The notes under the pieces were generated by a model. It searched no databases. It had not been told where the DNA came from and saw only the letters and a list, made by a program, of their open reading frames with translations. DNA of 64,000 nucleotides from NCBI GenBank assembly GCA_034687125.1, contig JAQGBZ010000116.1, forward strand, positions 110,176 through 174,175. Reading direction: 5' to 3'. The position numbers were made by a program, and so were the translations under genes. The DNA is from Neelides folsomi (taxonomy: Eukaryota > Arthropoda > Collembola > Neelipleona > Neelidae). Shown here piece after piece: positions 1 through 64,000 of the stretch (positions within the stretch are counted from its first letter, which is position 1; every line of letters begins with the position of its first letter).

Positions 1-2730
1 TGCAAAATATTATTTGAGGTACTTAAAAAATGAAAGATGATATTTGTCAAAAGTAGACGGAAACTGGCTAAAGAGGAAAATGTGCATATGCTTAAGGAAT
101 ATAAATAATATTAAGTCTACAATCTATTACATTCACAATAATAGATAATAGATATATCTGTACATATAGCTACAATATGAGAATGTTATAATGGGAGTAG
201 TAAGAACGAAACAGAACACACACGTTGAAAAGAATCTTGTTCTTCATATTTTTAGAGTTGTCTATTGAAAAAAGTGTTTGAGTGGAGGTAAGACGTGATT
301 TACAGTTACGTCAACTTGTAAAAACCATTATTTTTCAGACTTTATGCAAATATGAGGATGTTGGATCACAACAGGTATAAGAAATGGTTGTTTAGAATCA
401 TTATATTAATTTACAATCCTTGGAGTTCTTGCAAAAAGAATTAGGGTGAGTAGGCTGACGGAATGAGGGAGCATTAAAAGTGTTTTAACAAGATGAATTC
501 TTAACTATCCTCTCCAAACCTTTCTGGCGCGAGGAGAAAAATGGAGCGGAATTCGGCGGAGGAAGTTAAATTGACATTTGATATTCTTTTCCTTTGTCCG
601 ACGTCGGTGAATTGACACATTGACATTTTCGGTGTCTTCACAAAGACCATCTCAACGTGACATTTTGGAACGGAGTCAAAGTTCGGATGCCTTTGTACAT
701 TGGAGAATGCGGTTACTGACTGTGTGAGGATCCTTATTGTAACTTCGTGAAACCCCGAAGGCTAAACTAAAAACTCCTTCCGAAGAAAACAAGATGAGGA
801 TTTATGGTGGAGAAGATGAGATGAAAAGATTAGAAATGAATTAGGACTCACATCACAAACATGCTGCATTGGCCGCTGAAGATAAACATACTTAAAATAC
901 ACGTGTATTACGTTTCTTTTCAAGACGCCTTTATTTTTCATTTTCACATAAGAGCCTTCGATCTATATTTAATTATGTTTTGATTTTCTGTTATAATTTA
1001 TAGTCGAGCTGATTGAGAATTTTTAAAAAATTTTAGTTTTAAAGTTCCAACTTATGAAAATTCGAAAATTTTAATATGGCGTATAATAATATTTATGTGT
1101 TATGTGTAATAAATTTTTATCGTTTATTTCCTAATTCATCCTGAGATTCTATATAAGAAAGAGATAGAGATGAAGATAAGAGATAAAAATAAAGGGAGGG
1201 TTCTACACTTCCCTTTCGGATTCATCTCGACGGCTCCTCCCGGACTTTTATCTCAAGGCATAATAATAGTTTGCCCCTAAGAATAGAAGTGTCAACTAAC
1301 CTCCCAACAACTTATAAACACTATTTAAAACGCTACTTGGATTTTTCCACACTGTATATAAATTATTGTAGATATATTAATATATGGGGAGGAATATGAA
1401 AGAAGTGATATATAACACATCATGAATGTTATCTAACAATAAGTTATGCACAACTTTTGTATTTTTCAGAATATTTGGAATTCTATACTATTCATTTGCG
1501 CGCATTGTCATTATACCGAGCGAGATGGTAAATCATATATTTTATATGTGCCCCAATGTATTAGAAGGAAAAATAAATGTACATATAGTCAATGCTAAAA
1601 CAGTTGTTGGTACTTTTTGCACATTGTGAATTCGTCTTTCCAGTAGAATCATTTAAAAGAAATCCCACTTTCCGGCTCATCAAGTCCGAGACAACGGGGG
1701 AGACGCGTCGTTCTTTTCATTGTAATTCCTTTTCTTCCTCCACTTTCTACCTAATTATAAACAGATTCATCCTCATGAGTGATTTCTTTTTACTCAACCT
1801 CATTATGCAACCTTTACACATGTGAATTTATAAACAAGAAACATTTTAAAGTTAATTGTAATATTGTTACATAATTTAAATTGTACATAGGTATTTAAAT
1901 GCACCTGTATTGTAAAATTCAATTATTCATTTAGTAACTTTTTATACTTGTTTCAATTATTTTGTGCTGATCTCAAAACATGATTAAATGTATCTTGAAT
2001 AATCAAATGAATAAAAATCCTATGTTTTGTATGTAGCACTATTAACTAAAATTTTAACAGTATCTCTGTATGAGAATGAAATGAAGTAACCGATGTGGAA
2101 TGAATTGAAACTAGCAATAAAAATTATATTTATTTCTCAGTCAGTCGTGTCTGCATAATACATTAATTTATAGTTAATCACTTTGGCGTTCATCTTCTAA
2201 TGTCTCTTAACGGTTAATTATGACTCATTTAAATATAATAAAAAGGTAATTATGAACTATGAAATTTAATATACACTATTAAGTTCTAAATAATAAATAC
2301 CTCGATGTATAAAATCATCCACACCACGTTAAAAAATTGAAAAAATAAAATATTTCAAGTAATTAAAAATACTTACATTATAGCTGTCGTGTTCGTCCAA
2401 ATATTGATATGATACGATAGTGCACTTCCACTATACCTTACATAAATTTCTATATAACATACTTATGTAACAGCACCACTGCAGTATTCTTAAAGTTAAT
2501 TCTTAACAATTAGTTAACATAAGATAATAACATACAAATAGTATGTATAGTTTAATAGATAATTTAGCTGAATAATCTTCATAAATAAAATGAGTAATTT
2601 TTAATTGCGAATCCAAAATTAAAGAATTGGAAAAGAATTTACCTAAGAAAATGTTGAATGCATTTGTTCAGAGTAAAAATTTCATAATTGTTGATTTGAG
2701 ATGAGCATATTTAAATTTTAAAAATTTAAA
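1..2730. other. Gene-free AT-rich left flank
   Basis: I find no convincing coding exon here on either strand. The short open frames have no recognisable domain and no supported splice partners. A GC-richer patch lies at about 480-800, and a lone CACGTG (900-905, in a palindromic TACACGTGTA context) is the only such hexamer in the first 30.6 kb. The chitin-binding gene to the right ends at 2731 on the minus strand, so its 3' UTR probably lies here. Confidence 0.6.
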
Positions 2731-4551
2731 TTATCTAAACCTTGGTCTTCGACTATTTGTTCTCCCAGAAGCCACTTCCTTAAGAGTTTCTGGCAAATTC
2801 ACAGGTCTTAAAACAGGGAAAAAATCATTTTGGATTGTCGGGGTCATAACAGAATATTTGACCTGACTCACGGACCCAATCCCATTTTTGCTATCCACGG
2901 CGTTTCTTGTGGTCACTGGAGCCTTCGTTGTCCAAAAGCTTCCTTTAAAATTCTGTCCAAATGAAAATCCAAGCGGGTCATCTTCATCGTCTGTGTTATT
3001 TTCTTCCTCAATTGGTTCAACTGTGGTTGTTCCTCTTATCGGAGCCTTCAAGAATTCATTGTAAATGCTCAATTCTTCAGGGTCAGGGCGGAATGTAATA
3101 AAGGGAATCGACGCAGCGTCTTTCCCACTCAATTTGTTCTTACTGATGGTGGAAACTGTGGAGAATAAAGGGGGGAATGGGAAGCCATAAGGCCGAACCG
3201 TTGTTCTCCTCTTCTTACTATTCTTATTATTAAAATCAACTTCATCAGTAGGGATGTTATTCTTGAGGAATTGGGCCGTTGAGACTTGAGTCGTGCTTAA
3301 GTCTCCACTCAACAGATTTTCATCTTCACTATTTGACATACTTCCTTCTCCGAATTTTAATTCAGCGTCATTCGACACCCTTGTCGTCGTTGGAACAGTC
3401 GATTCAATCAAAGGAGTTGAAGCTGAAATGACTTTGACAGGAATCCGTGAAATCATCGTTGTTGGATTAATTGTCGAGATTCTTGATGTTGTCGTTTGGA
3501 AATGAGTAAATGTGGCGACAGTTCCTTCGCCATTCAAATTATCATTTTCTAATAAATTCTCACTCGTGGTTTGATTTTTATTGGAAAATTCTTCACTCAT
3601 TATTGGCAATAAAGTCGTTGAGGATTCAATGGGATAAATTGTCGTTGCAAATAAAGTGGCATTTTCCCTTTGCTCAATTCCTTGAATTAAACCTCCCAGA
3701 GTTAAAACTGATTTTTGAAGAGCATTGGCCAAGGTTTGAATACTAGCTGCAAGAGTTTCAATTGTTGTTGCAAGAGACCTTAGAAGAATTCGAGGATTGT
3801 TTTCATGTTTAAGACTATTATTGTTGTTAAAATTAGTTGAGATGTAAATCGGTCTTGAAGTAACATTCCGATTAAAGAGATTTTCCTCAGCCCATGATGG
3901 AGTTCTTAATAATGGGTCTGGAAAGGGTTCGAGACTTTGCAAGGAAGTGTCTGGATCTTCGGATTTGATGATTTCTTCAGAAGAGAATGGCATATATGGG
4001 AATAGTTTGGGAGGTTGGGGCGGTTTTCTCGTTGTCGTGGACTTTCTCGCTATTGGGAAAACTGGTTTTGGGGCTGATTCAAATTGACACTTTTGAACGG
4101 CATTGTTAAAAATTGAATGTTTGGGGCAAGTGAAAGCATAAGCTATCCAAACACGATATGAGGAATTATATCGGCACAAATAGAATTTATCTCGACTGGT
4201 TGGATCTGGATAGATTTTATTTTCTTTGCAAATTTCCCCAGTGAACTGTTTGGATCCTCGGAATTCAGGCTCCGGGTATCCATCTCCATCTTCAAATATT
4301 GGAAGAAGGCCAAAAGATGATTTTGGTCGGAACACAGACTCAGAAACTCCGAATATTCCCACAAGGATCGCCAAAACCTACAAATTAAACACAAATTCAT
4401 TAATTAAACCTCCAAGCTAGAATAAAATGATAAATCTCGCTCAAATACTAAAATTCTATAAATTAACAAAAATCAGTATGGCACAATTTTTGCGAATTTA
4501 AAAATTTTATACCTTTGGCCAACTGTGAATTATATTCATTCTTGATTGCAT
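2731..4551 (-). CDS. Secreted chitin-binding (CBM14/peritrophin-like) protein with Ser/Thr-rich tail
   Basis: Two exons: 4551-4513 (13 codons) and 4377-2731, about 561 aa. The acceptor TTGTAG and donor AAG|GTATAA are clear and in phase 0. Joining them builds a signal peptide (start MQSRMNIIHSWPK, then a hydrophobic run LAILVGIFGV), which supports the small first exon. A chitin-binding-type module spans residues 60-115, with cysteines at about 63, 81, 97 and 110 and the aromatic pattern FYLCRY...W.AYAFTCP. CBM14 domains normally have six cysteines, so this copy is reduced. A helical Leu/Thr-rich stretch near residues 215-250 follows, then a long Ser/Thr/Pro-rich, probably glycosylated tail ending in a basic RRPRFR. 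The likely site is cuticle or other extracellular matrix. A second chitin-binding gene lies just upstream in the same orientation. The precise function is not known. Confidence 0.82.
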
Positions 4552-5344
4552 TTTATGATATGGGAGTTTATTCTTAGGAAGAAATACTTTGAAATGAAAG
4601 GTTCATTTATTGATAAATGAAAAGTGTAAAACTTGGAAAATATTGTCAAATGAAGAGGTTTTGAGGGACGATGTGATCTTGTGGACGTCTTCGAGTGAAC
4701 TGCATCATCTTCCTCCAGATGAGGTTCCTTCGTTGAGGTGACAGTAACGACACAATGGTATATTGGATGATTCCCTCTATTCATCAGGATATAACGTTAC
4801 CTTATGGTCCCATGCCTCTTCGAGAGACCGTAGAGAAGAATCTTTATTACCTTCAATCCACCTTCATGCACCTTGCATTTCCTTTCGTGAACATTCAGAA
4901 GGGATTGGGGTGCATTCACAGTGCAGTGACGTCTCAACCGTTTTATTTCTCTTATGCCCCATCGCAATTCCCCATCTTAATAAAGTCCTAATATATTTTA
5001 TATATCCGGCATATGAAACCGTTTCCTATTAATCAAATTAATAATCGATTTCGGAGAATTATTCCACAGCTAATTAAATTAAAAGTACAGTAACTCATTC
5101 TTTGCATAGAATTATTAATTTTTAAACCTACGTATTTTATGCACCGTTTATTCATTTCAAAATACGCCATAAATCATTTGCACAATTGTTAAATTAGTTC
5201 TTAATATTTTTAAAAAAATTCAATCATTTTATAAGATAAATTAAGACTCTTGTTATGAGTAGATTTATTTTTAATACAAGAAAGATGATTCAATGAAATA
5301 AATTATTTTATACAAAATCTTAAAATTAGAAAACATTTAATTAA

Positions 5345-5788
5345 TTAAATATCAATATTATTACTAATATTTTCTGATTCTTTAATTGAAAATTCTCCTC
5401 CGCTGAGTCCACCAGGTGGAAGGGGAACACATCTTTGAAGTGGCTCACTGAACAGCCAGCAATTTCCAGATGGCATTGAATTATTCTTCGGGCAGTGGAA
5501 ATACCCGTAGAAAAGCCAAGTACTGTAAGCCGCACTCCATTGGCAATAGTAAAAGAAGGGAGATCGACCAGGCGCTCCGATTGTTGGAACACATCCTCCA
5601 GCCTCTTCTTTCTCTACAACTCCCAATGCTTCGTGGATTCCTTCACCTTTCTTCGCACAAGAATCAGCTCCTTCTCCTTTCTCGTATACAAATAATGATA
5701 CGAGCAAAATTGTCAAGATTCTCTATAATTAAAAGTAATGAGTTATAAAAGGAGTTATTTGATTGAACATTACTTTTACCTTGTGCAT
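5345..5788 (-). CDS. Small secreted chitin-binding-like protein (128 aa)
   Basis: Two exons. The first codes only nine bases, 5788-5780 (Met-His-Lys), with donor AAG|GTAAAA. The second runs 5722-5345 after a TTATAG acceptor. The joined N-terminus (MHKRILTILLVSLFV) is a good signal peptide, which decides the start. Six cysteines lie at about residues 25, 47, 63, 80, 91 and 101. The core FFYYCQW...WLFYGYFHCP...RC resembles the CBM14/peritrophin-A pattern of aromatic residues around paired cysteines. It is short and single-domain, ending in an acidic tail (NNIDI). It shares with its downstream neighbour the orientation, an early intron and a chitin-binding core, so the two may be an old tandem duplication. 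Divergence is too great to be sure of the family. Confidence 0.72.
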
Positions 5789-6235
5789 TTTTGTACTTTG
5801 ATTAATTGAAGATGAATAGAAGACTAAATGGCTCGGGAGCTTCCCAAATGCCATCAACAGTTGTTTTTATATGAAGGTTATGTGAAGGTGAGTCAGCATT
5901 TGCATACAAACAATAAAATCTGACGAGTTCATTTGAAATGTGCATTTTACCATTTTTATTATTCTCATTAATTATAACATTATAATTATACTGATATAAT
6001 TGGCTAATGTGCATAGGATATATCCATATTGGTTATTTATTCGAATCTTCATTTCATCATTAGTTAAATAACACCATTTTGATAAATTTGATTTTTTCTC
6101 ACTATTGTATATCCTATTAAAATGACAATTCATCTTAAAAGTAATAGTTATAAAACATGTAAGATTAATCCACAATCTAATTTTACACTAGATGCTAAAT
6201 TCCTAATGAATATAAATGCAAGTTTTTATAATTAA

Positions 6236-9200
6236 TTAATTAATGACTTCAGGGAGAACATATCCTCTTTTAAAAGCTTCAGCTTTCTTGCTACTCCCAT
6301 AAAAATCCATTGGGCCGACAAACTTTGGTTTAATTGCTTTCTCTGCTTCGATCTTCGCCTTACGTCTTTTTCTTGCTGTGGAAAAGACTTCAATGGCCAA
6401 TGAAATAAAGGCGATTCCAAGGCCAATGATCGTAGCAATGAAAACACCTCCAAGACTTTCAAGAGAAATTCCATCACTTTCCCCTTCTCCCAGCGTTGGA
6501 CAAGTCGGGGACCAATATTTTGCTGAAAGCGTTTCAAAAAACCGAGCTGTTTGAAGTTGAAGAATTGCCATTGAAATATTGTCCTGGATAGGATTTCCTT
6601 GTGCGACTGCAATTGCATATGGACTTTCAGCAAAAGGTTCTCCAATGAGAGTTAAATTGCAATTTTGATAAACTTCATATCTTGTTTGGGCAGCGTCGTG
6701 AATGAACGCAAAGTAATCACTCTGAGATGCCTATTAAATGAAATATGCAAAATTGTTATACTAATTTAGAGCTTTGAATTAAATTGCAATTATTTACATT
6801 TTCAAAGCCTTCTTCTTTAGTTGAAAGAAGCCCAGTTTTCTCAATAACAGCAAAAATATGAATATACATTTCTCGAATTGGATACTCCCAAACAATATAT
6901 TTTTTCTCGGATGAAGGAGCTTTTAGTGTTAAATTTCGCCACATCCTATATAACGAATTTAAAAGAACTTTGAATGCGGAATATATTAACTTATTGTACA
7001 TTAACTTTATGGTACTTTTCATTTTTAAGTTTTTTTTAAATACTGATATTTTGAATAATTATAAAGAACAAACTGATAAAGCGTTTCTTCAGCATTTGCC
7101 ATATTCCTAAAAAAGTTAAATGCTGTTGAGTTTTTAACGACTGAGTATTTGACGCTTGATTGACTAGCAAGATGTTCCAAGTTCCTTATAGGGCTTTGCA
7201 TCCTTTCGACCTAAATAAATAAATATTTTATTGAGAACGATCCAAATTGAATTGGAATGAAAAATATTAAAATTTTAGTCATTCTGTCAAGAAAGCAGCA
7301 AGATTGGCTGTAAATGTGGCAAGCATCAAAACGACAAAGATCCAATAAGCAGCAACAAGAGTCCGACCCGAAAAAGCTGTAATAATAATAAAAAACAGTT
7401 CTTTTTCAAGTTCCTCTCTTTACAATTTTCAATGACTCTAATCACTCAAACAATCTTATTCCGATTACCCAATTATGTATTTTATCAATAGAATGAATTA
7501 TACTTTCAACATTTAATAACCAAATGGGGTGAATAAACGCAAGTCATAATTTGTATTCGATTAAAAATTAATATAATTTAATAATATACATAATGTGAAT
7601 CACACAGTGCAGTTCTGCAAACCACAGCATTGGAAAAGATTGTAATACTTTGGTGTTTACATTTAGGAAATAAATTCTCTGATTCATGATGACTTTCAAA
7701 ATCTTGGCCATTGTTTGGATTTGTAAAGAGGAATATAAAGGGATTTAACAAGTTAAATGGAAATACACTTGGGAGATTAAGTGGATAATGAGATTTTGTA
7801 AATGAGATTAAAGATTGTATATTTTATGTGTGTGTTTACCTTTTGGTGGTTCTCCACCACCTTGAGGAGTAAACGAAGTCAGGGCGAACCAAAAACTTTC
7901 TTTCAGCGTGAACTTCCTGTGGTCAATTAAGCCTGAATTAAGACTTGGGAGGAATGAGTGATGTCGTGGAAATGAGGTGAGGGGTTTGAGGTTAAGGAGT
8001 TTAAAGAGGGAATCAAAAGTGTCTTCAGTCACCTAAATGATTTGTACTTGTGAGGATTATTCTGAGCACTGTATGGGCTGAACTTGTCCAAAAACCTTAA
8101 AAGTTTCATACAAACGAATGTCAGCCACAATCAAAAAAGTCAAGTAGAGATTTAACAATTAAGCTCTTTTTACCAAAGCATAAAACCGGTTGCAATTGTT
8201 GCACCTGCGATGCTAAACCAAACCTACAATAATTTAGAATTTTACTTTCTTGCACCTACTTTTAATGAAGTTCGTATAAGTGAATTATAAAGTATTCCAC
8301 ATTGTTAATAAACTATAAATAATTCTCACCTCCGCTCGAAGCACAGTCATAAACTTGAACAGAGAATTCTTTTGAACGGGTCGTTTCATTGCTTAATTAT
8401 AAATAATAATGATCACATATAATATGTATATTTTTATGTATATTTTTTACTTTATGATCGCATATTTAAAAACTTAAATTAAAGCAACTTGAACTTACCA
8501 ATAATTAATCCAGATTGTTCATAATAAGGACTAACAAAATCAACAAATTCTTCTCTTTCAGATGTCATGATATATGGAGCTACAGCAATGTCGATTTTCT
8601 GAACCATGTAGAAAATATTATGAATGAAGTTAATTGAGAATTAAATTGCTTATTTTTTTACCCCATGGACGAGATCTCCTGTCAAACCATCCCATCTTCC
8701 ATAAATTGGATCTCTTCTGCCAAATCCAACCTCATTTTCAATAAAGTCAAAAGTGAAGTTCATTTTGTCAGCAATTCCTTTAGCAAGTTCAATGCAATAG
8801 CCAGTCCATTCATTTGTCTTTTCATCCCGAAATGTCCATGGTTTATTCTGTGTAAAAATGCTTATTACATTTATAGATTTTATATGTATTAAGATAAACT
8901 TATCATTAGTTAATTATTAGGTTTAAAATTTGTAAACTCACCTGCACAATTCCCACTCGATAATATGAAGTTTTGGGTCTAAAGAGATATGTAGGTGCTT
9001 GTGTAAATGTTAAGGCAGAAGAATCATAATTTCCTACAGTGGATGTTCCATTTGGACCTCCAATATCTTCATATTTAAGTTTTGCTTTCAAAATTACACG
9101 ATCTTCTTTAATTTCGTATATATCTCGACCTCCCTATTACAAATACGCACTTAATTACAAAACAAAGGAAATCGCTAATTTAAACAAAATTATAAAATTG

Positions 9201-10457
9201 TGAAAATGTGATTAACTAATTAATAAATTAAAATCAAAAAATTTCTTAATTTTAATCAAAGAACCTCGTTTAGTGTATTAGTAAGAGAGGTTTTAAAAGC
9301 TTCATCATTTGTGTCCGTTCCTTCACAAGTAGCTTTCAAAGTGCTGGGATTCGCTCCATTGTTGGTAATATTTTGAATAGCAGTAGAAAGGAGATAAGCC
9401 AATTTTCGTAGATACATTTCCGAAGGAGGATTTCGACATTCTTCATAATTACAGGGAGAATTGTCTGTTCGGACTTCAAGTTTGCAACAGAGGCTTTGAG
9501 TATCGTCATAATATCCTTTTAAATGGGGGAATGAAATGTTGAGAGGTCGATGAGGTTCAAATGAGTCGTACATGAAAACCCATTCAGTACGATTCCTAAC
9601 AACTTGGTTATTTGTTCGAATAAATTCTTCAAAATTGGCTTGATTCCCATACAGGACAACAGCAGAGGGGACGCGATAATCGAATTTTTCAACGATCAAT
9701 TTATTTTGTGCAACTCCGTTGAGAAAAGCATAGCGGATCAAAGTATTTCCAAGGATTAGATGCAATCCACGAGAGACGACTAGATTTTAATACATTTTAT
9801 ATAAATAATTTTTTTACATTCTTTTACATTACATAACTAGCATGTAGTACTAAGGACTTACTATTGTTAGACTATAATTAAGAATTTGGTATAAATGTTC
9901 TAACCATTTTCTCCATAAAATATAAGGAATCCATTTGTAGCTTTTTTTGTTTCCAACAATGCATTTGATCCTCTTATAAGGACATCAATCGGAGCATCAA
10001 CTTTGTAATATGGAACTGATTTTGAATTAAAAAACACTCTCGGTTTTGATCCTTCCTCTTGTCTATAAGTTACATCAACGACTGCAGTAACTCCATTCAC
10101 TAATTCTTGACAAACTTCAAAACAAATAACATTTACTGTTTTATTAGTATTTGGTTTGATAACACGGAAAAAGACAACAAAGAGAGACAAAAACATAAGA
10201 GTTTGAAATCAATTAATACAAACTACTATGAATATAGTTATTTGCATGTTTTTACCTTGATTCCAATTTGATTCATTTTTATACTGAACCATTCCAAAGT
10301 CCGGACTTTTCCCAAAAGCGTCATCATAATCTTTTAGTCCATTTTGAAATGCGGATGACCAGGCCAAGTTTGTTTCATCAACGAGTAAGATAATTTTGGA
10401 TATTACAATGTAATTGGACATTTTAATCAAAAAGGGTACTAATTTTTCCAATTTCAT
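6236..10457 (-). CDS. Ir8a: Ionotropic receptor co-receptor IR8a
   Basis: Fourteen coding exons: 10457-10256, 10135-9905, 9779-9265, 9133-8942, 8847-8662, 8598-8499, 8391-8330, 8223-8174, 8095-8033, 7916-7840, 7376-7285, 7210-7074, 6945-6798, 6730-6236; 2550 nt, 849 aa. IR8a is a variant ionotropic glutamate receptor that partners tuning IRs in olfactory cilia, notably for acids. Order: amino-terminal domain (1-360), S1 (380-480; NKPWTFRDE), M1 (489-515), pore loop (FALTSFTPQGGGE, about 545-557), M3 with TANLAAFLT, S2 (592-755), M4 (LESLGGVFIATIIGLG, about 775-800), basic tail. The glutamate-contact positions look retained: Arg in TSERE, Thr in NSTAF, Asp in IHDAAQ. LESLGGVFIAT and the IHD...QNCNL block favour IR8a over IR25a. 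The start is uncertain: the first exon lacks a convincing signal peptide, so a 5' exon may be missing. Intron 11 has a GA donor. Confidence 0.92.
7211..7284 (-). other. Non-canonical GA-AG intron in IR8a
   Basis: The exon before this 74-bp intron must end ...TTG ACA, and the next begins GTC GAA AGG, to give FLT|VERM, which matches the IR8a/iGluR sequence after M3. The genomic bases after ACA are GAATGA, so the donor is GA rather than GT. Reading through gives an immediate TGA. The only GT inside the intron lies after that stop. The acceptor (ATTTATTTAG) is normal. All other IR8a donors I resolved are GT. Confidence 0.75.
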
Positions 10458-11749
10458 TATGAAAAATAATATTTTCTAAATTTTAGTTTTGGAATATTTT
10501 TACAATAGGCTTTGTGGGAATCTTTTCTGAGTTAGAGTATTCACACTGTGAAGGTGCAACGAATAAATTGTCCAATATTGGTCAAACCTCTCATTATTTA
10601 TTTAATATGAAAAGATTTTAACAAATTTACATGTCATTTCCTTATAATAAGTTATACTAAATGTATCTAATAGGGTGAATCCTTCAATATTCTACTGAAT
10701 TCATTAAGGTGTTTACATATCTTGAAATATAATGAATAAACTCTTTCGCAATTTTATGATAAGGAGAATAAAAGTAAGTGAAGTAGACGAAAAGCATTCA
10801 TCGTGTAAATAAAAAAAGTGACAGTTTCCTTTCATTCCTGACTAATGACGAGTAAACGACGGAGAAAAAAGAACTAAAAAGAGGAAAGGTGATGAAAGGA
10901 AAGAAAATTGCTTTCACAACCAATTCGCCCACCTTTGAATCCTCTTGGAAAATTGATAAATTTTGGTCGATTTATTTTTTATAGTATCAAATTAGATTTT
11001 ATATACATTCAAATAAATGCTTAATAATATTTACCTTGTTAGTTCTATAAGGTACTTGCTTTATAAAAATATATTTTGACGATTACATATACCGTCATAT
11101 ACCAATGCTTGATGTCAACAAAACTTTTAAATAATATTACGTCCTCAAGTTTGTATGACAAGAATTTATATAATATATTTTGGATTTATTCGATAATAGA
11201 AAATTTTACCGTTTTAACAAATTGAATTGCGTTCATTTACATTAATTCATAAGATTATTGAATATTGATACTTACAATAAGTCAAAAGATATTTAAGATA
11301 TGTTTAACAAAGTATAATCATACATTTTTATACTTTTATACTAATATTAAATTCAAGCATGGTTTTCATTGGTTTGTCAGTTCTTTGCCTATTTAATGCA
11401 TTTACAAAATACATGTGTATGAAAAATTCATTCTATAATAGCGACCTACCATAAAGTAGATTTTTATATTATAAATCAAACATTATTTTTAACGCGTAAT
11501 TATGTATTATACCTACCTACATTGAGTAGTAATTGTAAGCAATATACATATTTTATTAAGTGTATTTAGTATCATATTTAAAAAATTTATTATAAGTAAT
11601 AATCAATGTTTAACCAAAATGGGCATAGTAATACCTTACAGATGAATTAAAGTTCCTTTAATAAACACCAATTGTGAGACTGTAAATACATAATTTATCT
11701 ATATAATTAATATAATGAAGTTTTTAATGTTATATAAAAATGTGTGATG
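10458..11749. other. Spacer between IR8a and the K2P gene
   Basis: AT-rich DNA holding the probable IR8a 5' region (right of 10457) and the K2P 3' UTR (left of 11750). I see no coding exon. If IR8a has a signal-peptide exon, it should lie on the minus strand within this stretch, but no candidate with a good signal peptide and donor was found. Confidence 0.5.
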
Positions 11750-14700
11750 TCATGTGTCTTCTTCTTTTATAATCCCGAGTCTCGCAGCGACTTGTTTAAC
11801 GGAATTAATGACTTCTTCTTGCACCAGATTGAAACTCATTGCGAGGAGTGATATACCAAAAAGTAAATAGAGAGAACACAATGCAATACTAATCTGAAAA
11901 GCCATTAAAAAATTTACATAATAAAATCAAGATTTTAATAGGCACTTTTAATAACTTGTCATAAATTACTAACCTATAATAATTTATGCCAATATTGTGA
12001 ATATTACCTCAGGATCATTTTGTACTCTTTGAGCAGGGACAAAATCCCCAAATCCAATCGTCGTAAGAGTGATGAAGCAAAAGTATGCCGAGTCAAGAAA
12101 ATTCCAATGTTCCCATCCATTGAATAAAAATGCACCAAATAGGATATAACTGCAGAACGAATAATCAAATTAAAGTTAATATGCATTTTTATGCATATTA
12201 ACTTAACATATGCATAAAGCTGTATTTAACATACTTATATTAATATATAGAATATAATATTAAATTTAAATGTACTTTGTCAAATAAATTTCATTCTTGA
12301 ATATAAAATTTAAATAATTTTTATATCCCACAAATATTTTTTAAATGTGTTAATAATAGTTTAAAGAATAAAAGAATGTTGACCTTAAAACTAAGAAAAC
12401 GCATAACCAAATGGGAACAGGACGACTCCCTGGATCTTCCTCATAATAATCATCTTCCTCGTCCCAATAATCGTCGTACGCCTATTTATATAATCATAAT
12501 TTCAATTTCACATCCAATTGGTGGTGCATTCATGTAATGGAGATAACTTTTTAAAAGCATTCTTAATCAATATCTTCATTACATAAAATGACCTTATGAT
12601 TTATAAACTCTTGAGTAGTAAAATGAACTCTTCTAATGCTTATAATAAAATGTAAATGGGGATAATAATATAGAGTTTTACAACGTAGTGTTCTTGAGGT
12701 CGAATTCGAGAGAGACGGAGAGATCTCCGAACTTCTGATTCATCTGTAACGACCATATGGGCGTCTTCAGCATATTTGTTGCATAAAATTGGCAAAGTTT
12801 GAAAGTTGGGTGGCCCTGTGAAGAAAGGATCTGCAGAGCGAGATGATCTCTAAATGAAATCGGAAAATAAGCATGAGTTATTATTTAAATGCATATCATT
12901 TATCAGGGATATAAAGTTAATTGATAAATTCATTAAAGTTTAAACTGGACCTTTAAATTTCAATAATAGCCTCTTCCAAAATATACCTACTGGTTTACTA
13001 TAGGTAATGTTAAATGAATGAAACAATTCCGAGGTTTGGGTAAATTGGTTGAGTCAATTTGTATTTAATGTGAGGTGACATTGGAAAACATTATATGGAA
13101 CTCTCTAAATATAACATTAATTTGTGCATATGATCATATTCAAACAATGTTTGCTCAAATTCTTCCTATCACCCCCTCATTATTGGCAGGGTGAGAATTT
13201 GGCGTATCTATTTCAATGTCTTTTGAAGACAATTTCATACAATACTACACGGTATATTACATTGCATGGTTGTTTTAAGTTGCTGGTGGGAGAAGCTATC
13301 TCAATATCAATGTGAACTAAATGTAAAGGAAGAGTCTATTTAGTGGCAAAGTAATATGAATTATATGAAGGTGAAGGTGAAGGCATTAAAAGTTTAAAAG
13401 TACAAGTTTCATCGACCCGGAAAAAGGCCATGTTGAGAATACCCTGGCCGCCTTCTTCGCGGTCAAAGCATTGAAGGTAGGAAGTGAAGGAGGGCAACCT
13501 CGAATGCAGGATAAGGACAAGGACAATCCTTGGCCAACTTTGGGAAATCATACCGGAATTACTATCACACCCCTACATAATAAACTCCTCAGCCAGTGGA
13601 AACTACATTAGCCAATTAGTAAACATAAATGATATTTGATATATATTAACTTTAATACAATTTATTTAAATATTTAAATTCGTAGAAAATACTTTCATAA
13701 TACACCATGGAATATTTTATGCTTGTTTAATATGAACTTAAATGAAGTATATTGGCACTTTATAATACTAATAATTTTAACTGTTTTAAAAAGCATTTGG
13801 ATCACTGCATCAACATATTACATTGTACTTTTTTCCCAATTTTGGAACAAGACATTATTTCATAAATTCATAATACTTGATTGGAGGAAGATTTAATAAT
13901 TTGATTAATAATCCCACCTGTGTGCTTCTATTTGTCGTGAGTTGTGCTGATTGTTTAATCGTTCCCTGTGGGTTCCTTGGCAGTGTGGCATTTGGGCTCT
14001 TTAAGCTTCCATGACCGGTCCGACCAAGGAAGAGATTCTCTTCCGAATGGACTCTCCTGCCCAATACAAACCCAAGTCAACAACATGTTTATCTCCAAAT
14101 GCCGGGGAGGAAATGGGTTAGAAGAAGCCTTGGCCGTGTTGTGGAGGCCTTCAGTCTACCGAAGATCCCTCGGCTTTCCACTTTAGACATTGAAGTACCT
14201 GAACACAGGGTCGGAGTTGGCTGAAAGAACCGAGTCAGTCAATGCTGAGTCGGCCGACCGTTGGCTCACACGTCCCGACCTACGAATTGACCTTCTCATC
14301 CCGCGGCTGCTCCTGAAAACAAAATCTCTTTTCATATCCTTCCCTACTCGCCCATTTCTACAATTTGCTAACCTCCATAAATACTCATACGGATATTGTA
14401 AAGGCTTTATCATTCACATTGTTTTCCTCATTTTCAAACTTGTACTTGGATAGCATTTATCACCTTTACATTATTTAACCAATGTCAAATTAAATGATAT
14501 TTGTTCCACTTGTGTGTGATTTACGTTACAAATGGTAATGAATTGATTACACACTGTTTTATCTTAAATATTTACAAATATTTTATAATTTATTATTTTT
14601 AATAAATACAATCATTCATTTGTATTTGAGATTAAATTGACACAAATGTACAGACCTGTATAAAAAGATATTATGAAACAAAAAGCTTACCCAGAATGTT

Positions 14701-17700
14701 TTGATGAAGAAGACCTGTGACTTCGTCCCCTTTGTAAATTTCCCATCCTTCGGGAGGGTTTCGGCTTCCGTGTACAAAAGTAACAGCAACACTGCAAACA
14801 TAAGGAAATGGAGTCAATTTGAAGTGTGGGGAATTTAATGAGATCTAATGTGGATGGGAACCGTGAGAAAATAAATCAATTAATAATCTTAATGAACCGC
14901 ATAACAAATGGGAGAAATAATTCAATCGACTCTCCTTCGTGAGCTATAATCTATCCCGGGAGACCTATCATCCGTTCGGGTTGAGAAGCGGTGCGGAGTG
15001 AACGAGGAGAAAAAAATATTCTATTAACCCGATATGCCTATCTAATTTATAACATTTCCCTATATTCTTCCAGTTGGATAAGAAGGAAACAATTCGTATA
15101 CGTCCAACATTATCATTTAAAATTCTCAAATTCCTATTTCTCAACCGTTAACTCGCCAAGGAAGAATCTTGTACAGAAGCCAAAAATGAAAATACCCTAA
15201 AAACTCACGAATACACAAATATGCGTTCACCGCTTAATTCGATAGACAAAATATAACTAAAGTACGAATTACGAATCAAATAACTATTCAAAGAATCTTT
15301 AAAGATTTTTGAAATCAAAAATATAATACATATTTCCTTATATAAATATGTTTAGAGAAATTTATGTTCATACAAACTTTTCAAATTAAATATCAAATTA
15401 TTATTAAAGATCAAGGCAATTAAATATTTTGTAAGAATTCAAGCTTGTAAATAAATCAATAATTTAGGTAAGCATTAAAATGAATTATTATTGAAATATT
15501 AGGCAATTTTTTGTTGGGATTTTGCAGAACGCATGAAAAATGGGAAAAATTGATAAATGCGTATTTAGAAAAAGTTTTTGGTTTTCGGCCCTTGCAAACG
15601 TTCATCATGTGTAGCAAATTCTTTTTTGTGTGCGTGGTATATAAACTTATCCATTGCATGAATTTAGAACTTTGAAGTGATTTATGTATCCTATTTTGGC
15701 AAAGACCCTACAGAGATTGTTATTAGTAAATTGAGAACAGAAAATTGCAAACAAGTTGCTCAAAGTTCGCATTCTCCTACCCATAAAGCCTTCCTTTACA
15801 AAATGGGGATTTTAGCATACTTAAATGGAGAATTATATGGCCAATGTTTCTTTAAATATGAAAGATCCAAATCTAAGAACGATAAAAAGCATTGGAAGGT
15901 AAATTGAATCATCTCTTTGGTTGTAATTGTGAGTGGGCATTGATGGCCAAAAAAGGAGTTTCAATTCTCATTAGTTTCACATGATTACCAAATCACCAGA
16001 TTTCTTCACACACATTCAATCTTATGACCCAGATCCCACAACTTCCTTATTATTATGTATAAGCACTAATCATCGACATCAAATTCTTTGAGCTTTAATC
16101 TACAATGATCTACACACCATAACATAATAAATTAACATTGTACAAATAAATACTTTTTGTAGATAAATTCATCATCTATCATCTCCATATTGCGAATTTA
16201 TCTATTGTACCTACCTGTACATAATATGTAACTAGCTTGCAATACTCCTCATTGTCCTCATATTACAAGAAAATAATAGATATACAATACATTATATTTA
16301 ATATATGGCCCATATATTAAGTAAATGCTATTAGACGCATTTAATACATTATAAGACATTTTCAAAATGCACATCGTATTTTTTTTAACTTAAAATGTTA
16401 AAGGTAAATTATTTTGATAAAATATTAAAATTGTATTTGGTATTTAGGTGTATTTGGTATAAATGTAATCTTCGTAGTGTCAATTTGAGAGCAATTTTTT
16501 TTAAATATTCGTTCTCTATTGTGATTTTGTGATCATTGTTGATTTTGTTGCCAATTGACGGATTCATCATTGTATTCTTATATTAAAAAGATTTTGGGGG
16601 ATTGGAGCCGGTGGTGTGAATTTGAACATACTTTCCAATAGAGAATCCGGAAGACGCTGGCCATGAAGTCCCCAATGTGGGACAAACACAAAAGCATGAG
16701 AGGAATCCCCAGGATAGCGTAGAAAATTGTCACCACTTTGCCCCACATTGTCTTCGGTGTGATGTGACCGTATCCTGGAATTACAATATTAAATCCATCA
16801 CTTTATAAATCACCTCATCTACTCATTTAAAAAAATGAAGTTATTCCTATAGACAAGACAATCATTGCAAGATGGTGAACATTTTCCACATCTTTGTACT
16901 TCAAAATGCTTTCTTTTATTCTTAAGTTGGTGTTATGACTTACTTTAAAATTTGACATCAAATCTTAATTAAGTAAATGCAAGTTCCATTTCCTTTTTAA
17001 AGGGTCAATCAACAATCGACCACAAAAATTGACTCAAAATATTCCCTCGCTCAATTTAACTGGGTTTTTCCTAATTTAGGTCAATTTAATAATTAATTAA
17101 AGGGGGTCATTTTTGTTTTGTCCAGAGCGAGAGCAATAAAACTAAAAGTAAAGCTAAAGCTAAAAGTACTGACGTTTAAATCTAACCTCAGTTAAAACCC
17201 AAAGGACAAACCAATCAATCAAACTGTGCCCAAATGTATCATTTTAACTATCCATTACTGTTTATATGTATTATGAAACAATAATAGTTCAAAAATCTTA
17301 TGGAAGGCCCTTTGAAGGTTATGGCTTTAAAAACGTGCATAACATCTATTTTGCATGTAAAATTGTTCAAATTTTGACATAATGATGCGAGCTTTCACTT
17401 CATTCCCTTTTAAAGTTTAGTATAAAGGCATTGGGATGATGATGATTCGACCCCTTGACCCATAAGTGAAAAACAATAGATTAACAACCATCATATCCAT
17501 CAGAGCTTGAACCATGTAAAGTAGAGATGCAATTGAGCCGATTGACTTATTAAACCTAAACATGTTCATCATCAACACGTAGTTGTGTATACGGTACTAT
17601 GCATATTGTGTACTATGCATATGGTCAATGGTCATTGTTTCACTCTCCTGTTAGTTCAACAATGGGTGGAGTCTTACATAAGAGCAGAGGAGTTTGTGTG

Positions 17701-20700
17701 CTCACAAAGGCGATTAAAATTGGAAATGCGTGTGAACGTGAAATAAAAACATTTGTTAGACTTCACCTTCCATTTCATTTGACTTTTGCCCTCGGCTGAG
17801 TGAGCTACCTGTATAATATTTACGTCAACCCTATTATTCATTAACAGAGTCTCCTATATTTGACCAATACAATCTTGAGTATAACGAACTTTCATTAAGA
17901 AATACTTCACCATTGTTCTTCATATATTTCACACAATTGTTTTTCTTCTTACCAACTTTCATTTGATTAAGAGTTCTCGAAGAGGATTCTACTAATAAAT
18001 AACGTTCTCGCTAATTAATTAAATACAAAAATTATATTAAAATGAAGGATAAAGTTTTAGTTGGTTTATTTTGCCTGTGTTTAACAAGCTTTGTAAATGG
18101 AGGAGGAACGAAGTGGGTTTGGGGTCAAACCGCTCCAGCATCTCCTGGAGGAGCCAACATTGGAAATGTTGGTGGATTGTCACAAAATCCATTTACAAGT
18201 GTCAATCCGAATTCGAACAGTGTGAGCCAATTGGGAAATAGTGGAGATTCATTTGGATCTTCAAGCAGCGATAAATATTATTCTCAACAACAATCATCAA
18301 TCTCATCAAACATTCCATCGTCTCCTTCAAGACCCAATTCAATTCCTCAAACACCAAGTAAAACTTTGCAAACAATAATTCATTAAACTTAACATACATA
18401 ATATATCTAAATTAAATAATTCATTTAATTTATCTAAATTAAAAATCTTCCCATTGAAATATAATTAGTCGTCTAATTAATTAAATTAATTATATTTTAC
18501 AATATAATTTGATCATTAAATAAGGCATTTTTACGATGATGAAAAGAGCTAATTAAAATTTATACTTTTTATTATCCAATTTAAGTTTTCTATACCCATT
18601 AAAGTAATTTCAATTATGCCATAAATTAACCTTAATGTGACATTATTTTTTTCAGTTCTCCAACCAAGCAGCGGGAGTAATAGCAATAATAATGCATTGC
18701 CCTCAGATGCCATCCGGCAAACTCAACCTCGTTTGATTCCCGGAGCCTCCGACTTTATTTCTAATGCCCTCGGAGGAGGTGGCGGCGGCGGCGGAGGAAA
18801 CCAAAGTAAACAACTTTATTCATAAATTACTTCACTTATTTATGTTTATTTCTCAATTATGAATGTACAAGAGGTTAAAAGTAAAACACCTACATTTATG
18901 AGACAGGGAGAATGTGAACAAGAAGGAAGTGCGATAAAAATAGTTTTAAAAGGGAAATTCTCTGGAATAAAGTTCGGGTAGGTGGAGAAGAGATATATGA
19001 GGAACTAATAAGAAAATTTCCATCCAACTTGTCAGGGGTCATGTGTGCGGATGAAGAATATGAAGGATGTTCTTGGGTTCAAATGAGGCTCGGAGATAGG
19101 AGATAAAATCCACTCGCTAAATTCATAAACTCATATTAATTCAAAGGCTCACTTTGTTCCTTCACACTCTGTAGATAAATCATAACATTTATCAATTTAA
19201 TTTTCTCATCTCTTCCAATTAATTTATTAAATCATCACATTCCTTTAATGTAATTTGTACATTGCGTCTTTAAGAAATAACCCAATTTCATCAAGTAGAG
19301 TACAGATAATAAATAATTAGTATTATGTAGACTTGTGTAGAAATATTTCTTAATCGTAATTAAATAAGGAGTCAAATGTAGTTACATGGGTGTATGAATC
19401 ACAATTAAACTTTATGCAGAAATAGTTATGTCACTTATGTAGATTTTGAACTCATATTTTAAGATATGGTAATGGATTACGATTAGTTTGGTCTCTTGTA
19501 AATCCATTTTTGGATCTCAACATTGAGCTTTGAACTATGAAGGAAAGGCAATTAACATGGTTCAGGTACGTGTTTGCATTTATGGCATCTTACGTCCGTA
19601 ATGGAGCAAACAAACTTTCGATACACAACAAATTTGACATTTAGCGTGGTCATTTCTATATTGGCAATGCAAGGTAAAATTGCATGGTTCAATTGCATTA
19701 CTACACACAAAGATGCCCTTTTTTATCTAACAACCTCCACTGCACATTTGTTCTTGTTCTTGCAAATGCCAACCTACACTCAAATTCCCAAAACATACCT
19801 GTTACGCATAAAAGTTGGCATTTTGGCATTATCTTTTATTTTCATTTTGACCTATCTATTTAGTTAGGTGAATAAGAATTATTCAATGATATTTAAATAT
19901 TTAATTTTTGTAGTTGGATTTGGAACTGGGATTCTTGGAACATTAGTTCAAAACGTTCCTCAAGTTGCCACAGCCGCCATCAATCTCATTCTGGGTCGAC
20001 CGGGAAGTAACGGAAATACCAACTCTGCAAATCCTCTTCCCATTAACAATAATAACAATAATAATTTTAATAATAATGGAGGATCCAATGGAATTATCAA
20101 CTCAAATAGATGTAAATGCGGACCGTTGAATCAATGTTTCCTTCCTATGCGCCCTTCCGTATGATCTTTTGAAATTTTATTCTTACATTATGCATTTTAA
20201 ATGTTATACATTCAGATATATTAACGGCAACTACGAATTTGTCAGTTAAATAAAACTAATTAAAGTACTATTGTTAATCGTTAATGAATCTTTTATACAA
20301 TTTCTAGGGAAGTTGTGATGGTGGAAATGTCCAATGCTGTCAAACATCTTCTAATACTAAAACAATCGACGACGATTTCAATCAATCATCAAGTGACAAC
20401 ACCAAGTCTCTCCGAGAGCAACAAATTTCCACTCGCGTGGGCCTCATTGAGCAAATCATCCGTGGAGGAAGTCAAATATTTGATGACACTCTTGACCTCG
20501 TTCTTCAACCTTTCCTCACACAAGAAGACAAGCAGAAACTTGCGACTCGACTTGGAAACACCAGGATCAATAGAGGCTAAAAGTCTTTTCACTTCCGCTT
20601 ACATTTCTTCCATATTTATTTGTCTTTGGAACATCCCAATCGTCAATTTATTATTTTCTCAATCTAATTTATTAACGCTCCCATAAAACCATCTTATGCC

Positions 20701-22655
20701 ATGCAGTCCCAACATAATCTTTTACAAACAGAACATGATGAAAAATAAACTTAAGTAATGAACCATGCTTGATATTCACAAATATCGAACTTCCATTAAT
20801 TTTGTAATAATATCATGTTATAATATTGTGGACATGTTGAAATATATAAATATTATATTTGTTTTGCCAAAGTGTTTGATTGAACAATTAAAGGTTTTTT
20901 AATTAATTTCTTTTTTATTAACTAACCACAAATATAAAATACATATTTATACTTTTAAATAATGTGAAATTTTAAAACGTACCAATTGTGGTAATTACAA
21001 CGATTGAGTAGAAAAGAGCTCCAGAAAAAGTCCATTGCATTGTGTCAACATTCTCAGTTCCGTCCCATCCTCCCTTCTTCATCGCTTTGATCAGCTCTGT
21101 CTCAAATTCCTTCATTTATTAATTAAAATTAGATATTGGTAATTTAGGAATTCTTAAAAAAAGATTTTAAAAAAGAAATGTTGAATGCATAATACAGGGT
21201 GAACCAGATCTCGTGGAGTATTTTTTATCGAATATAACGATGGTTAATAATAAAAACTATTAAGATAGGCATATGATGGGGATAACATTACTTTATTATA
21301 TGGCAAACTATTAGCTGAAATGGTTAAACCCAAAATAAACGACAGCTACTTTCTTTGAGAAAGTCTTCCTGCTTCTCACTTTCACAATTTTCATTTATCT
21401 CATATGGATAAATACATGACCTCCGCGTTTCCCCGATTTGACTCCCCTCAATTTTTACATTTGGGGTCATGTCGAAAATATTGTATGCTCTTAAAACTTG
21501 TCTTCTATGGATCAATTGAAAGAGGCAGTTACGTAGGCATTCCCGCAAATCCCCGTTGTTATGTGAAAAAAGCATGCGAGCCAGTAAATGTTCAATTGCA
21601 TAGATGTATTAAAGTGAATGGGGCACAATTGTCGAATTTAAGTTTAAAAGAATACTACGTGATATACAAGGTATAACTTGATGAAATTTTATGAAATTTA
21701 GTTTGTGAATAAAAAAGTTATTCCTGTTTATAGATACTCCTCGAGATCTGGTTCACCCTGTACAAGATAATAACTTCAATTTGCATTTTAAGCTTTCCTA
21801 ATACAATTGCCAATTTAACAAATCTCTCAATGGGTTATTTTAAGATTGGATCCAAAAGGTTAAAGAGTTAAAAGTATCGGTTGGTGAAAGAGACATTGAG
21901 GGATTGCCCGGATTAATACTGTTGTGACAACTTGTCTCCGTAAAAGAAGAAGAAAAGTGAGTGTGTGTGACCTGGAGCCGTTTCGTCGCATTGTGATGCC
22001 ATTCGTCGGGTCGAAGAATGTCAGCCTTTTGGGTCATACTCCACAAATACTTTGCTACGGCTTGACGCACGAAGCTCATGTTTTTCTTAACCTTATTTAT
22101 TATACACAATTATTAGTTAACTTCACCTGTCATAAACAATAGAAGGGAAAAGTTGAATAGAAAAAACTCACAATAAACATTAAATAAAAAAGTAAAGATA
22201 AATATTCACACAATATGGAGTAATATCCATTTTACAGATACTATTATATTATTACATTTATCATAAAAATATATTTTATATAATTATATTTGTTAAAGAT
22301 TCTTACTTCAATCTCGTGATCTCTTTCGAGATATTCAAAGGTGAAAGCTCCCATGATACAATATCCTACAATAATGGAAAGTCTTATGTACCATAATATT
22401 ATTAAGAAAAATTAGGCTTTTTTCTTTTGTAATACAATACATTGCTTTTAGAATCTTTATTTTAAATACATTTAATACATGAAAAACAATACCAACGACA
22501 AGAGAGATGAGTCCAACATGGGAAAGGAGAAAAGTAGTGACTTGCTTGCAGGTGGATAAACAATTTGAACATTTAGTGATTTCTACTTCGTCTTCGAGTT
22601 CGAGTTCCATCACTCGGGCTTCGCTCCGAATCTGAATCTCTTTTTTCAGGCTCAT
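11750..22655 (-). CDS. Two-pore-domain (K2P/TWIK-type) potassium channel
   Basis: Twelve coding exons: 22655-22493, 22365-22307, 22091-21972, 21109-20983, 16774-16632, 14791-14691, 14312-14199, 14056-13918, 12849-12682, 12481-12384, 12149-12008, 11893-11750; 1518 nt, 505 aa. It makes a plasma-membrane background K+ channel that sets resting potential. TM1 lies at about 46-66, selectivity filter 1 TTIGYGH at 154-160, TM2 at about 165-190, a long cytosolic loop at 205-395 rich in Arg/Ser, TM3 at about 398-415, filter 2 TTIGFGD at 440-446, and TM4 at about 460-482, then a short tail. The two-P, four-TM order is diagnostic. The long TM2-TM3 loop recalls the TRESK-like and insect sandman/galene types; I cannot name the orthologue. 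An in-frame TGA just upstream fixes the start. The end of exon 9 may be 12685 instead of 12682. An intron splits the first GYG codon, a position I recall as common in K2P genes. Intron 4 contains another gene. Confidence 0.94.
18042..20580 (+). CDS. Novel secreted protein nested in K2P intron 4
   Basis: Four exons, 18042-18357, 18656-18805, 19914-20158 and 20308-20580; 984 nt, 327 aa. All junctions are GT-AG with matching phases, which argues for a real gene. The N-terminus MKDKVLVGLFCLCLTSFVNG is a signal peptide. A low-complexity Gly/Ser/Asn/Gln region follows, with a nine-glycine run (near residue 145) and an Asn-rich stretch. Next comes a compact cysteine cluster, Cys 222, 224, 230, 240, 247, 248 (CxC-x5-C-x9-C-x6-CC), split by the last intron. 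The final 80 residues look helical and charged, ending NTRINRG. The cluster loosely resembles the clip-like disulfide modules of secreted protease homologues, but no protease domain follows. I do not recognise the family. It is transcribed opposite to its host gene, and a possible AATAAA lies at 20744-20749. Confidence 0.82.
18778..18798 (+). repeat. GGN microsatellite coding a glycine run
   Basis: A short GGA/GGT/GGC run in exon 2 of the nested gene codes nine consecutive glycines. Its mixed codons suggest it is kept as protein sequence rather than a fresh slippage product. Confidence 0.8.
21195..21760. mobile_element. Tc1/mariner-type element relic with terminal inverted repeats
   Basis: The left end CAGGGTGAACCAGATCTCG is matched by the inverted right end (CGAGATCTGGTTCACCCTG), with about 25 of 26 terminal bases alike. 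TA dinucleotides flank both ends (21193-21194, 21761-21762), the target duplication of this superfamily. At 566 bp it is too short for a full transposase. A plus-strand frame at 21480-21670 resembles a degraded transposase C-terminus (VQLHRCIKVNGAQLSNL), with broken frames upstream. It lies in K2P intron 3 and looks non-autonomous. Confidence 0.8.
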
Positions 22656-24789
22656 CTCTCAGGTTCCACTAATTAACTACAGGATAATGGGATCTCACAC
22701 TCACGTTGGCTTACTCAAATGGCTTTCACAACGCAGGGCATTCATTCTACACTCGCCAGTGTAAATCCCTTTAGGGCCCAATTTAGGATCAATTCCCCAA
22801 AACTCTCACTCTTAATTTCATCCTAACAAAAGAGATTTCCTCTTCATTTAATTTTTTTAACTTTTTGAAAGGAAAATTCCTAACTTTGTCAACTTTCAAA
22901 TAAACTTTCACATGATTTTAATTCCTTGAAGGATTGAAAGAAAACTCTTTATCAAACTTTCGCTTATAGCTTTACTGAAAAACTGAAACCTTAAAGTTTA
23001 TTTTCACTTTATTATTTTTCTTTTCACACTCTCACAAGTGAATTTTTGGGAGATGTGAGGATTTTTGTAATATTAAAAACTGTTGGAAATGGGGAGAAGG
23101 GAAAGGAACGTGGGAACGGGCGAAATCAAAAGGAGTGGATGAGGCAGGAGCCGGGGATTAAGAATATATTTAGAGGAGGGAGTTCGACTCGTCCTGACAG
23201 TTGAGATTCGGAAGAATGTTTCATTCCCCCTCATCTCCCTCCACTCCCATTGTGCTTCTCCTGATGAAAGGTGGATAAGAATAGGCGGAGACAAGGAAAA
23301 TTTGTCTCCGGAGACGACAGCCGTGGCGGGATGTTATCAACCATCCTTGAACAGACTCCGAGATGAACAGCCAGGACTCATTAAATATTTTATGATCATT
23401 TCAACAACTATTGCTTTTCTAGCTAACCAAAATTTCAACAGACGTTAATTTTGGAATTTGGATCACTTTACACCTAATAATAAAAACAAATGAGAATCGA
23501 CATAATAATATAACCACATACAAAAACGATCTTAATTCAACACTGCGATTTAACTTTATATAAACTTAACTAACTATTAAGTAATTAGTTAATAGAAACT
23601 GATTAATCATTCTTTGATCTTTACAAGTGAAAAAAAGTGGAATGTCGCTTTTGAGTCTTTTAAACCTTTAAATAGGGAGTGAATTCTTAACCGCCAAGTC
23701 AAAGTTGTGAAAAGTGAAATTTTATCATAATAGTATATATTTCGATGTGTTTGGAGTGTAATTTGAGTCGAAATGTAGGATGTGGAATCTATAAATAGTG
23801 GTGGAAGTCTGTGGGAGTTTGGAGAAGATCTTCGTTCAAAAAGGAACTTGTTTAAAGGAAGTTCAATCTTCGGGAGTTCAGGTTCTTCAACATCCATTTG
23901 ACTCCCTCATCATTTGATTCTTCAAGAGAGTTATGACGTCCCTCAGAACTCTTCATCTATTTCCGTCTTGACAGTGAAGAAGTGATGAGGACTAAACTGA
24001 AAAAATAATCTTCGTTCCTTTTTTCGCTTACACACACATTTCTCATTTTCACTTGTGGACGGGGGAGCTCGTGACCAAGATATGAATCCAAGATATGATC
24101 CCTTATACAAAACATTGTCTTAAACACAGCCAACTTTACGTACCTAATTAACTCTTCGCCCTCTTAATCTCATAAATGCACTTGCTTTTAGATGTTACTA
24201 ATACTTCAACTACTGTATTTCCATTGTAGCAATGGTTTAAAGCGTCTCAATTGTTGTCATTTTTAATAAACTTTAACTCTGATAAATTGTGTATTTGGAT
24301 TATAGTGTTGCATATATATTGCATATTATATTATTTATTTAGTACATATGCCCAACATATTAATATAATTACAATGATTAAATTCTAGCCAATTTTGGAA
24401 TATTTAAGTATATTGATTAATCAAATAAACAAAGATCATTTACCTTAAGTTTATTTTTAAACTTAAGGTAGCCGTTCAGTTCATCAAACTTTCAATTTAA
24501 GCATAAATAAACACAAATCAACCCATTCAAAATATAATCGGGGTATAATGCGAATTTGTCTTTGGGAATGTTGAACCGCCGCTAAAAGCTGAAATAAGGA
24601 AGCTACCCCATATGCGCTAAAATGAAGTTTTAAAGCATTTTCTCTTCGTTCTGGATTTCTGAAAAGAAATTGTAATTGTTTTTGTAAAACTCGATATCGA
24701 CATTAGATATCACAACTAGATTAATCTTTTGACCCCCGGATATCGGATAACCTCTTTCACAGGAAGAATAAATATAAAGATCGATCACA
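22656..24789. other. Divergent intergenic region between K2P and SmB
   Basis: The K2P gene starts leftward at 22655 and SmB rightward at 24790, so promoters for both should lie here. A GC-richer patch sits at 23070-23350. A minus-strand open frame at 23607-23897 has no recognisable domain and I do not call it a gene. The SmB leader ends in GATCGATCACA before the ATG, and a pyrimidine-rich CTCTTTCAC lies at about 24752. Confidence 0.5.
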
Positions 24790-25999
24790 ATGGTGAGTTA
24801 AAGTTGACACTCCGGTTTACCCTATTCTAAAGCCTTGCCAGAAAGTGAGGCCGGCACTGCCCGCTTTCGACGGCATCTTTATTAAAATTTATTTTATCTC
24901 AAAAGAATTTTAATGCTAAATGGATTGTTTTAATGATGATATTTTTAATTTTTATGATAATTTTTATTTTATTCAATTTAGACGATCAGCAAGAACAACA
25001 AGATGCTCCAGCATATCAACTACCGGATACGAGTCACTCTACAGGACTCCCGGACATTCATCGGCACATTTAAAGGTAATAAAAATATATATTATTAATT
25101 GATATAATATAAATATTAAAGCATTTATTAATGTTTAATTTAATAATTTATTTAGCCTTTGACAAGCACATGAATTTGATACTTGGCGATTGCGAAGAAT
25201 TTCGTAAAATCCGTGCTAAAGGAAAGGGAGGTCAAGGAGAACGGGAAGAAAAACGAACACTTGGATTTGTTTTGTTAAGAGGAGAAGGAATTGTTTCAAT
25301 GACTGTTGAAGGACCTCCTCCTCCCGATGAGGGAATTCCACGAGTTCCTCTTCCCGGAGCAATTCCAGGCCCAGGTACAAATCATTAATCAAATTGAATA
25401 ATTAATTATTTTACCAATATATATTTATACTATTATATAATTTGTATAATATTTTTATTAAATTATATTTTTATTGAATTTTAGGGATGGGACGAGCTGC
25501 AGGTCGCGGGATGCCGATTTCAGCTCCTGGATCTATTCCACCAGGGTTGCAAGGCCCAGTTCGAGGTGTTGGAGGGCCATCAGCCCAAATGATGGCACCT
25601 GGACGAGGAGGCCCTTCGCTTTCGGCTCCACCACAATTGAGACCACCAGGTGGACCGCCTGGCATGCCACAAAGACCTCCAGGAATGCCACCAATGTCTG
25701 GTCCGCCACCGGGAATGCCACCAGGTATGCCACCAGGCATGATGGGTCGTGGAGTTCCGCCACCGGGCATGCCTCCGAGGCCTGGAATGCCACCAGGAAT
25801 GATGAGAGGTTAGTTAAATATTGAAATTCGTTTAATAATATATTATGATCTATGAATGTTCAATTGTAAAATTATTTTTTAATTACAATACTACAATATA
25901 AACATTATTAAATTCTTTATAGTACAAACGATATTTCACAACTATGTATTAAATTATTTTTTAATTCTTTCAGCTCCACCACCGAGACCTCCATTTTAA
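24790..25999 (+). CDS. SmB: Small nuclear ribonucleoprotein-associated protein B (SmB)
   Basis: Five exons: 24790-24792, 24982-25075, 25156-25374, 25485-25808, 25974-25999; 666 nt, 221 aa. The first exon codes only the initiator Met. SmB is one of seven Sm proteins that ring the Sm site of U1, U2, U4 and U5 snRNAs and is needed for snRNP assembly and pre-mRNA splicing in the nucleus. The Sm1 motif ([22 protein letters not shown]) and Sm2 motif ([20 protein letters not shown]) fill residues 1-90. The tail is Gly/Pro/Met-rich, with GRAAGRGM and repeated PPGMPPGM-type units ending APPPRPPF, the proline-rich and RG-type tail typical of the family. Length is close to human SmB/B' (231-240 aa). All donors are GT. 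A poly(A) signal AATAAA lies at 26123-26128. Confidence 0.98.
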
Positions 26000-26122
26000 G
26001 TGTTACTTCAATATTTCTTCGTCTCTTCACATCTGGCTGAACACTTTTTGATTTGTCTTGTATCAAAATTAAAGAAAATGTTGCACTTACTGTGCAAAAA
26101 TAACAATTTTCATTCAATTGAT

Positions 26123-26128
26123 AATAAA
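26123..26128 (+). terminator. Likely SmB polyadenylation signal
   Basis: AATAAA lies 124 bases after the SmB stop and is followed by a T-rich stretch (TTCTCTTTTTTG), the usual arrangement for cleavage and polyadenylation. Confidence 0.6.
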
Positions 26129-29100
26129 GGCTAATATTCTCTTTTTTGTTAACTTAATGATTAACTTCAAATTTTGTTATTCCTAATTTGCAACAATTCA
26201 TACAATAATATTCACCATTTGATCAAATCGCGTTATAATGGATTCGTTATTTGTTTCAATTTATTAAATTAAATTCTTAAATATTATTAAGTTTAACAGA
26301 GTAGTTTACTTTAATTAAATTATGTTTATGATTTCATACTTTGAATAGGAATAAATGTTTAAAGTTCATTTCTCATTCTTTTCAATTTCTTTTCATTACC
26401 CGCTTTATATTTAATTTATTTAATAAAACGTACTTACAATACATAAATGGTAATAAAATAATTTAAACTGTACATTTACAACGTTAAAATATTAATTTTG
26501 ATTATAAATACACGTTAAAATTCCTTAATAGTGATTAAATAGGATGTGCTCTTTTTGTGGCGGAATTTGAAACGAATAGACGTCGTTCTTTACATTCTCA
26601 TCCTATGAGCGAAAACAATTTAATTGACAATTAACTTTTATTTAATTTATGGAAGCCTCAGTAGCCCAACTGGAGAGTTGCGAGTCCCCAGAGGGAAGGC
26701 GTTTAATTCATGGGAATCATTCGCCGTAATATCCTCATCGACTTCCATTGGTCAATAATGACCCTAACCGTATGGCAAAGGTAAAACACTACGATCTATT
26801 TTAATGTACCAAATGTTTTCTCTTAGAATAAATGGAATCCTTACATTTATTCATATAGCCAAATAATTAAACACCCAACAGTAGAATTTTTTCATTAATT
26901 AAATAAAAGACCATAATTCCCACATGTTTTTGCATCGAATTTTCATCAAAAAATTATTATTCACAGCTAATTTTCATGATTTTCATTTTATTTCGAACAT
27001 CATTTAGCGAGATTCGAGTTTGTACCAATTGAGACAATTTCAGGAGCCGGCCGGCTTTCCAACTCAACTTCTCACTTGCGTCTTTGTTGATTCTCCAATG
27101 ATTTTTCGTTGGGAGTTTGGAATTGACTGGCATTGAATTTACTTTAACTTGCTCTTGCAATTTAATAGAATGTAAAGAAAAAGTAATCTAATTAAAATAC
27201 TTTGATACAATTTGAACTTGCTCAATTAGTCAGTGGAACATCCAATTAAACACTACAATTCTTTCTTTATGAGTTAAAAATGGTAATTTTGATGGAACTC
27301 TCCACTAATTCTTATCCAGAACAAGTGATGAGATCTGGAATTGATTCTAAATTGCTCTTTCAAGTAGATACTAAAATTGTACTATTCTATTTTATTGCTC
27401 CAATAATGATCCATATAATCAGTGCCGAAAAGCATTAGTTGCATTAGAGTTAAAATTGAAGTGTTCCTCCAATCTGGAACAATGAGCAACTTGAGAGTTA
27501 AATGAGGAAAGGATATGTTAAGTAGAAAATGTGAAATCTTTCCTTCATCTTAATAGCCCTCTTTTTATTGCTCTTCCATGAAGATTCTGTCGTCGAAGAG
27601 AAGCTGAGAGTTTATTGAAGGGTCACACGGGGTTCTCTTGCTCGTATTGTTTGAGTTGAGAGGCCGAGAGGGCAAAGAACTCCAATTTAAAAGGAGATAC
27701 CCGGAGGAATTGGTAATTAAGCACGTAAGGACCATTTGAGGAATGAGGGGAAGCTCCTTAACACACATTATTTTTCTATAACATTTCCTCTTCCTCCAGG
27801 AGTCTTGTTTTGAAAACCAACGAACTCCTTGTATAGTAAATAAAGAACAATCTGAATGAACTATCTCGCATAAATTTTATGATAGGAACATTGGACCATA
27901 CGTACGTTTATGCGAGTCTATGTGCGTTGAGATATGGTCAATTTACATTTTGGAGAGCATGAGATGATTGAATATATGATACTTCATTATTCATTATTAA
28001 AAACTCCATCATTGTGAAGAATGTGTATAAATAAAACATGAATGCGTTTATGCGTGTGTATGCGTGTAAATTCTTTGCAGTTCTCATTCGAAACAATTGG
28101 CCATTAAGTGAAGCTGGTGAGAGACTGACATTTGGAGACTCTATGGACTCAACTTGAGCCCTCATGAAGTGTTGGATTTCCCATATAAAGATTTCTATCC
28201 ATTTAAGTTCATGTCACAAAGTTCTACGCACATTAAATTACTTTAACAGGCTTTGCAGGCCAAAACTTTCAACGAGTTCATAAAGCAAATAAATGAGACG
28301 TTTGCCCTTTAGCCCTGGCGTAATGTAAAAAAGAAGTAGGCTTTCAGGATTATGAATTGTCGTAATTTCTAAGTTCGTAAATTCATAATTAACCAATTTT
28401 AAAGTGCTACTTCAAAATACTTTATTTTATTTTTTAGGTTCATTTTACGGGGAAATTTTTGGGAGCTACTACTTCAATTTCAAAAATAACATCCAATTAA
28501 AATTAAAATGCGTAAAAAAAAGCTTTCAAGTCAAATTCCCATGTTATTTTTACTATATGGAATAAGGGAATAACGATGGGTGTAAAAAAAGGAGTGTCTT
28601 CTCAAAGGCCTATTTGACTTACACTGTTAGTGTTATCCCCGTTCTTAAAATTCCTCTCAACTGAAGAAGAAAGAAGAAAATCTGTTTTATGGAATCATAC
28701 ATGTATTTATTGTATATCTGCCCTCTGAAGATGTTAAGGAAAGAGGAAGTCATAATAAAACATGGAGCATTGAATTAACAAAAGGATTTACTTTATAAGT
28801 TTTAAATGCTTCACTTTTGTAGTAATTCTTGTAGGACGCATATACCTAAATATCGACATGTATTATTTGGTTAAAACCGACAATGCTGAAAGCTCTGTTA
28901 TATTTAAATGTTTTTATATAATAAATACTATATTATCCAAGCATAATATCAACATCGCTATACTTATATGTTCAAATATGAGGTGAGTTTGAAACATGTA
29001 AAGTCCATTTAAAGATTTAACTCTATTGCTCATTGTGATGTTATTGAAGCTTGGAAAAATTTCCTATTCTCCCTCGTTGAGAGAGATGATAAAGGAATAA

Positions 29101-30615
29101 ATAAGGATTTAGGATTTATGCAACCGTATGGAGCCGGTTTTTACTGAGCTATGAAAAAGTTTATATGGTTGGAGTTGAGTGTGTTGGGCCGCTGGAACGA
29201 GTTGCGTAAGACTGCGTAACTCAATGTTTCTATTGCATACCCTTTCCCTTTCATTTTCATAATGGCGTTCTTCCTCTCCCTTCAACTCCATTCAAATGAG
29301 GGGAAAAAATAAGGGAACTTGGCTCGATGGTGGTCATAGTGGGAAGATGTTGATTCAAGCTCGAGTTCAATGGAACCTTCCTTCTCCCTTCAGGCCCTTC
29401 AACTCTCACAAAATCAGAGGAAGAATTTCTTAAAACATCCTGAATAAAACATTGAACAACTCTATTCCAATTCCATTTAATTTAAATATTACTATCCTTT
29501 ATATTAACTAATATCCTTACAATTTTAATTAGACTATTCATAGTACCTAAAATACCAATTGGTAATTCTTTATGTATACATTTTAAAAATATTTCCGCTA
29601 CAGTAAATGAAAAATGAAATGCTGTTTTTCATCACTGATTCATTTTCATGAAATGAAGCTTAGGAGGCATATGGCATGAAATGAATTCTTTTTTGACTCG
29701 AGTAAACTCCGGTTGTTCAAAGAGGAAAAATGTGAAACAAAGTGTTCGTAAATGATCCAATTCCTCTCATTCATCATTAGGAATTGAGCGGTTTAGGGAA
29801 GTTTAAGTAATCCATCGTTCTCCATCAAACTCCATATCTCGCATTTCATCCAACATATTTCCTTTTCGGGGAAAATGTCCTTCATCAGTGACATGAAAAT
29901 ATCCAATTTTCATTCTCTCTCTCATGCCAACATAAATATTAACTTACATCCTTTCATCTCTCCACGTTAATCTCCTGGTTCTTTTAAACCATACTCAACC
30001 TAGATTTGTATTTCCACTCTTGTGTCGCACTTTGATAGCTTTATTTTATCAACATTTATTATATACTTTCTCGACCATTACCCGCTGATCGACGCAAATG
30101 ATTAAACAGCATTTAAATCAAACAACCACTCGAACGACAGTTAAACCTTATCAAAAGTGTATCAATGTTAGTTGAATTTGAATTTCGAAGAAATTTCTTA
30201 TATCAATCAGTTTAAATTATAATTGGATTTTATTTTTAATTATCAAACATTCCCAAATTAAACTAGTTAACTAAAGTAAATCATTAATCATACATCGGGA
30301 ATTATTATCACCTTAAAATTGCTTATTATAATAAGATCACATTTATTTATTATAATAAATTGGTTTATTATAATTCAATAGTTAAGTTTCTGTACTTTAG
30401 TTGGTTAAACCAAATTCATGAGTTTCTCATTGATTTACTAACTTACTCTACATTGTTATTTTCTAATTACCAAATTCTCATTACGCATTCAGAGCATTTT
30501 TCCCGATGTGCGATAATGGAGAATATCATGGAGAAAGATGTATTTGGGGTGAATGAGGGTGGATTGAGTAAGTAGGGAAGAGAGATAGGTTGTGGTGATA
30601 TCGATTGTGGGGGAT

Positions 30616-30634
30616 CCTCCACGTGTAGTGGAGG
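30616..30634. promoter_or_regulatory. CTCCACGTG site within an inverted repeat
   Basis: CTCCACGTG occupies 30617-30625 and forms the left arm of a small inverted repeat: CCTCCA at 30616-30621 and TGGAGG at 30629-30634. This is the leftmost member of the E-box series around Kr-h1. Function is inferred from the motif only. Confidence 0.45.
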
Positions 30635-33600
30635 TCAATTTCGTCGAGGTTGTCCTCAGAGGGAGGGAGAAGAAGGCTATCCTCAATCCTCCAGAATTCC
30701 CAACGCACGAACATCCTCATACAACCATCCGGAATACTCCCTATATATCAACCAGTATAATCCATGAACATCGCTCCCACGGAACCCCAAAATTCTCCAG
30801 CCCGAGTTTATTACCGCGTTCTTTCCTCTATTCCCAACCAATGCAATAAGCTGTTAAAATACATAATATGAGTAGTGTTACAATATTTGCACTAAATAAT
30901 GTATTTAGATAATATCTAAAATCAAATGCACAAATAACACACTCCTAATTAAGTAATTTAATTTATAAACAAGAAATCCTTACTCAATCTTTATACATAT
31001 TCCGAAACATGTAATTTAATTTATTTTTATTGCAAGTTAAAAAAGAACGCGTGCAAATAAAAAATACATTAAAGATGCAAATCGCTTTCTCCGGCTTTCA
31101 CCATTATAAAATGTCTATCTTTATGAAAATTTATTTAGCTGCTTAATTTCAATTAACATTATATGATAATCAGGGGGTTGAACATTTATTGTAAATAAAG
31201 ATGCGAAGATGCTAAAAAATTAAAAATAATACGCAGGTATTAATATTACGCTGTATTGTATAGTTACGCGATCCATAAGGAACAAGGGAGAGTTAAGGGT
31301 TTAAGATTTGCGGGTCGAATTGGAAGTTTTGGTTTTGGGTTCGAGGTGGGCCGGGTGGAAGCTCTACCCGCACGTGTCTCTCTCAAAGTTCAATGTCCCA
31401 ACTGTTCCTTCCAGCCAAATCCAGAAGTGAATCCCATAATAAACAGAGGAGGGAATCCGGCAACGCATCTCTTCATTCTACTTTTTCACCCACCCCAAAT
31501 TCCTACGCACAGACTCTTATAACTCCCAGAGACTCACTATAATCGGCAGAGTGTATGTTCCCATTGTTCTCTCCTTTATGGGTGTCCTCGGGTCCATGGA
31601 ACTGCCCTCCTTACCCATACACTATTATAACTACATCCTTCTTAAGTAATGATACGTTATATCTACGCTTAATTCCCTCGGCTCTTATGTACGTAAAAGG
31701 AAACGCACATTTCTCACGACTCACAGCTTCTTCCACTTTCAGAATCTTCTCTTAATCCATTCCAGAAATTGAGCTATATAACAATCCCTTCAATTATTTT
31801 CACAACTTTATTTTTATGGACTTGGAACTTTCAAGGGAACTTACAGCATCGATGCAGCCAAGTCGGCATTCTGGCTTTAAGCCTAAATATTACCAGCATG
31901 AAATATTCATTTATTATTTACTAACATTAAGTATAGACTCAAAGCTCCGAGTGTTTTTCTATGCTTATGGTTTGTAAATATAAATTATATATATAAGTTT
32001 TACTTTCACTAGTGAATTATTCGTACAATTACATTTTTATACGGAAGATCCTATTTTGATATGATTATAGCAAGGCATAATAAAATATCCAACGTAAAAA
32101 TAAAACTCTTGAGGGATTCGAGCTTTTAACTCTAAAAATTTAAACATTATATTGAGCGATTTATTAAAAATTGAATGGATTGAGATAAAACCAATTCAAC
32201 AAAGTCATGCTTTTCAAATAAAGTGTAGTTTTTTTTAATTCACTCACTTTATTTGCTCAATAGTTATATTTTTCCAATGAATGAATGAAGCTCAATAAAT
32301 AAACAAACCACTCGAATAAAATGTTAAAATAAAAGTGACTCGAAGGTTCAACCAAAATTTACTTTCACTCTGGTAAAGGCTGTGAATAAAATTTATGGAA
32401 ATGAGGAAGATTTGATAAGAAGCGAAACAACGAGGAATCGTCAATAATTTACCAGAATTACATCCAAGATAAAATCCCAGATTCCCTAATCTGAAGCAAA
32501 GTTTTGATTCATTTCGAACAGAGCTCATTTGGTCTTATTAGGAAAATTTATTCACAGTAGGACCTGAGTTTATGAACACTATCTCAAAAGAGAGAATTCT
32601 CCATTTTCCACTTTTTGATTACTACGCGTGTGGGAATATGAAAAAGTTTAAATTTCTTCTTACGCACTTCGTACATTGTCATGATTCTTGATGGAGAGTT
32701 TATGGAAATGGAGTAATCTGCATAGCCCGAATAGGCATGGATTTATAACTTCCTCATCGTATTTGTAAAATGTTTTGTAGATTTGAGGCATTTACCCTTT
32801 GGAATTTCATTTATATCCTTCGTGAATATGAGAAAATTTTATGTTTAATTGCGTGTTAAGATTTTCATACAGATGAATCTTTTGCTCTACTCAAATAGCG
32901 CTGCAGTGAGTCAAATATATTTATCTTATTACATGCTTATGCGTATTGAGTTCTTTCATACTTTTCAAAATCTAAAGTATGGGACTGAAAATTGAAGATA
33001 ACAATTTCTGTGCAGATTTGAGGGATATTTCTTTTATTTCCAAATTAATGAAAAATTCCTTCCAAAAATAGGCCACATCATAATAATAGAAAAAATGCTG
33101 AAAATGAGTTCCTTGAACTCTTCAAAATTTGAAATAGTTAAGGAATTTAGATTCGGCATGAATTATCCCTTTAAATAGGCCTAAATAACACATTTAATAT
33201 TTACTTTCTTCAGCCCTCTCATGTTCCAAAGGAATGTATGGAATGGAAATGCGAAAATGCGTAAATGTTTGATGAAGTTTTATTGCCTTTTATAGAAAAG
33301 CTTATCCTTTTCCATTTCAAGCTCCAAAAGCCTTCAATCCAATGCGTACCCAAAGACCAAAAAATGCTCAGTACATGGAGAGTTGTATCGCAATGCTTAT
33401 ACTCATTTATTATGCAAATATGGGCAAAATGTAAAGTTGAGGAATGAAATAGACCAACTAATTTCCTTCAGTTTAACTCTTTCAAATATATAAATAAGGG
33501 AATGGAAGACATTTAAAATAATGATTTAATTTTGTAGCGTTCAAAATTTTCCTCATCAGCATGATGCGTAAATTTTCCTCTTGAGCAGAGGCGTATTTGG

Positions 33601-36600
33601 TTCTCAGGACCCATTCCGTACATTTTCGTAATCGGAGAAAGAATGTGAACTCAACGCCCACGCTCATACAAAAACACCAATACTCGTTTCATGAGTTCAT
33701 GACAAAAGCCCTATGGATGCAGCATATGGACCAAACACATGCAACTCACTCGAACCTACATATTCCGTATAAATATGCAATGTGAGATCACTCAGTCAGT
33801 CTCAAGGGATTTTCATGATGGCCATGCGGAGAACGTCTTCTGTTAAACTTGTAACTCAACCGGCAACCGGCTTTTTGAACATGATTCTGCTTAAACCATT
33901 TATTTGTTCTCAGAATTGACGTGATGGGATTTACATTAATGGAGCTTATCTCTTCTATTCTTTACTAATGGTAATCGGTTTCTGAAAGATTCGATGTGTT
34001 AAATATTAAATAGGAGATTTCATTATGTCCAATGGAAAAGAATGGGAGTCGATGCGAGTCAATGCGAGTCGGAGTGAATGAAAGTCTTTAGAATTTATTC
34101 AAAGTGTTTCTAATGACCGTTCGCATATCCGCTCATTTCCAAGTGGAGAAAGTTCCCTTAAGATTAAAATTTACTTTCAATTTACTCTCTGTATTTCCTT
34201 CCGGATCCAAATATGAACTTTATCTTGGTCTTTTTTTTCTTTCAACCTTTCAAATTCCAATTCCAGATTTGATCCTTCCAAGAAAAGGGTCTTTTTATTT
34301 AACTCGAGCACGAATATTCTCGTTAAATCTGATCGATGCCAATCGCAAAAAGTAATACGACCAACTCGCATAAACACACAGCTCACTGTGATTAAATTCA
34401 CCTTTATTACAATATTCCTCTACCTGCCGAATTTTATCCATATGGAATCTTTCAAGAATTTATTATTGTGGTTTCAAATAGAAAACACCCATGAACTAAA
34501 ATCAAAAGTTTGGTTTAATTAAAATGAGAATTCCATATAAAGTATAAAGCCAATAGAACAGATAGTCCTTTTTATTAATCTTTGAGAAAGTATCTCTCTT
34601 TATCGTTGTTGAAGTAAAAGCTGTCGAGAATTAATTAAAATATGGCGGTTGTGATCTTAATTTTTAAATCGACATCTTATGATTGTATAGAATTATATTT
34701 GACAATTATTATAGTTTATGAACGGGTTTGCCAAGCTTTCTAAACACAACCTCTTGTATAGCATATTCTACTTTAAAGAAACATGGAACATGTCTAACAC
34801 ATTGCTGTATAAAGTAATTGAACATGATTCTGATATATCCATATATATGTAAATCATACATTTGTACTTACACACTTGAAAGCAACGCCCAAACAACTCC
34901 TAATGAGGTAATTGAATGAAATTAAATAAGAAACAAGATGCAAATGGCTTATTGATAGAAAATTTCGAAACTATTTACAAAATTTATTGGAGTGTTCTAG
35001 TAAAATAATACGTGTGGGTATTATGTTATTTCAAACAATAAATAGATAAATCCTTAAAACATTCGATATCATTTCCACTATAAGTGGCCAGATTTCAATA
35101 GCTTTCGATAGTTTTTGAAATGCTGAATAAGAGAATGAGAGCTCAATATAAAATGGAGCTTGCTATTAATTTTGACAGATAAACCACACCGTTGAACGTT
35201 TTTTGGGTCAACTCTCAATTGGAACATTGTAAGTTATGATGACAAGCGATATTGAAGCCCTAATTAAATAAACCTCACGTTAATAAAGAGATGAATAAAA
35301 CAACATGATTTGGTTTGACTTATCATTTTACTGAAATATTTTATTGACTTTTATGAGAAAGATTTTTATTTTATACAGACCTATAACTATCAGTAGACAC
35401 AAATTCAATTCTTTAGCCTAACAAAAATGATTGTAATTTAATTCGCATATTTTTGCAGCAATCACATATTTACATTCAAATTGAGAACTTACAATCTCTT
35501 ATCAAATGAGAGATACCTTTACCAATTTAATCAATATTTCTGTAAGAAATTTATGCTTGTGGCACCTTGATTCTCGCATAAATTATGTTCTACATTTCTA
35601 ATTAACCTTTATTAATCATTCATCTCATCTCATTAATAAAATAATACACTTTCAATATTTGCTCGACAGGGTTAAACCAATTAAAATGAGAAATTGAAGA
35701 AATTGATATAATTAAATTACTTAATTAACTAATTGACCTGGGTGGTTTGAACATTATGGGTGGGTTTGAAGTTCTTTTCCTCACGTAGCGGTCGAAAAGA
35801 TGTCATTTATCTCCTTTCAACACCACCTTGACTCTTTGAATTGTGGTTGAGGCGGAGCATATAGGAACGAGGATTACAGAGAACAGAAAAACCTCAATGC
35901 TAAACTGAAGCTCGTGGAGTCTGGGATGTTCAACGAGTGTAATGTGTATCTTTGTGGATGTATTTGTTTGTGTGCAGGGTCACATCAACTTATCCTTTTA
36001 TCTCATACATTGAGCAAAAATCTCCATTGATTCCCTTCCTCTTCTTTATTCAATTACGTCTAGTTTCATTAGCCAAGATGTTTCTCCTATATGAGATAAT
36101 ATATGAAGATATCCCGGTGCGTGTTCTTACGCATCCATTTTCGCTTCTAACGGAATTAACTGTTTGAACCAAGTTAATAACATAGTTTAAAGTATTTTCC
36201 TTATTAAATTAATATCATTACATGGAAAGATGATCAAAAGATACAAATTAGCTTCAATATGAATTCCGACCAATAATGAATGGAGTAAGGATTTGAAAAT
36301 TGTTTAATATGTAACATGGGTCAGCCCGAGTTGGAAATGCATTGAAACGAGTCATTAAATAATTAATACACAGATTTCCATTGTTGATGAAGCCAATGAA
36401 ATTACAGAGCAAATCAGGGAAAACGTGATTTTTGCATATTACTCGCGGCCGATCCTTCAACTTCGTTAGCGCCTTAAACAAACAAGGATCGAATGGCCTT
36501 TCTTTTGCCCCTATGCCATTTACAGTTTTTACCCCCAATCTCAATTTTCTCTCATTAAGTATTTGTGTATAGGGAATGTGCGTGAGTTGTAAAGACAGTG

Positions 36601-38242
36601 TGTAGTGCGTTTCTTGCGTTAAGTATGCAAAGACCTTCCGGGCCGCTAGTTTTTCTCATTAAAATATCATTCCGTTCAATTTTCAATGTCAACAATGTAA
36701 GAAAAATCCCCCTTGTATTATTAACGTAGACTCTCCTCTGACTTTGACTTTCAATAATCTGTCTGAAGGATCTTTGAAGATTATTCGCACATTCATAACA
36801 CACAAAGAAACTAGATACACATAAATATTACGCTCCTTTCTTTCTTAACGATTATAACCAAAATGACCCCCAATTGTGTGTAACTGCAGCTAGTGTGTGA
36901 ATGGTTGTAAGTTAGCGTTTCTTCGAACTTTAATTTTTATTATTTCATCATTAAGCCACTCTTCTTATTGTTATATTAAATGAGACATTTGCGGAAGCTA
37001 TTTAGATGGTGTAGAATGATAACAATTATGAATGTGGCGGACGTTAAATTTTAAAACACAAGCTCATTCAAAATAATAAAAGTACTGTTTTATTACTTAT
37101 TAAGTCTTTAATGAAAATATAAATGTAATATGAGCAATAAAAGCTGCTTAATGTCTTTTTGACTTTCATCTACATTGATTGAACTAAAATAAATAAAATT
37201 GTGACATATTGGATGCACTTCGATGCTGCTATTTTGAAATTTAATATTAAGTAGCTAATTATACTCTATATGAAACATTAATCAAACACGAGAGATAATA
37301 TGTATTTTTGTTTGGTTGATGAATATGTCATTCATAAATTAGAAGTTGTTTAATATATAATCCTTATGCCCCAATATTCGTGGAAATCATATTTATCACG
37401 TGTCCATTCCATGGTTGAATTATTAAAAAAATATTAAAAAATGCTCAAACGGGGCAGGGATTGGCTTAGTAACCAAGTGTATTAAATTGCTAAAAGCCCG
37501 CACCAGAGCACTTATTTAATATTTTCAATAATTATTTATACAACTATGGATCCTTGGACACGTGAAATGAAGTAGACTAATAATTAAAAGTCCCAAAATT
37601 GACCCGAATTGTTAATTATCGTTAATATTTAATTAACACGGACTTTAATCTAAAACTTAACTCAGAAATGGGATATAAAATTTGATTTCCCTTAAAATGC
37701 ATATATTAACTTATATGATTAGAGCGATATATACTGAGCTATAGGAGGTAGAAGTTTTAAAAATCAACAACTTTGCGATAGTTTACAAGAGTTTTGAAGA
37801 ACTTTTGATTAATATTAATTCCAAAAGTACTTCAATCATCAAAATCTGAACAAGTAATGTATTTGAATTTTTTAAAAATAGTGTACCAGAAACTTATTGT
37901 AAGAGGTAGACTGAAATTTCTTTGTGTATATTGATCCTTATTGCAAAAAAAAGAATTATACTGATACATACAAATAAAATTAAGATAATTCAAATTAATG
38001 GTATTTTGCTCAGGGTTTAGAAAGAGGGATAAAATGAATACATAAATATGTTAATTGTAATTGTAAAAAGGAATTTTGAACTTCAACACTTGATTGTTCA
38101 TGATGGTTGACCTCAACATTGAAGAGTTGCATAATGAGGATAGGAAGATTCCCAGAGCAAATATATTTTTTGAGCGAAAATTGTAATTATCCGGAGGTTT
38201 CATTTTAATGTCCTTCTTTCACTCCTCCTCCTTCGAATTCAT

Positions 38243-38251
38243 CTCCACGTG
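38243..38251 (+). promoter_or_regulatory. CTCCACGTG E-box (JH-response-element-like)
   Basis: A CTCCACGTG 9-mer in a GC-richer patch about 7 kb upstream of the proposed Kr-h1 start site. It matches the core I recall for Met/Taiman binding. Other bHLH-PAS or Myc/Max-type factors could also bind CACGTG. Confidence 0.45.
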
Positions 38252-39554
38252 CCGAGGTCCAAATGAAGCCCATTTGACTTCATACACCTTTGGCTTCTTC
38301 GATACATTTAATGATTCACCCAGGTCACGCGGAGAGGAACTGACTCCTTTTACACAAACACACACATTCAGACCTCACTTTTGATTTTTCATTTCCTCAC
38401 CATTAAAATCGACCTTAAATGGTAACAAATTCCCCTTCTGTTTGTTAATATGTTAAATAATCTCTAATTGTGACACGATGTTTTAAACTTTCGAAAGCTC
38501 AATGATCATCGTGAATATAAATTCCGCTTTGATGATCGTTCTGGACAGGGGTTGTAAAATAATCCAATGTCATTTGGGGAAAATTGTCCGATCAAATATG
38601 AACCTATTGTTGAAATAAAACTTCCTGTTGATATCTCCAATCCAAGTTTGTTACTCTTTAAGTCATTGTCATTGAAAAATGACAGTTGTTGCAAATGCAC
38701 ACATTGTATATTTCCTAATTACCTTAAATCCGTCAAATGGTTTAAAGGTGAAATGAACTGATAAGGAGAGCAATGGGTTGACATAATATTAATAGGAATG
38801 GAATGTTTGAAGTATAGAGGCTTCATTTTTATTTAGAAGGTTAATATTGCATGGAAAAAAGAGATAATACCGGGACAAATGTCATATTATGTTAAATATT
38901 ATCAGAAAATAAACGAAAATATGTATCACAATATGTTATATCATATTATATTTGTACAAATACTAACTACATAATACCAATTGTTACTAAAAGTATGATT
39001 GTTATTCACTAATGTAATGTATTAATGAGAAGCACGTGTGAAGGATATTGAGATTAACGCAAAGTCTCACTAATTTACTTTTAATTTTTAAACTCCCAAT
39101 GTCATTGTCAAACCTTGTCTCTTCTTCTTTCATTACCAACCTTTGGGCCGAGCCTTCATTATTTCATTCCATACCAATTTCCACTATTATTTTAATAACC
39201 ATATTTATATTAATGTGGAAAAGTAGAGAGCTGAAAAAAGCCCAAAATTCTGCGTGAGTGAGTCGTAAACGCATATCAGTATCAACCCAAAGTGAATTCG
39301 CATTTCTTTAATTCTCCAGAAAGATTGTATGAAGCGGAACAATGGTCTCCAGGAAGGAACTAAGTTGTAAGTAAACTGCGTGAGATAAAAAGAAGGATTG
39401 CATTGTATCGCGGAGATTGGCGGAATGTTCGTCTATATGACTCGCACTCGGAAGTTGAGATTTGGGGTAAGCGGGGATGTGAATGGAGCTCATTCGCACG
39501 CAGAGTAAAGTAAATATAGCAAAGCCGGGATCGAGGGCGGTCTAAGAAGTCCAA

Positions 39555-39566
39555 GGCCTCCACGTG
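39555..39566 (+). promoter_or_regulatory. GGCCTCCACGTG, full JHRE-like match
   Basis: The 12-mer GGCCTCCACGTG matches in full the form I remember for the Kr-h1 juvenile hormone response element in moths and flies. It sits in a GC-richer island about 5.8 kb upstream of the proposed Kr-h1 start site and 12 kb upstream of the ATG. Binding by Met/Taiman is inferred. Confidence 0.55.
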
Positions 39567-40335
39567 TTCGTCCTATCGAACCGACCATCGTGGCGAATGA
39601 AGACGCAATCTCACACACAGAAAACACTCTCCCTTTTACACGACAATCCGGGACTCGAAATTGAGCCGAGAAGTAGAACACGTTTAATGACTATTAATGA
39701 GAAGCATAATGAGCAAAATTGGAAACGTCCTTATTTCATTATTATGCAAATACCGCTAATGTTCTTTACAAAAGCTTTAACAAAAAGGTTAGAAATGAAT
39801 CCATTATTGAAAGAACTTCCCCACTTGTAGGCAAAGTTGAGAAAGTAAAGAACGACAATCAAAGTTAAAAAAACCCAGATTGTGCTTAAATGATCTGGAC
39901 ATGAAAGAAGATTGAAAAATCATTTTCGTATTTGAACGTGGAAGGGGAATATGAATTTTACATGCGTGTAGTGGCGAGATGCGTTTTCTAGATGATTTTG
40001 CTTGGCTGCGCTTAATAAATCATAAATTTCGTTGACAAGTAGCATACGAGGGCGCAGGGTGTGTGCAAATACAAGAACTTGAGGACCTTTGATATATAAA
40101 CTCATTATAGAGGGGCTGGTTCGATCCTGCACCGGGATAATGATATAAATTTTCCATGTCGGAAGTTGTATTGAGGAGTTATAGGGTGATTTTATATAGG
40201 ACCATTCTATTGAACTGTTGTACGGTCATCGAATGAGGGTGAAATTCATATAAGGGAATCTTTTGATAACTGCGAGATGATTCACACTCTTGCGTGTGGA
40301 TAGGTTTTGCTTGGAGCAGAGAGAAGTTTGTAAGA

Positions 40336-40344
40336 CACGTGGAG
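40336..40344 (-). promoter_or_regulatory. CTCCACGTG E-box on the minus strand
   Basis: The plus strand reads CACGTGGAG. A further TTCCACGTG (minus strand, CACGTG at 40693-40698) lies 350 bases to the right, so this patch holds two related sites. Confidence 0.45.
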
Positions 40345-43300
40345 AAGTTTTGTGTAGGGTAGAAGAGGAAGTTCTCGTAGGTTTTGCATTCTTCTTCGTG
40401 TATTGGCCTAGGTGCCGTGTAAGTGGAGTGTCGGATGAGAGATCCAAACCTTTTACCAATAACAATCAACTCAAAGACTGACGCATCCTCCACACACCTT
40501 TCACCAACTTTTTCTTCATTCAACCCACGGCTTAAACTTTAAAACTCTTTTGCAATTATGACTTTAATATTCCTTTTTTGCAATTTTTGATTTTATTCCA
40601 AAATTCTATTATTATTCCCCCAAATACTCAATGATTTCTTTCCAAATATCTCGAATTGTAAAAGCCTAAAAATAAGCTTCATTTTTCCCGAGCACGTGGA
40701 AAATCCTCACATTGCAAAAAATAATCTCATTTCTTTTATGTTACGATCCGCATTGAAGATTGCCCGAACGGAAACAATATGTTATGCTTATATAGTACTT
40801 GTATACGTTCTTATACGTATATAGGTTGCAAATGCTATAAAATCCAAAATATCTTGCAGCAAATAAATTATGCTTCTCGTTTTATGATCCTTTTATTACC
40901 CGCAGTAGATTGGGCCTTTATGAGAAAGCTCCATTACTTCTTAATAACTGCTAGATTTACTTTTGTGAATATTGCTCTGTAGATGAGATAACGTTATATT
41001 AAAGTCTCTCTAATCAGCAAATATTTTTATTTTACTTTATTCGATAAAATCTTTCATTTTAAGATTAAAAAGTAAAGAAGAACCGTTGAAATTCACACTA
41101 GAAAACATTGGGAGTTCGGATAACCTTGTTGTACCTTCACAGAATGAGTGTTTAAAATCCTGTAAATAAAACATTTTAATTGTTTGTTTGATTAGATAAA
41201 TAATTAAAATTGAAGATGTGCTTCTCTTTAATTTCTTTAAGATTAAAAGATAAAGACGATCGTGAGAGATTGAGAGGAGCGAAAAGGTAAAAATACAAAT
41301 TGGGTTATTATTTGGACAACGATCATCGTTTGATTTCATGCGCAACTTCATTTCTAGTTTAATTTCTTATATTTGATGAGAATTGAAAAATTGAGAAGTT
41401 GAAAAACCAATGAAATTTGATGGAGCGATCCTATTTTTAGCCATTTTCATCTTAACAGATTAACGGGAGAGAGAAGAGAACTTTTCTTGAGCTACATAAT
41501 ATTAGATTTTTATTGGTAATTTGACCCTTTTACAAAATAGAATTATAAACAATATGCCAAGGCTTCCTCCTAAAACTTACTCTAAAAGCCTTTAAGAGGA
41601 AATTGCAGGAGCGGGGAGAAATTTTGCCTTTAAGTAGTTTAAATCGAATTTCCTCGAGTTTGAACCTTCGTGATAAAGATGAACCAAACTACAAATATTT
41701 GTATGTACTGACATTTGTATATTTATGTTTACCTTCTAAATATAAATCGAATGAAATCAATATTAATAGGATATTGCATTTGGCATTTCCATTCCTTGAA
41801 GCTCAATGTTCACACATTAACTTACTAATGAACTAGAGTAGTAATATAAATACATAAGAAAATTAAATTATGCCACCTGCCACATGATTACATTAATGAT
41901 CAAGTGGAACAAAATATTTATATCCTTACCCAGAAAGTTAAATATCTTGCAAGTGCGTAACATTTTTTAGGTTCTTTAACTTTTAATACAAATAGATATT
42001 TTAGAACAAAAATCACATAAATACACATTAATTTTGCTCTAATTCACATTATTAGAAATTTAAAATAATCTTCAGCATCTGTAGATCGAAGACCTACAAT
42101 ATTATCTTTTTAATGCAATAAATATAATCCATTGATAAAATAAGAAAAAATATTTTGATCATAGGATCAAACTAAAATGCAATTTTTAATTTGAGAGATT
42201 TCCTTTGTTTCTTTTGTTGCATTCTGAATGGGGGCAAAACTCCTTGCATTCTCATCAAAAACTTAAAGGAAAAGAAACCGTTGGAAGAGGATGAGTGCAT
42301 GAGAAAGGGAAGAAGAATCTTCTTCATGGAAAACGCATGAAGAGTATTGCGTAACGAGGCGCGTAACGCATTTATACTTACGCACTTTTCCTCTTCTCGT
42401 GCCCGAACTTCCTTTCTTCTTCTCTCCCATTCTGATGTAGAACTCGAGGTGAGATTCTAAAGGGTATTTATAACATCCACGAGCCGACTCTTAATCTTCC
42501 TTAATGCCTCATCTAACCCCTCGTTGATACTCTATATTAATGCACCCACTTTACTCAACCCAGTTACAAATTGATGCTATTATAATTAACTTCTCCACTG
42601 CTCCCTTTCAATTCTCCTCATTTCCGCTTTTACCATTCAGGAACTTCCAATCAAAAATTCCCTCTAATTCTCCTCCATCTATCAAATCTCCCATTCTATT
42701 TCAAGTATCTGCATAAACGACGTATATAAAACTTAATGGATGTTAAATGTAATGCATAAAAGCTCAATTGGAATCATTTCGATGAAACAACTATCAATAT
42801 TTCAATATCAGTCAACATCAGTTCTATCAATTTATCTTGAACAAACTTGAGCATTCTATTTGTCAGATTAATAATGCAGCCATACAGAGTGAGATATGCT
42901 GGTGCTTTTAAGTTTCAAGATGGGTTGGAAAGCTAAACATGGAAATGGAAAGCCAAACTTGTTCAATTCATACACGAGATGAAAAAGTGAGGAAAGGAGA
43001 AGAATATGTAAATACAACGTGCATACTTGCCTATGATCCTCCCAATGCATCATACTTATATGCATTCACTGTGCGTGAGATATAAAGAATTTTTAAAAGG
43101 AATAGTGCGTAGGGCTTGATGGTCTCCACGAGGAACGTGGTGGAGCGTATTGACCTCACGGAGAAGAGCTGTGGCTGAGGAGGAGAAGCACCCATGGGAA
43201 AAACATTCCTACTTAACCTTAGTCAAGGCTAAATCACTTTTTGTCCCTCCCCAATACACACGCACCCTCTTCCCATGACATTACATGTATGAGGGCCCCA

Positions 43301-43887
43301 ATGGACGACATTCAAATTGTATTGAAGGATTGGAATTCTTAATTCTTATCAACCAACCAATTGAACCATTTGGCTCTATTTTGTAGCGTGGCGTGGCATA
43401 ACATTTTTATTTATTCATAACATTATTCAACATTCAGCAATAACTAGCAAAATTCATTAAATGAAATCAATATTACGAGAAGTCTACAATACCAATAAAG
43501 AATGTCCACGAAACGTAAATGATTCTCAATGCATTAGTTGACCGTTTCATCGTTGCGTTCATTAGTATGAATATATTGTGTGTATTATAAAATATTAAAT
43601 TTTCATGTTGCATTATAGTTTAATGCTTGTTTAGATAAAATTTTGTTTTAATTAATTTTTATTAAACTTTATGGAACAAATGGTTTCTTTCAGCGTACGT
43701 AATTAAATTAAATATAAGACGGTAAACATAAATTACATTTGTAATTTCTAGTAGAATACCATATAAGAATATAACATACCATACACATGTATACATATAA
43801 CACAAAGGAAGAATGAGGAGAATCTATGTGGAGAATGTAGGATAATGTATGGAAGTGAGTGGTTGGAGGTCGAAGGTCGTCGGTGGA

Positions 43888-43896
43888 CACGTGGAG
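43888..43896 (-). promoter_or_regulatory. CTCCACGTG E-box on the minus strand
   Basis: The plus strand reads GGACACGTGGAGAGG in a GC-rich patch 1.45 kb upstream of the proposed Kr-h1 start site. It is the nearest upstream member of the series. Confidence 0.45.
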
Positions 43897-45307
43897 AGGC
43901 GGGTATAATAGTTGGGCGAGGGCAACTCATTCGCCCAAACCCCCAAACGCACCCACGCGGATCCACCCAATTACATACATACGCACTCCTTCCGAGATCC
44001 TCAACCTTCCTCTGACGAACGAACACTTTGCCAACAAACCCTTTCGCATCTTTAGCATACACACACGCATCTTTAATAAAAGTTAACCTACGCTCTTCCT
44101 CCCTTCATCTACAGTTCATTATTCAATTCGTTGCCTCCGCATTCTTTCTCTCATCTGCCTGATTGAAGCTTATAGAAGGAACCATCGATACTCATGAAAG
44201 ATTCATAATGGATGTTATATCATTCACAACTGATTGAATATATTTTTATTACTTTTGTTTATTTATTTCTATAAATGAAAAAACATTTATTAACAAACAT
44301 TAAACATCAGACATTAATTAATATAAGTATATAGTACAAGTGCATTTACTATTGATTATTACCTATATTATTGGCACATGGTTTATGATTTGACATTATT
44401 TCAAAAAATTATCAAGCCGTGGGAAAAGATGACTTGATGAATATAAGATGATAAAAAGAATCTAAAGGCAAGGACTCTCAAGAAGGAACTTTTGAGGATC
44501 TTGTGAGAAAAACTCATCGATGCGTCGAAGGCGGAGGAACGAAACTCCTCCTTTAAAGAACGACTCTTGTGTGTATCTCCTTGTAAGTGAGGTAGGATAA
44601 TCTTCCTGGGGCAAAGGAGTTGAGGGATGAGAAAGGTGAGACTCCACACCCAACACAATATCCTATACGAGATTCATTGAATAGGCAAAGCAGGGATAGG
44701 ATTTCTCTATGCGAATAGACGCATCTTCTTAAAAACACAACACACATTAATGCTTTTTATGGAAGGGCCCTTTTAAAAACTTCGTTTCATTCTGGCAATT
44801 TACTCCGCGTACATACTAAATAGTATACGTACGCACCTGAACATGTCATTCATTCGGTGATTTGAATGAAGAAAAATTTATACTATTTCGTCTTCATATC
44901 GATTCTCCTGATCACGCCTCTTCAATGTTGCTCTCTTTCTGATACACGCACAATTTTAATCATGAAAATGGTTACTTTATTCTTTAAGTACAAGAAGAAT
45001 AAATTGGGCACTTAATGAAATAAAAAATAATTTTTGAAATAAATTAAAATGTAAAATAGTTAATAAATAACTTAATCGGCATTTTACACTATTGTATTAT
45101 CATTGTACGTATTTTACATAGTATTTAGAAATCAGCATGAACAATTATCTTCCCATATTATGTATTAGCATATATGAATACATATTGGTGTATGAGGATG
45201 GGTATATATAAGAGTGATTCGGGGGAATACGGGAGATTTCCAGGTAGTTTGGATCGGGCGTCGTTGGTTGGTCTCGTTGGCTGTGCTGGCTTTCCTATTC
45301 CCTTTCC

Positions 45308-45344
45308 TATAAACACGGCTCCACTTTCCTCGCTCTCCTTCAGT
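45308..45344 (+). promoter_or_regulatory. Candidate Kr-h1 core promoter (TATA box and initiator)
   Basis: TATAAA at 45308-45313 is followed by an arthropod-type initiator TCAGT at 45340-45344, with A+1 at 45342. The 34-base spacing is slightly longer than the usual 30-31. A second TATA-like run (TATATAAG, 45205-45212) lies about 100 bases upstream. The region is GC-richer than its surroundings. Assignment to Kr-h1 rests on position and on the strong downstream donor at 45612. Confidence 0.4.
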
Positions 45345-45611
45345 AGGTGAACGACGGTCGAGGGATACGTTCGCGTTATCCCCGCTCCTCTAAAGGGAAA
45401 ATATAAACACAACAATCAGACACTTGTACAGTCCCTACTTTAACTGTATTTGTAATTCAAAAGGTGCTTATCCTCATCCCCCGATTTATCCTATTCACTA
45501 ATTCAACGATTAATTAAAGAGACACTTTCGTGCTCAACCGTTCAACAAAATCGGACTTTACCAGCCAATTCTGTCTATTTCGAATAAACTTCTCCAGTAA
45601 CTCTTCACATG
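45342..45611 (+). other. Candidate untranslated first exon of Kr-h1
   Basis: The exon would run from the proposed initiator to a strong donor, CACATG|GTAAGA, with GT at 45612. Spliced to the Kr-h1 acceptor at 51697, its terminal ATG would open a 7-codon reading frame ending in TGA eleven bases before the Kr-h1 start codon. The intron would be 6.1 kb. This is inference from splice-site and core-promoter motifs. Confidence 0.4.
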
Positions 45612-45859
45612 GTAAGACACAATTCCATTCAACATTTTTATTATAAATATCTCATAATTACTCCTCCGTACATCTCCACAAACTCATATTATTTAAATTA
45701 ATATAATGCATTTATTTCTCGTTTTTTCATATTTTTCTCCACTTGTCAGAAATCCTCATTAGCAGTATATTTCAGCCCTTATATTACACGATTATATTAA
45801 TTGGATCCATATTATAAAAATGAGTTAAAATGGGAAATATAAATATAAAAGATATGAAC

Positions 45860-46420
45860 AGCGCCGGGGTGAAGGTATTATAAAAGATTACATTGGGAAA
45901 GGCCTACTTAGGGATTGTTCGAATGCTCGCGTCGGGGCCCCGGTCGGCACGTGTAGCATAAAGTTCCTTTGGGTATGTGAGGTCGGGGAAGCTCTTGATA
46001 GGCAAAACGCGTCTATGCCCATAGCCACCACCCTACGCCCATATCTTCCCAATGTTCTGGCCCGGCTCGAAGGAAAGGAATCTCTTCTTGCTATACACGG
46101 CTGGGTATATAGGGAGCAGCGCCCTACAAAAACTCTCTCTGCTACGACACCACCACAGGGGCAAAAAATGGTTTGACTCCACGTGGAGGCCTAGCCAGGA
46201 TTCTTATATCTCCAAGACTAGACCCATAGCTTCCAGTTCTTGTATACAGGTCTAGCACCCCATAGCTCTTCAGCTCTGGGTGAATAATAGTGAATGGGCC
46301 AACGTCATATTAGATAGAGGTTGCCGAACGACTCTTCCACACGGCCAATGCATTATTCTCCCCCTCCAGTGTATATGTTTTCCTTCACTTCCCCCTACTT
46401 ACATTTTCCCCTCTCGTTGG
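45860..46420. promoter_or_regulatory. GC-rich island with two CACGTG sites in putative Kr-h1 intron 1
   Basis: This is one of the most GC-rich patches in the window. It has CACGTG at 45948-45953, the palindrome CTCCACGTGGAG at 46177-46188, and TATA-like words at 45889 and about 46106. It lies about 0.3-0.8 kb downstream of the candidate first exon. A 67-codon open frame at 46052-46255 looks like a by-product of composition. It could be an intronic enhancer or an alternative promoter. Confidence 0.45.
46177..46191. promoter_or_regulatory. Palindromic CTCCACGTGGAG with GGCC extension
   Basis: CTCCACGTG reads on both strands around one E-box, and the minus strand extends to the full GGCCTCCACGTG (46191 to 46180). 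It is the strongest JHRE-like site by sequence and lies 0.57 kb after the candidate first-exon donor. Confidence 0.55.
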
Positions 46421-46809
46421 TATGTACGTAATCGTATTTAACCTTTAGCGGATAGTTAGATGTAGATGGATCATACCCGATGAAGGAAGCAAAAGGTACT
46501 GTATGTACCTAGTTTAATGAACCACTTTAATGGTCACAAATTTATGTTAATTGGCGGTGCGGACAGACTTTTCGGTCGTGATCAAGTTTGTAGTAGTTCA
46601 CTCTTATATAGGTATATGAGTATATGGTTTGGTATGACACTTAAAATTGCACTGTATTAATATTGTAATTGTAACAGCTTATTGAAGCGAATAAATTAAT
46701 GAATTGATTCAACAAGATGAGTAGTTTAAAATGCTCATTTTACATGAAATTTTCAGATAATGTAGTGCATTATATTTACCATATTTAAAACATTTTGGAT
46801 AAACCACAT

Positions 46810-47392
46810 ATAATCCATTCACCATATTTATAGGACCGCTTTTGTCGTGTAAATAACTTTTTTTTATTAATCAACCAATTTTCATGAAATTTGAACCCAA
46901 TATGTAGAATATCATGTAGTTTAAGGGGAAAAATGTTGGGTGTCAAAGGTTGGCTTAAATGCACTTCTTGAGTCGATATCACTAAACATCAATCGCAGCC
47001 TTTTTCACTATATTAATCATTTATAGAGTTGGTTATGATGTTATATCGAATGGTCAACATCCAGTTCTGACCTAAATCCATTAGACAACTAAAAATATGG
47101 TACCAAATAGCCAATGCGAAACCAAATTAAACAATCGAATCATTAAAAAAGCTTAAAATATAGAATGGGAAATATTTCCAATGTAGATAATCCGCTCGCG
47201 ATTGACGATTGGCGACCGCGACTCAATAAGTGCATCGAAGCTGATGGGTCGACTTTTGACACCCAAGCTTTTTTGTCTTAAACTACATAAGATTATACAT
47301 ATTAGGTTCAAATTTCATGACAATTTGTTGATTAATAAAAAAAAGTTATTTATATGAGAAATAGCGGTCCCGTAAATATGGTGAAGGAATTA
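46810..47392 (+). mobile_element. Degenerate Tc1/mariner element with about 120-bp inverted repeats
   Basis: The left end (CCATATTTATAGGACCGCT onward) and the inverted right end (CCATATTTACGGGACCGCT onward) match over roughly 120 bases, including a shared stretch around TTATTAATCAAC. TA lies at both borders. Between them are plus-strand remnants of an IS630/Tc1/mariner transposase C-terminus: SSDLNPLD, which contains the third catalytic acidic residue, near 47060, and DDWRPRLNKCIEADG near 47220. They are separated by stops and frame changes. The rest of the transposase is gone, so it is an inactive, internally deleted copy. Confidence 0.82.
47050..47280 (+). pseudogene. Transposase C-terminal fragment
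   Basis: Two short frames, out of register with each other and broken by stops, retain the DLNPLD catalytic-region signature and a DDWRPRLNKCIE-type terminal helix of Tc1/mariner transposases. They lie wholly inside the 46810-47392 element. The fragment carries no upstream catalytic Asp residues and no DNA-binding domain. Confidence 0.7.
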
Positions 47393-50300
47393 TACCATAC
47401 ATATTTGGTTAAATGGGCAATATATATGTATGTAATACAGTATATGTACAATAGTACATACCTCACAAGTTGTATTCCTTTACTTGCATTAAACTTTTTA
47501 CAAAAATTGGGATGAGACTTATGATGAGTTAATGAGTTAAACTACTTATTTATCAATACGATTAAAATGTAATAAAATATTAAATGAATTAGTTACAAAT
47601 GGAACACAAGGGAGAATGAGAAAAGTTTGCACTCGAGTTTTCTGCATGAGTTTTGGAGGTGATTTGGCACTCTTTGAACTCGTATAGCTGGTAAAGAAAA
47701 AAATTGGCGAATGCATAGCGGGCTTATAGACAACCAAGTCGCGAATACGCAATACAACTTTGAGCCTTCGCGAAATGGGTCTTGTGTGTAAAAAATCTTG
47801 ACCTCTCTTAACACAAGTGAGATTATCCTTTTCTCGAGCCCCATCCTCTCTGCATCCCAACCTACATTGTATAAACGAGGAGTTCGTAAACACACTCATC
47901 CTTTGCGAATCTACTCGCAAAAAACTCCCAACACAAATGCTCGCATTTTATGGCCTTCTTTCTTTCAGTTCTCCCCACTTATTTTCTCATTTTCTATTAT
48001 GCATTATGAATTGTTATTGTTTATCTCGCTCAATAACTCTTTTACTCCCAATTATAATTCGTATTAAAGTCTGCCGATTATTGGGAAAATGTTTACTTCT
48101 CTGTTTACTTTATTCCATTACGTATAGGTGATCGTACAATCGTTTAACATGCAGACTTTAATGTATAGGGCAACATGATAAATGATGGGAATTAAAATTA
48201 AATAAATGCTTGGCACTATCAACTTGTTACTTACTTAGGTATATAAAATAAAGTGGTGATGTAAGCAATAAAACATGTTACTAAATAGATTTAGACGATG
48301 GACAAGTTCTCATTTACATATTTGGAATCCAGATTCGTTTATTTTAAATTATATTTGATTAATCAACAATAGTCAATTAATAAGTTTGGTCATCAGAAGC
48401 CAAGATGGAATCTTAACTGAATGCCAAACAAGTTGTGTTGAAAGTTCACATTACTGTCGATTATTCAAGTTTTGAGATGAGATACGATATGTTTAGAGAA
48501 TACTTCAATATCAACACTCTACCAATACAGTTTCTATTTTTTGCATTGACGGATTTGGGAATTTTTGCTCAACTTTCTATTACAATATTATAGATGAATG
48601 ATCAATATTTCCCAATGGATAAATCTATTTCCCAATTGATAAATCTATTGTGCATTTGTTTGTTGTTAAAACTGTTTTCCCATAAAGTGCCAATTTTAAC
48701 AACATTTACCTAATCTCATTTTGATTTTGAATAAGATTCTTGCATATTTAGTATTCATATAAATGTATGACTTTTGATTACAGAAAATATTTTAATATAT
48801 TTTAATTCGCTTTACATCATGTTTATTGTTTTTACTGACTGACTTTAATGTTTATTTTCCAAATATTCTAAAAAAACTTGGTGTTAATATAAGTACACCA
48901 ATACTCTCTATTCATACATCCTGTTCATAATGATAAATATTTTCTTTAGTTGGCGACTCTCAATTCGTTTACATGGCAAATGCACAAAAAACAAAATTCT
49001 TGTGGATATTTTACTTTTACTACATACAAGCACAATTGTAAGTGCACATGGATTTTTGCAAATTGAAGCCATGCAATGCATTCGGTTCATTTAACACTCC
49101 CAGACTCCGCAGATGTTTTCGCTGAATTCCCCCATTACTTACTGAGAAAAACAATAAAAATTGTTAGCTCTCTAGTCATAAAACTCAGGATATAATATAC
49201 ATAACATGTATGGTATCGTATGTATAGTTATATTAATTATATATCCCTCGTATTAAATGCTAAAATTTAGTATTTAAAAAACTCTTGCAATGGCCAGAGC
49301 ATTAAACAATAGATACATTTTTGTTCGTGAATTAACAATAAGAATTTTTTTAAAATTGAATCAAACCGGAAGTTTAACACAAGTTGAAAGAACTAAACTT
49401 GTGTAATTTGCATATTAAATTTACCAGCCAGTCCCCAATTATCCCATGTAGTCTCTGTATATTTATGTACAAAATTATCTCTATACTCATCTTAATGCAT
49501 AAGAGTAAGTATGCAAACATGTGCAAAAATTGTAAAAGAGTTCGTTAGTAAGTTTGGTCTTTCTCCAGCCCTTATGTGAATTGGATTTTTCTAAATCCTT
49601 CGAAGTCTGACAGGATGTGAAGGCTTAATTATATATGACTTGCATACACTCCAGCATTGAGTACGAGATGGGAGATATGCAAATAACATGCTGGAAATTT
49701 AGGTTTGAGGAATTGAAGAAAGGATTGACAGATTTAAGTAGAGCAGAGCGTGTTTCCACCACCGTCTGTTCTTCGCCCTATTATTGAACAGACGCCTACT
49801 CAAGGAGAAAGAATTGGCTTAGGTTAAGAATTCTTAGTTATGTAGTACTTTTAACAGCCTCTAAAATTTTCATGAGTTCATTGTACAAATCCTATTACCC
49901 CTCCTCACTACTCTCCCGTTTTTATAGACATGTGGAGATTCAATCGCCCCATTCAAGTGGAAAGTTAAAAGTTAGATTAGATAGCACAAATACCTAAATG
50001 TTCTCACAAGTTATCATAATATAGTAAGACGCCGGGTAGAACACAATAAATTTATATTGTTTTTATTAAAGGCCTTTGCTCTCCAAGATTTAAGAAATTC
50101 AATCTTTGTTCTATTTATCTCAACAACTCTCCTTTTAGATTCTATTTATTTATGCAGAAAAGCCAACTTATTATTCTCGATGTGCCATTTTGTTTTATAC
50201 CCAAGAATTGTTTTGCGTTTTGAAATTCTTCATTTGATAAATATTTCGTAATTTGAACCTTTAATACATCGTTTTATCTCGAATATTTGACATTTAAAAA

Positions 50301-51696
50301 TAACGTGTGATTATAAAGCATTTTATAACACAATTCACATATTAGTTATTTTCTTAAAATTAGTGAATTTGTTTAACATTTTTATTATTGTAGATTAACT
50401 AAAATTATTATTATTAAATTAGATTATTAATTATTAATTTTTTAGTTCAATAATAAATCTCTCGTTTATAATTCTTCAATCTTGTATTAAGTACTTACAT
50501 GTTTTGTTTAGTCATTTGTGAGTTCATTCTCTTCCAACCCAAATTATTCAAAAAATGTTAGTTAAATTTAATGGTTGTGAGGATTCGTTATTGTGGAGTC
50601 ATATTCCATCTCTCTTAAAGGAAAAAAGTGACTCATAAGAGGAATTGTTCAGTTATTTATGGAATATGTGTTATGGATGTAACGGTAAGATGACCTTTGA
50701 ATTTGTTGAATGTTCATCGTTCAAATATACATACATTGGAAAGGGTGTGCTAAGAAAGTTCTTCAACTCACACCACAATTTTCAAAGATTTGACCTACTA
50801 ACAATGCACACACAAAAATACAACTAAAATTAGACGCCCAATAAGAGAAATCATATAAATCATTTGCTATATGATAAAGTCATTTGATAAAACTTTCAAT
50901 GGTCAGTTGAAAGGTTCATAAACGCCAAATAAACCCTATTTAACCAACCCCAAACATATTCTTTGCTTATATGCCAAAGAATGATAATTATTTCGCTGTA
51001 CCCAACGACTTTAGGCTTCGGCTCATTTGGCTATTAATATGGGTTAAACAAATATGTATTTTCACACATCATATTTATCCTATGCTTTTCCATATCCCAA
51101 TATATTTATGTTTCAAGACGCACCATTTAATATATTAAGGTAGTCACTCTCTCCCTTCAATTAGCGTTAGTTTCTTATCCTAATGAAATATGCAAGTAAT
51201 GTGTGATTAGTCCACTTACGAGTATATTTTGGTATATCTCAATCCGTACCTTGAGAAAGACGATTTAACAACTTCCTCAATACTGAGGACAAGAACAAAG
51301 AGATTAAGTAAGGGAAGTGTGTCATTCTCTTTACAAAGCCAAGTCATCTTTTCATATCTTAATTTCACTTCACTCGTTCAGTCGCGACTCATGCAATTGC
51401 TCATCCTTCATTCGGCTCGTAAATCACAACAGCCCATATCCTTCGATTTTAAGCTTAAACTTGTACTATACTTTGGCCCTTGGATCACATAAACTATAAA
51501 CATTAATAATACATTAAAATACTCAACGCAAGAGATCTCAATTCTAGCCATAAAATCAAGAATTAAATCTAATTGTTTTCCTCTTATGTAATAAAAGAGT
51601 TAGTTAAACTGTTATTAATACTCATAATTAAAATGTTATTTATAGTAAAAATTGAAATAATTAAATTTTAATATATAAACTTTTTTATTGTTCCAG
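47393..51696. other. AT-rich non-coding stretch before the first Kr-h1 coding exon
   Basis: No exon is supported here. The open frames at 47546-47920 overlap on both strands and show no domain. A 20-bp tandem duplication (TTTCCCAAT.GATAAATCTA) occurs near 48609-48649. If the candidate first exon at 45342-45611 is right, this whole stretch is Kr-h1 intron. Confidence 0.5.
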
Positions 51697-51728
51697 GTTG
51701 ACGAGGAACCAAGTTGAATAGGGGAAGA

Positions 51729-54700
51729 ATGGAGTTTTTGTCGTCGAGCTTGTCTTTTCCTATGTTCCCAAGAGAAGGGGAAAGCGCGAGAGAAGTGGGA
51801 GGTCAGAAATTGGTCTGTACTCCGGAAGTGAGCCTTTACCAGTACGAAGGTCGAGGCGGGGATGAGAAAGCTCTTCCTCCAGGATTCCAATGCGGATTCT
51901 GTGGGAAAAGCTTCCAGCAGAAAAACACGTTCCAGAACCATCTTCGATCTCATCGAGAAGGAGAAGACCCCTACCAGTGCGACATTTGTGGAAAAACTTT
52001 TGCAGGTAATCTTTAAATCCTTGTACTAGCGATAAGTTATTAGCATTATAGGCTATCGGATAACGATCATTTTTTATATTATAGACAGTATAAAGCATTC
52101 AAAAATGTGCAGCGTTAATGTGATTTATTATAAGGAACATCCTTTAATTATGTTTGAATATATTTATAAGTAGATTAATGAAAGCATAAATTTCAGAAGG
52201 CTATGAGAGAAATCGAGGCAGAGTATCAATAAGATAGCAAGAGTCAAGGAAAGGACAGGCACGTGGCGCATAATAACAAATGCATATGCTATTGTTATTA
52301 TTAATTCAACAATTATCTGAACAGATTCATTCGGCATTATGGAATTAAAATATGTTAACCATTCGGCAATGCGTTTGCCTATAATACTTTATGATAAATT
52401 TGATATCCAATACATATGATTTACATACAAACCTATATATTTAATAATAGTAGGCTTAGTATGTACATAAAATATTTATAATCAATAATCACAATCACTA
52501 TTTGGAGTAAAATTCAATATAATTTTTATTATAATCTATTTTCTCTATATAATTTATATTGTACATATCATTTGTACTTTTATTGTATAATTTAATTATA
52601 GGATAAATATCAATTTTATATGAACATAATTCACTTTAATAACTACGTAGTTTAACGATATTAAAGCAAACTAGCAAGTGCATTTTATAATGTTTATAAT
52701 TATAAAGTATGCTAAAAGAGAACTACAATATGTATTTAGTATATGCACAGGAATCTTTATAACATTTAAATGAAATGTTGATTTGGTCTTATTGTTCTCG
52801 ATGTAATACTTTGTAACTTTAATACATTTAATACATAGCTCAATAGAGTGCATAAATATGTTGTAATGATTATTTCATGCTCTTATCAAAAGCACATGTA
52901 TGTATTTAAACTAAATATGATAACAACAAGGTTCATTTCTCTCATACATATGGTATAATCTTTAATTGTAAGTATTTTCTGAAATAGTTGCACAATTTAC
53001 CTCTGCATACAAAGCTGGATCTGTATAATAACAAATACACCTTGTGTCAAAGTACAATTAGAACTGATACTCCGATACTGATACATAATGTTTTTTATAG
53101 TTGTACTTACATAGATAAATACACAAAATATTGCGGAGAGCCATTTTGAAACTATGTCATCTCTTTTTGATTGAGGAATTTTTCATTATTAAATACATTG
53201 TTTGGTATTTAGAACCCAGAATTTGAGCCCAGAATTTCCTTTGAGAGATTACACAAAATAATATTTCATCCTTGAGTTCATTTCAAATATAATTGTAAGG
53301 TATACAAATTAAATACAAATATAGATGAAACATTGTATCAACACATTGATCCTTTTCGGTATACCTTTTAAGTAATTACATTTTGTCAGTAGCCTTCGAC
53401 GCCTCAATCTCTCTTTTGTCCATCTTTTCTTTTCATGCTGACATGATTAAAACGCATGTTCTATATGTTAAAAAAATTGTGGTAAAATTTTTAGCAATTA
53501 GCAATTAATTGGAATATTTAACTGCTAAATGTAATATGATATATTTCGCCAGAACTTGCTGCTTGTGGTATCATTTCCGAAACTGACTATGAAATCTTTT
53601 TAAAATAATTAAAGTCTGTTCAATGAATAGTGAATTAACTTTAATTTGCTCAAAAGAATTCCTAAATAGGATAAGACTCCAAATAAACGCAATTAACATA
53701 ACATATGATAAAAAATTTCATTCATTCAAATTAATTTATTCTATTTTTAATTTTAATAAAGGATATAGATTTATCATTTACACGATGAGTAAACATTTTG
53801 CGGTTAAGGCATTAAAACTTAGTTATCTTTTAAGCATGTATTTAAATTAAAGTATAACAAATTAGACCGGAATTAGATGACGAATCAGATTTAAATTCCA
53901 AGGAACGAAGAATGAAAGTTGAACCGCAAAAACGGTTCAATTTTCCACATAAATAAATACAGATATTTATAATGAACTGATTGAATGGACTCAACTCATT
54001 ATTTTCCTTATCATCCTGTCCTCAATAAATGATAGGAGTTTAAAATTAATTCATAATATAATATATTTGATAGTTCTTGCATATTTGTTCCATGCTCAAA
54101 GATTGACAAATGGTCAGATTCCGCAAATTGGTAATATTGGCACATTGAAAAGACTATTTATTGACTAAAGCCATTGATAAAAATGCAAATAATATGAAAT
54201 AAACATACGTCATGTATTGTACAGAGTGATTGTAAATGACATATCATTCAATATATTAAACTCCACCTCTAATACATTAGCATATTAATGATAATAAATA
54301 CATATCATTATTAGTTTGTAGCTCTGTGGTTAAAATTGACGTTGGGAGTTGATTACGTGTGTAGTGAGGTAGGAAGGCTTAAGAGATAAGAACATAGTAT
54401 AAATATAAGAGCTTGAAACCAAATGTGATTCTTTCAGTCCCGGCCCGGCTCACTCGCCATTACCGAACTCACACCGGAGAAAAACCCTACCAGTGCGAAT
54501 ATTGCAACAAGTCGTTTTCCGTCAAGGAGAACTTATCCGTCCATCGCCGGATTCATACCAAGGAGCGGCCCTACAAGTGCGAAGTTTGTGAGAGAGCCTT
54601 TGAACATTCGGGAAAACTCCACAGACACATGAGGATCCATACAGGAGAACGTCCTCACCGGTGCTCGATATGCCAGAAGACGTTCATTCAGTCCGGCCAG

Positions 54701-56517
54701 CTCGTGATCCACATGAGGACTCACACTGGAGAGAAACCTTACGTTTGCAAGGTCTGCAACAAAGGATTCACCTGCTCGAAGCAGCTCAAAGTCCATACAC
54801 GGACTCACACTGGAGAAAAACCCTACACGTGTGACATTTGTGGGAAATCCTTCGGTTACAACCATGTTCTCAAGCTTCATCAGGTAAAAAATTTGTTTCA
54901 ATAATTTGCATAATTTCATCCCAGTTCCAATTTCCCATTTTAAATTTTCAATCCTAATTTCAATTAAATTTTGACCAATCAGTTTTTTTGTCCACTAAAT
55001 TTGTAAAATGGTCAATTCATGAGCATAAGCGCATAAATTAAAATTTGAAATTTTATTTATCACAGGTGGCTCATTATGGAGAAAAAGTGTACAAATGCAC
55101 TCTTTGCAATGGAACATTCACGTCAAAGAAATCCCTCGAGACTCACATAAAGACTCATAGTAGTAGTAATAATAATAATAGCATTTCTCACGAGTCCTCG
55201 ATTCCTTCAGTTGTCTCCCCACCGAGTCCAACACCGCCCGTCCTATCTCCTTCATCTCAAGGGCCGCCCAACACCTCAGACAAGGAGAACCGCGAGTCCT
55301 CAGACGACTCCTCGGAAATCTCTTCCCAAAATTCCCCCAACAATCTCGATGCCCCAAAGACACCTCCATCCCCACCATCTTTCCTATTAAAACCATCATC
55401 GACGAGTTTGAGTCTGCCTGGCGGGATTCCCTACCCGATGCTTCCACCCGGGATCCAAGTACATCAAGCCCCGCAGTCTCGAACGACGTTTCTCTATGTA
55501 ACTTCAAAACTTCCTCCTTCCCCTACCACGTCACTGCAATCACAAAACTCCCCCATTCTTCCTCGTCCCGACGACAAGGTCTACGTCCCATCCGAGGCCA
55601 CACCCAAAGGGCTCAATTTACCTTTTGGAATTGCGTCAGGGATGCACGGGCGATCACAGGGGAATTCGGAAGGAGAGGGATGGGAAAATAAAAGGGAGAA
55701 AGTTTTGGCTTTCATCGAGAAATTCGGGGCGAATCCAATTCATACAGCTTCTTCGGCTCAGCAAAGTTATTCTCGACCCTTCAACGGTTTCCGATCCACC
55801 TTTACCACACCTGATGATAATATGGGTTTCAAGCCCCATATGGATTTCCTCCAACATCATCAGCCACATCAAGCCCAGCCACAGCCACGAGGAAGGCCAA
55901 GAACCAGAACTGAGTTTGTACATCATCCTTCACCTCAACATCAAATGTACCACCAGCAACAGCACCACCCACAGCAACATCAACAACAACAACAACAACA
56001 ACAATTATTTTCTCCGAATCACCCCGGAGGAGTTTTAGCCATGGCTTTGACTCGAGGTTCAAAGGCTGTCAACAGTGTCCAAGGGAACCGATTCGAAGGG
56101 AGGAATCGGAGCCCGGAAATTCCAGAGTACGAGGAAGATCAAGACCTCTGCATAGATTTCTCATCTTCAAGGCGGGGCTCGACATCGCCTGGAGGAACTT
56201 ACAATGCCGTTTCCCACAAGCCGGCCCTAGGAGGTTACGAGGAGGAACGTGGAGCGTCGAGGAGCGTGAGTCCTTCGTCTACTCCTGGGCTATCCGAGTC
56301 AGCAGAAGACTTATCGGACGAATACGGGGCCGGGAGCTCGTCGTCAATGACCACCTCTGTGAGCAAGAGGAAGAGCAATGCGTTTGGGCCCAGGAAGAGG
56401 TCGAGTCTGATACTTGAAAAGTATGCACAAGAGAACCCCAACGGTAATAGTGAATCAATCCTCTCTCAGAGACTCCGACTCTCATCTGTTATCCAATATG
56501 CGGAGAAATGCACATAA
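51729..56517 (+). CDS. Kr-h1: Krueppel homolog 1, C2H2 zinc-finger transcription factor
   Basis: Three coding exons: 51729-52005 (exon begins at acceptor 51697), 54438-54883, 55066-56517; 2175 nt, 724 aa. Kr-h1 is the immediate target of the juvenile hormone (methyl farnesoate) receptor Met/Taiman and represses metamorphic genes. Eight C2H2 fingers occupy about residues 54-270, with near-invariant family sequence: EGEDPYQCDICGKTFA, VPARLTRHYRTHTGEKP, YNHVLKLHQ|VAHYGEKVYKC. The intron at 54884 splits finger 7, and the one at 52006 splits finger 2. The C-terminal half is Ser/Pro/Gln-rich with a polyglutamine run (CAA repeat at 55981-56004) and short motifs kept in Kr-h1 proteins: an acidic DLCIDF block, PRKRSSLILEKYA and SSVIQYA. 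An in-frame TGA at 51699 forces translation to start at 51729 or later for transcripts using this acceptor. JHRE-like E-boxes surround the gene. Confidence 0.98.
52006..54437 (+). other. Kr-h1 intron between fingers 1-2 and 2-8
   Basis: A 2.4-kb AT-rich intron with donor GCAG|GTAATC and acceptor CTTTCAG. It contains one CACGTG (52260-52265, in GGCACGTGGCGC) and a GC-richer patch around it. No internal exon is seen. Confidence 0.8.
55981..56004 (+). repeat. CAA microsatellite coding polyglutamine
   Basis: Eight perfect CAA codons within a longer His/Gln-rich segment of Kr-h1. Length variation between individuals is likely at this locus. Confidence 0.9.
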
Positions 56518-59500
56518 ACTTCATTATTATTATATTATCTTGTATAATCCAAAACACACACGGAACCATACCGCTCGAAAGTCCTAATTGTATAAAGAGG
56601 CTGATACATTTTATTTAAAACAACTTGCCGCCTTGAAATAATTTAAAAAAGTCTATTGCCATAAAACAGAGGCTGATGAATATTAATATTAATTAATATA
56701 TCTTTAAATCTATACTTTGGGCCTAAATTCACATTACTTTTGCATTATAATTTAAAATGAACAAGCACACACCCGATTGTTGATTTATATTCTATGACTA
56801 AAAAAAGTAGTTTTTGCTTTATTAATAATATTCTTTATGATTTCTTATGCTTAATTATTTCAATCTCATGAAATACATATTTTCATTATTTTCCTCATTA
56901 ATTGCACATGAATACAAAAGTACGAAATTATTTCTCCTATTATTGTCTCCTTATATTTTCGCATCTCTTGTCATTTTTCTATTAAGGTTTATTTAGTCTT
57001 TTAGTCACTCACTTCAATCGTATGTTTAGATTTACAAAAAAACATGAATTTTATATTCAAAAATGCTTCTCTTTATAAGACTGGTACGCTGTTTTATACA
57101 AGCTCATTAATGATGCAGCAATGGAAAAATACAATTCCCGTTCTTAACTTGCGACCTTAAGTGAACCGTGTTTGCTGCGAGTACTTATAAAATACATATG
57201 AATTTGTATATTTTAAATGAGCTCAATATAATTCCTCATTAAATAAGAACCTGAAGGTTATGGATGGATCCGTGTGTTTCAATTATAAGTAATTTAATAA
57301 GTAGATTAAAGAATGGCAGAGAGATGGTTGAGAGAAACATTCAATTATACAAAAACCAAATTACCTGGCCAAATAAACCCGAGTGTGTTCACTTGTATAA
57401 AAGAATTTAAAAGGATAAGTCTCCCCGACTGGGAATGTAAAGAGGAAATGTTTTAGTTAAGGTGTGTGCTTATGGAGAGGATCGAGTATTTAATGAGAGT
57501 AATCGTTTTCGAACTGTGTACATATTAACTTGAAATTTAAATTACACGAATATTTACGATAAATATCATAATACAATATAAATATATATATATTAATTAA
57601 AGTTGCCTCTATTTCAATCTTCGAGTTTACGTAATACACATTTGTATTTTAATTCCAACTAAAATTCATTTTTACACTTAAGTAATAAATATCCAAATGA
57701 AGAATGTAAGTACCTTAAACTGTCCTTTTAATTAGAATTAAGAAATTAGTTATTTAACTAAAAGTGTATGTACACGTTATACCTATAGCATAGTAATTTC
57801 GACTAAGCACTTCAACATTAAATAACGCATTAACGGTAAATCAAGGATTTCCAAAAACGTTGTATAAAAATCGAATTAGGTTAAAGAGTACTTTCAAGTA
57901 CTTTAATAATAGCTAAATATACACTATAGTTAAATGCTAAATTAGTAATCTAATTATAATTTTAATTATCTCATGAGAGTTATAAATAAATCAACATCTA
58001 AATTAGGGAATATCGTTCAATTCAATTGAACTTTTTCCAATGGTTTCTTTGATCTAGCTTCAATTGTAATATAAATTGTACACACGTATTTTAGGATATA
58101 TGAAGATACTTTATTAGGAAAATTAGGATAAACATAAATTAAGGAAATTCAGAATCCTTTTAATAGGAAGAATTTGCTAATGAAGCTTTAAAGGAACCTG
58201 TACCAAATTAAAATCTAATTAAATATATTCGTAAATTAAACGTCAGTGTGTATTCCATATTAGCTACATTATAGCTTATAATGTGAATTAGTAGAAATTT
58301 TTAGATCGAAAATTTTATTAAAAATTTTTTTTACTTCCAATTTTCTTCAATTTTAAATTCAAAATCGTAGACCAAGAATTTCCTAATTTTCAATGCAATT
58401 ATAAAACTTTCAAGTAGATTTAGCATTTTTCTTTAGTTCAACCAGCTTTATTAAATCTTGAGAAATGTAAAATGTACAGTTTTATGTGCACATAATAGGC
58501 TACTTGTAATTTTCCTCTTAAATAATAAGTATCTCCATATATTGACTTTCTAAGTCTACATTTGGATTAAACTAGACATACCTAAGATTTAACTAATCGT
58601 AAAAATGATTAAATGAATAAAACCGTTTGGTCAGCTGATTGGAGGGTGCTGTAATGTATGTATTTAATGTTTAAACGCTTTGAAAATAGGCAGATATGAG
58701 AAAACAATGTTATAAATAGCTATTATGTAAGGACGGAGAAAGTTGGAATTTTCCACTTGACTCCTTAAATATATTTTTTCCATAATAGTTTGATTATCCA
58801 GGTTAAGATAAAATTAATTATTTGCGTAAAATGGAGTGATGAATTATTTACATTTCACAATGAAAAATAATTCATTTAAGTTTAGATGGTACGAAAGCTT
58901 TAAACTAATTGTAGAGAAAGTGAAGCGTTTTAAAAAAGACGCTTCAAAAATTCATTATAATGCCGTTTAGCTTTAGATATTTTCCAAATTCAAATCAAAT
59001 TCATCATTTTCGAACTCTTATATAATATTTACTAAATACGTTTGAAGACATTGATACGTGAATATTGGTCACTTTAAAATTAATATATTCAATATATTCA
59101 TCTTTATATTAAACAATGACTTATTTGTAAGACTATTCAAGTTAATATACCACTTACGCGAGTGACGATTACTTATTAATTAAATTTAGACAAGTGTGGA
59201 ACGTTTGGAATCCTCTTAAAACTAATGCTGAATGCGTTGATGATTGGGATAAATTTTAAGTAGGTTAAATAATATAACCCTGTTTAATATTTAATTCTTT
59301 AATGTTTCATAGCTCTACTTATCTTACAATTGTGCACATATGTGTAAATAAACGTAGTTAAGTATATAGCTAGACATTTTGTAAATATACTTACAATATT
59401 TATTGTGCGGATTTACGACTTTGCTGTGTATGAAATAAAAAAGAATACACTCTGTAGGTTGCACTCTGTAAGTACACACAAATCCTTTCCTCCTTTTACG

Positions 59501-60970
59501 AAAGTGAAATTAAGATTAACTAATATTATTATAATAAATGTTTAATCATACTCCATGATTAAATATTATGTAAACTCTCATGTTTTTGCAAGGTAATTTT
59601 GAGTTTTGACTGGATGTTCGCAATATTATGAAATGTGTTTGAAAGAATATTTCAGTAATTTTTTGTTAAGATTATTAATACATTTACATTTATTGTTAAT
59701 AATTTTTAGACTGTTCATTGAACATTAATAATGAGTTTTATTTGGCGATTATAATAATATTTTACTAGCTTAATTGTAATTGTTGAGAATTATTACTAAA
59801 CTAATATTATTTTACCCATTAATATAACCAATAAATGATGTACTTTACATACCTACTATATCAATAGTTTATTTTCTGCACTTCGTAATTATGTGTTATT
59901 ATTGTGTTCAATCGTAAGTGTGGATTTCTCATTCACGATGTTTTTTTTTAATTTATAAAAGTACGTATACTACAGTTATACCTACTACCTATATTTACTA
60001 TTTGGCTCCACAAAAATACTAATAATTCATTTGAATTGTGTTCTTTATTTATAATCAAACAATGTTTTAAATGTTAATTTCAGTGTATGCTTTTACCTAA
60101 TAGTTTAAACATGTAATTGATATTTACTTCAAAAATTGCAGTTGAAGAATATTTCTCAATAGTAAAATGTTAGCAAAAATACTAATAATTAAAAATGCAT
60201 CAAGTCGTCTTTTCCCTCGTGAAACTGATGAAACCTCAACACATATTTTTCCTTAGATTTTAAAACTATTTCAAATATTAAAATATGATCAAACCAAAAT
60301 CTTGTAATTCGGAAAAGTTATAAAATAGTGAATATGTGAATAATTCCATAAATTGGAATACTCGTTGGAATATTCTCCCTAGACATGTTTTCATATAACA
60401 ATAAGATATTATATAATATACTACATATTGTATGTATATTATATTGATTACTATTACGGTAAATCATTGTTTTACATGTTAAACGATTGAAACAGATACC
60501 AAAATGAGGGAAGACGCAGCTTTATTTTTGTGTCGAAATAGTCTGCTGAATGTGTTCAATAAACGTTATAATACCAATTATTCTTATGAAACATCCTATA
60601 CATACACGACATGAATAATTATTACAAATAAACGAATAAAAATGTCTTATCTAAAATAATAATTGCCTTTTTCACTCATCTATAAATAAAATTCATTCAT
60701 TTGCATATCAATTTTATTATTTTTTATTATTAGAAATACTCATATTTGTTTACCCATTTTATCGATTACCAAATACAATTACTTATTACAGTAGTGAAAG
60801 GAAATACAACGACTAAAATCTAGATTACATCTGTATAGTAAATTACTAAATAGTAATACAAGACAGATTCTATTTACTGATGGATGATGAAATTTAAGAC
60901 GATCCTAATAAAATTAGCTCATGATCATTTGGGATGAAGATTGAGAGTTGAGATCCGAAAGAGAAAAGAG

Positions 60971-61112
60971 ATGTGTGGAATAAGGTTAACTGCGTTATTT
61001 TTGTGGATTTTGGTCTCAATTGCCACGTGGAGCAGAGGTTTTCATTGTGACACTTGTTTTCCCTTACATCATAACAATACCTCGTCCATCACTACATATA
61101 GAATATATATTG
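60971..61112 (+). CDS. Possible first exon of a secreted Cys-containing protein (weak)
   Basis: An open frame starting MCGIRLTALFLWILVSIATW has a convincing signal-peptide-like hydrophobic core, then FHCDTCFP and an Asn/Thr-rich stretch. It reaches a possible donor ATTG|GTAAAT at 61113. No downstream partner exon was recognised before the window end. The frame also overlaps a CCACGTGGAG site, so it may simply be a chance frame in a regulatory island. Confidence 0.2.
61024..61032 (-). promoter_or_regulatory. CTCCACGTG E-box on the minus strand
   Basis: The plus strand reads CACGTGGAG in GCCACGTGGAGCAG. It lies 4.5 kb downstream of the Kr-h1 stop codon. Confidence 0.4.
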
Positions 61113-61720
61113 GTAAATGCTTAAAATAGGGCCGTAGCGATATATCTCCATTTCGTATTAAATACCTTTCCAGCCTTATTATCCTCTATCTTATCCTTTC
61201 ATCTGGCTAAAGATCAAAGCTCGTAAATAGTAAACAACAAAAAATTGAATGGCCCTTTCAAAGAAGCCTCACTTCCTTTTCGATGTAAAATGGTGCATGT
61301 CACACATTGAGGGCATTCATTTAAGTATTTACGATCGTTAGTTATCTTCGGAATTATGGGGGAATCCACCAAAGGAGGAATTACATACTTTTCTACTAAA
61401 TAATAGGATTGATAGTTCAAGGAAATGAAGATAAAGGTTTATTAATTTTTCTAAGAAAAGGTAAGAAGGGATTATAATGTGAGTGTTTGAGTGGTGATGT
61501 GTAGCATGTCCCTTTGTCGTTTTATTTAAAAAGAATTCTCAATTCTATGTATCCTGGGAGGGCAAAGTTCGTACATTGTGGATTTTAAGGGTCGTTCGTG
61601 GCGTCCCTTCGTCCTCTTCCTTTTTTTGCCTCGGATAATAAAAGAATGTAGGTCTCTTGAAAAGTGGAATAATGAATGTGAGTCAAGTGGGAATCGGATG
61701 GTTGGGGCAAAGTTGATCCC

Positions 61721-61729
61721 CTCCACGTG
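61721..61729 (+). promoter_or_regulatory. CTCCACGTG E-box
   Basis: Reads CCCCTCCACGTGTCAGGG in a GC-richer patch 5.2 kb downstream of Kr-h1, 0.7 kb from the preceding site. GTCCACGTG variants follow with CACGTG at 62854 and 63681. Confidence 0.4.
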
Positions 61730-63929
61730 TCAGGGACAAAAATGTTTTTACTACTCTGCCAATTGATAATAAAATAATAACAATTCCCACGAATTTAATT
61801 AATTAACATCCTATGCATAGTACTTTAGTACTTACTCAGTACATTTCTTAAACATTGTTCCTGGTAAATTCAAAAACAACTCGTTTTCTGGAGAATTAAT
61901 ATTTACCTGAATTACCTGATATGATATAAATACATAAAGAGGAGTTGATCTCATGCCATATAGTCTGAACACTCAAAGAGATAAGAACGGTTTCCTTGCG
62001 TTTTTTCGTATACAGTTTAGTTGTTGGTTCATTATCATGATCATCGTAAATTTGCATAATAACACTATCCTGTAAGTTCAATTTGATCATTACACTCCTA
62101 ATAATGAGTGAGAAAAGTTGAATTCAACCTTCCAAAAATATGAATGAAATTGAAGCCCAAAGTGTGAAGTCCTTGCGTTGCCCTTCGTCTTTTCAATGAC
62201 TCTACTAAACCAAGATCACGGCTACCTCACATCAGGAGTATATCAATTCGCATTTCATACGCACCTATTCTTTTACTTTGATTAAGACATTGTCCTTACT
62301 CCTTACACTACTTAATAGGTTATATCAGAAAGCTTAAAATTGCGGAAACGCAAAAACGAGACGAGCTTCACCTCATTGTTCTTGAGATTTTTATCATTAA
62401 CGCACGTGTACCATATCAGCTATTGAGAAGCGAAATCAAATGAAAAGTACTAGCGAGTGCTTTCTTTCCATCAATTAGATGTTTTTAAATAAACAAATAT
62501 ATTTTTTAAATATTATTATTTTATAGTTTGAAAAATGCTATTTAAATTACAGATACGTTGTAAATAGCATTTTGTATTAATGTTAAGAATTTACTATTCA
62601 ATATGATTATCCTCAATTTCATAAGCAATAATTTTGAGTTAAATAAGGCATATACATAATGGGGATTTTTGGAATTGTGGAATAATTTCTAAATTCTTTT
62701 CCCAAATGAGAATTTTTGGTATTGGTGGTATTTTTTGGTTCTCTTGTGTAATACTTTCACTCCAATCCTACCCTAGTTTCTTTACATCTTCCATTTCCAA
62801 AATGGACTTTTAGCGCATAAAGTTTTTCATAGAAAGGGTGAATTTAGGACGTCCACGTGGCGAACTTGGGGAAGGAAAATGGGTCAAAGTCTCTTCCTCC
62901 TTCCGAGAAGATGAGGCAGGGAAGGGAAACGACGTAAATGTTGAACACGCAGACCTCTCCACCTCAACACTTTTCCACTCCTTTTCTTCTTCCACTTTCA
63001 ACAGGGCCAGTTTAACTTGAAACATTCAAACTCATCAACTCATCAAATACGTGCAATCATAACATTTCAAAATACCCAAAGTTTGTTGAGAAAATTTCCA
63101 ATTACTTGTAGCAATACCAATGTCCATGACTTAAGATATTTCAAGGATCATTGATGCAGGATTCTTTTATTCCTAATCATGTAAAACATTTTATCTTTAC
63201 ACCTTTTGAACTTTTCTTGCTCCAATTAATGAATTGGACTATAGGTCCAATATTCTTAAATCATGAATGATTAATTTACATATAATAATATTCAAGTAGA
63301 TTATAATGATCAAAATTATTAAAAAAAATAAAACATGTATTATAGGATTATGTACCATTGCATTACAATTTTACAATAAGTAGGTATGTAATGATAGTGT
63401 ATATTGTATACCAATCTAAATTAGTATGATATTTATTGTTAGTATTGATTATTGTATTGACATTTTTTTGGATTAACAACGATGTTAGTATAAAGAGAAA
63501 CTCAGACTAACTTTCCTGTAAATTACTGGAGCACGATTTTGACTTTTGACTGTCAAGAATTGAGAACTTGTTGATATTAATACAAAGGTCGGGAAGTCAA
63601 CACATTTTACAGAAGATCCATCTTTACACTTGACCCATATTCCGGCACTCAAAAAATATTTATTCTTTGAGTTTGAAGTCCACGTGCAGTATTAATTACC
63701 CTCTTCAAAAATATAAAGAAAACTTGAAAATGCAAGTACAAAAATATGAAGGCCGATGATAAAATAAAAAAATACCACAATTTACATTTAGTTAAATTAG
63801 CAGAATGTGATTTATTTTCTTGAATCGATTAAAACACAAAGATTGTGGCGACAACGAGGTAGGTAAGTTAATTACACAATACTACAATATACAAATTATA
63901 ATATGCACACGTAAGTACATTATGATATA

Positions 63930-64000
63930 CAGGGTGGCTTATCCAAAAGTAGACTTATAGGAGAAAGTCATGTGCTATAAGCATGTGTTAATCATAGGGC
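63930..64000 (+). mobile_element. Left end of a mariner-type element cut by the window edge
   Basis: A flanking TA (63928-63929) is followed by CAGGGTGGCTTATCCAAAAG, which resembles the CAGGGTG...CCAAAAGTA terminal repeats of mariner-family elements. Only 71 bases are visible, so its size and coding status cannot be judged. Confidence 0.55.

Follow-up and report, generated by a model that had tools for sequence, protein, structure and literature searches.

Juvenile-hormone-response-type E-boxes are dispersed over 33 kb around a putative Kr-h1 gene

The 64-kb window analysed here, that is, the whole stretch of DNA, contains an array of CACGTG E-boxes around a gene that we take to be Kr-h1 on the basis of its zinc-finger sequence. 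This array is genuine and specific to the locus. It includes eight loci of the 9-mer CTCCACGTG, a type of word known to be recognised by the juvenile-hormone receptor, and juvenile hormone blocks metamorphosis through Kr-h1. Judging from the sequence, the 33 kb around Kr-h1 probably form a dispersed homotypic cluster of k-JHRE-type juvenile-hormone response elements, whose members would be CTCCACGTG plus looser CACGTG forms. The arrangement suggests that Kr-h1 may respond to the hormone through many sites rather than a single one.

A scan of the sequence found 20 CACGTG hexamers: a lone site at position 900, the only one before 30.6 kb, and the other 19 within 30620-63681. No CACGTG occurs in the adjoining 30 kb of contig on the 5' side of the window. 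Eighteen of the 19 are noncoding, the exception (54826-54831) lying inside the zinc-finger exon. CTCCACGTG was found as nine strand matches at eight loci: on the plus strand at 30617-30625, 38243-38251, 39558-39566 and 61721-61729 (loci 1, 2, 3 and 8), on the minus strand at 40336-40344, 43888-43896 and 61024-61032 (loci 4, 5 and 7), and on both strands at locus 6, where 46177-46188 is the full palindrome CTCCACGTGGAG (matches starting at 46177 and, on the minus strand, 46180). This palindrome accounts for the difference between matches and loci; the 12-mer has eight copies genome-wide, including this one. Three further sites are TTCC/GTCC variants, namely TTCCACGTG at 40693-40701 on the minus strand and GTCCACGTG at 62851-62859 and 63678-63686 on the plus strand, the last of these 314 bases short of the contig end. 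The remaining E-boxes are located at 31371-31376 (within CCGCACGTGTC), 37397-37402, 37559-37564, 39033-39038, 45948-45953, 52260-52265 and 62403-62408. The numbers of hexamers, noncoding sites and 9-mer loci, the split between the two parts of the window, the coordinates of the eight loci and the three variants agree exactly with the preliminary description. Array sites are separated by hundreds of bases to kilobases and are not packed into one enhancer.

The predicted Kr-h1 gene lies on the plus strand, with splice sites placed by eye. The exon bearing the first start codon (51697-52005; ATG at 51729, in-frame TGA at 51699) is preceded by a pyrimidine-rich AG, and an upstream leader exon is present if this acceptor is real. 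It is followed by a zinc-finger exon (54437-54883) and by the final coding exon through the stop codon (55066-56517, start by eye). Pfam analysis of the predicted protein returned C2H2 fingers only. Six of the eight CTCCACGTG loci are 5' of the predicted start codon, upstream and first intron taken together, the farthest (locus 1) at 21 kb; the E-box at 52260 is in the intron separating the first two predicted coding exons, and locus 7 is 4.5 kb 3' of the stop codon. Since the contig ends where the window ends, the 3' sites may serve another gene. Hidden protein genes within the array were considered and rejected: none of ten open frames at 30.6-48.1 kb had a Pfam match above the cut-off, the best being one sub-threshold match (E 0.073).

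The density of these sites was compared with the whole assembly (75,104,828 bases, or 75.1 Mb), which contains 5832 CACGTG and 407 CTCCACGTG matches. At this rate, 64 kb should carry 4.97 CACGTG, in line with the earlier estimate of about five, and 0.34 CTCCACGTG; 33 kb should carry about 2.6 and 0.18, where 19 and 9 are seen. The Poisson probability is 5e-11 for 19 CACGTG in 33.4 kb and 4e-13 for nine CTCCACGTG in 33.07 kb. The preliminary description had called for a genome-wide count and held that equal density elsewhere would speak against the array. Such density was not found among the 386 of 407 matches that could be placed: the Kr-h1 locus has eight CTCCACGTG loci per 33.4 kb and other places have at most three. 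The 21 unplaced matches all have C or T in front and G behind, at or beyond contigs C299 or C237. When 399 loci were scattered at random 3000 times, eight per 33.4 kb was never reached (maximum 7, once), and 1000 random placements of 5832 E-boxes gave at most 15; both simulations placed sites uniformly on one line, ignoring contig ends and base composition. By position, CACGTG density was compared over the first 780 kb of contig C1, where 56 sites occur with at most six per 33.4 kb. Several non-repeat copies of one site thus lie closer together at this locus than in the remaining genome, as far as the 386 placed matches cover it. Measured against an order-1 Markov model, no 9-mer in the region is more over-represented than CACGTGGAG (9 vs 0.04 expected).

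It is very improbable that composition, repeats or chance produced this clustering. A repeat-borne cluster of the 9-mer does exist on contig C354, in a tandemly repeated P450-like exon; this is one of the places with three loci per 33.4 kb, and it has four when stretches of 64 kb are taken. Around Kr-h1, AACGCA is locally high (25 vs 5.9 expected), and the palindrome TCGCGA is somewhat raised at low counts (4 vs 0.6-1.1). Against such an origin, none of the 3000 simulations gave eight loci, and the segment at 38.0-46.5 kb, with five of the eight loci, is single-copy, matching itself only in the genome. Compared over 410 bases, the sequences flanking the eight loci gave short matches only, the best being a 13-nt run containing the motif (E 0.045), and no repeats of at least 24 nt were listed at array sites. 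A dispersed repeat, which the preliminary description had given as one example of what would undo its reading, is therefore rejected for the core, which is single-copy, and for all eight loci by their unrelated flanks.

Other palindromes also rise much less. CACGTG (19 vs 0.6 expected from 60.6 unselected kb) has the largest excess among 32 palindromic hexamers, and none of the 31 others shows a comparable one; the next by ratio are TCGCGA and GTGCAC (3 vs 0.6). Inflation of CpG-containing words was considered as an explanation, and the excess of CACGTG, by far the largest of the 32 against the same 60.6 kb, speaks against it. Two further comparison sets, of 222 kb and 211 kb, consist mostly of 10-kb pieces picked for carrying the 9-mer and therefore understate enrichment: against the 211-kb set CACGTG is 3.4-fold up and TCGCGA 3.6-fold, and CACGTGGAG is absent from the top 9-mers against the 222-kb set because of that selection. 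Genome counts are the better control.

The bases next to the E-box bear on which factor would use the array. CTC precedes 9 of 38 strand-oriented array E-boxes, compared with 407 of 11664 genome-wide, a 6.8-fold bias (binomial 5e-6); counted by locus, 8 of 19 array E-boxes have this flank (P 2e-5). CTC is in no general excess before CACGTG, at 3.5 percent genome-wide (407/11664), and in the 60.6 kb it stands before CAC in 3.0 percent (33/1098) and before CACG in 5.5 percent (7/128) of cases. The 9-mer is therefore special at the Kr-h1 locus and not everywhere. The 11 of 19 E-boxes without CTC are also enriched (11 vs 2.4 expected, P 5e-5), as would be the case with a less specific bHLH factor, and other bHLH factors may therefore act at the array. 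The genome presumably encodes such factors: we take bHLH sequences in it to represent USF, Max, Myc, Mnt, cycle, clockwork-orange, Hey and hairy-type proteins. According to PMC6818763, CACGTG is a Hairy binding motif in Aedes. The array could then be a generic E-box cluster mainly for USF, Max/Myc/Mnt, Clock-Cycle, clockwork-orange or hairy/Hey-type factors, with Met/Taiman at few sites. We regard this as unlikely given the 6.8-fold CTC bias, the 12-nt and 11-nt runs shared with Met-Tai probes, and the standing of Kr-h1 as the best known Met target.

Both halves of the receptor appear to be represented in the genome, by a Met-like bHLH-PAS sequence and an NCOA-type bHLH sequence. The former, on contig C109, has HLH (bHLH), PAS and PAS_11 profile matches; we assume the name Met from a sequence signature, and structure look-ups and NCBIfam gave no gene names beyond PAS-family membership. 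A Taiman-type bHLH on contig C129 matches the NCOA bHLH model at 7.3e-23.

The candidate k-JHREs also resemble published elements beyond the core. According to PMC8683598, Met-Tai bound two probes in EMSA, MFBS1 and the k-JHRE sequence TCGCCTCCACGTGCCGTTTCA. Five array E-boxes out of 19 share exact runs of 12, 11, 11, 10 and 10 nt with the published k-JHRE probe: CTCCACGTGCCG at locus 2 gives 12-nt identity with the Tribolium EMSA probe, GGCCTCCACGTG at locus 3 and the minus strand of locus 6 give 11 nt, and loci 1 and 8 give 10 nt. CCGCACGTGTC at 31371 shares an 11-nt exact run with MFBS1, the selected site of mosquito (Aedes) Met-FISC(Tai), and CACGTGTC has six copies in the region where 0.21 would be expected; MFBS1 is an in-vitro consensus, whereas the array is genomic. 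The k-JHRE that Met-Taiman/SRC recognises at Kr-h1 in Tribolium castaneum and Bombyx mori is alike in its CTCCACGTG core, in its host gene and probably in its position, upstream and in the 5' intron. PMC4214675 and PMC4114754 place the Bombyx k-JHRE in the promoter and the Tribolium kJHRE in the promoter and also the first intron, so that the earlier view of a usual single proximal element was too narrow. The array differs from these one or two elements in combining eight exact cores with eleven further E-boxes, a set that is spread over 33 kb and lies partly 3' of the gene. No many-site k-JHRE array was described in the portions of open-licence PubMed Central covered by the search, which lay outside the original Kayukawa papers.

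As in Tribolium, just one or two sites could be working k-JHREs, with the others weak, redundant or relic. Those same sources describe one or two elements, and the wide spacing shows no single packed enhancer. We find this quite improbable: neutral relics should decay, and eight exact loci in 31 kb against 0.18 matches expected must either be maintained or have arisen recently, and a duplication that could account for a recent origin was not seen. The interpretation as k-JHRE-type elements, put forward in the preliminary description, stands in so far as a locus-specific array with a single-copy core and flanks like the published k-JHRE surrounds the gene recognised as Kr-h1; it is weakened by the use of CACGTG by other bHLH factors.

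We infer that, in the presence of hormone, Met would pair with Taiman, and that the dimer would occupy many of the candidate sites on either side of the gene and within its 5' intron; together these sites would drive Kr-h1. With sites spread over several enhancers, the response to hormone level could be steep, sustained or tissue-specific. Homotypic clusters of transcription factor sites in insect enhancers likewise comprise repeated copies of a single site close to one target gene; they are usually dense within about a kilobase, unlike this array, which is spread over tens of kilobases. Tentatively, Kr-h1 may be governed by numerous separate Met/Taiman elements that form a field across the whole locus, without equal among the copies of the 9-mer that were placed (386 of 407). 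If so, an element known from one or two sites would here make up a field of 33 kb, and hormone level would be registered as the number of sites occupied across 33 kb or more. Such a field would resemble a super-enhancer, but one specific to the hormone, instead of a switch next to the promoter. If many spaced elements cooperate, the conversion of titre to threshold, the strong Kr-h1 response and its tissue pattern become testable. Counting one 9-mer across the 75 Mb of this genome (386 of 407 matches placed) picks out the known master target, and the same scan could therefore rank candidate juvenile-hormone targets in other insect genomes.

Around other 9-mer sites, no clear juvenile-hormone theme appeared in the open frames of 16 loci judged by eye, and a full ecdysone-response consensus is absent from the window. 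Between 27.5 and 48.5 kb, ACGCA words, to which the CpG-bearing AACGCA belongs, are no nearer E-boxes than random points (median 817 vs 782), and no partner motif is therefore claimed. The C-box CACGCG occurs four times, against 1.1 to 2.7 expected.

Recounting reproduced the tallies of the preliminary description: 20 CACGTG hexamers in the window, 19 of them past 30.6 kb, eight loci of the 9-mer CTCCACGTG (nine strand matches), and three further sites of the TTCC/GTCC forms. These E-boxes and 9-mers form an array (30617-63686) around a predicted Kr-h1 gene, with one CACGTG E-box in coding sequence. The window is the terminal 64 kb of its contig (174,175 bases; assembly of 75.1 Mb in 840 contigs), so the array is cut at the contig end and may continue beyond it; no CACGTG was found in the 30 kb of the contig preceding the window. 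The whole assembly contains 5832 CACGTG, 207+200 strand matches of CTCCACGTG and eight places with the full palindrome CTCCACGTGGAG. The genome count proposed in the preliminary description put the array far above the genome rate, with 19 CACGTG in 33 kb against 2.6 expected, and nine CTCCACGTG against 0.18. By splitting the word, 386 of the 407 CTCCACGTG matches were positioned (344 + 42), giving 378 distinct loci. Among these placed matches, Kr-h1 carries eight CTCCACGTG loci per 33.4 kb, followed by contigs C354, C320 and C84 with three each; per 64 kb, C354 reaches four. More than twice as many CTCCACGTG sites per 33 kb are thus present at Kr-h1 as in any other placed group of the 75-Mb genome (386/407 placed). 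A specialist would expect a k-JHRE, the Met/Taiman juvenile hormone response element, at Kr-h1, but not a site number topping all other placed groups. A possible second hormone-response locus is C84:70000-79999, a candidate with five CACGTG in 10 kb, two of them as CTCCACGTG 162 bases apart (a third 9-mer lies 28 kb further) and a longest open frame of 120 aa.

Clusters of this kind can be carried by repeats, and C354 is the picture of such a trivial cluster. Three of its CTCCACGTG sites lie within a repeated exon, with the identical flank TTCCGAGA...CACGTGGAG, in a tandem row of copies that we take to be cytochrome P450-like. These presumed P450 copies (C354:23500-33400), some seemingly incomplete, carry CACGTGGAG at the same exon position. 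At Kr-h1, the flanks of the array loci are unrelated to one another, and the only genomic match of the 8.5-kb core, which contains five of the eight loci, is the core itself. An inverted repeat at 46809-47394 (arms of ~140 nt, 86 percent complementary, about 301 nt between) resembles a small non-autonomous DNA element; the palindromic E-box at 46177 lies 0.6 kb away.

The CACGTG excess over the genome rate is 7.3-fold in 33.4 kb. None of 31 other palindromic hexamers showed a comparable excess, the nearest being TCGCGA (4 versus 0.6 to 1.1), and CATGTG, CAGCTG, CAGGTG and CATATG were at or near expected counts. The bias toward CTC directly before CACGTG is a separate layer from this excess: in the array, 9 of 38 orientations have CTC in front, compared with 407 of 11664 genome-wide (binomial 5e-6); counted by locus, the array figure is 8 of 19 (P = 2e-5). 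Observed CTC frequencies of 3.0 percent before CAC and 5.5 percent before CACG (in 60.6 kb) reflect base composition; the genome-wide share before CACGTG is near this level, so the bias belongs to the Kr-h1 locus. E-boxes of the array without CTC are also enriched (11 versus 2.4 expected), so bHLH proteins other than Met/Taiman may have a part here. ACGCA (TGCGT) is locally frequent at 28000-48000, and AACGCA occurs 25 times in 30.6-64 kb against 5.9 expected (genome count 13,244); ACGCA words in the window showed neither an extended consensus nor proximity to E-boxes.

An HLH search of the genome gave 47 matches in 46 stretches, all inspected; they include a Met-like bHLH with PAS and PAS_11 exons after it and a bHLH of the NCOA type, as in Taiman. 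Others are presumably of USF, Max, Myc, Mnt, cycle, tango, clockwork-orange, Hey and hairy types, several of which can bind CACGTG. Site 38243, a CTCCACGTG locus, shares CTCCACGTGCCG with the Tribolium k-JHRE probe, and the E-box at 31371 shares CCGCACGTGTC with the Aedes Met-Tai consensus probe MFBS1. According to excerpts of PMC8683598, Met-Tai of both T. castaneum and A. aegypti bind these probes (TCGCCTCCACGTGCCGTTTCA, from Tribolium Kr-h1, and GCCGCACGTGTCGTTGG) in EMSA. In the closest published arrangement, described in passages of PMC4214675 and PMC4114754, Bombyx Kr-h1 carries the kJHRE in its promoter and Tribolium Kr-h1 has it in both promoter and first intron, and passages of a review describe Kr-h1 promoter JHREs of several insects as E-box or CACGCG (PMC9092015). 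Compared with the Bombyx and Tribolium elements as portrayed there, the Neelides folsomi array differs in the number and spread of sites. Judged from its sequence, the array most likely works through hormone-bound Met which, with Taiman, would occupy many of its elements. The many-site Met/Taiman reading of the preliminary description is partly supported by the density at Kr-h1 among the placed matches, the CTC bias and the probe matches; the enrichment of non-CTC E-boxes, where other bHLH proteins may act, tempers it.

The array locus encodes, in three exons, a C2H2 zinc-finger protein that we take from its fingers to be Kr-h1; the searches assigned it no gene name. A pyrimidine-rich AG (51695-51696), read by eye as the acceptor, stands just before the exon that contains the first ATG (position 51729, forward strand), and an in-frame TGA lies 30 bases 5' of this ATG. 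If this acceptor is real, the 5' leader of the transcript would be spliced, with one or more exons further upstream. Of the eight CTCCACGTG loci, six are upstream of the predicted ATG, at distances of 5.5 to 21 kb, and the other two follow the predicted stop codon by 4.5 to 5.2 kb. The E-box-poor part of the window holds an open frame ending at 25.8 kb, presumably SmB-like, in which a Pfam scan found no match, and a reverse-strand chemoreceptor-like gene at 6-10 kb, which we assume to resemble IR8a (one of three frames scanned matched the ligand-channel model PF10613). Together with a chitin-binding (CBM_14) protein gene on the same strand, the latter lies within 2731-10475, at the opposite end of the window from the array. 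The published Kr-h1 binding-site consensus TGACCTNNNNYAAC, as it appears in an excerpt of PMC9092015, has one match in the window, at 47799 (~0.2 expected by chance, hand estimate), through which Kr-h1 might perhaps regulate itself.
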